A DNA stretch of 64,000 nucleotides from NCBI GenBank assembly GCA_000827205.1, contig KN832558.1:1483942-1547941 (forward strand), written 5' to 3'. Below, in pieces: positions 1 through 64,000 of the stretch. A program made the translations under genes and the position numbers. This DNA is from Plicaturopsis crispa FD-325 SS-3. Lineage: Eukaryota > Basidiomycota > Agaricomycetes > Amylocorticiales > Amylocorticiaceae. The notes under the pieces are model-generated. The model saw only the letters and a list, made by a program, of their open reading frames with translations, was not told where the DNA came from and made no database searches. The stretch's first letter is position 1. Each line of letters starts with the position of its first letter.

Positions 1-830
1 TTTAAATATTTCCTTCAACTTTTTGTGTTTCAAATCTCAGTAAACATTAAGAGAATTTCCATTAGAAAAACGGGGTTAGTTCTGCAACTTGGAAAATTTC
101 CATCATGTTTCCTACAGAAAAAGTATGGCAAATACTATGGGACTTTTTCCACGTTTTTTCCAGGGCATTTAAGTGGGAAAAACATGCCAGTTTTCTCCAA
201 GTGCCTTACTGTGTTTGTCTTGCTTTTTTCCGGTAACAAAATCTTGGAAAAGGTAGAATATATTCTACCAAAAAAAGCATTTTTACAACAACATCTCGTT
301 TCTCTGTTATGTCTTCCAAACATATGGGGGCAATTTGTTTTGATAGACGTTCACATTTATACGGAGAACAAACTTTGGAAACATGTTTTCCTTTTCCATC
401 ATTTTTTTGGTGGAAACATCTGGAATATATTTATTGCAGTGTTTTATTTTCCCCAATAATTCCCCCGGAAAAACCGTAGAAACCTCAAAGTGGAGTGGCT
501 CTCGTTTTTCTCAACTAAGTCCCAGGGAAAAATTTTGAAACAGACACAGCTTTTGTCTGAGACAATATCATGGACATTATGCTTCAGCTTATCCCTCTTG
601 TTTCCAGCAGAAAAATCTTGCCAGATCATAGGATATTTCCCACAGAAACATCAAAGAGATATGCAGCCAAAGTGACAAACAACATGTCACACTATTTCCG
701 GCAGATTCACGAGAGACAGTTTTAAATCCTGCTGCTCGGATTTTTCCGGCAGAAAACAGATGGAAACACCTTGTGTCTTTCTGCACTATCTTCCCCAATT
801 TTTCTCAGGGAATTATCGGTGTATGCACCC
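1..830. repeat. AT-rich tract with dense TTTTCC / GGAAAA motifs
   Basis: This stretch is far richer in A and T than the rest of the window. Short motifs of the form TTTTTCC and GGAAAA recur in both orientations every 30-60 bases, often as loose palindromes such as TTTCCGGCAGAAAA. No convincing gene is present: the open frames have biased Phe/Lys-rich translations. The pattern resembles the subterminal motif field of a DNA transposon whose other part lies beyond the window edge, but no terminal repeat or target duplication is visible here, so that remains inference. Confidence 0.5.
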
Positions 831-912
831 GGTGAATGCTACAAACGGAGATACAAATGGATCAGGTATACGGATTCAGAGTTCGAAGATGGATGAAGGG
901 TGCCTTGGATAT

Positions 913-2950
913 TTACTCGACATAGTTTTCGGAACCTGCTGAATAGCATGCCTTCGGTTTATACTTGAGTGCTGCGTCCGACATGCGCTGCTTCACAGTG
1001 ACGTGAAAGTTTGGGCGTGCGTCTGTAATGAGTCGCCCTTTGCCTATAGGTAGCATCATACAATCAGCGTCGCATGGCTAGAGAGATACGCACAAGGACC
1101 TACCAAGATGGCATCTAGCGTCGAGAAACATGTCAGCTCCCATGAGTACGCCGGGGAAGTGATGCGACTTACTCAAACTTCTTGTGCCACACGCCGTCCA
1201 TGTCCTGCCACGTATACGTGAGCGGGATGATCTCGAGCAGCCACCATATCCACTTGATCTTCAGCTGGTCGTGCAGCGGCTGCGTCGCGTCCTTCGCGTC
1301 GAGCTCTAGCTCTACCGGGCCCGCGCTCGTGGAGGTGGCAGGCGGGAACGTCGTCGTCGGGACTTTCATGCGCGCCAAGGCATTCTCATCGAACTGGATG
1401 CCGCACTCCGACGCCATCACCTCGCGCACCATCCAGCGGAGCGTGATTTCGGCCAGAGATAGCTGGGTATCGTCCGGCACGGCGCCTCCGCCGACATCTA
1501 GGAGGATTGGGGTGTCAATCATGATGACATCTGGGGAAATGGGATAAAATACCGCTGTGACAACCAGAGAACCACACTTCGAGTACATCGGTTTGAGGCG
1601 TCGCGCTTAGGCTGAATCTGGACGTTGATGTGTCCCCTTCTTTCTGCTCTTGCTCTCTCTTCTCCTTTTTGATGACAGACCACGGCTTCATTGCGCTAGC
1701 GGTCTTTCCTTCCGTTGTGTTCGACGGCGTGACGACAGGGCTGGCGTGTTCAGGATCAAGAGCTACGGCTTTGGCATTCGGACCGGGACGATGGTAAAGA
1801 TTGGGCCTAAACTTAGCACGGTGCTGGTTTTGATCATGAGCGGCGATGAATTGAGATGGCATGAAGAGAATGTTTACTTCGTCGAGAGATAGTGCATGCC
1901 GGAACGTTTTGATATCTCTGTTCGATTCTACAAAGGGCAGGCTCCGACCCATCACAACCCCAACACTTGCAACGGTGTCCCTGATTCGGAGCATTTAAAT
2001 CAGTATGCAACGCACCCGCAAGACTGAGTAGATTTACCAAACGCCGACAAATTCGATTTGGACTGATTGACAAAATGTTTCTTTGAACCCGGCGGCCAAT
2101 TCGTCAGCTGTGGAATGGTCTTTCAGTCACGTTGAACAAGGTTAGGGAGGCACGGAGGTTACAATTTGAGCTTGTACTCTTGAAAAGCTTGTAGGCAAAC
2201 GCTATTTGCTGCTGATTATCTCTAGGAAGAAGGCCGACCTGAGACGATACGAAAGTCAGAAGTGATCGGGCGATCGGCGGAATCCTAACAGGCATCGCAT
2301 ACTTTGAGAAGCATCCCAGCAAGAGCTCTGCGAGGCGTTAGTGAACTGGTCGTGTGAACGCAGATATAACCAGCTACCTAGCCGTGTAGGCCCCACGAGA
2401 GAACCCTGTATTTGTTCAGCAACGTACAACCACCATATATTGATGAGGAGGGCTCACCAAATAGACAAATTTTGTCGCCGACACGATAGTTTTGCATGAG
2501 AAACTCGTAGCCGTCCATGACATGTTGATCAAGATACCTATTGTTAGGATTCAGTCCCGGGAGTCAAGGCGAACAACAAACGTTCGAACCATGCGATAGC
2601 CTCGTCCAAGACTGCCGCTGCCCATCCGAACAAGGGAGAGACCACGCCAGGCTTGAAATACGTGCCCACGCCTGCCTGGTAGTAGCATAGCTGCTCCTGA
2701 GTGCATCCGAGTGAGATGGGCGTTGTTGGACCGACAAAGAATGGGGTGCACCTGGAAGTCATCTTTCTTCAACAGCGCGAAAAGCTTGACTACATTGGTG
2801 TTCTGTATCGTATGAACGCGTCAGAGCGATACATTGTTCAATACCATGGATCCTCACCTCATCGTCAAATTGATTGCTGGTGCCGTCAAAACACAGAACG
2901 AGGGTCCTGGGTTTGCGGATGTCGTTGTTGGAAGTGTCTCCGTCCGACAT
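913..2950 (-). CDS. DUF2235 alpha/beta-hydrolase family protein
   Basis: The multi-exon minus-strand gene begins at the ATG at 2950 and ends at the TAA at 913-915. The N-terminus carries the family signature RTLVLCFDGTSNQFD. Later exons give YYQAGVGTYFKPG, the nucleophile-elbow region GFSRGAYTAR, GLLPRDNQQQ, DTVASVGVVMGRSLPF and VWFSGCHSDVGGG, ending in PNFHVTVKQRMSD and ALKYKPKA. These blocks follow the order of the fungal DUF2235 family, which is related to bacterial Tle1-type phospholipases; the Ser of GFSRG is the expected nucleophile. The substrate in fungi is not known. About eight short introns break it, and every block stays open, so it looks functional. It is divergent from the MFS gene across an 850-bp spacer. 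Confidence 0.85.
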
Positions 2951-3800
2951 CGTGAAAGTGAAGGTGGGGGATCAAGCACCACACCGATTGTTATATATGG
3001 GAGTGCCCAGCGGTCGGAGGATAGTAAACCGAGCGGCGTTTTTGGAGACGGCAGGGGGACAGGGAGCGGTCTGGGAGATAGACGTCAAACGTTCGTCCAG
3101 CGCTGTGCAAATGCGAACCGGAATTCAAAATCGCTCACATGCGTTCACATGTGATGTCTGCCATCGCTGTTGAGACGTCGAAGACTCTGAGCATCTCGTT
3201 CTCAGAAAAAGCTTCGCCATTCGACGCGTACGGTTGCCAAGGATGTTCGGGAGGTTTTCGAAAGGCAGACAGCGGGATCCATTTGGCAGTCCGTCCAACT
3301 GAGCTATTTCTAGCGTCAATAAAGCTCAGCGGTCAGACGAAGAACCGGTGGGTACTAGTAGGCAGCATAGCAGTCGACCCGAACAAGCCATAAAAATCGT
3401 AGTCTTAGCGGCGCGGCTATGATCGCATGCAGGTGCTCATCTCATCTGGGGCTTTTGCTTCCGAGACGAGAGATTGCGGGGAAGTTGTGATGTCACGGCA
3501 AGTTATTCCGTAAAATACTTACTCAAGTCTCATTCACAGTCTTCGCGTTATCGCCTTGAAAATTTGAACAGGTCGTTGACAAGCTAACGCGTGGCAGCAG
3601 CGATCCTACTCACTCTGTGTAGGAGTGTGGGCTCCCGTTTTGGACAAACGTTGCTGATTGCGGCTAGCAGTACTAGGTGGTCATATTGGTGAGTGTTCGC
3701 TAGCCCAGGATCCCGTCCATGATCTCGGAGCTAAGGAGCCTTCAAAGTTACCGAGTAACCACTCGAGACTCGGAGACGACTGAACCCTGGCCATCCAAAT
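2951..3800. other. Divergent intergenic region
   Basis: The spacer lies between the start codons of the DUF2235 gene (-) and the MFS gene (+) and must hold both promoters. A TATA-like stretch lies near 2990, about 40 bases upstream of the DUF2235 start. Short open frames here show no conserved features. No repeats or RNA genes were seen. Confidence 0.5.
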
Positions 3801-5978
3801 ATGTCGATCACCAATGCACTCGAAACTCACGCCGCTGTCGAGAATGCGACACCAAGAATACACATGACGATAGAAACTACTACTGACAATGCCGGGAGCA
3901 TAGAGCTATCCAACGTCCATCGTGTAGGCCCTAGAAAGTTGGCGACCATGCACAACGGTGTGTCCTCGGAGGACGGAGCCGTAGGAGGTGAAACTGTGGC
4001 TGCCAACCTTTCTGCACTATCCAGCACTGCAGAGGATACACTGGCCGGCGTATCTCCATCTCAAGAAAAAGATTTCCGTCGAAAGATGATACTCCACTTT
4101 TCAGCTCTCGCATTTTCGATGTTTCTTGAGGGCTGGAATGACAGTACCATCGGACCATTGTTGCCGTCCTATCAGGAATTCTATCATGTGAGTATCTTCC
4201 GGTTGCTTCTACAGAGCTACTCATACTCACAGTGATCTCTCACACAATTCAGGTAGGATTTGCCGTCGTTTCGATGCTCTTCGTGCTCACATGCGTGGTC
4301 GGTTCTCATTCTCCGTGACTTATTCAAAGAAGAGAACTGAAAGTCACTCCACAGGGCTTTTTAACTGGCGCATGTGCGAACGTATACCTTAGCGATAAGC
4401 TTGGCTTTGGAAAGGTGAGAACTGCCTTATCCTAGGTGTGAGGATGTGCTCATACAGTTTATAAGGTCATTGTCCTAGGTAGGACAACAACTTGTCTCCT
4501 GGACGCAGAAATCTGATTCAGAGTTTAGCGGCAAGCGTCCAATTGGTAGCATACGTTATACAATCCACCGCATGCCCGTTCCCCGTTATGGTTGTGGCCA
4601 ATGCCTTCAGTGGCTTTGGCGTAGCTATTCAGGTACCTCGTACGCGTCCCATCTTTAGTAGAACACTGAAGGAGACGTCTTCCACAGAATGCTCACGCGA
4701 ACGCCTTCGTTGCAAGCACGAAAGGTCGCTCATTCACCAAATTGGGCTTATTACACGCATCTTACGGTATGGTACAGTCTTACTAGTGACGAATATTCGA
4801 ACTGATGGATGAGTTATTTGCAAGGGGTCGGTGCCCTCGTTGCGCCCCTAGTAGCGACTTCGTTCTCCACCACTCGTCACTGGTGGTTCCACTACTTAGT
4901 GTCATTGGGATTTTCCGTGGTAAACATTGCGGTACTTGTCTCGGTTTTCCGATTTAGGCAGCAAGACGGTCAGTACGGACAGTAGGATTTGTTTTCATGC
5001 GGCTGATGTGCTGTGCATCTCAGCTGTTCTGGCAGAGGCCGGAATGGCACCTTCAGAAACTGGAACAGAGACGACCAGTAAGCTCCGACAGATATTTGGC
5101 ATCCGAACCGTCCACTTCTTGGCCCTCTTCTGCTTGCTGTACGTTGGCGTCGAAGTGACTGTCGGTGGTACGGAAATCTGCACTGCTATTCTCCCTCGCC
5201 TGGTAGCTAAACAGTCACCCTAGGGTGGATCGTGACATTCATCATCAAAGTTCGGGGCGGGGGCCCCAGTGCGGGGTACATATCGTCAGGATTCTGGGCA
5301 GGTAAATCACCGGTGGCTACGGCATGCGCCAGAACTCACACTGCCTTCAGGCATAACGCTTGGGCGCGTAAGCCTTATCTGGTTAAACCGCAAGGTACGT
5401 GCCTCCGTTCACTTCCAGAACCGTGCCTAACCAATGTCTAGGTCGGCGAACGGCGCATCCTATTTGTCTACGCGTTACTAGTCATAGCGTAAGTGCTTAA
5501 CGCCACAGTATTCTTATGAATGGTCTTGCTAACATGGATGTCGTAGCTTGGAGATCACTGTCTGGATGGTCCCCTCTCTCATCGAGAATGCGGTCGCAGT
5601 AAGATCGGTCATTCGTAGTGGTATCACCCTTCGCTTACCACGTTCTCCTAGGTGGCAATCATGGGCGTTCTCCTCGGACCCATGTACCCCATCCTCGTTA
5701 ACCACGCTATGCGGATTCTCCCCGCGTGGCTCCTCGCCGGGGCCGTTGGCTGGATCGCTGGATTTGGCCAGGCAGGCTCCGCCATATTCCCCTTCTTCAC
5801 AGGGCTGATCGCGTCGAAATACGGGATCAGTTCTCTTCAGCCTACGTACGTGTCAAAAACTGCCTCCCGGTCCAGTGGACGCTAATCGGCGTGCCGTCTC
5901 CTGGTATATAGCCTAGTAGGCATGTCGGGCGCCATGCTTCTCATGTGGGCCACCGTCCCGAAAGCTCGACGCGAGTGA
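3801..5978 (+). CDS. Major facilitator superfamily transporter
   Basis: The gene starts at ATG 3801 with a polar cytosolic N-terminus of about 95 residues, then enters transmembrane helices (FSALAFSMFLEGWNDSTIGP and onward). Exons reassemble into a 12-helix protein through GFLTGACANVYLSDKLGFGK, VMVVANAFSGFGVAIQ, GVGALVAPLVATSF, FLALFCLLYVGVEVTVGG, GGGPSAGYISSGFWAG, VAIMGVLLGPMYPILVN and FGQAGSAIFPFFTG, ending at TGA 5976-5978. The pattern matches the basidiomycete MFS group annotated as Bsc6-like or general substrate transporters. The substrate cannot be predicted from sequence. About ten introns of 45-70 bp are used, and apparent stops fall inside them. It ends 173 bp from the 3' end of the convergent AMP deaminase gene. 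Confidence 0.85.
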
Positions 5979-6151
5979 TTTTTATTTAGTAGAGGCTTCG
6001 AGGAAAGATGGCCCTTCAGAGCTTCAGCGCTTCAGCGCCTCCGCCATTGTACAGATATATTCACAGTTCATGAATCATGATTCTACGCGAATGACCGTTC
6101 TAGATTTTTAGCGATGCTTGTACTTAAGTTACAATCAAGTTACACTGCCGT

Positions 6152-9100
6152 TCATTGCTTTTCCATGGCTCGAGCAGCAACAGCGTCTGGTGTTGGCAGT
6201 ACTGGTGTTGGTAGTACAGGGTGCATGTCGGATGCATGAGTATGCGTTTTGGAGCATATCATTGCGAGCTCATCTGTCAATGTCTGGTGCCGGTACTTCA
6301 GCCGAATATCTGGCACATTCGTCTATCGTAGACGTCTCAGATCGCTGACACTACGAATATAGTTTGACTTGTGCTCACTTTGTGTATATCGTTTCCGGCA
6401 GCTCCGGGGAGATACCATTCTCGCCCGAGCCAGTGTTGTTTCACCTCCATCTCGAATCCACTCTGGATGACCGAGTTTCGAGCCATCTCCGCGAGAGAGC
6501 TTTGGGGGAATTTGTAGATCTACAGATCTCGTATCAGGCATAGGCTCTGGCCCAGATAGCATAACTACTCACATGGGCCGCAACGCTGTATTCCTCCAAC
6601 AACGGTTCCTGTAGATGATGGGTTAGATACCATGCTGCACTTCTGGATGTATCACTCCCACCTTGGTGAAGTGGAACTGGAGGGGATCGTCAGTACTCAA
6701 GCTAACATTGAGCCCAGTCTTGAAGAAATCCGGGAGCGGATTGCGCTCATACGCTAGGAAGAGCGCATTGTTGCTCAGCGGACTCATGGCGAGGCCGATT
6801 TGCTTCAGGTAGAACAGATATTGGAGGGCGGGGACCTTGCGCAGCAATATCCCATGGGAGATCGAGTGCGACGTGAGGTAGGCCGACGTGAGGTGGTCGG
6901 TATCTCCCGCTTCTCCGCAGTGCGGTCGGAAAACAAAGGTGCCTACGATGTGAGGGTGAGTCATGCTAGCGTCTGCATCCGTTTATGGACTTACAGAAAC
7001 CCCGTGCTCTCCGCCAGTTGTTGAGACTGCTCATATTGGCATACATATAATAGATCCTTCGAGCGGAAAGTTGTCAGAAACCGAGCCTCGGAGAGATGCC
7101 AAGGACTTACCAGTAAGAATATGGAGGGGATTGGGGAGTGTCCCACAGGCGTGGGTAAGGGAATTTTCTGTGTATGCGTCTTTCGCTTTTGGATTCATCG
7201 TCGACGGTGTCGAACCCGATGACCCTTTGGAGGAAAACGTGGAGTTCCGGATGGGATTTCGGGTCCTTGGTAACCTCGAAGAGTGGCTTGAACACATCTG
7301 GGCACGCATTAGCTAAGATACCTTGAGATGAGCAAAATTGGCTGACTCCGGACAATGTCTTCGAAGGTCTTGATCGAGCCGTTGGCCTTGTAGACGTCAT
7401 ATAGACGAGGGACTTGAATAAGCCATCGGACGTTATGCGAGTATAGTTTGTGGTTGACAATCCACTTCGCCAGCTTGTCCCATTCATCGGCATTCCGTCC
7501 ATAGATACTAATGCGCCACTCGCAGTTCTGTAAGGCCAAGATTAAGCATAACACACTGTGTTGACGCGCACGACGTATAACGTACCTGGTATTTGCTTTG
7601 TTCAAGATCGACCATGACCTCTGCAACGAGTTCAGCGATACATACACTTTGTGACGGAATCGACATGTACCTTTGGTGACCTCGGCTAGATACCGTCCTC
7701 CGATGAAATTGTCGGTTTTGAGGAAGATTTCTCTCAGCCGCGATTCACCAATGGGGTTGTACTTCAAATTGAATTTATCGAACCTATGGAACGAGTCTTG
7801 GTGTGCGTGCATGTCGAGGGTGTCTATAGATAGGTCGTATGCGGTTAGGTTCAACGACTGGAAGACCTGTTCTAGAGTCATCTCGTGGCCGTCGCGGAAC
7901 ATCACGACGTCCTACGCAAATTTAAATCTCAGAGTGTGTTGTGTGGGGAGTCGTATGGCGTACCTGAGGACTCCTTTTCATTTTAGACTTGATAAAGCGG
8001 AGGAGATGCTTTTGGTTCATGCTACTTGAATGGTGAACGTGGGTGTCCACTTTTCGAAGGTTATAGAAGTCGCTGCATTTTCTGTCATCTACTGTGTCTT
8101 TTGCTGTGGTTCCGGTACACGTACCGATGTGGAACACGCTACATGACAATGCATAAGTGCCCAGCACATTGACAGGCACATAAATCTGACGCACCTTCAT
8201 ATCTGCGAGCTCTTGGTACTCATGCAGGAGACTGTACATCTCGAATTTACTTGTCAAGTATTTGAGCCTTCGGAAGGCGAAGCTCTTTGACGGGCCATCT
8301 GCAATAACACCCAGGACGTAGTCAAGATCCACAAAATATTCGCGGATACTGGGAATGTCGTAAAGAGGTTTTTTGTCTTCGGCTAACACACCGTCATTAT
8401 CAAAAGCTGCGATGAGATATATGAGATGAAGTATACCTTTGGCGCTTTCGTACACTTGGAAAACACCCGTGTCGTCAATTTCAAACTCCCAAGGATGTTC
8501 GCCGGGAATGGGGCAGTCCTCGAATACGAATTCTTCCTCGGAAGATGGCGAGTGGTCTTTTCCGACTAGCTTGTGCTTGTCTGTCCAGTGCCAATGGGGC
8601 GGCGGAGGCCGAGGATATATGCGCCAGGGCTCAAATTGTTCTGACGGTGGCTGACTAGAGGCGTAATTCGCATCCGGGCGTACGCCAGAGACATCGGCTA
8701 TTCCCTCTTCCAATCCCTGAAACTGGCCGTCATAGTCTCTGGGATTATCGCCTAATCTCTGCTTGGACTTGCACATATACTTGTCTCGCAGATCGAGACA
8801 TTTCTGGAACGATTGGAAAAGCGATGCAAGCTCGGATGCTAGGGTCGCGTCTCGACGCGGGAAAATAAAGGGTTAGTTGCGCGTAAGGATGGATAACGTA
8901 GGATATTCACCAGCTTCACGCGCCTCCGTCTGTAGTTCTGCTTCTTCCTCTTCTACGACAGCTTCAGAGTTGTCAGTGGGGTCGGCTGCTGAAGATTTGG
9001 GTCCGGGGCCGTGCAGACCACTGAGGTGGAAGCTGCCAGCATACGACGATCCAGCATCAGACGTGGTATCGGGGACCAGCCTGGGGGAGCCGATGATAGA

Positions 9101-9460
9101 GACCGGCTTCACTGCATCACTCGCAGCGGCGGAACCGCGTCGGTTCGCCCAATACTTTTCTTCGATCTGAGAGTGTGACAGATCAGTAGGTATACCTTGC
9201 GCAAGATCTCGTAGGACGTACGTGTTGTAGATTTTTCTCATCGTTGTAACCGAAGAACCCGTCCCTGGTTTCCGGTATGGAGAGCCCTGGTGTGGATCCA
9301 CCATGGTCGGCGAGGTGGGTACTCAGGGAAGACCGTTCGGTTCCAAGATGTTGATCCTTGGATCCTGACTCGGGAACGGTGTCGAGAGGCATGGGGGACA
9401 AAGGATCAAATGGCTGGCGCCTTTGCAATACTTGACTTGCACTAGTGAAAGTTTCAATCT
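6152..9460 (-). CDS. AMD1: AMP deaminase, 5' end cut off by the giant transposon
   Basis: The enzyme converts AMP to IMP in the cytosol, in the purine nucleotide cycle. Clear family blocks run N- to C-terminal: [34 protein letters not shown], the zinc-binding [95 protein letters not shown] and [12 protein letters not shown]. The last exon reads [18 protein letters not shown] and stops at 6152-6154. Exons are separated by about ten short introns. The reading frame continues upstream into the flank at 9461, where the 41-kb transposon is inserted, so the native start and promoter now lie on the far side. An in-frame ATG at 9557 inside the transposon end could supply a substitute start. The catalytic body looks intact. 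Confidence 0.93.
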
Positions 9461-9463
9461 TTA
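9461..9463. repeat. Target site duplication, left copy (TTA)
   Basis: TTA directly abuts the CACTGGAGG terminus on the left. The same TTA follows the matching CCTCCAGTG terminus on the right at 50704-50706. A 3-bp duplication with CACT(A/G) ends is diagnostic of the CACTA/EnSpm (CMC) superfamily. Confidence 0.85.
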
Positions 9464-10655
9464 CACTGGAGGAAAAACAGCTTGGAACGGCCCGTTCCAG
9501 CCTGACAACATTTGAATCCCAGTAAAATTGTTTTCGGCCTGTTTTAGGCCGATCCATACTGAATACAGTATTGTTGGGACCATCTTACCCCTTACGTTCC
9601 AGACTGAACACTTTATAAATTGAATCAGTTTATGGCTCTCCGTAGAAAACTGAAGACAGTGCGACTGTTTCCCATGATGCCAGTTCTACATCAACGTCGT
9701 TCCATTGTTGCTGGCACCATCTTGTAACGAGCGTCGCATCGGAATGGCACGGCAGTTTCCGATTTTACTGGCTTTGTTTTGGTACGGCGCGAATAACAAA
9801 CATCTCACGGGTATTGCCATCAAAGTGCAGATGCTGAGCCATCTCAGTAACCTTTTAAATGTAACGAGTGTGGATCCACTCGAAGCAACCTGAACACATG
9901 CAAATTGCGTTCATGTTGTTCCGACGAACTTCAGGCGTAAGCCAGTCAAACTGTGGCCTCGCAGACATTGCTAACGAAGATCGTGTTTCCAGCCTGATAA
10001 GATTGATAATGGGATTATCTTGCAACCCCGCCACCCAACGCGTTTCTTCGGCCCGGTCCAATATTAATGGGACTACCTTGTTGCAAGGTGAGCCATTCCA
10101 ATGGCATCAACTTGGAACACGCCGCCCCAAGCAAGACCCAATGTGTGACGCGTGACTGAAATCCGGTCGGAATCTCTGCGAGGATTTCGTTCAGAATCCG
10201 GGCGACGAGTCTCACTCGAATCAGCGCGTACTTTGGTCGCCGAATCTCATCGGAGTACGAGGTCGTACTTTTGTGTGATTTTTGGCGCGAAATTTTTTGT
10301 TCTTACCGCACCGACTCCTCCTCGTGGTATAATACCACTTTGACATCGTTTCAGGTTGTCAGATAGCACGAGCATGCGTGCGCCCGACAGGTCGCGCCGT
10401 TCACGCCCTTTTCACCGACGCGCTCCTCGCGTTGCGCCTCCCCATCCAACGTCACGCAGATATGTTCTAGCTGCCTCTTTTACTAACCTTCAACCCTAGC
10501 TCGCCCACAATCCTATCTTTTCTAAGCGATTTTCTCCCTATTCCTGTCGTTTTTATGATCAATCAATTATGCAGCTTCGGAGCCCTACCCACCTCCCCAT
10601 ATTTCGCCCTGTAAAAATGCTACGCTGAGCGCTCCACACTTCAAGTCTCAAGCCT

Positions 10656-12581
10656 AGCTCACGGTAAGTATCCCTTCCCTTCTGCGTGCTGGCGCGTTAC
10701 TCACTTGCAGCGCGCGTTCGACCTGACCGAATCCTTCGTGCTCTCCTACGCGTTCTCTGCCAAAGTAGAAGTGGAAATCAGCTGTACAAATTTCAACGTA
10801 AGTTCTGGCATGATTTTCTTACCGTCGCAGTGCAGCTGACTCCGTTCGTCCAGCCCAAGCGTAACCTGGCCGCGTGACAAGATAGGACGAAGAGCGTATA
10901 GAAGCCAAGGTCTGACGGTTCCTTGAGAGGGCAGATGAAATAGCCATAGAGCTCTCTCTGAACACACGAGAAAAAATGTCAGTCCACGTACTCCGAGGAT
11001 ACGAGTGCGTTCTTTTACCGAGAATCCGTTGGCCCCTCCGGTGGAGCACTTGCGGCGAGCGTCTCCCACAAACGCACGGCTCCCGTCCGTCCAATATTAA
11101 CCTGGATACCACGAATTAAATGCGAGCGTCTCCAAATTATCGCTGTACTCTAACAGCACTGAATCCGACCGCATTTCTGGAGTTGCTACTTTAAAACTGT
11201 CTCGTTACTTCACTCGTGGGGTGGGCGAGGACCGACCTGGGGACATCCCGCTGCGCTCTCGGGTATGGCGCCACCCCGCCATAGTACCAGTCCGCCGTAG
11301 TCGCATTGCAATGCAAGGATGATTGCCTCTGCGCCCGACCCTGGAGAGCTGCCACCGACCGTCGAAGTCGGCCACAAGTTCTACTGGTGGTAATGCAGAA
11401 ATTACTCGATTTAACCGCCGTCAAAAATATGGTCGGAGTGTGGCCGGAATGCTGCCCAAAAACTTGAGTGCACGGGCATGTTCATCATCGAGGCTCTCGA
11501 AGGCAATATGGTGGCCTGATGATTTGCGAGTGAATCTGAAGGGCGTCTGAATACAAATGTGTATGCTGACCTTTCCGTCGGTCACTGGCACACCGCGCCT
11601 ACTTGTGCGACACTTCTTTACTATATGCTATGTTTTCGCGCGTCGTTAAAAAGTCTTGTATTCCAATGGGCTGTCTCGCACCGATTATCCTGCAGCCGTC
11701 CTCACTGCCCACCTTCCCCGTTAGATCTGGTGAAAAACTCTCCCCGCGCTGCCGGCTCAGACGTCGAATACCGAAAGACGTGGCGGGCCGTCTTGGGCCC
11801 AGTCGCCTGCGAGAAAAAGTCGACTCTCAGCTATCCACCCCTAGCCGCCGCCACAGCGATAGCCGCCTCCGATAGCTTGTTCGTGTGGAAACCAGTACGC
11901 CTACAGACTTTAGTCGGATTCACAGATGAACCGAGGTGGAAATACCTAGAACGAGCAAGCCTAACGTCGGGACCCTAACCCTGCTCGCGATGGTACGCAT
12001 GAATACAATCTATCACCTGCAATCGCTTCCCCGGGCACGACCGGTACACCCGTTCTAGATCGACGATGATACGGGAAGGCCAATGGTGCATTGCGCGGTG
12101 ATTTGTGACTGAAAGAGCTGACGGCGAGAAGGTTATTGACTTGGAGCGTGAGCGGAGAAGACGAGGACCGTACGCGGGACGAACAAACGCCTTACGAAAG
12201 CTGTGGTCTTGGGATAATCTGGAGGAAGCAGAGAGAACAGCTTAAGTGCGCGAGAGCGAATGTCCAAGTGTTGCGAGGAAGGCCGAACAGACGTCGGCCA
12301 GTGACTTGAACTCGACGCGCAGAATGAAGGCAAAGACCTCAGCGACGTTCCTCGTCGTGTCGTATTGGCATCGCGTAACCAAAACGTCATCTTGGGAGCA
12401 GCGCTTGCTTATGTTTTCAGCACGATGAAGGCAGGCGACCAGCAAAATACCCAGGCTGTGTTTCATGAGGCTACAGTGCTGAGCGCTCACCCCCGTTCGT
12501 CGTAATCGCCGCCGCGCTTTTTTTCCGCAACAGTTTTGATGGCTTTTACCTACATCGAACGCCAGACTGGTTCCAACGGTC
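10656..12581 (+). repeat. Left-arm-specific segment with diverged tandem duplicate
   Basis: The segment replaces a 382-bp unrelated stretch of the right arm (49073-49454). About 0.9 kb of it (roughly 11560-12430) is an old, diverged copy of the adjacent block 12880-13740. Shared stretches include CCCTGCTCGCGATGGTAC, GACGTCGGGACC and GTCGTATTGGCATCGCGT in the same order. The left arm therefore carries two tandem versions of a unit of about 1.3 kb, one intact and shared with the right arm, the other decayed and unique. Confidence 0.7.
11758..12091 (-). pseudogene. Decayed paralogue of the TIR-borne 101-residue gene
   Basis: Read from the ATG at 12091 on the minus strand, the translation parallels the intact gene at 13052-13411. 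It gives DLERVYRS for ELGRVYQS, AYHREQG for EYHREQG, TGFHTNKLSEAA for TGFHINKLSGAA, and ARHVFRY for THHVYRY, with an intron at the same place. In-frame stops follow HREQG and GPDV, and another follows AARGG, so this copy is dead. Similarity at the protein level across such divergence is the best evidence that the intact copies were under coding constraint. It lies only in the left arm. Confidence 0.6.
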
Positions 12582-13051
12582 GTATGAGCATGCCACGGTA
12601 CTTTGATTATGCATCACAAATTTCCAACCTTTCATTTCCACTGCGGGTAACACAGAAAGCCCTCCGTGTCGAAAATGCCGGCAGAAATTCGCCAGAATCT
12701 TGCATTTACCCGTTTAAGCGCAAGTTCGACAGGCTCTCAGTATTCTGACCTAAATATCTGCGAGTGAATGCTCTGAACGCGAAGCCTGATACGCATGTAC
12801 TGACCTCTTCGATAAAAGACGGGTTCCAGCAGCCGTTTCGTGCGCGGCCGATGCCCGACGCCACCTATGTTTGTGCAGTACTCGTTTGCTCACTGCGTCC
12901 CTCGGCGATGTCAAAAAACATGATATTTATTTGAGTTCTCTCGCACCAATATATTCACAGCCATGCTCGCTCCGTAATCGCACGTCCCGTCGAAAATTTC
13001 ACCGCGCCCAAGATATATGTTCGCCCTACGACTGCAAAGTCGGTCGATTTT

Positions 13052-13411
13052 TCATTTCGTTTCCTGCTTGGACGTCGGATACCGATAGACGTGGTGGGTC
13101 GTCTTTCGGCCGGACGCCCACGAGAAAAAATCCACTGTCAACCAGCCGCCCCTGGCTGTCGCAGTAGCGAGTGCCGCTCCTGATAGCTTGTTGATGTGGA
13201 AGCCAGTTTGCCTGGAGATGTGATTTCACTTGACCAATAAACCAGGCTGACAAGCGAGAGCGTACCTGGACCGAGCAAGCCAGACGTCGGGACCCCAACC
13301 CTGCTCGCGATGGTACTCGCGAATACACTCCATGGCCTCCGAGCGCATTGCCGAGCGCGACTGGTACACTCGTCCGAGTTCAACGACGAGACGCGAAGGT
13401 CGGAGTTGCAT
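13052..13411 (-). CDS. TIR-borne small protein, 101 residues (left copy)
   Basis: This is the mirror copy of the right-arm gene at 48243-48602, with an identical translation. Exon 1 encodes MQLRPSRLVVELGRVYQ and CIREYHREQGWGPDVWLARSR. A 54-bp GT-AG intron follows. Exon 2 encodes TGFHINKLSGAALATA, RGGWLTVDFFSWASGRK and THHVYRYPTSKQETK, then stops. The splice keeps frame exactly (306 coding bases). I do not recognise the family; the protein is small and basic, without a signal peptide or membrane segment. Presence in both arms plus a decayed third copy marks it as a resident gene of the transposon, possibly a regulator or end-binding factor, which is inference. Confidence 0.55.
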
Positions 13412-14300
13412 GTTGCGGTGTATTTACTGCTGAAAGCGTGAACTGCGACGAGGTTACTGCCTGGGAGCGTGAACGGAGAAGACAAGGAGCGTACGCGTGA
13501 CAAATAAGCGCCGTAGGAGTGCGTCAGTTGCGAAACGAGATTCGATCGGAGCCTTCGAGTTGTTCACGCGCGAGAGTGAACGTCAATGTGGGTGCTGTGG
13601 TTGAACGAAGCGTCCGCTGAGCACGAGTGCTGACGGTTGAAGTAAAGTCGAATCACGGAAAGAGCGACAAGACCTCCGCGATGTTTCGCGTCGCGTCGTA
13701 TTGGCATCGCGTGGCCAAACAAAATATTTGGGAGAGCCGCTCCGTGTTTTCGACACGCTGAAGGCTGACACCCCGACCGTTTTCAGATATTTCGATGATT
13801 ATCGAGTATTCCGACCGTTTTCGACGAGACTGCCTTGTCCTGCCGCCGACGCGCTTGCTGTGCGCGGTGTCCACAGAGCTTTCATCGACTTCAACCATTG
13901 TTTTCAGACCGTTTGACCGTTGAAACGTGGGGTATGATTGCCTTTTTCGCATCGTTTCTCTCTCTTTTTTGAACTGTTTTCTTTGGGGTGTATTTTGTCC
14001 TAGGTTATAGTACTACAAAATAACTGTGCGAGCCTTCAGTTCACGTATTTGGGAGAACAAGCAGCTTGTGGCTTACATGCGAAATCCCTTGTGTTGAGAA
14101 GCACTCTATGCCCAGTAACGCCGCACAACGAATCAGCGTCACATCGTGTCTATGCGGACGCAAGCGCGGCGCACACCAGCAGCCATTCTGTTAAGTGCGC
14201 GGTCTAGGTCGGGTTCAGCGCGTTCCTTGGAAATGCAGACGCCAGTGCACAGCACGACATTTTCTGCGCGACGGCGGTGTGCACACCTCCTTGACGTCGT

Positions 14301-14933
14301 TTAGTCAGACTGATCCCTGATCTCCAGAACATTCGGAGCTGAAAAACATATGAAGATGATTAGTATATGCCCGGATTTACGGTCGCAACGGAAGATGACA
14401 GTACCGCGAAATATGTCATACACTTGCGCTCGGTAGTGTTGAATCGATGCTAGGAAGCGTGAGTGTTCAGACTGGAAGATGGGCACTCGTGAGCCATGCG
14501 AGGGCGACCACTCCGAGCGGTTGAAGGTGCCCAAAGTGACCAGGGAGCTTTTCGTTCGTCCAAACCGTTTTGCAATTGCCTCAACCGACTGCTCGAATTG
14601 TTGATTGGTGTTATGTGTGAGACCTGATCAGCCACAGACGACCGGGGATCGGTCTCTGTGACACGGCAGAGAGTACCTATGAACCGTCTATGAGCGTTTG
14701 AACCCACCAAAACAGAACGGACTTACCGTCGCGAACGGTGTTGTCCCTCTGCCTGACGAGGCATCAATTCCGTCAATTCCCAAGTACGAACTGGAGACGA
14801 AAGCCAGTAGGTTGAAACTACGGATGATCGTGGATAGAGATGAGCATATCATGCAACAGCTAAAGCTTTCGTGCTGAGTGGATAAGCACAGGATAAACAG
14901 TAAGTACCAGGGGTATTCTCGGATGTCGGTCAT
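14301..14933 (-). CDS. TIR-borne hydrophobic small ORF (left copy)
   Basis: This mirrors 46721-47353 and translates identically. The first exon begins MTDIREYPWYLLFILCLS and is rich in hydrophobic and Ser residues, followed by a good GTAAGT...TAG intron. The downstream exon structure is ambiguous: two reading frames stay open, ending at positions mirrored by 47204 or 47353. No family is recognised. Two identical copies mean that an open frame here is weak evidence of coding, so this is tentative. Confidence 0.3.
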
Positions 14934-14986
14934 CGGGTGCGTCTAGGACAGGAATCCGTCGACTTCCCTTGCCGTCTCATCGCTTC

Positions 14987-15097
14987 ATCGCTTGCCTGGC
15001 CGCTCGAAATCGCTTGCCTGGCCCCATCGCTTGCCTGGCCCCATCGCTTGCCTGGCCCCTTCGCTTGCCTGGCCCTGTCGCTTGCCTGGCCCTGTTT
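14987..15097 (+). repeat. 17-bp minisatellite at inner edge of left TIR
   Basis: Six units of CGCTTGCCTGGCCCCAT, with variant last bases, run head to tail. Five units lie inverted at the inner edge of the right TIR. The homology between the arms ends within this array. Confidence 0.85.
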
Positions 15098-15100
15098 AGC

Positions 15101-16022
15101 ATGGCCCATCTACTGTGTAAATTCTGTCAAAGCCGGTATCTACAGGGGGAGGACATATGTAAGACGCCATGCAGTGAGTCCCTTCCTCTGGTTGCACATC
15201 TTTTTGTTGCGAGTGCTAAGATCTTTGTAGACCATATGTTCCATCCTGCTTGTGTGAAGAGACAGCTAGACGCCGTCTCCAGCACCGCTCCAGCCCTTTG
15301 CCCCCAATGCGCTTCCCCCATTTCAAGAGACACGCCGTTGACCCGTATTTTTCTTTCTTTCGATGAAGACAATACCGACCGTGATATGCTACAGTCCGTA
15401 GAAAGGTGTGGCGATAGCATTCACGTCTGTTTCTTGATCGGCTCATCTAGATCATATATCACAGTGCCGTTCTTTCCTCAAAGGCTGTCCACGATTCACG
15501 CCGCCGCCGGCTGCAAGCAATGAACCGGCGTATCGCTAGCCTGGAGACTCAAAACGAAAAGGACGAGGAAACAATCACTCAACTGTTCAGCCTGTCTGCC
15601 GAACGCGATCAGACGGCTGCCCAACTGCTGAAGGATATTGCTGATGCGGAGCAAGCTCAGGCGACCTTGAGTAGAACCGAGGCAGCCTTGCGGCAAGAAC
15701 TGTCGCAAGCCATCAAGGAGGTGCGCTCTGAAACCGCTTATTTTTTTCGCTACGTTTAATTCAGAGGTTCCATGCAGCGCGACGAAGTCTCTCTGGACTT
15801 GTAGTACTGTGGTTGTGCCGTGTTGGAACCGCATATCTGAAATATACGCTATTGCATGGTCATCGCATTGTAAGCCGATTTGAGATTGAAAAATCATTGT
15901 ATCTCATTACTATTGATAATGTGACTGCCTTTGGACTCGTTAGAGCACCCGGATGTCCCTTTGCCCGTACCATACACCTTATCCCTAACAACCTACGGCC
16001 TCAAGAATGCCAGAGGAATTGA
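15101..16022 (+). CDS. RING-H2 finger protein with coiled coil (cargo)
   Basis: The start codon lies 10 bases inside the left TIR. Exon 1 encodes MAHLLCKFCQSRYLQGEDIC and KTPC. A short intron follows, then DHMFHPACVKRQL and CPQCASPISRDTPLTRIFL. The metal ligands read C-x2-C...C-x-H-x2-H-x2-C...C-x2-C, a RING-H2 pattern expected of an E3 ubiquitin ligase. After a second intron (GTAGAA donor near 15397), SLETQNEKDEETITQL onward is a long charged, Leu-periodic coiled coil. The layout recalls TRAIP-like proteins. The C-terminus is uncertain: the last exon may read through to 16022 or stop near 15804 in another phase. It converges on a second RING/coiled-coil gene. Confidence 0.65.
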
Positions 16023-16639
16023 AGGGCGGCACCGTATTCCTCTTCTCAGTGCAGCTCACGTGAATGCAAGGCTAGAACTATGCAAATGCTCTCTCCCAAC
16101 CGATGCTCTGCTGCCCAGGGTAGCGGGAGGAGTATCAAATCGCAGGGCGAGGGTTCACTTCATACTGGTTCCACGTTCAAATCTCATTTGTTTTCCCGTC
16201 CATTTTACGACGCTGTTAATCACTGGGCCGGTCAACTATCCTACTCCACGTCGACGAACTCAATTCACCGTTTTTTCTACACCGCGTTGAACCGTGCAGA
16301 CAACATACTTCTGCCGACAGAGGACAGGCTTGAATCATGTCAGCATCCCTGAGATACTCATTCATCGCCAATCAGTCTCCGTGTAGTCTTGCGTACTACC
16401 AAACTGTCTTTACTGTTAAACGTTAAACGCTGATTAATATTCATCATTGTACGAAACAAAATTCACTAGCAACATGTCTCAAACCCAACGCTTGCCCCAG
16501 TGGAATTCCGGGAAAATACACATCTGTACCGCTAAATTCGAGTGTCAAATCCCTGTAGTGTACTATTAGACGATACTTGCAGCGTCCCATGAGGATTTTT
16601 CGTAGCGTAGGAGGAGGAGAACACGCACTTTCAACTGAT
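16023..16639. other. Spacer between convergent RING genes
   Basis: The spacer between the two convergent RING genes contains short open frames only, with no conserved motif, repeat or RNA gene visible. Confidence 0.4.
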
Positions 16640-17763
16640 TTAGGCTGTCGATGAAGAACTTGTATCCGAATCGGACCTCTGCATATCTTTGAGGACATGC
16701 GTCTGTAATAATCAGTCAGCCATCGACCATATATAGAAGGAGCAGGAAGAGAAAAACTAACCCAGAGCTTGACTTCCTGTATCTGCTTTTGAAGCTCTCC
16801 TACCGAGTCCGTCCTTCTCTTTATATCGTCGCGCAGGGTTTCGAGGGTCTGACGGCAGGATGCTACCGCCTCCATTCTCTTGAACTGCTTCCCCTGAACG
16901 CGATTGAGGGCTATGGTTTGCGTCGAGACCTTTTTCTCGATCTTAATGAGGTCCTGGGCACGCTTCTTGATTTCGCGCTGTATCTTGAGCGTCTCGGAGT
17001 GTACATCGTGCTTGATTCTATCGACATGAAGATGATTAGCCTTAGAAGCCGGGGAAAACAATTCATACTCGCCGGTCAATACACGACGCGACACCTTTGT
17101 CATCCTCAGGTTGATAGTGCCAGATGTCGAGAGGAGTAGACACTACAGGTCGAGGTATCTCGCATTTGTATGGGCAGTTTTGAACCTTGCCTAAGCAGCG
17201 GCGGCACAGGACATGTCCTGAGAGCTGTGGTCTCAGAACGCGCTCGTCTTTTTAGCGCAAGAGAATGGACATACCACAGGCCAAAGTCTTTGGAGCAAGC
17301 CCTCTGGGACCTTCCTTAAATACATCCAGGCAAACAGGGCACCGAGGGAACATGAATATCCGAGCGCCACTACAGCAGGTGAGCAAGTAAGTGAGCAAGA
17401 AAGAGATAGAAATCCGCCAGGATTGACTACCGTGGTGGCTCGAGGTGCCCGGTGCCCGATTCTCCTTTGTCTTGACTTGCCATGTGTTCCAACTCGGCCT
17501 CGAGGGCATGCCAATACAAGCTCCTGCTGAGAGATAACAGATTTTCAGCGTATATCATACTAGCATGGTTCCACAGACAATTGATTGATAAACCAGAATA
17601 CAGAAGGCAGCTAATTCGACCCATGACTTATCTGTGACTTACTCGTGTAGTGCGAAGGAATACATCTAGCCATTTGTGCAAATAAAATCTCCGCATTCAT
17701 GTCGAGAAAGAAGGCGGCTGGATCCTGAGCTCGAGGAGGAGTAGACGATGGTTGCTTGTCCAT
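16640..17763 (-). CDS. RING (C3HC4) finger protein with coiled coil (cargo)
   Basis: The start at 17763 encodes MDKQPSSTPPRAQDPAAFFL. Later exons give the RING domain: FPRCPVCLDVFKEGP, LACG, then after an intron HVLCRRCLGKVQNCPYKC. The ligand order is C-x2-C...C-x-H-x2-C-x2-C...C-x3-C, so the last pair is spaced by three residues rather than the usual two. From about 17100, RIKHDVHSETLKIQREIKKR and onward form a coiled coil of about 100 residues. After an intron ending near 16700 the C-terminal exon encodes THVLKDMQRSDSDTSSSSTA and stops at 16640-16642. It is likely an E3 ubiquitin ligase with a dimerising coiled coil. The neighbouring RING gene has the same plan, which may mean an old duplication. 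Confidence 0.75.
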
Positions 17764-17894
17764 TTCTGTTACCTGTATTAGCCCTAATCACTTCACACTA
17801 CGTCTAATTTGCGGCGTACAGATAGACACTGGAGATACTATCTGTCCGTCAATAATTCCTAGCATTCGATACAGTGAGAACGCACTGTTGAGCA

Positions 17895-19589
17895 TCATGC
17901 GGCCGCCCCGTGGGGCGAAAGTTGCTGAAATACCCCACCCTTGATGTACGACAAGATTTCTTTCCATCGTCTGTCGAACTCGCGCATTCCCTCTTCCGAT
18001 ACGTTTGAGCGAAGGTGCATGTCTCCTTCCTGCCGTACGTCTCCCCACGCCCAAAGTTCGGCGACATTGGGCATCAAACGCGACAGCGAAACCGCAACAG
18101 CGAGTGTATTGCTGCTCACGGGTGAATTCCCGAGGCAGAGAGAAACGAGTGAAGTGTTTGGTACGATGTCCCAAGGCGGAGAGAGCACGGTTTCGACATC
18201 CAAGAGGTCGACGACGAGTCCGAGGGCAGACAGAGTCGGACAGTGCCGAGCTAGGGCAGCTAGTCCCAGGAGCGTAATACGCGAGGGTATGACCCACCCA
18301 TACGCAGGGGCCAGGGCAAATTCGTTGAGCAACGGCCACGAGATAGCCATCCTCTCCAGATCAGCGTCTTCTATATCATATCCATACACAACGTCGCATC
18401 GAAATACCCGCAGGCCATGGAAGGAGAGCAGCGGGCGTAGAGCCCTGAAATTCAAGATCGTGCATTGATCCTGAGGCGGTGCAGGAGCTCCGATGTCCGA
18501 GCCTTCCCATACTTCAATATTGATCCTAGAAGGCGCTGCATGACTACAGCGCCGTCCAAGTACCTCGAAGAACGCAGCCCATTCTGCTCCCGAGCCGTTC
18601 GAGTCTTCGGTGATCGTGTTAATGCATATGTCTCCGAGGTACTCCATGCTAGCGAAGTCGACGAGTTGCGAAAGATCGGCGATTTGTTCGAGGACAACAT
18701 CGATGGAAGTGAGCGACTGAAATTGTAGGACGGGTGTGTTCGTTTCCGCAAACGAGGACAGCAGGTGGGAGTAACGGGCAGTTTCGGGCCATTCGAAATC
18801 AAATTCGAGGTCAAGATGGCGAAGGGAGGGAAGTGTTGAGATGGCAATCAATCCGTCGAATGTGATGCACCCACAGTAGAGGTGCGTCAGTGTCAACCAC
18901 CCACGGCGGATGGCAGTGGAACTGGGCCCATCGATCCGACAAAAAGGAATCATGAGCTCGGAGAGACCTGGGCAACGATCCGCCATAGCATGCAGAAGCA
19001 TAGAGTCCATCGCGAATTCAAACGAGAGTCGTTTTAAAGAAGGTCCCATAAAGAGAAGGATAAAGGAGGATAGTGGATGGATTGAGAAGGACGTGGCTGA
19101 CGTATGCCTGTTATGTCCAACTTCTAGAGTCCGTAGATGGCTCATAAGGGGAAATACCTCCGGAATGCCCAATAGAGTCTGCAGGGATTCTTCATCGAAC
19201 GGCTGAATCACTGACATGCCCTGCAAGACGAGCGTCCTGACGCGGTCGGCGTAGGTTTTCAGTCTTTTCCAAGCATCCGACGAGATAGTCGCCCCGCTGA
19301 GGCTCTGCCAGTTACGTATGAGCAGACCGTATCTTGAAGTAGCCTGATCACATACCATAGTCCCCTCGTCAGCTTCATCTTCGTACCATTCTTCCCAAAT
19401 GTCGGGGCCCAAAGTCTTTAAAAGTGGCTTCAAACTATCTTGAGTGTGCCATAGAAGATCTAAAGCAGGGTCTTCGAACGCCTTGCACACCGTGGCGAGA
19501 CGGCCCAAATCGCGACTACCTCCGTCCGGTCGCTGGACGTAGAAAAATATGACATCGAGGATATCGATGATGCGTAGGCAAGGATGCAT
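17895..19589 (-). CDS. F-box-type LRR protein (cargo)
   Basis: This is a single uninterrupted frame of 564 codons. The N-terminus MHPCLRIIDILDVIFFYVQ followed by LATVCKAFEDPALDLLWH is the F-box-like opening typical of the large agaricomycete F-box/LRR family. The rest carries irregular leucine-rich repeats, for example LRTLEVGHNRH, LKRLSFEFAMD, LTHLYCGCITFDGL and LRHLDLEFDFEW. Such proteins act as substrate receptors of SCF ubiquitin ligases through Skp1 binding; the target is unknown. The lack of introns is usual for this family. It lies just upstream of, and in the same direction as, the second RING gene. Confidence 0.8.
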   Translation of the reverse strand: MHPCLRIIDILDVIFFYVQRPDGGSRDLGRLATVCKAFEDPALDLLWHTQDSLKPLLKTLGPDIWEEWYEDEADEGTMVCDQATSRYGLLIRNWQSLSGATISSDAWKRLKTYADRVRTLVLQGMSVIQPFDEESLQTLLGIPEVFPLMSHLRTLEVGHNRHTSATSFSIHPLSSFILLFMGPSLKRLSFEFAMDSMLLHAMADRCPGLSELMIPFCRIDGPSSTAIRRGWLTLTHLYCGCITFDGLIAISTLPSLRHLDLEFDFEWPETARYSHLLSSFAETNTPVLQFQSLTSIDVVLEQIADLSQLVDFASMEYLGDICINTITEDSNGSGAEWAAFFEVLGRRCSHAAPSRINIEVWEGSDIGAPAPPQDQCTILNFRALRPLLSFHGLRVFRCDVVYGYDIEDADLERMAISWPLLNEFALAPAYGWVIPSRITLLGLAALARHCPTLSALGLVVDLLDVETVLSPPWDIVPNTSLVSLCLGNSPVSSNTLAVAVSLSRLMPNVAELWAWGDVRQEGDMHLRSNVSEEGMREFDRRWKEILSYIKGGVFQQLSPHGAAA

Positions 19590-20063
19590 TGGTACAGCAC
19601 TAGAGGTCTAAGGTGTAAGCTTTACGGGAGGACGCATCAAAAGAGTATCTTACCAGTATCTGATCTAAATATGGGATATCCAGACATTCAGCGAGGTATT
19701 TGTGAGTACGAGCAGGAGGAGGAGGAGGTGTAAGGTGGCAGGCAAGTCACCGCAGAGAGCATAATCGCGGAAGTTGAATTTGGGATCGGACGACACGGTC
19801 GACGTCGCGGACCGTCGACCATGATCAGGCTTTTTCAAATCTGAGCGCTAGCGCTCGCCATCCCTTGCCCTTGCCCAATTGCGAGCTCAAGCATCGCTTG
19901 CGCATTTATCCCATACCTCATTCGCCGCCGAGCGTTTCATCCCACCCTCAGACGGCTTCCTGTTTTTGTCCTCTGTCTCGAGGCATTCACGGAATCTCGA
20001 GAGAATACATAAATTATACGCTACGGAGCCGCGATCTGCCTTGGATCTGCCCGTAAGTCTAGC
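19590..20063. other. Spacer
   Basis: The divergent spacer between the F-box gene and the next gene includes a short palindrome around GGTCGACGTCGCGGACCG near 19800 and a run GCGCTAGCGC near 19850. Nothing else is recognisable. Confidence 0.4.
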
Positions 20064-21180
20064 AATGCCCTCCCAGGACAGCGCCCCGTCATTCGATCTG
20101 GAGGAGACCCTCGCCCAATTGATATGCAGCGCCTACGAGCACGTTGGTTCTTGGGGTGCCATTCCAGTAGTGTCTGTTGAAGTAGAGTGGAACTCGGTAT
20201 GGATCTCGCGTGACAATTTGGTGGACTTGTACGTATCGTTGCATCTCATTTCTTGCCAATCACATTTCAAGTATGTGGACAGGTCACAGGCTCAGTCAAG
20301 TTCCGAATCGACGGGTCAGGCTCACGAGTGAACCCTGCTCGACTTGCATGATTGTCTTCAATTCCTCGCCTAGGACCACTCGCCGCTCGATGCGGCGGTG
20401 AACTTCAACCTCGTCCCAGTGACATGCAGTGCCTGCGAACACGGAAGTGCGGGTCTTTCTCTGAGGCAGTTTTCCGTGACTGACGAGCGGACCTTGCTCG
20501 AGGCCCTCCCTTCTCCTCAAGCTCACGATGTCCTGTCGGGTCAGGAATGTACATTCTATGGGCCTCCCGCCCTTCCTGGAACCATGTTCGACGCTCTGAG
20601 GCTCACGGCGAAGCATGCGCTGCGCTTTAGACGTTGTCTGCAGGCATTTACAGGCCACCTACACACCTCCTGCGTTGCGAACTCGCAACTCGCCTTCTAT
20701 CCGACCCTAGGTACAGCTATACCTGTCGCCCAGGAGTACGCTGTGTGGCCGTTTAATCCGGCGGAGAGCCTCTGTCATGCGATATGCAATGCTTCCGAGT
20801 GTGACAATGCTAGGAATCATGCTCTAGGGATGTCTTTCGAACAATTGGAGTCGAAATCGGGACGGACACCCATCCTAGGTCATGAGTTCTTGGTGAACCT
20901 GTACGTATCGTTGCCGTTTCTCACTTCTGGCGATATGCATCTCACCTGCGTTGACAGATTCCACTCAGGTTCTGATTCGACGGGCCTTAGCCCGAGGCAG
21001 CCTTCCGTGACGGACGGGTTGTCCTTGTTGAGATTCCCCCCTTGTTTCAAGCTCGTCATATCTTGTGCGGTCGAGGATGCACATCATCTCGGCTTGCCAC
21101 CACTCCCTACCCCAAGCACGACGAGCTCCAGCACGCACAAGCCTCTTCAGTCCATCACACGCGCAATCCTGTCGTTGTAG
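20064..21180 (+). CDS. Unrecognised protein with internal duplication (cargo, tentative)
   Basis: An exon starting MPSQDSAPSFDLEETLAQL leads to a GTACGTATCGTTGC donor near 20228. A long frame from about 20398 to 21180 (260 codons) follows. The same donor sequence and its surroundings recur near 20898, and SLRQFSVTDERTLLEAL is echoed by SPRQPSVTDGLSLLRF. The locus therefore contains two diverged tandem copies of a unit of about 600 bases. The splice pattern joining the pieces could not be fixed, and one plausible splice leads to an early stop at 20331. No family is recognised. It may be a duplicated gene or partly decayed. Confidence 0.3.
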
Positions 21181-22387
21181 TCGAGGAATCCGAGGCAGTG
21201 ATCATCTCCGAAGGCAGGTTTGAAGCAGTTGAGGGGGCGGGCGCGTGCACTGCGTGTGCTATCCTGACATGCAATGCGCTAGGTGTACTGGAGCCATTTC
21301 TAGCGATTCCGACCCACTAGTGATGTGTTGCGGCGCTGCGTGGCGGTGTAGGCGTTATCTTGTTATCATCATGAATTTTTCCTTGTCATACTCGCATTGC
21401 AGCCTTTAGTACGCGGATTCCTAACCTTCGACGAGTGCGGGCAACTTGATGCTCCCCACAGCTATCGAATGACATGTGGGCGTTTGAACCATCAACGATA
21501 TTCGGGGGGACGCAGGAGTCAAGTATACGGTCGCGACATAAATCTCAAGTCTAGACAAATTTACTGTCCGTACACGTATCTATTCAAGTGCCCTTGGTCT
21601 ACAATTAAATAACGCAAACGACCGCGAGTAGCAGCTGGCTGCTGCAGGACTCCGAGCGCCGAGCCTCTCACAGTCTCTCCATATCGCGCGGCTGTAGATT
21701 TCGGCTCCCGGACGCGGTATCCGAAGGCCTGCTATTTTTTGTTCTGTACCTCGACCTTATACTACTGTAAGCGCTTAAGCTCGCCTCGCCCTCGCTGGAA
21801 GCTTCAGTGCTAGCGATATGCACTCTGCACTCAGTCTTGTTAGTGTTACAGCCGAGTGTGCCTACAAGATCGATACATTCTGCTGCGTGAGTACTGGTTG
21901 TATCATTTATGATCTTCTTACCTGAATGTCTGATAGAGGATAGTCCCCGTTGGACTCCACGTCTTCGTCCTGTATCTTTCAGCTCTCGAAAACGTCCTGA
22001 GCAACAAACGAAGCTCGGGGATCGAAGATGCTGCTCACCAGTTCGAGGCGCAGTCGAGTCTGTACGGAATACTACCGGATTTGCGTCTCCTTCCGTCTTA
22101 CACCTACAGCATGAAGATGATTTTTTCTCGCACATCTGAATCCTGTTCTGTCTCGACGCCCCGCCATACATCAATTTGCTCTGCTTTCGGGATGGATAGG
22201 TTTGCACCACTGAGCTCGACATATCACCTCCTCAATTGACGGCGGCTCCGAGTTCAAGTCCGAGTTTCATGGCTCGCGTGGCATTTCTGCCTTGCGGCGC
22301 CCCTACGCTGCTCGCGCGATCGGACAAACGCTCTCACTTTCCATTGTCGATAACTCTGACCTCAAGCTCCTCACCCTACTGAATAAT
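21181..22387. other. Spacer without a convincing gene
   Basis: A 184-codon minus-strand frame at 21668-22222 has a Ser/Arg/Thr-rich, low-information translation and no supporting splice sites or motif. I do not call it a gene. No repeats were seen. Confidence 0.35.
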
Positions 22388-23678
22388 GACCCACGTCTTT
22401 GACAGGATACCGCCCTTGAATTCACCGCGTCGACTGCGCAGTGACGCAGAACGCGAACTCACCCAGTTGGTAAGTCTCATTCATTGCCTGTCTTTGTCTG
22501 CGCGAAATTGACGCGAGACTTGAACAAAGCCGTTCCTTGTGAGTGTTCAAATATTCAACAGTGTACACCAAGCCGGGATTGATTGACACATGCGTGATTC
22601 TTACAGAATGCCGTCGTCATTCGCACGCCAGACGGCCTGAAGAGGCTAGGGAAACTATTCGAGAAAAGTCCAGCCCATGCCGACCACATCGTCTGGTTGA
22701 CGTTCAGGTTCTCCGCGTGCAGTCACCCCAATCGAGCCATTATACGCCAGGTCCTCGAGCGCTGCGTCAATCTAGAAGTCCTCAGCATCACTGTCCCATC
22801 CAAACTCAACACATCATTCTTCGGCCCCATTACGTTCCCAAGGCTTACTACTCTCGAGACGAATATATCTCACACCGACGTCGCTCAGTTCATCCGCCAG
22901 AATCCTCTTTTACACACTGTTACGCTTGGTGCATGCGACAGTGAGGTTCCGGCCATATGTCCTTTGAAACAGGTTCCCTGCGGGCACTTGCAGACGCTTT
23001 CTTGCCCACTGGCCTGCGCTCCTCCGTTCATCGGACCAATGCCACTCCATACACTGACAGCTCGTCGCTACGATCAGTTCTACGACTTGCCTACTCTAGC
23101 TGGCTCGGTGTCCTTTGTCCTTCAAAGTCTTCCCGCTGGCTGTTGGCAGACGCTTACGACCCTTTCCCTCGATCTCCATCCAAGGGATTACGATATCCTG
23201 TTCCGTGTCTTCCTAGCGACTCCCAACATTCGCAACCTCAAACTGACGGAGTCGCAGCCCGTAGAAGACCAGGTATGTACCTTACGCCCTTACCCAGCAT
23301 GCCTCGACTCACCGATCACTGCAGAGAGAGACGTTGCGTAGGGCGTGGAATAACAGAAGATTATGGGCAACAGAAATATCGCAGCTCAGATTCTTGACTA
23401 TGATACGGCTACGGACCAAGGTCAACCTGGTGGCTCAGGCGGGGAACCGCGTCCACGAGGGGCAAATGGTTAAAGCTTGGAGCCATATCCAGGCACCCGG
23501 CCACGTCACCATACCGCATCCGACTTTGCGAGAGATAACAGTCTGGTACCTTGCTGTCGGTAGCAAGGGAGTTTTGAGTACATGGACGAAACGCGGAGGT
23601 GGATGGCTACGGACGGGACACACCTTCGTATCTCTGTCCTCGGGCGACGAAATAAACGGCTACGGTTTCTTTGATTGA
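22388..23678 (+). CDS. LRR-like / F-box-related protein (cargo)
   Basis: The gene begins MTHVFDRIPPLNSPRRLRSD. After one or two introns it continues from NAVVIRTPDGLKRLGKLFEK, then leucine-rich segments: LERCVNLEVLSITVP, FPRLTTLETNISH, LLHTVTLGACDSE, LQTLSCPLACAPP, LTTLSLDLHPRDYD and IRNLKLTESQPVED. A 50-bp intron follows, and the last exon gives LRRAWNNRRLWATEISQLRF and finishes NGYGFFD before a TGA at 23676-23678. The repeat pattern is that of basidiomycete F-box/LRR proteins, although a clear F-box helix set is not visible at the short N-terminus. It is probably another substrate-recognition type protein, which is inference. It is separate in sequence from the 564-residue F-box gene. Confidence 0.6.
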
Positions 23679-24542
23679 TATGTGCGTCGTATGCTTGTCC
23701 TTCTTTTCTCCGGTCTACTGATCTGTCTTGAATCAGGTGGCTCGCATGCTTATAGCTCTACGGTCACTGGGGAGGGGAAGTCGAGACGAGTAACATAGGA
23801 TTCCTGGATTATGCTTAGATTTTTTTTTTCGAATATCAAGCCCTGCACAACTACGACACTTTCTATTATATCCCGATGGATAGCCCCTAGCCCCTCACAT
23901 GTAACACTGATTTTCTACCTGGTCTGTATTGTAATAACTTTGGATGGCACCGAAGTCCAGAGATACAAAGAGGCACATTGTTCTCGAACTTCGACAGGTA
24001 AATATTTCAATTCTGCAAAGCCAGCAGGCAGTATAGCTATAACTATAGGATTGCCAGCAGATTAGTGCTTGACGGTGAGTGTCCGTCGCGGATCCGTCAC
24101 GTGTCCGAATCTTCTCCCGCGAATACTCGCAGCACTGCGCGCGCCAAACGCGCGCGCGACTCCTCGAAGTTGCAAGGTGTCGCACTCATGTGCAAAACTG
24201 AGATCCACGGTCTACACATGTTACAAGGGAGCCTGTCTGCACAAGCTTTGGACCCACTGACTCCTCATCTGAATTAGATTTGAGCACATCGCCACCAAAA
24301 AGCAATCCGCCGTGTTTCCAGTGCCCACATATCTCTGCCAGTGCTCTGGCCTAGTCGATCAAGGGCAGGCATTACTGGACGCTGAGTGTCAATCTCTCCT
24401 TTGTCCGTTCCCTGCCATGAGGACCAGATGTGCTGACACCACCTATAAATGATCGCACGCAGCGAATCCGACCTCTTTCTTCGTTTCCTTCCACCGCATT
24501 TTGCTCCGTTCGCCCCTCCCCTCCTCTCTCCGCCCAAGAACA
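23679..24542. other. Spacer
   Basis: This intergenic stretch holds a CpG-rich run GCGCGCGCCAAACGCGCGCG near 24140. No gene, RNA or repeat family is recognised. Confidence 0.4.
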
Positions 24543-25393
24543 ATGACATTCCACGCTTGGAAAGACTTTGACACGCAGGGCTTTCAGCCGCTCGTTGACT
24601 ACGAGTCTTCTGTCGACAACCACTCCTCGGGTGGCTCAGAGGTAAGATCCCTTGTGTCTCCTTTCTCAATATATCCGTAGTCTGACACCCTTTCATTAGG
24701 TGCAGCATCAATCTGCCTCTGCAGTCGATACCGACCCTCCATCGCAGTCTGATTCTAGTCACAACTATCGCGAAGATAGTGTCAACGATGATGACGATTC
24801 TCGTTCCCACATCGAGCTCCCTTTCTCCGCATCCTCTGCTACCACGCCCGCCACACCTGCTGCTATCACGCCCACCGCACCTGCTGCTACCACGCACGAC
24901 GTCCCTGCCGCTACCACGCCCGACGCCCGCAGCGATGATGTCGATAGCGATGATAGCAGCTCGACCGTTAATCCAAGTCCCATCCGCGTGTCCGTCGTTG
25001 CTGAAGAGGAGGATGGCCTCAGACTCGATAACACGTACATCCTCGTTGAAGGCCATCGGGTATGTGCTCCTTTATGCTAGACATCTGATAATTAACACTT
25101 TCTTTGTCGCTTCTTGCATAGATTCCTACGGAGCAGGCGATCCTCTATCTTACGGGGCATCTCGATATGCTGCACGAATCGGTCGTCGACCAAGCTACCT
25201 ACCTCAACGAGTTGATGGTCAACGAGCCGATGGTCACCGAAGGGAATGTGGGTCTGTCCTTCGTAAGTTTGATCGCACTCCAATTGCCAGTGCAACCCTC
25301 ACCTTAGCTGTGTTTCAGAGGGAATGGGGGGCAGTGTTCATGATAGCTACCGGTGCTTTCATCCTCAGTATCGGTGTCTTGCTTTTGAGTTGA
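24543..25393 (+). CDS. Tail-anchored low-complexity protein (cargo)
   Basis: Four exons with clean GT-AG introns give a protein of about 220 residues. It opens MTFHAWKDFDTQGFQPLVDY. The middle is disordered and Ser/Asp/Ala/Thr/Pro-rich, with degenerate repeats such as TTPATPAAITPTAPAATT. A conserved-looking helix, IPTEQAILYLTGHLDMLHES, precedes the last exon, whose hydrophobic segment AVFMIATGAFILSIGVLLLS sits at the very C-terminus before TGA 25391-25393. That arrangement is a tail anchor, so the protein probably faces the cytosol from ER, mitochondrial outer membrane or another organelle. The family is not recognised. Confidence 0.6.
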
Positions 25394-26496
25394 ATTCGAC
25401 ACCATACATCTTTTCGTACTCTTCAACACCACCTACCCTTGTCCTTGGTTTGCGCCAGTGGCAATTAAATAGTTTGATCACTCATGTCATGTAATCCTAG
25501 AACGTCTTCGAAACCTGATCTTAATGCTCTGCAATGCGATGCTTTTTCCATACCTTTGAAACACGTATGATGATATCTAATTGTAGAGCGGACGTCGTGA
25601 GCAATTTGTGAATATATAGTCAAGTGCAAACTGGCCATTGGCAGTACTCGCCCACTATTGAATTACGAGGAACGTGCGGGAGTATTCACGATCATCGAAC
25701 TCGTATACTACACAGTGGGAGGGAACTTTGCGGCCAAGATGGACGTTGCTACCACGTCTGTACTCGAACGCTTTGTGGTACTTCATTTTGCCTGGGTGGA
25801 AGGCATTGGAAGGTAGGGCGAGGCGAGGGAAGGAGCTTGGGACGAAGAAAATGCATCGGCGGAGAGGAACAAAAGCGCACGCGCGCTCCGAGACGAGAGA
25901 TGGCGGCGCACATGCAGAGAACCACATTCACACCATGTATTCCTAGCTTACTCGCAGCCAGAGTCTAGAGAGGCAGCCTGCGCCCCCGCCCCCCTAATTT
26001 TGTTTCAGGGAGGAGAGTCTCGGAACAGCGCGCAACGGGCGCACGCACGGACTTTGATCTGAGAAGTTGTAATAATGTAAGTACTTACTTCGAAAGGAAT
26101 AGACACGAACGCGTCGGCGGCGTCGCATCCGATCGATCTCGGAGGAGGTATCTGAGCTTATGTAAGTGAATGCTATCGCCCGAGAACACTCTTCCCAGCA
26201 TGGTCGTGGACTTTATTTCTTCGCCATTTCCACACACTTCCTCCGCCTTCAAGGCCTCACAGCTGTCACCGACGCCGCTGGCCTCCTCGTGCGCACACCC
26301 TGTGCAGATCAAGGCGATTGCTAAGCAATACACGACCGTCAATCTTTACGCTCTAAGACCTTCCTTTATCCGCCGCCTCGATCGCCGTTGGCGCGCCGAC
26401 GCGGGGCCTCCCGTCCCTTTGGTATATAGAGCTTGCGCTTTGTTTCACTGTATTTTCCGATTGGATTCTATGTGAACCCTTTGGCGTCCCATTCTC
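25394..26496. other. Spacer without a convincing gene
   Basis: A 1.1-kb stretch. Several short overlapping frames are open, but none shows motif or splice support. No repeats were noticed. Confidence 0.35.
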
Positions 26497-27984
26497 ATGG
26501 CATTCGAAACACTTTCAACAACAATTACGACCACTGTAGAGTCAGTGGCTCTTGCATCGTCGCCCGCCAATATAAATAATGTTTCAAGTGCGTGTTCATG
26601 TGCGTATCGTATCCCCTCGATATCTCTTCCCCTACGTCTCAATAGCCACTCCCTGCGATATGCCGTCCGTTCCAGTTACCTATCGCTTGAAGGATCGCAC
26701 ACGGTACAGTCCTTACCGTCCGATACTACTCCGGGAGAGAGATGTGTGTTCTTCTGGTTTCTCCATGTCCTCTACTGACGCTTTCGACGTTTAGGCTATT
26801 CCTATCCACAGACGATCCTTTCCTTTGCCCACAACGGTGCGCCAAGCCGTTACCGAGAATGACTACGACTCGGACAACAGCATGAAGGTATGCTGGTCTA
26901 TTAAGTCATGCGGCTTCAGTTATGTATTTCTTATGCGTCCATTCTCTGCAGGACGACATGATACATCGTCGAAGTTTTGCTCGAGCTCCTCTCGACTTTA
27001 CGGGTGACGGACGAAGTGAGCGTCGCTCTAGGTACGCATGCTTGTAGGCTCCTGAGAAGCTAGGACTGACTCTTACATCTATTAACATGACCGCAGGCTC
27101 ATTCCGCAGAACTCACGCCACTCTACATCTGTCGCGGGCTTCGCTGGGCGAAGACCTGTCCCGCCTCAGCAAACGACCCGAAGTCAACTTGCCCTCGGAA
27201 CTTCCCATCAGCCTTTACATGGCTCCTTCCTCATCCCCAACACTGCGCCTTCAGCAACGCCTTCTCCCGCCAGCCCGACTCTTCGTGGTAGATCCGCAAC
27301 ACCTAACTTCGTCGACTCTAACCAGGCACGCGACCATCATGTAAGGTTCGCCCCGGCGACCTCATCCGCTCCTCCCTCCACGAGTCAACCTCGTCGATCC
27401 ACCATGTCCCCTCCAGCGCATAACTTGCGTGCTCGCTCTGCGACGCCCGCTTTGGGGATACTACCTGCCGAACAAAGTAGTGCACGTACTAGGCCTTCGT
27501 CGTCCATAGGCACACCCCCCGCGGTCGATTTCTCAGTACGGTCGGAATCTGGCAGCTGGGAGAGGCATCGCTCCAAGATTCGTGACCAAGACGTTTATTA
27601 CAACTGGTTCAACTCCATCGGCGATGGATTGCTCGCGGCGCCCGATCCGGAGTGCAAGCCCCTCCATCTAGGCGACCTCTTCACCCGTAATTCGACCAAT
27701 AAAGAAACAAAAATATGGGTTTATTCTGGCAGCCAGTGGAGGCCTGCATCCGTAGGTGAACCTCATCCGGCGCTCCCGGATCACAATCTTTGGGTACTTG
27801 GTACAGGAGAGGCTAGTTGGGTTACGAAGAAGACGATCCAGACCTATCAGCGTAGGATGCGTCGCAACCCCGCCTCAGCAGGCCCTAGTGCAGCCAGTTT
27901 AGGGTACGTTCGTTTACAATCTCTTTTCGTCCCGATATTGACTCGTGTGTGTTGGGCCCAAATAGAAAGCGTCGAGCCACTTGA
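26497..27984 (+). CDS. Unrecognised protein: disordered N-terminus, small folded C-terminal domain (cargo)
   Basis: The exons read MAFETLSTTITTTVESVALA, TPCDMPSVPVTYRLKDRTR, IPIHRRSFPLPTTVRQAVTE and DDMIHRRSFARAPLDF, then a long exon rich in Pro, Ser, Thr and Arg. RGRSATPNF and RARSATPAL are a repeated motif. The long exon ends in a dense domain of about 110 residues with DVYYNWFNSIGDGLLAA, HLGDLFTRNSTNK, KIWVYSGSQWRPA and NLWVLGTGEASWV. A terminal intron places the stop at 27982-27984. The C-terminal domain has many aromatic residues and looks folded, but I do not recognise it. The repeated basic-RS motif suggests nucleic-acid or protein-protein contacts, which is inference. Confidence 0.55.
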
Positions 27985-28255
27985 TTAATCATTAATGTAC
28001 CACTCTCGAAACTCGTATTTTCTCTCACTTTGGTGTATCGTGTCTGCTTGGAATTCTGCAATGACTTTATCTTTGATCACTAATAATTATTCACTCGACT
28101 ACCTCGTGAACAAGTTATTGCGCAGACATGAGGCTTTTGACTCGATGTCGAAGTCGGCCCTTCTATAAGTTCTCTACGTCGTCTCCCATCGCTCTTTTCA
28201 TAAGCATTCCCTTCTCTACGTGTATTTCGAACTTCGTCCCTCCAAAGTGGTCGAC

Positions 28256-30428
28256 ATGCAAGACACCGTTGCGTCTACGTATTCCCCAGAATGCACACTG
28301 AGAAACAGCCACACGAATGGAGTCAACTGCATGGCATTCTCGCCTTCAGGACAGTTTCTCGCCACGGGCGGGGACGATTGCGCTTTGGCCATTTGGGATA
28401 TCACGACGCAGCAGCAGATCTTCCGCGTACTTACGGAAGGTCCAGTGCTGTGTCTGTGCTGGGAGTCAAGATCCCCCCGAGCGCTCTTCGTAGGATCCGG
28501 TAACAAAGCAACATTTATAGAGAATTTCGAGGTAAATGTGTACTTTGCTCGTTTCTCGCCACTTGACCAACCCCTGTTAGGACGGCTACGATAATGCGCA
28601 TGAGGTTAAGACGGGAATCAACGCACCCGTATACACCCTGGCGTTCGACGTTGAGTCGGGCTTTCTTGGGCTTGCTGCGGGCTCTGAGGTTCAGGTCTTA
28701 AGGGAAATAAATTCAACCCGTAAGTCTTGACGGACTTGGGTGACATGCAAAGTATTGAAGTTCTGGGACATCGCAGAAAACCGGCGTGTTTTTTCTACTT
28801 TTACTATCATGCCCAGGCCGAACTTGCTGTCAAACCTACCGGAAGAGGATCACGAGTCAATTCGAGGCCGTTCCGTACATTTTACCCACCGAGGTACACG
28901 GCTCGTGGTTTCATATTTATCCCACGGGATCAAGTAGGATCGATGTCCTTCTCGTATCGGCTGTCTTACTAACATATACGCCTCAGCTGTTATGATACGC
29001 ATTCGGGCGCAGTCTTATGGACAATTGTTCCTATTCACCAGTCGAGATTGATGTAAGACTCCCAATTCCAATCCCACTGTTTCTCCCCCGCCCACGTCTC
29101 GTTTTATCACGCAGCGGCTCGTCAGCAATATCGCCTGATGGCCGTAGACTTCTGGTAACCAATTTGCAAGATGGTGTCGATATGTATCCCTCCGCGCAGT
29201 CACAGATAGTCCAAATTTATCGCTACAACTCCCATTACAACCATGAAGCGGAGAGCAATGTCCCTGTCTGCGTGTCCTTCGTTCATGGTGGCAAACACGT
29301 CATCGCCGGGTCAAATTATGGGGAGGCATATATCTGGGATACAGAAACTGGAGAAATTTGGCAGATTCTCCCGCATTCCGGTGGGTGTCCGCTACTCTTT
29401 TTCGTTCCTTCTGTCAATGACTGGTAGCGTAATCACCCCAGGAAAAATTGTCCAAGCTATTGCCGTAAGATCCCCCCACGTACTGGCTAAGTGACACTAA
29501 AATTTGCTTTGCTCAGACCCACGAATATTACGACTACAGCCTCATCGCCACGGGCAACGCTGGTGACGATGCCTACATCCGTATATGGAAGGCATCTCTC
29601 GGTAGGCAGCATTTGCATGACATGTCAAACAAATATCGATGTTTGCTTCTTCGTATACAGCTCCTAGTCGCTCGCAGTCCGGCGTGCGCGCCTTACTGCC
29701 GTCAATGGTGAGCAGTGCAGTGGATTGTGTCTATAGTACGTCGACTCATGTCGATTACGCAAGTACCCGACGTCAATAGACGGATGGAAACGTTGGACAA
29801 ATGAGTGCGCGTTCTTTATCAAAGACCATGGGCTATATATCGGCGCAGTCATTGCTTTCGTCTTAGCGATCACCGCTCGCGAGTGGTTCGTTCCATCGGT
29901 CACCGCCTTGGTGTGTGTATATCCATATATTACTTGTATATGTGCTCATTTTATCGGTAGGGTGCTGGTTCCTCGTTTGTGGCTGACGCATTGCGTGGTC
30001 CTGTCCACGGCGCATGGGTCTTCATCAGATCAATGGCTGCCATAGCCTGGATCTGGGTCAAGACTGGGCTCCTGTTCTCCCTGGGCGTGCTGCAAACCTT
30101 CGCGATGAAGGCCCAAATTTTTTTAGGGGGCGATGCACCACAGGATGCTCACCTCGCGACGTTATTCAACCCAGCTCCGCAGGCAGTGGAGGAAGTACAA
30201 CGCCCTCGCTACGGCGATCTCTACAAGGAGGCGGTCGCATTTCTGGAGGCTCAACCCCGTCCACCAGTGCTTGACACCGAGTCTCCTGACGCCAACGGTC
30301 TGGAAAACATCGATGTCAGTTTCGATCAGTTTCGCCAGGTGCAGGTGCAGGTGTCTGAGGAGCAGGGGGCCCACGAATCTTCCGATCGCACTTTTAGTAG
30401 CACAGTGGATGGGCTCGCAATTGATTAG
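28256..30428 (+). CDS. WD40-repeat protein with C-terminal membrane segments (cargo)
   Basis: The start at 28256 encodes MQDTVASTYSPECTLRNSH. WD40 blades follow over about nine exons: HTNGVNCMAFSPSGQFLATG, GGDDCALAIWDITTQQQIF, CKVLKFWDIAENRRVF, VHFTHRGTRLVVSYL, GKHVIAGSNYGEAYIWDTET and IATGNAGDDAYIRIWKASL. Downstream, GLYIGAVIAFVLAITAREWF and AAIAWIWVKTGLLFSLGVLQ are hydrophobic enough to be two transmembrane segments. An acidic, Gln/Val-rich tail ends at TAG 30426-30428. The plan is a cytosolic beta-propeller tethered to a membrane, likely a scaffold. It lies just upstream of the transposase gene in the same direction. Confidence 0.7.
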
Positions 30429-30832
30429 CGTGCGGGGGGCCTTCGCGAGACCGATGTTCTGGGTTCCACAAGCGCACTGTATATATACGGACTTGGTGAA
30501 AAAAATAATATATTTGTTCGAATTCGGGCGACATCGTTTGAACGCTTCAAATTCGAGGTTTAGTTTCCGAAGTGAATCCAATTGCTCATTGCAAGGCAAA
30601 TCCGCGGAACCCGCCGGTGACTCAATATTAAATAATGTCAAACGGCTGTCGACGCGTCGGTGACGTCTAAATTCTCAGTGCTTCTTGGTACCGACGCCAA
30701 TATCGATGGTTATCTGAATCGACACGACCACGGTATGTACACAGTTCACTAGGCAACGGCTTAATGACCTTATGATGGTGACTGATTTGTGTGGAAGGGC
30801 CTCTCCTCACTGCTTTCGACGAAGCTGCCAGT
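30429..30832. other. Spacer upstream of transposase
   Basis: The spacer between the WD40 gene and the transposase includes a short A/T run near 30500 and presumably the transposase promoter. Nothing else is recognisable. Confidence 0.4.
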
Positions 30833-33800
30833 ATGGCTACATACTCCATCGGAGGCCAGAAAAAGCAGGCGAGTGTTGCACATACTACTTATGTTGTGGA
30901 TATGCAAGCTCATTCACCTTTAGACGAAGGCTGAGAAGAAGATGGCCAAGATGAAGACCTTGTCCGAGAGGTTGAAACAGAATACCCTGGATGATCTCGA
31001 AGCCAGCATATCCGCGCTCACTTTGAACGACGAGCGGGCCTCGACGCAGCCTACGGCAACCCCACCTGCATCTACACCTGTGTACCCCCCGCCTTTAGAT
31101 CGATATAATCGTCAATCGTATCGTTCTTCGCTTCCTGCTCAGGCTGTGGGACAACTATCGTCAGCGAATCCTACAGACAGCCATCTCCTTCATTCGCACC
31201 AATCTATTGCATCCGCTCAAGAGCGCGCGTTGCTGGATCTCCACCATGTTAATGCCGAACTTGATCACCTTCGTATCACCTTCTCTCCGACCGGTTCCTT
31301 GCAATTCAAGCACGATCCTACAGGACCCTTCGTTCATTCCACTTCTTTCGACACCTCGAATTCTGGGCCTCACGCACTTACCTCTGCACCGAGGAATGCA
31401 AGCTTCCTTGCACAAGAGAGAGCAGTCGTCACTATGTACATAATGCTGCAGGACGCCGGAAATTTTCCGCCGTCTGTCAACAACGCGCGCATTTCCGTTC
31501 TGTCGCGAACGAAAGGTCATCTTCAAGAATTGGAGTCGTATAAGGAGCAGGAATGGTCAAGGCAGGCGTGGCTTGGGAAACCGCGTGAGGAGGGAGAGCC
31601 GTATATCGTGGACACAGGTCAAAAAATTCCGCGTCTACCCTCCCTCACCCTTCTAATGTTTCCTCAGAACGTTACTTCACTCGAGAGTTTATGAACCTCA
31701 ATCCAGTGGCCCTCTCATCGTATCTTACGATGGCTGTTCTCTTTCTCCAATTTGGTCTTAGCCGCGACGCGGCAACTCTTCTCCTCGCTGGACAGCGATC
31801 GTCTTCCAGAAACTCTTTCGTCATGGCTAGGGGCGGCGAGCAAAACCTTCAGAAATCTGACCGGGATGTATACGAAAACATTCCCAAAGACCCTCGCACA
31901 TGCCTCGCGGCCCTCGACCTTCGCCCTCACACGCGAAAGTTTATATGCTGCCCAAAATGTTTTGCTCTATACGAAGACAACCCATCGGCCCCCGATACGT
32001 GCCAGCGAAAACCTATACCCATACCGGCCAGCGTGCCGTGTGGCGCGAAGCTTTGGCGAAAGCGCACGGTACTTGGCAGTCAGAGGCGTTTTCCAGCATT
32101 GCAATATCTACATCAGGATCTACGGCACTGGATGGCTCGCCTGTTGTCTCGACCAGGTATAGAAGATCTCTTGGAAAACCCGCTGATGGCAGGCATCGAC
32201 GAGGCCCGTACTGTCACTGATATCTGGGAGGCATCTGAAGTTCGAAACTTTCTTGGACCTGATGGTTTGCCTTTCATTCGCTCCGACATACCAAACGACG
32301 AGCTTAGGCTTCTGTTCAGCTTCAATGCGGATGGTTTCAACCCTTATCAATCCAAGGACAGTCGAATATCTGCATCGTCCACTGGAATCTACATGGTCTG
32401 TCTCAACCTTCCGAAAGACCTTCGCTATCGTCCGGAGAACATGTATCTTGCCGGCGTCATTCCTGGGAAACCGTCCGAGGATGAGATCAACGCCTTTATC
32501 GGCCTCGTCGTCGATGACCTCCTTGCATTTTGGGCCAGCGGAGTATTCTTTTCGCGGACGGCGAAGTTCAGGAGGGGTCGCCTCACACGTAGTGCTCTAA
32601 TCCCAATTGTCTCAGACATGCTAGCCGCCCGGCAGCTGGGTGGTTACGGGAGCCATGCCTTCCATCTCTTTTGCCACCTCTGTTTTCTCGATTCTGCAGA
32701 TATAGAGAATTTGGATCCTTCAACGTGGCCGCCACGATCGAATGAAGACCACAGATATTGGGCGACTCGGTGGCGCGACGCTCAGTCTATAGAAGAACGG
32801 GACGCACTTTTCAAAGAGCATGGTGTTCGGTGGACGGAGTTCTTGCGCTTGACATACTGGGACGCGGTTCGGTATATCGTCATCGACTCAATGCATGCGA
32901 TGTATCTGATGCTGTACCGCAACCACTGTCGTGCTGTATGGGGTATGAACATCACTCTCGAGGACGACGACGAGGGTGACTTAAACCCCGATTCAACTCG
33001 CTTCCCGCCGCAACCGAAAGCTGATATGGAGCGCGCTGCTACTGCGTTGAGAGAGGGTGATCGTGGACGCCTCGCCGCCCTTCGTAAATCGGTGCTTTTC
33101 ACGTTGGCGGAATATCATGGGCTTCGTAGAGCTGGAACTAAGAAGCAACTCGCAGACGCTCTCTTGAATTGGGTATGTATGTCGTCTTTCGATATTCCCG
33201 CGGCGTACTCACACTTGTTTCCTGTTTAGAGGCATGAGCGTCGTCGTACAGCGGCTAATGATGACGAAATCGACTGGTATGACATGGCTCTCGTTGCACC
33301 AGAGCCAAGAGACACACAAGGATTCGAGGGTCTCGTAGCTCAGGCGGAGAATGCTCTATCGTATGGCTCGGCGAGCACTTTCTTTAAGACAAAAAAAGAT
33401 GTCATGGTCCGTATGTGCTCTCTACGAGACCTACCTGTGACCGGAAACAAAGACGATCTCGCAAGCCGTCTGCACGCATGGGTGAGTTCCTCGTTATGCT
33501 GTTCCTTGGACGCCTAGCGAGTTTGATGGTAGCTCGAATTGCATCCCCCGGACCCACGCGCAAATCCTTCCGAGGGTCGAGCAAGGACAACGAAGAAGGT
33601 CGTTTTAGGCCGCGAGGTCCTAGGAGCAATACACGCTGACATGGCCGAAACCATCATGCCATCCTGGATTAGCCCAGCCCCCCCCGATTTCGGCACAGCA
33701 AAACGCGGGCACTTGAGTGCAGATCAGTGGCGCACAGCGTGCTCAATCAATCTTCCATTCACCCTCATACGGTTATGGGGGTCAGCACCTCAAGGAGATC

Positions 33801-35094
33801 GGCGTCGAGATATGCTTGACAACTACATGGATCTCGTCACCGCGGTTGACATTGGTGGAATGCTGACGACTTCCGCAGAACATCGGCGAATCTACAGACT
33901 CCATATCCTTCGTTATCTACGAAATATGGTAAAACTATATCCAGAGGCCAAACTGAAACCCACGCATCACATCGCCGTTCATGTCGACCCTTTCCTCGAT
34001 TGGTTTGGGCCGACACACGCTTGGCGTACAAATGGCTTCGAGCGGTACAACTTTGTACTGCAGAACTTGAACACAAATAAGAAGATCGGTACGCCAGTAG
34101 TTCATCTGTCCTAACGCGAAAAAAGCGCTGACGTGTCGCGTTTCCCCTTTTATCTGTACAGGAGAATTGGAGGGAACCTTTATGAATACCGCAGGACAGG
34201 CGGCCAATCTGCGGCATTTATTGCTTTCCGACAAAGATATCGGAGACGTTGTGGGTGACCTGGTCGACACCTACAAAGAAATAGTCAACAGAGATACCCG
34301 CGGAACACGAATTCACGATCAGGCGACACTGCACTCGTTGCACGACGGTCGGGGGGAATCAGGAAAGCGGCCTAAATCCTTCCATCTGTCTCCGTCAAGG
34401 TACGAGCAGGTCATCGAAAGCGTCAATCGCAACTCCGCCCCGGGAGGTACACGATATACGTCTGGCGTATCGGGCGGTCGTGATGGAGAGATATATCTCT
34501 CCGCGACAGCGACACTATGTTCAAGAATCTCTATATCTGGTATTCGCTACCAGCCACGCGACAAGCACGCTGGGAACAGTAATATCATGTTCCATCCACC
34601 TTCGTCTTCATCTTCGTCGACTGATCGCCAATCCACCGCCGGCCAAATCATCAGCCTTTTCTCACATACACGTCCCACAGCCCGTGGCTCCGCAATCACC
34701 ATAGAAGAGACCTTCATCGTCGTCAGACCATTCATACCTCTAACAGCTGCCGACCACGCTCACGACAGTTTTTGGAGATACGGACGCGTAGGCGGGCAAC
34801 TCTACTATGATGCCTACCTGCCCGACATCCTCGTCCGTCCAGGAGATGTGCATTGCCACTTCGCTCGGACGCCGGTCAGAGTACCGGGAATTGAACAGAA
34901 CTGTATATATGTGTTGTCGCTAGACCGGGTACGCCTCATCAAATACTCAGCATACACCCGTCCTCACTGTTCGTGGTACGCTCTCATAGATTCGGGACCT
35001 ACCCAATCGAGGTGCACCTACACCCGCAGACAGAAGTACAGATGAAATGGTTGTCGACGGCGACGGCGACGACGAGGGCAATGGTGTGTTGTGA
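30833..35094 (+). CDS. Tnp2-type transposase (CACTA/EnSpm) with two SAP-like motifs
   Basis: The N-terminal part (KAEKKMAKMKTLSERLKQ) is a basic coiled region. The central exon, 31668-33171, holds the Tnp2 catalytic region: FICCPKCFALYEDN zinc-knuckle, YLHQDLRHWMARLLSRPGIE, FNADGFNPYQSK, IYMVCLNLPKDLRYRPENMY, FFSRTAKFRRGRL, ALIPIVSDMLAARQ, FCHLCFLDSADIENLDP, GVRWTEFLRLTYWDAVRY and VIDSMHAMYL. The Asp of NADGFN and of VSDMLAA are candidate DDE residues. SAP-like motifs follow: HGLRRAGTKKQLADALLNW and RDLPVTGNKDDLASRLHAW. Further exons include RTNGFERYNFVLQNLNTNKK and an acidic tail ending at 35094. It cuts and pastes the element by binding its ends. The start is uncertain: ATG 30833 needs a GC-AG intron; ATG 30942 needs none. 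Confidence 0.9.
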
Positions 35095-35404
35095 GTCTTT
35101 GCATAGATTGAGTCCAGATGATGTTGTCCACAGATTTTGTGTTCCGTGCCCCTGGGCGGAGTAAATGGTATCATACTTCATGCTAAGCTCTGGATGGACC
35201 GGTACTGAACCTTGAGGACCACGTTCCGGCGGACATGCGGCACGCGTCTTCCAAGATAATCGCGTGGGCTGGCGCGTGTCGTGTACATTGGGTACCTTCG
35301 TCTTCCCTCTTTCTCCTTCATCTCCTTCTCCTTTCCGCCAGCTCTTAGCATTTTGGGCTTCCACGACATTTGTAAAGATTTCACAGTTTTATCGTTTCAG
35401 CACG

Positions 35405-36734
35405 ATGTCTACTAGGTAAGTCCTATCGTTCAACCGCGTAGCTTGGTACAAATCCGCGATTAATCCTCATTCTTTGTCTCCAGAGGCCGGGAAGAAATCG
35501 TGGAAGAATTGCGGGCTCTCGACGTCCAGCACTACGAGCTCACTCGTTTAACTCTTGCCTCGACAGGATACCCCGCTGCAATTCTCACTACGAACAGCCT
35601 CATCACCAAATACTCAAAGATAGTACATGATATCGTCGACGGGAAGGCGCCAGCCTCTCCTTTGTTGATCCGCGGCTGCGAAAACATCCTTTCGACATTC
35701 GTTCGGGAGATCTGCGCCACCGAGCCGGCATTCATTCCCTGGGACGCTAGCCTCGATACCCAAGCTTCGCTCCAGACGTCGGGTAGGGCTCCCCGTGGGC
35801 TTGACATAGCGACAGTAGAAAGGCTCGTCCTTGAGTAAGCCACAGTGTAATATGATGTTCTGCTCGTCTGACCCATCTCCTAGGCCTGGCACGATCGCCA
35901 ATCTCAACCTCAATTATCCCCCACACGCATCGTGGCAGAACCTCATGAAGACCTGTCTCACGAACATCCGCCTGACGATCTTCACTGTTATGGAGAAGGC
36001 GTTGTTTGTAGGATTGCAGAACTTTCCGAAACTGAAGGATGCCATTCGGTACATTCTTCTATTTGTGGCATTGAGGCATACGCTAATGTCCAATTCTACA
36101 GAGTGTGGCTCGAGGAGTGGTTTGACACCCAGTTCCGCCAATGCGAGACGCACCTTACCTGCGTCATGAGCGTACTTATCAAGCCTCCGCACACCTTTGG
36201 GACGTTTGGGGAAAGCATGCGGGCCCTAGTCAACCAGAAAATGACTACCTTGATCGCTCGCCACACGGCTCATATATACGGTAAGTTTTCTCCAGCTGAG
36301 TATCATTTATCGCTACAACGTTGTTCCACTTAGGTGTGAACCGTCCCACCGACCTGTACATTTCCGCACGGACACACAACGCGCTACTAGCCATGGCTCG
36401 TGCGGAGGCCTTCTTCGAGGAGTCGCACAAGGCATGTTTTCTTGGCGCACCTCCCCCTACTTCATGTTAACTCACCCATCCAAATTTTCAGGCAGTCGGA
36501 AATTATGTGCCATCAGCCATCTTCCACACTCTCATTCGAAACGTACCTCGAAATCTCGGCCCGTTCTTGATACAGAAGGCGAAGACGTTGGCTGATAGGG
36601 ACCCCATCAGCTTTGTAAGGACCTACATGGTTCCTAACGAAGACTTGGAGGCCAAACTTGGGAGGATCGACAGGAAGAGGGCAGTTTTGCTCAGAGAACT
36701 CCGGAACTACACCTATCCCTCGACAATTTCGTGA
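35405..36734 (+). CDS. Dynamin-like stalk/GED protein without GTPase domain (cargo)
   Basis: Exon 1 is only MSTR. Exon 2 begins GREEIVEELRALDVQHYEL. The body matches a dynamin stalk in order: ILTTNSLITKYSKIVHDIVD, WQNLMKTCLTNIRLTIFTVM, VGLQNFPKLKDAIRVWLEEW and QFRQCETHLTCVMSVLIKP. The last exon, YVPSAIFHTLIRNVPRNLGP to DLEAKLGRIDRKRAVLLREL, fits the GTPase effector domain. Six exons give about 390 residues. No P-loop or dynamin switch motif precedes it, and only 310 bp separate it from the transposase stop, so the GTPase part is absent rather than missed. A stalk alone could co-assemble with host dynamins (mitochondrial or vacuolar fission) and alter them, which is inference. Confidence 0.6.
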
Positions 36735-37749
36735 ATCATGATCTCGACGGAAAGCAATTATAGAAAGGTCCATTACCATTAGATTTCCATGTACAAAGGC
36801 TTGAATTTCTTGTATTGATTGAAAAGAGATGCTTTCACTGGTAGAGCTTGAGCGATGCCTGTGTTCCTGCAATATATCCCGGGGCGCAAATGCGAAGGAA
36901 TTACGGGCGGATACCTTCGGAGATCGGATCGTGGGCCGTGGCCAATACTTACGTACTTTTTGCACAGACCGTGTCAATCGCTCAGGAGTCTGCACTCGAC
37001 GATCGCGACGATACACCCAGTACGACTTTAACTTCAAAAATTGTAACTGCAGAGAGCACGCTGGGATGCTGGAAGGATGTATGTGCCATGTTCAGTCTAT
37101 CATGCCTACTCTCACCCCTTCTGTCTCAGATCGCTTTCGTGTTCGATGTCCTTGCCTGCTTCACCTTCTACCCACTGTTAAGATGCAACCGGTCTGCAAC
37201 ACCAGACATCGGTACGAGGCTCACAATATGCTGCAGCCTACACAAACTAACGTCTTGTGTCCAACTATCAGTCCGATATCCACTATGGCCTGCTCCTGCT
37301 GAGGAAATCGAGTCTGTATATCATACATAGTTTGTATGGTTCCGACGTGTCATATTCGCAACACTTAACTTTACCCTCTAGCATACGACATGTATACGCT
37401 GTGGTGCAGTGGACACGGCACGGTCAACCCGATCTTTCGACCATGCTCGGAGAAAATGGTATCAGCATATGGTCTGAGACAGGCGATACACGCCGCGATG
37501 CTTTATGCAAGCGTCTGATGCTTTGGAACTAGGTATGTGGCCCTTACAATGACATCCTCCTCTGAGCTACCGCCGTCGCATACATTCGATGCATCGCAGC
37601 CGCGCTGCATCGTGCCCGTATCACGTGACCACTTCTTTAAATCCGGTCGAAATGCTCTCAGACTGTCCTTTCCCTCTCCAATTCTCTCTTGTCTCGATCT
37701 ATCATTCACTGAAGCTACAAAGACTTTTTTACTCAACACCAATCTCCAG
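36735..37749. other. Spacer
   Basis: About 1 kb between the dynamin-like gene and the next gene. Overlapping frames exist (for instance around 36850-37090), but none gives a motif or a consistent splice pattern. The promoter of the downstream gene should lie at its right end. Confidence 0.35.
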
Positions 37750-40700
37750 ATGTCTGTATCTAGTCACGGCGGCAACGTTCTCACCCTGGAAGAAAGGCGT
37801 TCAGCGTTTCTTGAGCGGCAGGCCCAGCTACGCCGCGAAGGTGCTATCAGCCCTCCCCCCCCATTGGGAACGAAGCGGGATGCTGGCCAAACCGCAGGAC
37901 GAAGGCGCGTCCAGCCGGATCCCAACAAACGTTCGCGCCCTCCGGGAGTTGACGAAGCAGAACAGGTGAGCCACCCGTACTCCTTTATCATTTTGACAGA
38001 GAAGTGACAAAAATGCGGAAGAACCAGAATCTCACTCAGCCTGTAGCTGGAGGCTCAGGCTCGTCGACCCGTCAAGGCGAAATGGACGTAGACCGTCCTC
38101 TCCCTCCTGTTCCATCTCCTAGCCCTAGCGAGTTTGACCGGATTCGTCAAATGCTAAGGAGCCTGGACGAAAGCCCCACTCCGGCGCTGCGCAGTCTGCT
38201 CGAGCGGCACGATGAAAATAATATGCGGCATCAGCAGAGCACATTGTACCCGAATCTCCAGGCCCCAGGTGCATCTCGGGGAAGTTCCGCGCAGGGCACA
38301 CAAGCACCCCCACGTACGTCTACGTCCAGGCAGAGTCAGAACACATCTGCTTCCGGGTCTCCCCAGAGCACGGAGCGACAACAGGTCCTCGGACGTCAGG
38401 AGGATCTACTCCCACCGACTCCACGTACACCTTCGTCTAGGCAGGGCATGCAGCAGCAACGGACTCTGGACGACGCCGAGGGTCACGCCTCATACACATA
38501 CCATGGCCAGGGTTCGGCGCCGGTGCCAGCACCCGCCGCATCTGGGTCCACTCAGAATGCTCGCCAGATGGGTGGAAGCAACCCGCATTGGCCCTGGGCC
38601 CCCGGGCCGCTGCCGTCGAACATATCTACTTCTATGGGCGATCCCTCTCAGCCGCAGCGACGCATGTACTGGGATGGCATGGACGGCTCGCGAAGTAGTA
38701 TGTCGAGGTCCCCGCATGCGGCATCCCCAAACCTTTCCGCCAATTTGCCGTGGCCGCCACGCTCGTCTACGCGCGGACCATCCCCGCTCCAACATATGTT
38801 CAGGGAGCAGATCAGCAACGGGGTTGTGGGGAGCAGCCACGGCTCTCCGTCGACAGTCACGTCTCCGCAGAGAAACCGTATGCGTATGGACAATGGGCAG
38901 AGCCCAATGCGCCAGCAGAGGCCGCCGTCCGTGTCCGGGCACGTCCCGGGTACGCGGGGCGACTATGGCTCTCCGTCCCCGCGGCCGCCAGCTACATCTA
39001 CGCTTAGGTCCTCTGTGCAGCTGGACGATATGTTTGGACAGGGGAGGCAGGGTCAGAGCCAAGTGTGGCCGAGGCCGCCCATGCCTCCCCACGCACAGGA
39101 TATACGGAGCCTTCATGGCTCTTCGCCGTCGCGGCCGCCAGTTGCATCTCCGTTGAGGCACTCCGTGCAACTGGACGACATGTTCTCACCAGAAACCCAG
39201 AGACAGCTACCCCCGCCTGCGAACGCCCATGGTATGGGGACTGCATATAGTCTTTCGTCGTCACTGCCGCCGTCCGCACCTGGACGAAACCCTTCGCCCT
39301 CTGATATGGAATGGCATCTCGACACCATGCAGTCGTCCGGGGAGCGAGGCGTCCATTATCAAGGTCCGTCGTCGACGCAGGGCCGTTTCGCACAACAGAC
39401 AAGTGGCGAGCAAGGGGACACGCAGGGCCAGCCAAGGTCTCACCAGGCACGGCAGCTATCGCCACTACCTGCACCAGTGCCTCTCCGATTTCCCGCACAG
39501 GCTGTTGATGTATCTTTCGACTATTCGTATCCCTCTCACCAGACTCTGCCCCAAAATGACTTCACCAATCCATTTCTCGTGCAGCAACCTAACCCGCAAG
39601 GCCCTTATGGTGAGGAGCTATCGCACGAGCAGCAACATTGGGCTACGACCAATACTACCGGCGCGGTCGATTCGCAAGCCGTTCGCCGTCCGGGTGAACA
39701 TGTACGTTTCTCTTTTATATGCACGTGGCCCCGGCGCTAAATACACATAATATTTTAGTTCCCGCCCGATGGAGGCTCCGAGGTATCGGCCGTAATCCAA
39801 GAGCTGAGAATGTTGAACGGTACACTCCAGCTTCAGGGCGAGGAGCTGCGCTCGCAACGACCTCTACTCGAGCAACTTGTTGCGAGCGCCACCCGGGCAG
39901 GACCTAGCTCTTCGTCTACAAACACTTCCAATAATGGCCCCGCCTCTCGACGAGGAAGGGGCCCTTATCCCAGTCAAGATGATGAAGACGATGCAGATGA
40001 CGAGGGTTCGTCTCCGATTCGAAGGACCGGGCTTGCTAAGGTCCGAAACCCAGATGACGTACAAGCAATGGTAATGCATTGCCCCCAGCGTTCCATTCTC
40101 CTCGTTATTGACTATCTCATTAGAAAGATATCACTGCCCATGCACACCTCCTGATCTTCGGCGATAACGATGGTGATTTGCGTGACTACGTGGGACCAAC
40201 TACGGCAGAAGTGAACGCCTACGTACAAGGCTCAGGTCCCTGTACTGCGGACCATTTCAGACCCGACTTGGGCCCAAACTCTACCGCCAGTTCTTCGTGG
40301 AACAAGGACGTAGCGAAAGTATTCGCCTGGAGTTTCAGAGCCAGCGGTCGCTACAAACTCAACGACGTCGACCTCATTGCCAAAAAATTTCTCGTCCAGT
40401 GGCGCACGATGAAGCGTCATCACAGCCGTCCACGTCTTACTGCCGAACAAGAGCGCGAGGCCACTGCGGAAGAGCGAGAAGAGAAGCGGAAGTACATGAG
40501 GAAATATGATGTAAGTTCCCGTTGCTCACTCACGTTAGACACGCTCTCTGACTACGATTATTTTTTCCTTTCGCAGTCGTTCCATCGCCGTCTCACAGAC
40601 TGCCTCAACAACCGTCACCTTCGTAGACACGCTGACTTCGTCTCTCGCCTGGGCGTCGACGGAATGAGCTCAGACGAGACCGATCACGAAAGCGATGCGC

Positions 40701-41100
40701 AGTTGGCCCGTAACGGTCGGCCTATCCCCCGGTATAACATTCTGGTGAAGCCCTGGAGACATCCCCTGATGAGGTCGTGGTTGCAAGTCATTGACTCTGT
40801 TCATCTTCACGTGCGAATGCAGAGTGGGAGCGCCGCCAAAAAAGGAGCGTTCGTACATGCTCGCGAGCTCTCCACCAAGAGAAGCTCTCGCCCGCATGTA
40901 TCCCGGCTACCTCGCAATGCGTACAACGAGGCCTGGCTCGCACTCCAGTCGGAGTTTACTCTTTTGGATATAAACCCTGATCCAAACGAGTATGATTTTG
41001 GGCACTCGGTCGAGATAATGAAGTGAGTGTTACACGCATAAGCTATTCCACCAGGGAGACTAACCAATTTGGATTCATCAGCATTGCGCTCGGGCAATGA
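37750..41100 (+). CDS. Large disordered protein with C-terminal agaricomycete domain, candidate TnpA-like companion
   Basis: The start at 37750 encodes MSVSSHGGNVLTLEERRSAF. A Pro/Ser/Gln-rich disordered region of about 550 residues (38.0-39.7 kb) contains three internal repeats around SLHGSSPSRPPVASPLRHSV and SVQLDDMF. The C-terminal half is globular: SAVIQELRMLNGTLQLQG (coiled coil), LAKVRNPDDVQAM, KYMRKYD, FVSRLGVDGMSSDETDHES, ILVKPWRHPLMRSWLQVID and VSRLPRNAYNEAWL, ending IALGQ at 41098-41100. To my knowledge this C-terminal domain occurs in many copies in agaricomycete genomes, suggesting a transposon-linked family. In plant CACTA elements TnpA binds subterminal repeats together with Tnp2; that role is inferred here by position. 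The exon join near 37965-38010 does not keep frame as I read it, so the N-terminal structure is uncertain. Confidence 0.6.
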
Positions 41101-41134
41101 TTTGCTCAAAGCGTAACTTGCATATCAGCCTATG

Positions 41135-41560
41135 GCATCCATGCCTCAACTTCAAGCCCCTTCTACTGTTTCATATCGTTTCACACCAACTGCTGCCTTT
41201 CATTGCCTCTTTCCTGCACCAATCACCGATTTTCTTTTTTTTCACCCGCCTTCCCTTCCAGATTACTATGTCCCCCTCCAGTCAAGCTTCAGATCCCATT
41301 ACTTCCCCATCACCGTTTTACACCAACTGCTACCTTTCATTGCCTGTTCCTACGCCATCTAGTACTACGTTCTTCTTCTTTTTTTCACCCCTGCCCGGAT
41401 TATCATGCCCCCGCCCCCCTCTACTCAAGTCGCATTATTTCCACATCAACTGCCGCCTCTCCTTTACCCTTTCTTGTACCTATGCGTTTCCCAAGCTGTG
41501 ATTTCCCCTCATCTCTACGCCAACTGTTGTCTTTCTTTAATTTTGTATACTGGACTATTG
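41135..41560 (+). repeat. Pyrimidine-rich degenerate tandem repeat
   Basis: The motif CACCAACTGCTGCCTTTC recurs near 41188, 41319, 41443 and 41518 in increasingly diverged form, each time followed by a C/T-rich run. The spacing is about 125-130 bases for the first units. Long open frames here reflect codon-poor CT composition, not a gene. Confidence 0.55.
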
Positions 41561-42989
41561 TGGCTGTTATCTCCTGGGAATGAACCTGATTCTTTCCTAC
41601 TTGCGACCGAAGCGAGACACGATCGTTGGCGCTTGGCTAGCGCGCTTACCGTTCACGGCCAGTTCACCGCTTGCCGTCACCGCTATCTCTCACCGCTTGC
41701 CCTCTTTCGCTTGCCATCTCTCTATCGCTTGCCAGGCAGCCAGTGATTGTTTTGAGTTGTTTCGATCAGAAGCGTCTCGACGAATTTTGGGTCCAAGCAT
41801 CGATATCCCGATCACGACTGCTTAGCCTTCAACAAACTTCGACGAAAGACTAGCCTTTCAGCGCCGGCTCTCATAGAAGGTTTCCGGGTGGGTACGACCA
41901 TTTGGCATTTGCTCATATTTCACAAGGTTGGCTGATTGAAGGAAATAGTAAACATGATCGCACCCGAAGTAAAGGAAGAGGAGTGTCATAGTACGGAACA
42001 GGGAATTCACGATACCATCAAGGGACGAGAGATGCCAACGGCGCAAGATACGGCGCAGTCCGTATGCGCAAGCAGCGATACAGGTAACAGTACACATATT
42101 CATATCAAAGTTAGGGATGATTGTAAATTGAAGTCGTTACCCCGGGGACGTGTCAGGTTTTACTTTGAACGTGGACGGCGCCAACTTTGCCAAGTCACGA
42201 TCCACTGGTTCCGCTGTGATTGTCCTCAATATTCCGTCCTCCCTACCCGATATACAGAGGTATACATTCTTCCACCGTTGCACCACTCTAGCCAATTTAT
42301 GATTATCCTAGGAATGGTGTCGGTCTCACTGCTGGGCCTATGATTTGCTCGTCTCCTTCCGCTGCCTAAGCCATGTTTGTAATATACAAGAATTTCTGCT
42401 CTGGACGACGCACTGACGGAACTAGGGACGGACTTGGGACTCGGGGCTTGTACCTACCCAAGTGTTTTCAAGAGCCAAAAAATTTGTCGTTTTCTCTGGC
42501 TACCGGATATTGCTTCAAACTTTCGATCCGAGCGTGATGCAACTGGTGAAGGGGACTATGCTCAGTGGTCCGTACGGAGGACGCGTACGAGGAGAAAAGC
42601 GCGCCGAAGACAAGACCACGTGCTAGATCGAAGTCGAAATTTGAAATTTAACTTTGAAGTAACTTGACCACTCCTACTTCTCTCGGGAGTACACAGCTGC
42701 TCATCTATTTATTTAGAGACTTTTTTTGGCAAACCGCTGTTAATCTGCGCAAACTGTACGTTCGAGCTCGAGCCGAGGACCGGATACCACCATCACCCAA
42801 ATTCTCGTTCCACCTTCCAAGGAGCGCCAGGTGTCCTCCGCGTCTCGGGAAACCAGTCTCATCGTGAGCGTGCGTGATCCACTTCCCCTGTATGTAAAGC
42901 TTAGGTGCTTATTGCTTTATAGGTGGGGACTTGCTCTGCTTGCCACGATTGCAGCACACTAGCGCGCCCACATTTTCGCTCCCACATCC
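41561..42989. other. Spacer upstream of JmjC gene
   Basis: No convincing gene. Around 41660-41745 the words CGCTTGCC and GCTTGCCATC recur several times, resembling the TIR minisatellite unit CGCTTGCCTGGCC. The right end should contain the JmjC promoter. Confidence 0.4.
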
Positions 42990-45900
42990 ATGGATTCGTC
43001 CGCTTCGAGTTCAACCACTTTGCCTTTCTTTCACGCGAACCGCCATGCCCCCAAACACAAAAATATAGGCTTCCGGGAATACCGCGGTTTTGGCGAACCA
43101 AATTTCGCGGGTCTCGATATGGCAGAACCACCAATTGCTGGCGACATATATGTCGACCTGTCTGGAGATATTCCCGGTCACACGTATCGTGTTTTTGTGA
43201 GACTTAACGATGGGTGGAGAGAATGGGCTGGGGACAACGACTGTGAGAAAGCAAATGATGTGCACATCTGGCATCCGACCCGCGAAAACACTCCTAAATT
43301 GCGCCCTCTCTTTTATTATTCCGATGGTGTACCAATAACACCAGGGTGGGTTAGCTGGACTGGGTACCAAAGCTGGCGTAAAAAGCGCTTTGAGAAGTTG
43401 AAGCAGGTGAAGGTACGGAATTGCTCTTTATCGAGCGACCATGGCTTAGGAGCCCCACCCTAGCCTAATACTCCCACTGGAGAAACATCGTCAAGACTTC
43501 GGTCTGCGCATGCATGCGTTGCCCTATTTCTTGCGCAAGAACGAATGGAAATCCATCCGAAAACCAAACGGAAGCGACCAGAGATAACGGCGCCAGAATC
43601 CCTCGATGATCGTTCCTATTCCTCGAGCAAGAAAAGTCGTACATCTCGTCTGGACGTTTCCAACAGCGCCAAAGGCTCGGACGTACTTCTGCGACATCCT
43701 CTTTCTCCAATGGGTTATACAGCTGCACAACCCGGTGCCGCATCCGATCCTTCGGAGAGGTTCACAGACGCTAGAAACACGCTCCGACGAGAGGTAGCAG
43801 GGGTACCGAGCCATGACGAGGACACTCTGTCGCATGCTTTGGCTATATCCGGATGCAGTGATACTGAGCCGACGTCGCCCCGCGCACATGGCAGCAGCTC
43901 ACCTCATGCAGTGGCTCGTGTGGACCCACGTATGGTACTGTCTCCTGATGGTCGCCCTGGCCCAGACGCTAGTGGAAATGGGGAGGCCCGAGCACGTGCG
44001 GGGCGTCAGCGCGACGCAGAAGCTCAGACCGACGCAGCACCACTCTCGGCAATATTCGAGCGTGAATCGTCTGCTAGTCCAGGCGCTGATGACACTGACG
44101 ACGCCGATGTATTTGTCAGACCATACCACGGTGTATGCTGGCCACACGACGCCAAGATCCTCAGTTGGAGTAACGGGTTGCGAACTGTGGGCGCTTGGAA
44201 GTTTGCTCCAGGGGAACATAACTTCGTACGTCTGTCACTGTTTCTTTTCGTATTACACGTGAAGGCTGATATATCGGCTCGCTTCATCTTATAGGACATG
44301 GATATTCTCGAGTACATCCGCGGATGCCCCGATGGAACTGCCCACCAAAGTCCTAGCCCTATCAACCCCGGCTATGTCATTCTCGATTTCCCAGCCTTCG
44401 CACATCGTCATAAAACGAGGCTTGAACTCCGTGCGAAACCCCGGGACACGCAGAATGTGGGTCTACAAGAAGACCGCTTACTGGAAAGACAAGTTCGGGA
44501 GGCTCTGTCTCGCAATAAGCCTGTTATCGTTCAGAATATTCCAACAGACGGAGGAATATCGTTCACGGAGGGGGATATCAGTCGACTTTCAATGGTCAGT
44601 CAAAAGTTGGAATGGCAAGGTACGTTCCACCGTGTTGTAACTTTTGCTTTTCTCGTCCGTTCTGACCGCTGACACCACTAGATTCGCTGGTGCGGGCGAA
44701 AAAGCTTACACGGGCAATGAAGGAAGAATTGCCTCCGCGCGACGCGTACTCCCAGTCCGACAAACACAAGCCGGCTGAATCGAATTCTGCGCGTGACGTT
44801 GAGTTTAACGTTCACAAAATGACGACCATCTCCGAGTTCATCAAAAAGTCGGAAAGTCCCAAAGTCTGCGGGAATCTGCTTGATTTACCGCAGTTGCGCT
44901 TAGCAGTTTCGCCGCTGATAAGGTGCGAAATACTCTCGGCTCATTTCTCCGTCTTAGCTTATGTCGACATCGTGCCTTTTGTTTAGAGACTTATCTGACG
45001 ATGCTCTGGCTTGGGTTACCACCAAGGATGATGGGCTGATGGATATCCCTGCCGTGCCTGTTGAGCTCGATGCTGAGACCCGCAGTGTAAACCTGGAGCG
45101 ACCGAAGTGGCAGTCGTCAAGTCCGGAAGCATTGGCACTGGACCAGATCAAGCTGGGTCAGTGGGTCCTACTCACACACGCTGGATTCTTGACCCATGTC
45201 CATCATGACGCTGGTGGGTTGGCAACATGGATCGAAGTACAAGGTGGCGGGTTGAAAATTTGGGCAATTGTGATGCCCAAAGTGACAATGGCTCATGATA
45301 CACGGCAAAAGGTCTTCGAATTGTTCGAAGAAATTGGTGCAGCTCCTTGGAAGTGGGCCGAAGCTGTTAAGAATCACTGTATCGCCGATGTATACTGGGC
45401 TTTCCTCGAGCCTGGCCAGACACTGTAAGTCGACACCTTCCCGCACGCCCATAGTACACTTACTCAACCACTCGTCAGCATCATGCCGCCAGGCGCATTT
45501 CACGTCGTCTTCACACCAACACCAACTGTCGCCATCGGGGGTCACTTCTTGACTTATGAGACCCTGCACTTGACAGAAATCTCTCGGGCTTTCGACCATA
45601 TGCACTCGCATTGGAGCACAAATGTCGAACATAATGCTGTCCGGCGAGCAGTTGCTCGCATGGCTTTGGCGCTTCCTGCATATTCACGGCTGCCCACCCC
45701 GAAGAGTACGTGTATTATGCAATGCCAATCGTCTGCTTCGTTGACGAAATGCCTGCGCTCTACAGACATGTACCGCCGCAATTTCGCTGCGCTCGCTCGT
45801 ATGGTCTTGCTAGCAGAGCTATACCGTACGGTGCACGAGACCGATTCCCCTATGCCGCTGGCTAGCTTCGATCTCATGCGAAACAAGGAGGCGAACGACC

Positions 45901-46151
45901 TCGAAATGGCCTCATGGATCGTTTTGGCCGTCATGAAAAAGAACGGGATCAGTGTTTCTGACATCGACCAGCTTGTCTTAGTTGGGGGTGCCGAGTATAA
46001 CCACCTTGGATCGGACACAGTATCCCTACGCTGTCTCCAAAAGGTCACCATTGCAGACATGAGACCACCAAGTGATGAACTGGTCCGTGAATTAGCGGAA
46101 TGGAGGCGGAAATTGCTCGATCAAGACCAACGAGACAGGCAGGAGAGGTGA
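42990..46151 (+). CDS. JmjC-domain Fe(II)/2-oxoglutarate dioxygenase (cargo)
   Basis: The start at 42990 encodes MDSSASSSTTLPFFHANRH. An N-terminal folded region (IGFREYRGFGEPNFAGLDM to WVSWTGYQSWRKKRFEKLK) is followed by a disordered linker with the basic stretch HPKTKRKRPE, a likely nuclear signal. The catalytic part runs from GYVILDFPAFAHRHKTRLEL through KLGQWVLLTHAGFLTHVHHD, with the HxD iron ligands in HHD. The third His is in MPPGAFHVVFTPTPTVAIGG, with W and aromatic residues spaced as in JmjC folds. A helical C-terminal region ends at 46149-46151. All seven introns keep frame. Such enzymes demethylate histones or hydroxylate proteins; the substrate is unknown. It may influence chromatin at the element or its host, which is inference. 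Confidence 0.75.
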
Positions 46152-46580
46152 AGGCGCGAACTAGGCTGAGGCGGCCCTTACGGGGGACTCAGTACTCACT
46201 GGTTGGAAATTGCAGATTAATCAGCATATTCCTATTCCCAATGTCGCTACTCTCCACATCAGTACGGATTTTTTTATTTACGGAATCTCGCTGCAATATA
46301 AGTAGTATATGCACTCAGTTGCAAGTACATACGCAAGTACATACAGTTCGTTATTACAGATTACAGTACAAGACCTACTGGTAGCACTATCCCAGTCAAT
46401 CTTTCTTGGTGGATGTAGAAGCAAACGCTGCCGAGCAGGCAATAAGCAAGTACTGTGACAGTAGCGTCTCTTCACCTTCCAGCTTCCAGATTCGCTTCAC
46501 TTGGCGCCGAGTGCTGCAGCGCTGAGCGCTGAGGCCTAGAGCTCAGAGACTGACTGACTCTGAACGTTTGAACGCTTCAA
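46152..46580. other. Spacer before right TIR
   Basis: The spacer between the JmjC stop and the right inverted repeat includes GCGCTGAGCGCTGAGG near 46520. No gene is seen. Confidence 0.4.
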
Positions 46581-46668
46581 GCCAGGCAAGCGACAGGGCC
46601 AGGCAAGCGATGGGGCCAGGCAAGCGATGGGGCCAGGCAAGCGATTTCGAGCGGCCAGGCAAGCGATG
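46581..46668 (-). repeat. 17-bp minisatellite at inner edge of right TIR
   Basis: Five inverted units of the CGCTTGCCTGGCCCCAT repeat, one fewer than in the left arm. Confidence 0.85.
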
Positions 46669-46720
46669 AAGCGATGAGACGGCAAGGGAAGTCGACGGAT
46701 TCCTGTCCTAGACGCACCCG

Positions 46721-47353
46721 ATGACCGACATCCGAGAATACCCCTGGTACTTACTGTTTATCCTGTGCTTATCCACTCAGCACGAAAGCTTTAGCTGTTG
46801 CATGATATGCTCATCTCTATCCACGATCATCCGTAGTTTCAACCTACTGGCTTTCGTCTCCAGTTCGTACTTGGGAATTGACGGAATTGATGCCTCGTCA
46901 GGCAGAGGGACAACACCGTTCGCGACGGTAAGTCCGTTCTGTTTTGGTGGGTTCAAACGCTCATAGACGGTTCATAGGTACTCTCTGCCGTGTCACAGAG
47001 ACCGATCCCCGGTCGTCTGTGGCTGATCAGGTCTCACACATAACACCAATCAACAATTCGAGCAGTCGGTTGAGGCAATTGCAAAACGGTTTGGACGAAC
47101 GAAAAGCTCCCTGGTCACTTTGGGCACCTTCAACCGCTCGGAGTGGTCGCCCTCGCATGGCTCACGAGTGCCCATCTTCCAGTCTGAACACTCACGCTTC
47201 CTAGCATCGATTCAACACTACCGAGCGCAAGTGTATGACATATTTCGCGGTACTGTCATCTTCCGTTGCGACCGTAAATCCGGGCATATACTAATCATCT
47301 TCATATGTTTTTCAGCTCCGAATGTTCTGGAGATCAGGGATCAGTCTGACTAA
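46721..47353 (+). CDS. TIR-borne hydrophobic small ORF (right copy)
   Basis: Identical in translation to the left copy at 14301-14933. Exon 1 (MTDIREYPWYLLFILCLS to GTTPFAT) ends at a GTAAGT donor. The next exon opens VLSAVSQRPIPGRLWL. Depending on whether a 35-base second intron is used, the frame ends at 47204 or runs through GTFNRSEWSPSHGS to 47353. No homology is recognised. The N-terminal hydrophobic stretch could be a signal peptide or membrane anchor. Confidence 0.3.
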
Positions 47354-48242
47354 ACGACGTCAAGGAGGTGTGCACACCGCCGTCGCGCAGAAAATGTCGT
47401 GCTGTGCACTGGCGTCTGCATTTCCAAGGAACGCGCTGAACCCGACCTAGACCGCGCACTTAACAGAATGGCTGCTGGTGTGCGCCGCGCTTGCGTCCGC
47501 ATAGACACGATGTGACGCTGATTCGTTGTGCGGCGTTACTGGGCATAGAGTGCTTCTCAACACAAGGGATTTCGCATGTAAGCCACAAGCTGCTTGTTCT
47601 CCCAAATACGTGAACTGAAGGCTCGCACAGTTATTTTGTAGTACTATAACCTAGGACAAAATACACCCCAAAGAAAACAGTTCAAAAAAGAGAGAGAAAC
47701 GATGCGAAAAAGGCAATCATACCCCACGTTTCAACGGTCAAACGGTCTGAAAACAATGGTTGAAGTCGATGAAAGCTCTGTGGACACCGCGCACAGCAAG
47801 CGCGTCGGCGGCAGGACAAGGCAGTCTCGTCGAAAACGGTCGGAATACTCGATAATCATCGAAATATCTGAAAACGGTCGGGGTGTCAGCCTTCAGCGTG
47901 TCGAAAACACGGAGCGGCTCTCCCAAATATTTTGTTTGGCCACGCGATGCCAATACGACGCGACGCGAAACATCGCGGAGGTCTTGTCGCTCTTTCCGTG
48001 ATTCGACTTTACTTCAACCGTCAGCACTCGTGCTCAGCGGACGCTTCGTTCAACCACAGCACCCACATTGACGTTCACTCTCGCGCGTGAACAACTCGAA
48101 GGCTCCGATCGAATCTCGTTTCGCAACTGACGCACTCCTACGGCGCTTATTTGTCACGCGTACGCTCCTTGTCTTCTCCGTTCACGCTCCCAGGCAGTAA
48201 CCTCGTCGCAGTTCACGCTTTCAGCAGTAAATACACCGCAAC

Positions 48243-48602
48243 ATGCAACTCCGACCTTCGCGTCTCGTCGTTGAACTCGGACGAGTGTACCAGTCGCGCT
48301 CGGCAATGCGCTCGGAGGCCATGGAGTGTATTCGCGAGTACCATCGCGAGCAGGGTTGGGGTCCCGACGTCTGGCTTGCTCGGTCCAGGTACGCTCTCGC
48401 TTGTCAGCCTGGTTTATTGGTCAAGTGAAATCACATCTCCAGGCAAACTGGCTTCCACATCAACAAGCTATCAGGAGCGGCACTCGCTACTGCGACAGCC
48501 AGGGGCGGCTGGTTGACAGTGGATTTTTTCTCGTGGGCGTCCGGCCGAAAGACGACCCACCACGTCTATCGGTATCCGACGTCCAAGCAGGAAACGAAAT
48601 GA
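48243..48602 (+). CDS. TIR-borne small protein, 101 residues (right copy)
   Basis: Exon 1 is 48243-48388, the intron 48389-48442 (GTACGC...CCAG), and exon 2 48443-48602 with TGA at its end. Coding length is 306 bases, exactly in frame. The protein contains HREQGWGPDVWLARSR, GFHINKLSGAALATATA, RGGWLTVDFFSWASG and HHVYRYP. It is identical to the left-arm copy. A third, decayed copy in the left arm keeps the same intron position and conservative replacements, which supports real coding. The function is unknown; the location suggests a transposon-encoded accessory factor. Confidence 0.55.
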
Positions 48603-50703
48603 AAAATCGACCGACTTTGCAGTCGTAGGGCGAACATATATCTTGGGCGCGGTGAAATTTTCGACGGGACGTGCGATTACGGAGCGAGCATGGCTGTGAA
48701 TATATTGGTGCGAGAGAACTCAAATAAATATCATGTTTTTTGACATCGCCGAGGGACGCAGTGAGCAAACGAGTACTGCACAAACATAGGTGGCGTCGGG
48801 CATCGGCCGCGCACGAAACGGCTGCTGGAACCCGTCTTTTATCGAAGAGGTCAGTACATGCGTATCAGGCTTCGCGTTCAGAGCATTCACTCGCAGATAT
48901 TTAGGTCAGAATACTGAGAGCCTGTCGAACTTGCGCTTAAACGGGTAAATGCAAGATTCTGGCGAATTTCTGCCGGCATTTTCGACACGGAGGGCTTTCT
49001 GTGTTACCCGCAGTGGAAATGAAAGGTTGGAAATTTGTGATGCATAATCAAAGTACCGTGGCATGCTCATACGACAATTGACAGCGAACTAGCATACACT
49101 GAAAAGCGCCCCCGAGTTAACTCTGCCCTGACGAACGAAATGCGTCAGTGCTCAGTAACGGGACAACAAGCAATTGCATCCAGAAGCCACCGTTAACTTG
49201 ATGCGAGCCGCGGCCCAATCTACTGAAACATATGGCCTTGGCAAGACGAAAAACGGATCGAGTGGTGCAAGTCAGCACCGTGGAGAACGATGGAAAAGTT
49301 CAACCAAGGTTTCAGACGCTCGCGTCGAGCTCGGCATGCGACGCGGGCGGTGGATTCCCCAGCGGGAGTAGTCCGAGCGTCAGAATGACATCGAGGCAGA
49401 TGTTCGCTGCCGCCAGTGGTGCTTCACCGGATTGGAAATCTACATGTTGGTACGTTGCTTGAGACTTGAAGTGTGGAGCGCTCGCTCAGACTAGCATTTT
49501 TACAGGGCGAAATATGGGGAGGTGGGTAGGGCTCCGAAGCTGCATAATTGATTGATCATAAAAACGACAGGAATAGGGAGAAAATCGCTTAGAAAAGATA
49601 GGATCGTGCGCGAGCTAGGATTCAAGGTTAGTAAAAGAGGGGACAGAATCGCACGAACGCGTATGTATGCTTAGAGCAGATAGGATTGTGGGCGAGCTAG
49701 GGTTGAAGGTTAGTAAAAGAGGCAGCTAAAACATATCTGCGTGACGTTGGATGGGGAGGCGCAACGCGAGGAGCGCGTCGGTGAAAAGGGCGTGAACGGC
49801 GCGACCTGTCGGGCGCACGCATGCTCGTGCTATCTGACAACCTGAACACGATGTCAAAGTGGTATTATACGACGAGGAGGAGTCGGTGCGGTAAGAACAA
49901 AAAATTTCGCGCCAAAATCACACAAAAGTACGACCTCGTACTCCGATGAGATTCGGCGACCAAAGTACGCGCTGATTCGAGTGAGACTCGTCGCCCAGAT
50001 TCTGAACGAAATCCTCGCAGAGATTCCGACCGGATTTCAGTCACGCGTCACACATTGGGTCTTGCTTGGGGCGGCGTGTTCCAATTTGGATGGCTCACCT
50101 TGCAACAAAGTAGTCCCATTAATATTGGATCGGGCCGAAGAAGTGGCGAGTCGCAAGATAATCCCATTATCAATCTTATCAGGCTGGAAACACGATCTTC
50201 GTTAGCAATGTCTGCGAGGCCACAGTTTGACTGGCTTACGCCTGAAGTTCGTCGGAACAACATGAACGCAATTTGCATGTGTTCAGGTTGCTTCGAGTGG
50301 ATCCACGCTCGTTACATTTAAAAGGTTACTGAGATGGCTCAGCATCTGCACTTTGATGGCAATACCCGTGAGATGTTTGTTATTCGCGCCGTACCAAAAC
50401 AAAGCCAGTAAAATCGGAAACTGCCGTGCCATTCACTCGTTACAAGATGGTGCCAGCAACAATGGAACGAGGTTCCCCATTGTTATCGCAATATGTGGCC
50501 GGGAAAAATGGGTTCTGTATGCTACAGACAACTCCAACCGAACTCCACATATACTGGATTCATCTTGTAACCCAGGGAGAATGATAGACCCAACAATACT
50601 GTATTCAGTATGTATCCGCCGAAAACAGGCCGAAAACAATTTTACTGGGATTCAAATGTTGTCAGGCTGGAACGGGCCGTTCCAAGCTGTTTTTCCTCCA
50701 GTG

Positions 50704-50706
50704 TTA
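50704..50706. repeat. Target site duplication, right copy (TTA)
   Basis: It directly follows the CCTCCAGTG terminus and matches TTA at 9461-9463. Confidence 0.85.
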
Positions 50707-50773
50707 TCTGGTCGGTAAGTAATATCTAGACGTCTGCCACGTGCTCAACTCCGCGAAATTGAAGCACTGACAT
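50704..50773 (-). CDS. AMD1: Candidate displaced 5' coding piece of AMP deaminase
   Basis: On the minus strand, the bases next to the right end of the transposon continue the AMP deaminase frame seen at 9460. With the element and one TTA left out, the codons read [18 protein letters not shown] without a stop, back to a CTAG splice acceptor at 50726-50729. A possible first exon, ATG TCA at 50773-50768, would join it through a 42-base intron with a GTGCTT donor. That donor is weak and the exon short, so the start is tentative. The carrier gene starts 150 bp further on in the opposite direction. Confidence 0.35.
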
Positions 50774-50922
50774 CCTCCCCGCAATAATTTATGTCTTGTC
50801 TTCATTCTTTCCGCTATAATATGCTGCCATTGTGAACTGGGGTACTGTAGCTCTCGATTCCTTTACGCGCACATATTATCAGGATACGTTCAAGTAAGTG
50901 ACCGGAGAGGGGAGGGATTTTT

Positions 50923-52096
50923 ATGACGGAATCCCCGCCTGAGCCGCAGCGCCGCTCTGGTTTCAGATATGTTGCACTGTCGGTGCTGTCAGGAGGATTT
51001 GCTGGTGGACTGGTAAGGCACTCTCATCCTTCCCAACGCGTTATGTGTCTACTCACCAACGTTAATAATATTGTAGGCTAAAACCGCTATCGCTCCTCTG
51101 GATCGCGTAAAAATTCTCTTTCAAACCCACAACGCGGACTTCAAGCAATTTACAGGTAATGTGGCTCCCAATTTATGCAGCAAACATATTCATAACAATG
51201 GTATCTCGAAAGGCTCGTGGCGTGGCGTTGGAAATGCACTGCGCTTCATAGTACGCACGCAAGGGATACGTGGGCTGTATCAAGGACATACACTCACTCT
51301 TGCTAGAGCCATACCGCACGCAGCGGTAGGGTACACAGTGTATGACGCGGTAGTGAAAGTGTGTGTTATGCTGTTTCATTCTTCGAACCATGGCGTAAAC
51401 TGACACCACACCTTAATTTGTAGTTCCTCATGCCGACACCAGCCGACCAAACGTCAACCCGACGATTCCTGGCCGGCGCTGTGACAGGTACGCATATCAC
51501 CATTAGCATTTATGTATCAACGCGCTGAAATTCATTTAGGTCTCGCCGGAATGCCTCTTACATACCCATTCGAGCTTATACGCGTACGAATGGCCGTCGA
51601 CACGAAGCACTCCTCGCACCGACCCAGCCCCTGGACGGCAATGCACTCCATCTGGCTGGAGGGCCGCACCGTCAAAGGACTCCCCATGCTCCATTTCTAT
51701 CGCGGATTCACCGTCTCACTCCTCGGCACCATCCCGTACCGCGGCGGGATATTCTTCGTCTGGGAGACGCTCAACGCCCGCGTGCGGCAGAAGTTACGTC
51801 CAGAGTTCATCCGGGAACACCAAACGCGCATACATCTTGCGGTTGGCGCTGTGGCGGGGACCGTCGCGCAGATAACTACGTACCCCTTGGAGGTGATTCG
51901 GCGCACGCAGCAGGCCAGTGGCTCGAGCAGTCCCCACAAGATGATTGGAGTGAGGGAGACTGTCGCAGAGGTGCTCGCGAGGGCAGGTTGGCGCGGCTTT
52001 TTCGCTGGTATGGGGATTGGACTCGTAAAGCAAGTACCGATGCACAGTATATCGCTGGCGACATGGCAGGCCTCCAAACGTGTGTTAGACGTCTAA
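50923..52096 (+). CDS. LEU5: Mitochondrial carrier, LEU5/SLC25A16-42-like
   Basis: The start at 50923 encodes MTESPPEPQRRSGFRYVALS. The three carrier repeats each show the signature P-x-[DE]-x-x-[KR]: PLDRVKILFQTHN in repeat 1, PFELIRVRM in repeat 2, and PLEVIRR in repeat 3. Supporting blocks are GIRGLYQGHTLTLARAIPHA, YRGFTVSLLGTIPYRGGIFF and GWRGFFAGMGIGLVKQVPMH. The first-repeat motif and RAIPHAAVGYTVYD are closest in memory to yeast Leu5, the inner-membrane carrier needed for coenzyme A accumulation in mitochondria, and to the Graves-disease carrier. The stop is TAA 52094-52096. Its promoter region was shared with AMP deaminase before the transposon inserted. Confidence 0.85.
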
Positions 52097-52670
52097 TCAA
52101 CCATGGCGTTTGAGGCAGAACATTCCGGCACGGGTGTCTCTTTCAGATCTACGAGGAACTGCAACGCGCTACTTTAAATGATGATATCCAAAACGTCCCA
52201 TCTATGCATGTAAGTACCTACTTAAACAACTCGTGTGTTACAACAAAAGCCCAAGAAACGGAGCCGGCCAACTCTATGGATCAGTAAGTAGCAAACAAGC
52301 TGAGGAGCGAATATAATATGTTGACGAAGGAGAAGAGGCGGGAATCAAAACCGGATTGCATTCGCGGAGATGATAGAGGTCGGCCGTAAGAATGGCCGAG
52401 AAGGGGGTCGATGAGGGGTGTGATGCTGGGGTGATGATGGCATGTCCATGCGAGGTGAGACGGCGTATGCGCGGTTTGCGCAATGAAGCGGCATATGCGA
52501 GTTGTGGTGCCGCAGTGGATGAGGATGAAGTAGCCGATTTTGGGTGGTACAGATACAGTGGGGTAGTGGGTGCGCGGGGGATCGTTTGATCCAGATGCGG
52601 TATGTCAGACGACCGGAAATACGTCTTTCAAGGTAGAGCCGAGTTTGGGTGTATTCCGTCCTCACGACGA
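52097..52670. other. Convergent spacer
   Basis: The 3' ends of the carrier and AMPK-beta genes face each other here. No gene or repeat was seen. Confidence 0.45.
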
Positions 52671-54137
52671 TCATGTTGGCTTATAGTATATCGTTGTCAA
52701 ATACTGTAACATTTCTCCCTTAGCACTGGCTCATTTATGAACAGAGGAAAGTCGCACCTTTTTCTTGTAGCGAGTTGTACTGCCAACAGCCAACACGCCA
52801 TTCCGGATCGCGCTCGTACTGAGATGGTGCAGGACAACATGACTAGGCACCGGTAAGACGCTAGTATCATCCGCCATTGCCATCGCATCGAGCCCCAATT
52901 TCGACTCCATGATTTTGCCCGTAACGTCGGTGCCGCTCGCCGTCGTCACCGGTATCGAATCATCTGGGGCTTTCCCTTGATCTTCGCTAGTGGACGTCAT
53001 CGCGAGCTTCGACTTGCTGCGCGTGCCCTTGCGGTCCACGCGCGTCTGCTGTGTCGGGCGCACGTTCAGTATCAGCTTTTCGAGGTGCCGTGGGAGCGCC
53101 GGCGCGGGCGGGATGTTCGGCGCGGGGAGTGCGCTCGAAGCACTGAGGTAGATCTCCTCCTCTTTCGCTGCGGCCGCAAGTTCCCCCGGGACTATATTCG
53201 TCCAATCCCCGGAGCCCTGCGGCGCGGGGTGCGAAGAGCTCGAGGATGCGGACCAGAACGAATTCGCGGGTGCGGACGGAGCGAGCTGGGAAGGCTGCAC
53301 ACGAACTGGAGCGGGAACGGTGATATAGTTTGCGAGCGAGCCGTCGTCGTCGACGGCGGCTGGGAGGTCTTCGGCGACGCGCAACTGGCCGTCGACAACG
53401 AATTTGATGTGGTGTGTGCCGGGAGGGAGTTTGAGATGGACAGACCACACGTCGTCTCTGCACGTGCATTAGTACCGACTGAACGACAGGAGTAGACGTA
53501 CTCACTCTTGATGCATATCTAAGCGGCTCGTCCACTCGTCCTCTTCGGAGGGCGCTAGTTGCACTTTCTTCCCACCGCCATGCCACGAAACTTTGACGTC
53601 GACGTGTTCATCGATAGTAGAGGACCTGCTTCGTGATTGCTCATCTTTCTGTGTTGGCTCGTGATCACGATGCGTATGCAGCGCAACCGGTATGGTCGAG
53701 CGCACGGTCTCCTGAACGAATGCGGGCGGCGCAAAGTCCTCTTGCAAGCGCACTTGGGAGAACGAGCGGGTAGAGCTATATGGCACGCCGTGGGGAAATC
53801 CTCGTGTATGATGGTTTATGGGTATGTGTGTAGACGGTTCGAGTAGCAGATCTGTCGAGAGGTGTTGTGTCGAGGGTAGATCGACTGGGCGGCTTCTCTG
53901 CACCTGACCGTTCGCAGGAGAGCCTGGAATTGGAATCGGCGACGACGAGTGGGGTGGTTGTCTTGAAGATGAAGAAGTAGTCGACGAGAGAGCGAGTGAA
54001 GCCAGGTCGGGCAGTTCCAGGGATTTACGCTTAGTCCTTAGGGAGCGATGGGGGGCTGTACTAGACGTCCTGGACGGTAAATGCGGTCTGTTTGGGACGT
54101 CTGTATTTGCAGGCGGACGAGAGCCTGTGTTGCCCAT
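52671..54137 (-). CDS. SNF1/AMPK beta subunit (Gal83/Sip2 type)
   Basis: The start at 54137 encodes MGNTGSRPPANTDVPNRP; Gly2 of MGNTGSR is a likely N-myristoylation site as in yeast Sip1/Sip2. A disordered Ser/Pro-rich region of about 170 residues leads to the CBM48 glycogen-binding domain: VKVSWHGGGKKVQLAP, an intron, then WSVHLKLPPGTHHIKFVVDG and RVAEDLPAAVDDDGSLANY. The C-terminal ASC domain has IPPAPALPRHLEKLILN and LPVPSHVVLHHLSTSAIRNG. The final short exon reads YLTTIYYKPT after an intron and stops at 52671-52673. The protein scaffolds the Snf1 kinase and gamma subunit and directs their location. It is divergent from the RecQ gene over 241 bp. Confidence 0.92.
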
Positions 54138-54378
54138 GGTGTCTGTTATAAAAAGTCGAGAGCGCGGGGGAAGAATCAGGAGCCCGAGGGAAAGGGCCGA
54201 TTTGGCAGAGGAGACTCAGGAGAGCGAGGGCGTCTCCGAGGTTCCTGGCTTGTCAATTACTTACCGTAATTGATTATTTATTTATTTAATAAGTATTAAT
54301 TATTTAATCAAATATTCTCACGGTCATGCGACAGTGATTCCCCGTCGCGTCGGTCGCGCCTCTCTGACTACAACCACG
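54138..54378. promoter_or_regulatory. Bidirectional promoter region, AT-rich core
   Basis: The divergent spacer between the AMPK-beta and RecQ start codons contains an unusual core of TTATT/TTAAT words at 54270-54320, flanked by GC-rich sequence. This would suit a nucleosome-poor shared promoter, which is inference. Confidence 0.45.
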
Positions 54379-57300
54379 ATGGACGACGAGATTCACTGGG
54401 AAGAGCCGTCAGATGCTGTTGAACCTGCGTTCTCATCCTCTGTCTTGCGCACGCCGCCACCTGTCACATATCCGAATATTCAGCAAACAAGCCACACGAA
54501 ACCGAGGAAGCTAAGACGCGGAAAGAGCTTTATCGTCGACCCACACCAGTGCGTGCAATTGCGCGCAATACGACCATCGATTGGCGTACACTAACGCATA
54601 TGGAGCAGTGTTTTGACGCGAGGTATATCTCTCTCCAGACCGGACCGTACGCTTTCCTAATACGCGTCGCGTTAGTCTTCGGTCACACAGAGTATAAGGG
54701 AAAACAGCGGGAGATTGTTGAGGCTGCGATTAGAGGTCTGTATCTTTAGAGCTCTCTGCAGGCCTCGATCTCAAAGTGCATCCTAGGAGCGGACGTGTTC
54801 GTCCTCGCGCCGACCGGCATGGGCAAGAGTTTATGCTTCCAGGTTCCCGCAGTTGCCGATGAAGTAACGGTCTCGATTCACTGTTCACCCCTGCAGTTCT
54901 GATCTTCTTTCTAGCATGGTGTTACGATCGTAGTGTCTCCTTTGCTGGGTGTGTGAATCCAGGTCCCCTCCTCCGCCTTGGCAAAGCTTACAAACGGTTC
55001 CCAAGCGCTCATGAAGAACCGTACGTCTCCTAACCGTTCTGTTGCCACATATAGTCACTTACAACAGTCAGAGGTCGCACGGCTTCGCCAGAAATTTATT
55101 TCTGTTGCGGCGTTAACGTCGGAAACATCCATCACCGAGAAACAAGAGGTCGAGTTGATCCTAACACTCGGACTAGCTTAGCACTTACACTAAGGTTAAC
55201 AGATTACAAAGGACCTTTCATCAGGGCATCCTGATAACCGACTGCTATACAGTACGGTCGTTTCTGTAATCAAGAGTAAACTGAAGCTAACTTTTCACAG
55301 TCACTCCGGAGAAATTGTGCACACAGGAATTCATGAAGTTGCTGAAAATTATCTACAAAAACAAGGAGCTGAATCGGCTTGTCGTGGACGAGGTAACGCT
55401 ATTTTTCTCGGTGAACCTCCGCTATGCCTCACTGACACGCTGCGCGTAGGCCCATTGTTTATCGGTAAGACCTCGATTTTGACGCATCAAATGTCTCTAA
55501 AATACGACCGTGCACGCAGGAGTGGGGGCACGATTTTCGCCCGCATTACAGGAAGCTCGGTTTCTTCAGAGAAGAATTTCCCGAGGTGCCCATTATGGCG
55601 CTGACAGCTACCGCCACCGCCACGTCAGTCCAAATCTGATCCGGTTGTAATTTAACTCTAACAATGTATAGCGTGCAGCTGGACATCGTCAAGAGTCTGG
55701 GCATGTCCCTGGACCATCTGTACAAAGTCGTACATCCATTCAATCGCGCAAATCTGTTTTACGAGGTCTGTTTGCTTGCCATTGTCTACGCGCTTCTGAC
55801 TCTGACATACACCGATACAGGTTCGCTATATGTCGGCACCCGACGCCCCAAAACAAATGGACGACATACACCAATTTATTAGCAAGATACACCGACGACG
55901 CGGCCGGCCCTCTTCGGGCATCATATACTGCAGGACCCGTGCCACTTGTGACGACCTGGCAGCGTATTTGAGAGGCAAAGGGCTGAGTGCAAGGCCGTAT
56001 CATCGTGGAATCAAGTGAGTAAGCCAATAGCATCGTGTGCATATCTCATCCTCATATCCGACAGGACAACGACTCTAGACCGGACCTTGAAGGAATGGGA
56101 AGAGGGTGGCTCGGGCGACGGAGGCGTAGATGTTGTAGGCGTATTTTGACCCTCGGTGCTTTGGTCAATCTCACCGCGCTTCTAGGTCTGTGCTACAATC
56201 GCATTTGGGATGGGGATCGACAAGAGCGATGTCAGGTAAGATAATTTGAGTAGAAAGTCCATATGGGAGCTAATGCGTCTGCAGATACGTTTTGCACTAC
56301 GACCTCCCGAAGAGCTTTGAAGGTTGGCTTTGCCTTTGTAACGAAAAACAACAGCATACTCACTTCATGAAAGGGTACTATCAGGAAACAGGTGGCGTTT
56401 CCTCTACCCTTCACCCATGGCCTTCTCCCTAACCATCTGTTCGTAGGGCGAGCAGGACGAGATGGCTCTGTGAGTAGCTCATCTATGCCTCCCTAGCGCC
56501 CCTCTCATCCAAATTGCAGCCTGCGAAATGCGTTCTCTATTATTGTGAGCACATGTAATGCATTATGCGTACACATGCATTAAAGTTGCTGTAGCGCGAG
56601 AAGACGTCGTGCGGGTTAGGAAGCTGGTTTCCTCGTCACACGCCCGCCGACAGAATATCGCTACCGAGGGACCTCCCCCGAGTCAGAGATCAGTGGATAG
56701 CCTGACCGCTGTGCGTATCCCAGCCACTACCATCCTCGTGCGCCAGCATCTAACAACACGTAGCTCGTCAATTTCGCAGAGAGCAGCATTACCTGTCGTC
56801 ATGTTGTGCGTACACCCGTGGCTTCTGTCGAACTGCTCACTCATCACTAGATCCTCCGTATGGTAAATAGTCGATATGCCGCTACTTCGGGGAACATATC
56901 GATTCTAATGACACGGGCCTTGTTAAGCGGTACTGCAATGCCATGTGCGATGTAAGCTCTGCGTCCCTGCATTTTCAAGTCATTGACATTGACACACTAC
57001 CCCAACTCCTAGCTCTGCAAATACCCTGACAAAACGCGGCGTCGGAAAAACAAATTGTCGACAGAGGAGTACGTGGGCACCCAGGTAGCCGTGCTCCAGC
57101 GGAACGCGCGTTGCGACGACGATGACGACGGTTATCCCGTGGCGGGCCCCAGCAATGCGTGGAGGAACACTCTTAGAGAGGGCGATGACATGCGGCCCGT
57201 CGCGCGGGGATCGCTAGGAGCGACCAAACGCGCTTACTATGATGCTGCACCACCAGCTGTGCCCGTCAAGAAGACTAGATATGATGTGACCCCGGTCATT

Positions 57301-58260
57301 TGTGCGTGCATGTGCTTCTTCTGATAATTTCGATGGTACTGAACTTAACGTGGCGGCAGTGAACACGAAACAGCACGCTTCCGTCTCAACTCTTTACAAA
57401 CCATTCAAGGCGCCCACCAGGATCTCAGCCCCCCGGGACCCTCCCCGGGAGCCCGCGCCTGCGCCTGCGGTCATCGCACACCATCGAAGTGTATCAGACG
57501 ATGAAAAGCCGATGCACGTCCCGTCTACCTATGAACCGCCTGGAGCAGTCGGCTACGACGATCGTGAGTATGACGTGGAGTTACTCGCGGATACCCACCC
57601 AAGTTGTAAGTGTCCCACTCTCCACCTGAAGGACGATCGCTGGACTTGAAATAATTTGAAATATGTGCTCTATAGCGCCTCCGGTGGACATGCCGGAAAT
57701 GAACATCGAGGTCGACGCCTGCTTCTCGCAAAAGATACCGGTGCGTTCATTAGGATGCCAAAAATTCCGAGGCTGGGATTGACAAAATTACTTGACTTTC
57801 CAAGGTGGCGATGCGGAAGGACGCGATCCACTCCATCCGCCAGGGTTTGTACAAAGTGTTTATGTCCGGTGGGCGGCAAGCAGATATGTGGGCCCACCTG
57901 AAGAGGGCCCCTCCGGACGATGATGCCAGGTATAGCATACTCGTATTTTTCTTTGGTCATGTGCTTACGAATGGGATTTTCTTTAGAAATGACTTTTTGG
58001 CGGCCGTCGCGAAAGACCTGGAGTTCTCGTCGCACTCGATGTGCACAACGGAAGAAGGGTACCAGAGACGGACGCGTGATAAAGTGGAAGCAGTGAAACG
58101 GTTAGTCCGTCCGGAGGCGTGGGGCACGGCGGCAGATGTCGACGACGACCTCGAGGAGACATTGGAAGTTGTTGAGGTACTGAAGCGGATTAACAAAAAA
58201 AAAGGTCGAGACGAAATTGATCTGTCAAATGGACGATGCAGTACATTGTATGTTTATTAG
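54379..58260 (+). CDS. RecQ-family ATP-dependent DNA helicase
   Basis: The start at 54379 encodes [18 protein letters not shown]. The helicase motifs are scattered over many tiny exons: [17 protein letters not shown] (motif 0), [16 protein letters not shown] (I), TIVVSPLL (Ia), [20 protein letters not shown] (II), [10 protein letters not shown] (III), [15 protein letters not shown] (IV), [18 protein letters not shown] (V) and [14 protein letters not shown] (VI). A 15-base exon encodes AHCLS alone. The DEAH box fits RecQ helicases. A zinc-binding segment (CRYFGEH...CNAMCD, LCKYPDK) follows, then a long low-complexity C-terminus and a helical end ([17 protein letters not shown]), stop 58258-58260. 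The helicase unwinds recombination intermediates. The subfamily (Sgs1, RecQ1 or RecQ5-like) is not settled. Confidence 0.88.
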
Positions 58261-58339
58261 CCAAATGATGAGCATGATGCATGATGATAGTACATAGGTC
58301 CGGTTGGAACCCAAGTTTAGATAGACCGTTTACTGTCGT

Positions 58340-59515
58340 TTACAAAACCCACAGCCGAAACCCTTCCTCACGTCTCCCCATCGCGTCAACTAAACCGGGC
58401 TTCCCCGATCCTTCCTGCATGACGAACAAGCTGGACGATCCAGCAAATGTGATACCTGCGGTTGTGTATTGAGGATCAATCCACTTGCCACCTGTCGACT
58501 GTAAGTCGACCGCCCAGAGACGCACCATTTTCGACACCTGTCCGATTGCAGACGACCACTGCCGTCGTATGGCCTGCACTCTTCGGTCCTTGGCGCTCCC
58601 TCCATAACGGCTGCAGCCGCGCTGCCCAATAGTTGAGTGTTTTCCAGTCGGCATCGTCAGCGTCTGACCCAGAATCCGGATCCTGGTCTGAAGCTAGCCA
58701 CGCATTGAGTATCACCAAGATATTACTTTGCGTGTCAAGCGCATGCTGCGCGAGCTCGTATGGGCCATCGTCGAGCGTCCATACAGCGGGGGGTTGGACG
58801 TTTAGGTCCATGCATATGCCGAGGGTAACTTTGTTCAACGGAGGGGGCAGCGTGAGTGTCAAAAATCCGGTTCCTGTAGATGTGCTCCATATTAGCTTGT
58901 AGCCGAGGCTGGACCAGACGAACTTGGAGCCTCCCTGGTTTCGCCCAGGTCATATCTGTTTCGTACAGATTCGTTTTCCTGTACGCGTTTATGTACCCGT
59001 CTGGGCCATAGATGACCGCGCTGTTCGCACCCAACTGATGTACCCCATCTGCTACGGCATCGTCGGAGGTATCTGGGCGCTCAGCTTGCTCTAGGCATTC
59101 AGGAAACCCGGCCGCCACATAGCATCGTAGGCGCGATGCAAGTTCGGCGCAGAACGAGGAGGTTGGCCCAATCTGTGGGGTCTCAAGGAAGGGAGAGATT
59201 GAGGCAGCGTTTGGGAAAACATATCCTGTGCAGATACAAACCGTGTCCAGTTCAATATTTTGGATATTTGTGTGTAAAAATGACGCTGCACCGGTGAAGA
59301 TCATCTCAGGCAAACAAACGAGGTCGACCGAACGCGGCTTTAGCCTGGATATCAACGAGAGTCAATTACGGTGGACCTGGTGACCGCAGTGAGGCAGAAT
59401 AAACGTTCTTGGAGCATACATCGCGCGCTTTCCCTACATTAGCGTGTACTTCGCCGATCTTTGGGCAGAATTGCACTACGGCAACGCGTAAAGGGAGGCG
59501 GGGGACCGACATCAT
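58340..59515 (-). CDS. NTA1: Protein N-terminal amidase (carbon-nitrogen hydrolase)
   Basis: The start at 59515 encodes MMSVPRLPLRVAVVQFCPKI. The nitrilase-fold catalytic triad is visible: Glu in DLVCLPEMIFTG, Lys in YRKTNLYETDMTWAKPG, and Cys in VTLGICMDLNVQPP. Other family blocks are GPTSSFCAELASRLRCYVAA, NSAVIYGPDGY and NILVILNAWL. The C-terminal exon gives VVVCNRTGVENG, then SSLFVMQEGSGKPGL, and stops at 58340-58342. Nta1 deamidates N-terminal Asn and Gln, feeding the Arg/N-degron pathway in the cytosol. Four introns keep frame. It is convergent with RecQ (79 bp) and divergent from the hydrolase gene. Confidence 0.85.
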
Positions 59516-59894
59516 GAGGGCAGATTGCCAGTAGAAGGATATTCTGGCAGTATGGGAGCAACGTAGGCAATATGCAGAGCAGCGCAAAATGTTCAACTTT
59601 TGGACGTCTCCAGACGTTCACGTCGTCCTCAAAGTGCAGTAAGTTTCGTTTCATTGCCGCAATGTTCAGACCGGAGTCGGATCCGGGGCACGGACGTCAC
59701 GGAAGCAAATCGCCCTCGAAGATGATTTCCTTTTCGAAAATTCTTTCTACTCAACGTTCAACGCCCATGGGCCAGGGTCGTGCCAACGATTGTTCTAAAG
59801 CAACTCTACAGCGCCTTGGCACAAGTACGTATCCATATATGCTGCTCAGCGCTACTATCTCTCTACGAACGTGACGTTATAAAGAATCGACTGC
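59516..59894. promoter_or_regulatory. Divergent spacer between NTA1 and hydrolase genes
   Basis: The spacer should hold both promoters. No distinct motif, repeat or gene was recognised. Confidence 0.4.
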
Positions 59895-61156
59895 ATGGAC
59901 GCGCGCACTCGGACTCGACTGTCTGCAAACCATCCTCTCACGTTCCCCTACAAAGTATTCCAAGGTACCCCAATCAAGGCCGACATCTATGGACCGACCC
60001 TGAATTCTCCTCGACAATTTGATTCTGATGGTATACCGAGAGTTCCCAGTCTCGTCTATTTTCACGGTGGTGGTCTGACGGTAGGGAATAGAGAGAGCTG
60101 GTTCCCGAAATGGCTGCAAAGTGTGTCTTCGCGCTATCATGTTTCTTCAAGCCGACTTAATAATTTTTCTGTAGCGCGGGTTTCAGCTGCTGGGTATGCC
60201 TTCATATCGGCAGACTATAGGCTAATGCCTCCATCCACTGGGCACGACATCCTTTCCGACATTCAAGATCTAGTTTCCTTTCTTGCTCATCAAGCCAACG
60301 GTTTACTGGACAATACCTTCAAAAATATGGAGTTAGACTCGTCCAGCGACTGCGGTTGGCCTTTCAGACTTCTTCCGGACGCCATCGCTGTCGCTGGGAC
60401 GAGTGCCGGCGGCCTCTGTGCATATCTTGCTGCTATGCATGCTATGCCTAGGCCAAAGGCCCTTTTATGTATGTACGGAATGGGCGGGGATTTCTTGGTG
60501 AGAAGTTTTCTTGACTTTAGACTAGCTGATTGAGACTCATCGGCCTTTAGACACATCATTATCTCGAACCGAAAACTATTCCGTTCTTCAGAGGGCGTGA
60601 ACTGCTGGATTCGGAATCCTTCTCGGATTACATACAGCCCAGTGCATCGAGTCTACCCTGTATTGCAGAATCCGCACTTGAATACCATCTACTCTCGTCT
60701 CCAACTCCCGGGTATCCCGCCAATCCACGTATGCTTCTAACACGCCTATACCTTCAACTCGGCACTCTTCTGGATGTCTACGCAGGCGAGCAGGGCCTTA
60801 GTGCTCTCGTACGGTCTGCTTTGCGTCGACATTCACCCGTGGATGCTTTGAGCGCTGAGGAGATCAGACGAGTGATCCCGGAACGCCACTGGAAGCTGTT
60901 CCCCCAGATGAATGTGGATAGCAACTGGCCCCCTACCTATCTCTTACACGGGTCGAACGATACTGCGGTCCCTATCCACGAGTCACAGAATATGCGTGTG
61001 CTCCTGGAGAAAGCAAGTGTCCCTGTGCACTTGTCTTGCGTACATGGCGGGGAGCATTCTTTCGACTATCAGGACAACGCCGAGGGCCGTTTTGGGCCTG
61101 AATTTGATTCCACCCTAAATTTCTTGAAGTCGTTTCTGGACCAGACGGCCCAGTAG
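59895..61156 (+). CDS. Alpha/beta hydrolase (HSL-like esterase/lipase)
   Basis: The start at 59895 encodes MDARTRTRLSANHPLTFPYK. The oxyanion motif is VYFHGGGLTVG, followed by FISADYRLMPP. The nucleophile elbow is VAGTSAGGLCAY (GxSxG). The acid is likely the Asp of LLHGSNDTAVPIHES and the base the His of HGGEHSFDY. Three exons are separated by short introns, with the stop at 61154-61156 after FLDQTAQ. There is no signal peptide, so the enzyme is probably cytosolic. The family acts on small esters or carries out deacetylation; the substrate is unknown. Confidence 0.85.
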
Positions 61157-61813
61157 ACGGTGGGGCCAGCGGTCGTGTGTTTGATCTGGGATGAAGTAGC
61201 TGTCATCGGGTGTCTATGTCCGACATGGAGTTGGCATTGCTTCAGAGGTAAGTACGCCATGTCTCATCTTATGATAAGTCGAGGTCGTAACCTGCTTTGC
61301 TCAGGTCTAATATCTATTGGTCAATTGATTGTGTTGTGGATTACGGTACGCAGGCACTACGCGTCGCAGACCCAGTGGTTCGGAGCTCGCCGCACTGAGA
61401 GAAACATTATTGCCCGTTCTGGGGATACAGATTTACCCGTCTCAGGAGCTGTCTCGTTCCTTTATCCACTGCGCGTCGCCAATCGCTCGAAACGGTTTAG
61501 TCTTCCTCGAGATTCGAGAACGTGGGAGGCTTCAAGGTTGCGTGTCCTTCAACCCACAATGGGCCATCGATACTTAAAAGGGCTACGACGATGCATGTGC
61601 CCGTGAAAACGCTCATAGATTCCCTCGTAAATCCTGCCTTTGGTATCATATATGTACATACTGTATGTATGCAGTAGAGATGAAACCGATGAAATATTCC
61701 CTCCTGTCCGTTTTCGTAGAACGTGGTGCTCGCAATGCGTAAGTCAAAAGCGTTGGATGAGTTCAAGACGGTGAATAAAATGCGACTGATGACTGCGTGG
61801 AAACCAGGACATA
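61157..61813. other. Convergent spacer
   Basis: No gene is supported in this 657-bp stretch. A TATATGTACATACTG-like run lies near 61650. Confidence 0.4.
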
Positions 61814-63246
61814 CTACGTGGCTTCAGAAGGTCGGAGGATCACTATGACCCCATCCGAATGCGCAGAAAATATTGCATCAAGCCGCTGGTGCCTCTCAGA
61901 CACGGACGCTGACGCCGAAGACAGGCCTCGCACCGCGTGCGGTCGAATAGGGTGTGTTAGCAGACTCGAGGACGAAGAACTGCGAGAGAGCGTGTTCGGT
62001 GCTGATCGACGTCGTGAAAGCGGCGCGTCCGCGGTGACGGCCCTACACAACGATAAAGTGTCAGCCAACAACATTTGAGCCCGCCAACCAGGAGCATACA
62101 ATGAGTCTCTGCCTGTCGGACAGGCCCAGAATGTCCCGAATCCGAATCCACCATCACTCGGCTGGCCCCTCTCGTTTACCCCCCACGTCTTGACTTGCTC
62201 GATCCAAGCCCTCACTAACCCTTCGTCCTCTATCGTGACGAAGTCGAAGAAACTGCGGTTCATCGCGACCGTGGGGTCTAGAATGTCGTTGTTGGAGCAA
62301 TACACTATTGTGCAATTTTGCGTGAATCGGTTCAGTATGAACGCGCTTCGAATGGATTGGTCGGCCGGCGTGCCATAAGAGACGGCGGAGGATTGGGCTC
62401 CAGACATATCCGCGATCCTGGCAGCCTCGGGTACGGGACATGGAGGCATGGGGGAGGGCTGATCCCATCGCTAAATTACGAAGGTAGTTGTTATTTTACG
62501 AGGGTTGAGAGAGGTAAGGTATATATTCACCCGAAATTGGAACTCTCGAGCGGTATCCGATATTACGATGACCTCTTGAGCGGTCGATGCATTATGCATA
62601 GCTTTCGCGCCCAGTGTAGCAAATGCGACACTTCCTACGACGACATTTTTTACAACCGTTCGCGTCTATACGTGAGCGACATCAGAACGTTTCAGTCCGT
62701 GCATATCATGGTGTCACGCACAACGCCACACAAAATATAGCCCTTGTAGGGATCCTTGTGCTTCATGCGCAGGTACGCGAGGACCGCCGCCTTATCTTGA
62801 CATATAGTTTCGCTGCACGGAAGATGAAGATGAAAGATGGGCATATTGGAATGAGCACGTACTAATGGAGCCTTCTAACTACGTCCGCTTCACTAGGATG
62901 AACGAGCTCGACGGAGCTACGTCCTATTATCTCATGTGGCTCCCAGCCTGCATACGGTTCGAGCTGCTCGATGAACTCCAAGGGATGTAGACATACCCAA
63001 CAAGTCCGACACAGAGTCTGTGCAGTACGTCCATACTACCTGCGCGTCATTGAGGGCGCGGTGAGCCCGTCGGCACCACTCATGCCATTAATATGTCAAG
63101 GCTCACTTCTGGAGAGAAATCAACGATGCCGACTACAAGAAATAGACATAAGTACCATATGCCTCGGTACGAGTAGTATACGCACTGAACGACACGCAGG
63201 GTATGCTGGAGTCCAATTTTGCGGGAGAATTGCGCGGCATGGGCAT
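61814..63246 (-). CDS. PAS-domain protein, two PAS domains
   Basis: The exons read MPMPRNSPAKLDSSIPCVSF, GIVDFSPE, VVWTYCTDSVSDLLG, then WEPHEIIGRSSVELVHPSEA (first PAS), AAVLAYLRMKHKDPYKGYIL and VVVGSVAFATLGAKAMHNAS. The large last exon has the second PAS: SIRSAFILNRFTQNCTIVYC, SNNDILDPTVAM, SFFDFVTIEDEGLVRAWIEQ and WGVNERGQPSDGGFGFGTF. All junctions keep frame with GT-AG introns. The start at 63246 is the first of two close Met codons. This is a conserved basidiomycete PAS sensor-type protein with a short Ser-rich tail and no DNA-binding domain visible. The ligand and signal are unknown. Confidence 0.8.
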
Positions 63247-64000
63247 ACCGAATGGTCGAACGGCAGGAGACTGCTAGGGTGGCGCTCGTAGTTATATAGG
63301 GCGGTAAGCCAGGTGGGTCGGTGACGAATGCACGGACCCATTTAATGCACCTTGTTCCAGGAGGAGAGCAGATTGTCGGGAGACGATGCGATCTCTTTCG
63401 AATTTCTAGAACCGTGGCAGATGTGAGGAGGATCCCAGATTGAGAACCGGCAAGAATAAAGGCGGAGATAAATGGTTCGCAGCAGTGAGCAGTTTAGCAG
63501 CAGCTTTGGTGTCGAGTGTCTTGGAACCGTGAGGCAGAAGGCATGATGATGGTCGACCACAAGAGGCACTCGGACGTCCCCATCTTGATTCTCGCATGTC
63601 TTTACATAAATAAGTCTCCCCCGGCAAGCTGGCAGCGGTCGTGAGTTCAATATGCTGATGAGCGCGAGGGACAGTAAGTACATACGTTGGGCGCTTGAGG
63701 TGAGACACCTACATATTGCAGCTTCATTTTACAGATCCTGCTGTTTGGCCTCGAGGAGCTGTGATCTCAAATGAATCAAGCATGGCTACTCGCGCTCATC
63801 GCCGTGGCGGCGTGGCCGATGAAACTTTTGAACCCGATAATCGTATGTTTAACGCAGTCTCCTACTCCTCCTCCTCCATACGGAAGTGCGCTTGACAAAA
63901 GGTAGCCGAGAATACAGCTGCAACGACGACTTGAAGCACGTTATAACCGTGCCACCCATACAAAATACCTACCAGCGGCTGTAGCGCCACGGCACCGGCC
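63247..64000. other. Right edge; possible start of a plus-strand gene near 63783
   Basis: Mostly the upstream region of the PAS gene. At 63783 an ATG opens MATRAHRRGGVADETFEPDN before a GTATGT donor; an AAAAG acceptor follows near 63900. This may be the first exon of a gene that runs off the window, but it is too short to identify. Confidence 0.25.

Follow-up and report, generated by a model that had tools for sequence, protein, structure and literature searches.

The segment at positions 9464–50703 of the window (the whole 64,000-nucleotide stretch of Plicaturopsis crispa DNA analyzed here) is best explained as an autonomous-looking giant EnSpm/CACTA element that belongs to a small, low-copy, and strongly diverged family of giant elements in this species, a reading to which we give a probability of about 0.82. 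It combines CAC...GTG termini, a 3-bp target-site duplication (TTA, with GGC in a relative at C4), a Tnp2/Transposase_21 transposase, and a DDE triad with C(2)C and H(3–4)H motifs between the second D and the E, all of which match EnSpm/CACTA. A giant CACTA transposon had been proposed in the preliminary description, and this is borne out by the ends, the duplication, and the transposase, together with the complete relative at C4, which has different ends and its own GGC duplication. The ends, the duplication, and the repeat blocks are as follows.

9464..50703, no strand: whole element, 41,240 bp, CACTGG...CCAGTG
9461..9463, no strand: TTA target-site duplication, left copy
50704..50706, no strand: TTA target-site duplication, right copy
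9464..10653, + strand: left outer inverted-repeat block; aligned by BLAST in two pieces, at 90.7% and 94.6% identity
49457..50703, − strand: right inverted repeat, outer block; pairs with 9464–10653
12579..15073, + strand: left inverted repeat, inner block; 99.92% identity to 46581–49075
46581..49075, − strand: right inverted repeat, inner block; pairs with 12579–15073

The left terminus reads CACTGGAGG..., with its first base at 9464, and the right terminus reads ...CCTCCAGTG, with its last base at 50703. The CACTG ends described earlier are thus exact to the base (CACTGG at 9464 and CCAGTG ending at 50703), and the TTA copies lie directly outside them, at 9461–9463 and 50704–50706. A 27-base end motif, with up to three mismatches allowed, occurs at two sites in the 33.2-Mb genome, which are the two ends of the element, and the reversed pattern used as a control gave no site. 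Chance inverted repeats are ruled out by the agreement among the ends, the duplication, and the scarcity of the end motif across the genome. The kilobase inverted repeats are present as two pairs of blocks, with the qualification that the arms are unequal (5.6 kb on the left and 4.1 kb on the right) and that the outer and inner blocks differ strongly in identity. The inner blocks align over 2,495 bp without gaps at 99.92% identity, and a 17-bp tandem repeat lies at the inner edge of the left one. In the outer block the terminal 100 bp are 97% identical between the two ends, and the similarity is patchy beyond them, with one patch of ∼190 bp at only 64–77% identity. Between the outer and inner blocks are 1.9 kb (left) and 0.4 kb (right) without homology. 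This mosaic of blocks of 64–100% identity suggests gene conversion or recombination between the arms or between elements. The interior flanked by the arms, previously put at 31 kb, is refined to ∼31.5 kb (15074–46580). Subterminal motif repeats of the plant type were not detected: no 8-mer was in excess when the last 600 bp at each end were compared with 300 shuffled versions.

The transposase that had been noted in the interior is confirmed by a PF02992 (Transposase_21) match of 35.1 bits, above the cut-off of 28.6, within an open model of 1235 residues. Its DDE-type residues are D436, D531, C550xxC553, H940xxxH944, and E964. Eleven transposases were aligned, three from this genome and eight homologs longer than 780 residues among the 120 listed, and all 11 are identical at the two aspartates, the CxxC motif, and H624; the positions of H(3)H and E come from the window transposase and lie outside that identity count. 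By position, D436, D531, C550/C553, H940/H944, and E964 are putative catalytic residues, an assignment that we take partly from general background, beside position and PMC12730594. The FERYN stretch of this transposase is also present in the models from C4 and from a further related locus, C1. The Plavaka domain is absent among the Pfam matches of the window transposase and was found (PF18759) in four of the 120 listed homologs.

A simple predictor called six gene models inside the element; several are fusions of neighboring genes, and one is weak and lies on the strand opposite a different gene. Splitting the models by hand, with Pfam and homology as guides, gave about eleven genes including the transposase, with approximate exon and gene borders, in agreement with the earlier count of about ten other genes.

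14897..15523, + strand: ORF weakly resembling a RING pattern; zf-RING_2 E 0.04, under the cut-off; start within the inner repeat
16640..17765, − strand: RING-finger and coiled-coil protein; zf-RING_UBOX at 32.3 bits, above the cut-off of 25.2; obtained by manual splitting of a fused model
17895..19607, − strand: F-box/LRR-like protein; F-box-like E 0.0017, under the cut-off
22386..23664, + strand: second LRR-like protein (by eye); without a Pfam match; the C1 locus has a similar gene
24463..25393, + strand: acidic low-complexity protein with a hydrophobic C terminus; split by hand; no Pfam match
26646..27944, + strand: protein U; separated manually from the WD40 model; without a Pfam match; the C1 locus has a similar gene
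28290..30428, + strand: WD40-repeat protein with hydrophobic stretches; relatives adjoin other Tnp2 genes
30942..34928, + strand: Tnp2-type transposase; 1235 residues, open model, five exons
35405..36735, + strand: helical protein (by eye); Dynamin_M E 0.037, far under the cut-off
37533..41022, + strand: long low-complexity protein; its C-terminal part, ORF40, starts at ∼40070
42990..46151, + strand: JmjC-domain-like protein, KDM2/KDM7-like; Pfam 18.5 bits against a cut-off of 24; HxD...H pattern

For the protein at 37533..41022, the Pfam scan covered the ORF40 part (from ∼40070) only. No metabolic, resistance, or virulence-type gene was recognized in the ten scanned element proteins or in ORF40, and the window contains no match to RNA families and no tRNA. 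The element is set between ordinary host genes, as had been stated: to its left lie genes for AMP deaminase and for an MFS transporter, and to its right genes for a mitochondrial carrier and for an AMPK beta subunit.

Both the window and C4 copies of the JmjC-like protein retain the HxD motif and the distal histidine, and their Pfam scores are under the cut-off. With the C4 copy as the query, weak matches were obtained to chains of human PHF2, PHF8, and KDM2A (E 6e-4 to 0.02). In the alignment with PHF2, the HxD is aligned, and the distal histidine of the C4 copy lies opposite a tyrosine of PHF2. PHF8 and KDM2A presumably have a histidine at that position. A search with the whole JmjC protein gave no match among 8000 scored candidates, and one with residues 590–800 only gave one match among 1649.

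No second DNA-level copy of the 41-kb element was found in this genome, nor were the same ends with other flanks, the end motif being confined to the element's own termini. A second complete element lies on another contig, at C4:784620-843261, and is 58,642 bp long, with termini CACTGGG...CCCAGTG and a GGC duplication on both sides. Its terminal 366 bases are identical, and it has long inverted repeats, read at their outer and inner edges. No rival pair of ends was found there in 80 kb under the criteria applied (N-free CACTR/YAGTG at least 2 kb apart, at least 18 matches in 25, and the same 3 bp flanking both ends), and searches for a further copy of the C4 element found none. Its interior has a transposase, ORF40, JmjC, a WD40 gene, and an SNF2 ATPase. 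The C4 WD40 gene gave no match to that of the window in similarity searches, and SNF2 was not seen among the scanned proteins of the window. The C1 locus has six genes in common with the window: Tnp2 (58% in the main exon), F-box, the second LRR-like gene, U, WD40, and RING, of which the F-box/LRR-like protein at 17895..19607 has its top non-self genome match there and the RING-finger protein at 16640..17765 matches only weakly (24% identity, E 3e-7). Inverted repeats are present at C1, clean ends were not seen, and the gene order is unlike that of the window; the matched stretch of the C1 transposase has one in-frame TGA, which is either an unspliced intron or a defect. Of eight gene pairs compared, seven gave an answer (the ORF40 pair did not), and in all seven the third codon positions are the most divergent, which is what maintenance of the proteins would predict.

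There are 16 Tnp2 loci in the genome, some of them fragments; clean ends were found at two, and four were read at length (window, C4, C1, and C2:968174). The last of these is the best PF02992 match in the genome and was rejected as a further element, having no long inverted repeat in 80 kb and no credible ends. It is absent from the matches of the window's transposase exon and thus may represent a different transposase lineage. The companion genes recur close to the Tnp2 loci. JmjC occurs at four places in the genome, and its three non-self places, like all five of ORF40 and all four of WD40, are no more than 40 kb from a Tnp2 locus, a limit that was chosen after the matches were known and that defines zones making up 3.5% of the genome. 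With a 20-kb limit, the counts are one of three, three of five, and two of four, respectively. The other Tnp2 genes beside these companions are strongly diverged, and the recurrence of JmjC, ORF40, and the C1 genes beside them suggests that much of the content is the family's own machinery. From these sequence comparisons, much of what was called cargo looks like an old gene set of the elements rather than fresh capture from the host.

This bears directly on the role first proposed for the element, that of a giant mobile unit moving accessory genes in the manner of Starships. The giant CACTA/EnSpm-type element in a basidiomycete stands; the moving of accessory genes is weakened by JmjC and ORF40 lying near Tnp2 at every non-self place and by the six genes common to C1. 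A cargo carrier in the Starship sense, with a changeable gene load that benefits the host and may cross species, would account for the ∼10 non-transposase genes, for the failure to find a second copy of either complete element, and for the SNF2 gene of the 58.6-kb relative that was not seen in the window's scanned proteins. The F-box genes form a large family in the genome (77 matches listed), so host capture is possible for them. However, relatives of JmjC, ORF40, WD40, U, and F-box recur with diverged transposases, as expected of old shared contents, and no metabolic, resistance, or virulence-type gene was recognized among the scanned proteins or in ORF40; we consider it unlikely. The tyrosine-recombinase captain domain (DUF3435) was not seen in the ten scanned proteins; a search for it gave no match in the genome and was equally silent in 14 control genomes, so that this silence does not establish its absence.

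It is quite improbable that the structure is a composite, in which short CACTA ends or two related elements flank 41 kb that moves or once moved as a unit and the inner 2.5-kb repeats arose in a separate event. The mosaic arms (outer blocks 91–95%, inner blocks 99.9%, and the nonhomologous 1.9-kb and 0.4-kb stretches) agree with such an origin, but the 58.6-kb element has a similar plan, with long arms, transposase, ORF40, JmjC, and its own ends, and two elements with shared genes and a similar plan would hardly be expected of one-off composites. A dead or domesticated relic, with genes retained for the host and the ends as remnants, is very improbable: the TTA duplication is intact, the terminal 100 bases are near-identical, the transposase model is open, and the inner arms are 99.9% identical, against which stand the divergent patch in the arms and the lack of a second copy among the sequences found. 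A viral origin has no support, searches of viral contigs with Tnp2 and JmjC having given no confirmed relatives.

For the giant EnSpm/CACTA element, a mechanism can be proposed in which the transposase would bind the conserved terminal sequence, because the terminal 100 bp are 97% alike and the stretch behind them is diverged, and would excise the unit at CAC/GTG and reinsert it through a 3-bp staggered cut. ORF40 is a candidate DNA-binding partner of the transposase, by analogy with plant TnpA. JmjC, with RING and WD40 (and SNF2 in the C4 element), may remodel chromatin on the element, which may prevent silencing, as was proposed for TET/JBP dioxygenases of other fungal EnSpm elements, and exchange between arms or elements would permit the swapping of gene modules. 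An extended version, which is tentative and on balance doubtful, has a basidiomycete lineage of giant DDE elements (40–60 kb, low-copy, with kilobase inverted repeats and carrying JmjC, ORF40, WD40/RING, and sometimes SNF2) with a chromatin-opening module, arm-driven module swaps, and a Starship-like role including spread between species.

Most of the giant elements known to carry genes in fungi are Starships, which use a tyrosine recombinase. If the present reading is true, a DDE-transposase family of comparable size with a histone-demethylase-like gene would represent a second design of giant mobile unit and a case, open to testing, of a transposon equipped with its own enzyme for opening chromatin. 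The 58,642-bp element of the same plan suggests a family rather than a one-off. The contents also urge caution, in that genes taken for cargo in a giant element can belong to an old set of its own rather than having been captured from the host.

No EnSpm element of 41–59 kb in a fungus was found in the literature covered, from which subscription papers and preprints were mostly absent. The soybean CACTA element Tgmt* (20.5 kb; PMC2613891) is alike in its Tnp2 transposase, 3-bp duplication, and large size; its inverted repeats measure 13 bp, its subterminal motifs are clearly repeated, and its described functions are transposase and DNA-binding. Plant-type CACTA elements (En/Spm, Tam1, and Tgm) have repeats of ∼13 bp, whereas the element here has kilobase repeats and no subterminal motif excess, and it is therefore not filed with them. 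Plavaka elements of Agaricomycetes (PMC12730594) have related transposases of the same larger clade but end in TGT..ACA or CATCA..TGATG, which the CACTG ends do not fit, and this assignment was rejected. Starships, described in Pezizomycotina (PMC12134995) and with eight reported in the basidiomycete Tremella fuciformis (PMC13066641), are likewise giant and rich in genes, but they use a tyrosine-recombinase captain; the element here encodes a transposase of the DDE type, bears inverted repeats, and is flanked by a 3-bp duplication. In red algae, EnSpm is similarly enlarged by several accessory genes, as in the giant elements cited in PMC12477816 and those of Chondrus crispus (16–20 kb with 4–5 ORFs, cited in PMC6431247); in this comparison, which is of size and plan, both complete elements here are 2–3 times larger than the 16–20-kb ones, fungal, and furnished with kilobase repeats. 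The term JmjC does not occur in the text of PMC12730594 (Kojima 2025), which describes EnSpm elements of fungi that carry an additional gene, for a TET/JBP dioxygenase, with a supposed role in reversing silencing. Those elements have CAC..GTG termini, 3-bp duplications, and C(2)C and H(3–4)H motifs, and are thus alike in termini, duplication, transposase motifs, and the possession of an extra gene. The elements described here differ in having, instead of TET/JBP, a JmjC-like extra gene whose product resembles histone demethylases, and in their size of 41–59 kb, their kilobase inverted repeats, and, in the window element, a complement of ∼10 genes.

The element begins with CACTGGAGGAAAAACAGC and finishes with the reverse complement of CACTGGAGGAAAAACAGC, and TTA lies directly outside it at both termini. 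Reading the sequence at both ends bore out the CACTG ends and the TTA duplication on both sides that the preliminary description had claimed. Because of these ends, the 3-bp duplication and the transposase, the element belongs to the EnSpm/CACTA superfamily, whose fungal members have CAC..GTG termini and 3-bp duplications according to PMC12730594. The plant type of CACTA was ruled out by the kilobase arms and by the absence of subterminal motif repeats, which were sought in the element ends. We estimate a probability of roughly 0.8 that the element is, or lately was, a mobile unit.

Features of the element and related loci (window positions unless a contig is named)
9464-50703, whole element, giant EnSpm-type, 41,240 bp, delimited by its ends and TTA flanks
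9464-10653 / 50703-49457, outer inverted-repeat block, pieces of 90.7% and 94.6% identity
12579-15073 / 49075-46581, inner inverted-repeat block, 99.92% identity
14897-15523, extra ORF, counted besides the predictor models
26646-27944 (+), protein U
30942-34928, Tnp2-type transposase, five exons, 1235 aa open frame, PF02992 match
37533-41022, low-complexity protein with C-terminal part ORF40 (from about 40070)
42990-46151 (+), JmjC-like gene, weakly resembling histone demethylases of the KDM2/KDM7 group
C4:784620-843261, C4 element, 58,642 bp, CACTGGG ends, GGC flank on both sides
G000:C5:1472580-1476579, C5 Tnp2 locus of the same genome, about 7-11 kb beyond the left edge of the window

The two repeat blocks confirm the kilobase inverted repeats described earlier, though they are uneven in identity. 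Scored in steps of 100 columns, the aligned arms are 97% alike over their first 100 bp; the next two steps have 62/97 and 66/86 identical positions, and in the following ten steps 92-100% of the aligned columns are identical. Between the outer and inner blocks lies non-homologous sequence (about 1.9 kb in the left arm and 0.4 kb in the right), inward of which the arms are again almost perfectly identical, a mosaic that may reflect conversion or recombination of the arms. A 17-bp tandem repeat occupies the inner edge of both arms (14986-15092, 6.0 copies; 46581-46668, 4.9 copies), and arm identity ends at this repeat. From the 20th base of each end, the palindrome TGGAACGG C CCGTTCCA is present at 9483-9499 and 50668-50684 and is a possible candidate for a protein-binding site; by eye, the end of the C4 element has no such palindrome. 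The AMP deaminase gene has its likely start codon at 9392 on the minus strand, and the left end of the element (9464) lies upstream of that codon at a distance of only about 70 bp, so the insertion may have displaced the promoter of that gene.

Genes were called with a simple exon-chaining predictor, which produced six models inside the element and wrongly extended the AMP deaminase model into it. Fused models were separated by hand into F-box and RING genes, a second LRR-like and an acidic gene, U and a WD40 gene, and the transposase, a gene at 35405-36735 and the ORF40 gene; a fifth model is the JmjC gene. The sixth, at 19165-22239, weak and antisense to another gene, was discarded. Together with the extra ORF, the hand-split models amount to about eleven genes, in agreement with the claimed Tnp2-type transposase and about ten others. 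The Pfam scan covered ten genes whole and the ORF40 part of the eleventh; it matched PF02992 (Transposase_21) in a version of the transposase 14 residues short, owing to a false 42-base intron, and gave no match for ORF40, U, the second LRR-like protein or the acidic protein. Eleven transposases were aligned (three from this genome, at the window, C4 and C1, plus the eight homologs longer than 780 aa among 120 listed), and two D, CxxC and other residues are invariant in all of them. The window transposase carries D436, D531, C550/C553, H940/H944 and E964, which we take to be the functional residues of the family. This role is assigned to them from the EnSpm family description (PMC12730594) together with general background on such transposases. 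The database protein P0001, from a 7.3-kb contig, has 90% identity over 93% of the window transposase exon, indicating a close relative in another organism or strain.

The preliminary description had proposed looking for the same ends with other flanks; in the element's own genome (33,202,659 bases, 49 contigs), the ends occur at this element alone. Its first 27 bases, with up to three mismatches allowed, gave one forward and one reverse match, which are its own two ends (control, 0 matches), and matches to the first 801 bases were likewise limited to these ends. Among the best-scoring candidates for the interior (10650-30600 and 30500-49460) there was no other copy, only the element's own repeats and a single stretch of about 470 bases, 66% identical, in the C1 transposase.

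More distant relatives are present. The PF02992 profile matched 11 places in the genome and the main transposase exon gave 17 matches, which were merged by hand into 16 Tnp2 loci, some of them fragments; C4, C1 and C2:968174 were examined at length besides the window. The arms of the C4 element, compared at their outer and inner edges, are identical over 366 terminal bases and 99.1% identical over 328 inner-edge bases, and its end sequence matches only its own two ends. It holds relatives of the window Tnp2, JmjC and ORF40, a WD40 protein that gave no match with that of the window, and another chromatin-type protein, an SNF2-family ATPase (C4:819727-823216; SNF2-rel_dom, 174 bits). At the C1 locus, in repeat-rich surroundings, inverted pieces near 3745848 and 3801518 are 90% identical over 350 bases; the best CACTG pair there lacks matching 3-bp flanks, and the inverted similarity extends beyond it. 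Its genes match Tnp2 (one TGA in the matched stretch), F-box, the second LRR-like, U, WD40 and, weakly, RING (24%, E 3e-7), with the U/WD40 order swapped and the F-box gene on the opposite strand. No long inverted repeat was found in the 80 kb examined at C2:968174. Relatives of JmjC, ORF40 and WD40 occur within 40 kb of the C5 locus, which may form, with the window element, a pair of neighbouring giant elements; here the analysis covered the smaller, readable share of the 10 kb adjoining the window. At C4, C1 and C5, three of the four Tnp2 loci retrieved, gaps of 5.0-8.0 kb in the readable sequence fall at the presumed position of the long inverted repeats or close to an expected end.

Companion genes recur near Tnp2 loci elsewhere in the genome. 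Besides the window copy, JmjC has three matches in the genome (four in all), whose distances to a Tnp2 locus are 6.8, 21.6 and 38.2 kb; ORF40 has five non-self places (9.8-35.2 kb) and WD40 four non-self loci (4.5-39.9 kb), the farthest of which, on C14 (E 5e-4, within a 1347-aa frame), may simply be an ordinary WD40 gene. Taken together, the 40-kb zones around all 16 Tnp2 loci make up 3.5% of the genome, and with this limit, set post hoc when the hits had been seen, binomial P is 4e-5 for JmjC, 5e-8 for ORF40 and 1.5e-6 for WD40. With a 20-kb limit the values are 1/3 (P 0.06), 3/5 (P 7e-5) and 2/4 (P 2e-3), respectively. F-box is not element-specific, with 77 matches across many contigs; of the best two non-self ones, one is at C1 and the other about 47 kb away from the Tnp2 of C7. 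The third codon position was the most divergent in 7/7 answered gene comparisons (eight asked), a result biased to conserved parts because only matched stretches were computed. Several of these companions appear to be long-standing partners of the transposase. The giant unit proposed earlier stands in its size, ends and Tnp2, but much of its load looks unlike accessory genes, since the companions recur at diverged Tnp2 loci.

As a query, the C4 JmjC copy weakly matched human PHF2, PHF8 and KDM2A chains (best E 6e-4); in the two printed alignments, both with PHF2, HxD is aligned and the distal H faces Y. HxD and the distal H are present in both the window and C4 copies. Against database proteins the JmjC stretch had a single match, PLICRDRAFT_173297 of Plicaturopsis crispa FD-325 SS-3, whose residues 1-553 correspond to contig C4 at 100% identity, split into pieces of 377, 103 and 73 aa, and whose remainder matches C4 in a long piece (74.6%, across an intron) and a 74-aa piece (98.6%). 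The genome is therefore almost certainly from this species. Section 4.2 of PMC12730594 assigns a putative anti-silencing function to the TET/JBP genes that other fungal EnSpm elements carry. By analogy with these genes, themselves of putative function, the JmjC protein might counter silencing, a tentative proposal to which we give slightly less than even odds; the chances that ORF40 aids transposition are about even.

The element is a gene-rich, low-copy giant. In the literature surveyed, which was of limited coverage, neither a giant EnSpm in a fungus nor a JmjC-carrying EnSpm was found, and red-algal EnSpm elements enlarged by several genes (16-20 kb, 4-5 ORFs) are cited in PMC6431247, with enlarged multi-gene red-algal EnSpm also cited in PMC12477816; therefore a giant fungal EnSpm with JmjC is apparently new, whereas enlarged EnSpm itself is known. 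The window element resembles the red-algal ones in carrying several genes but measures 41,240 bp as compared with their 16-20 kb.
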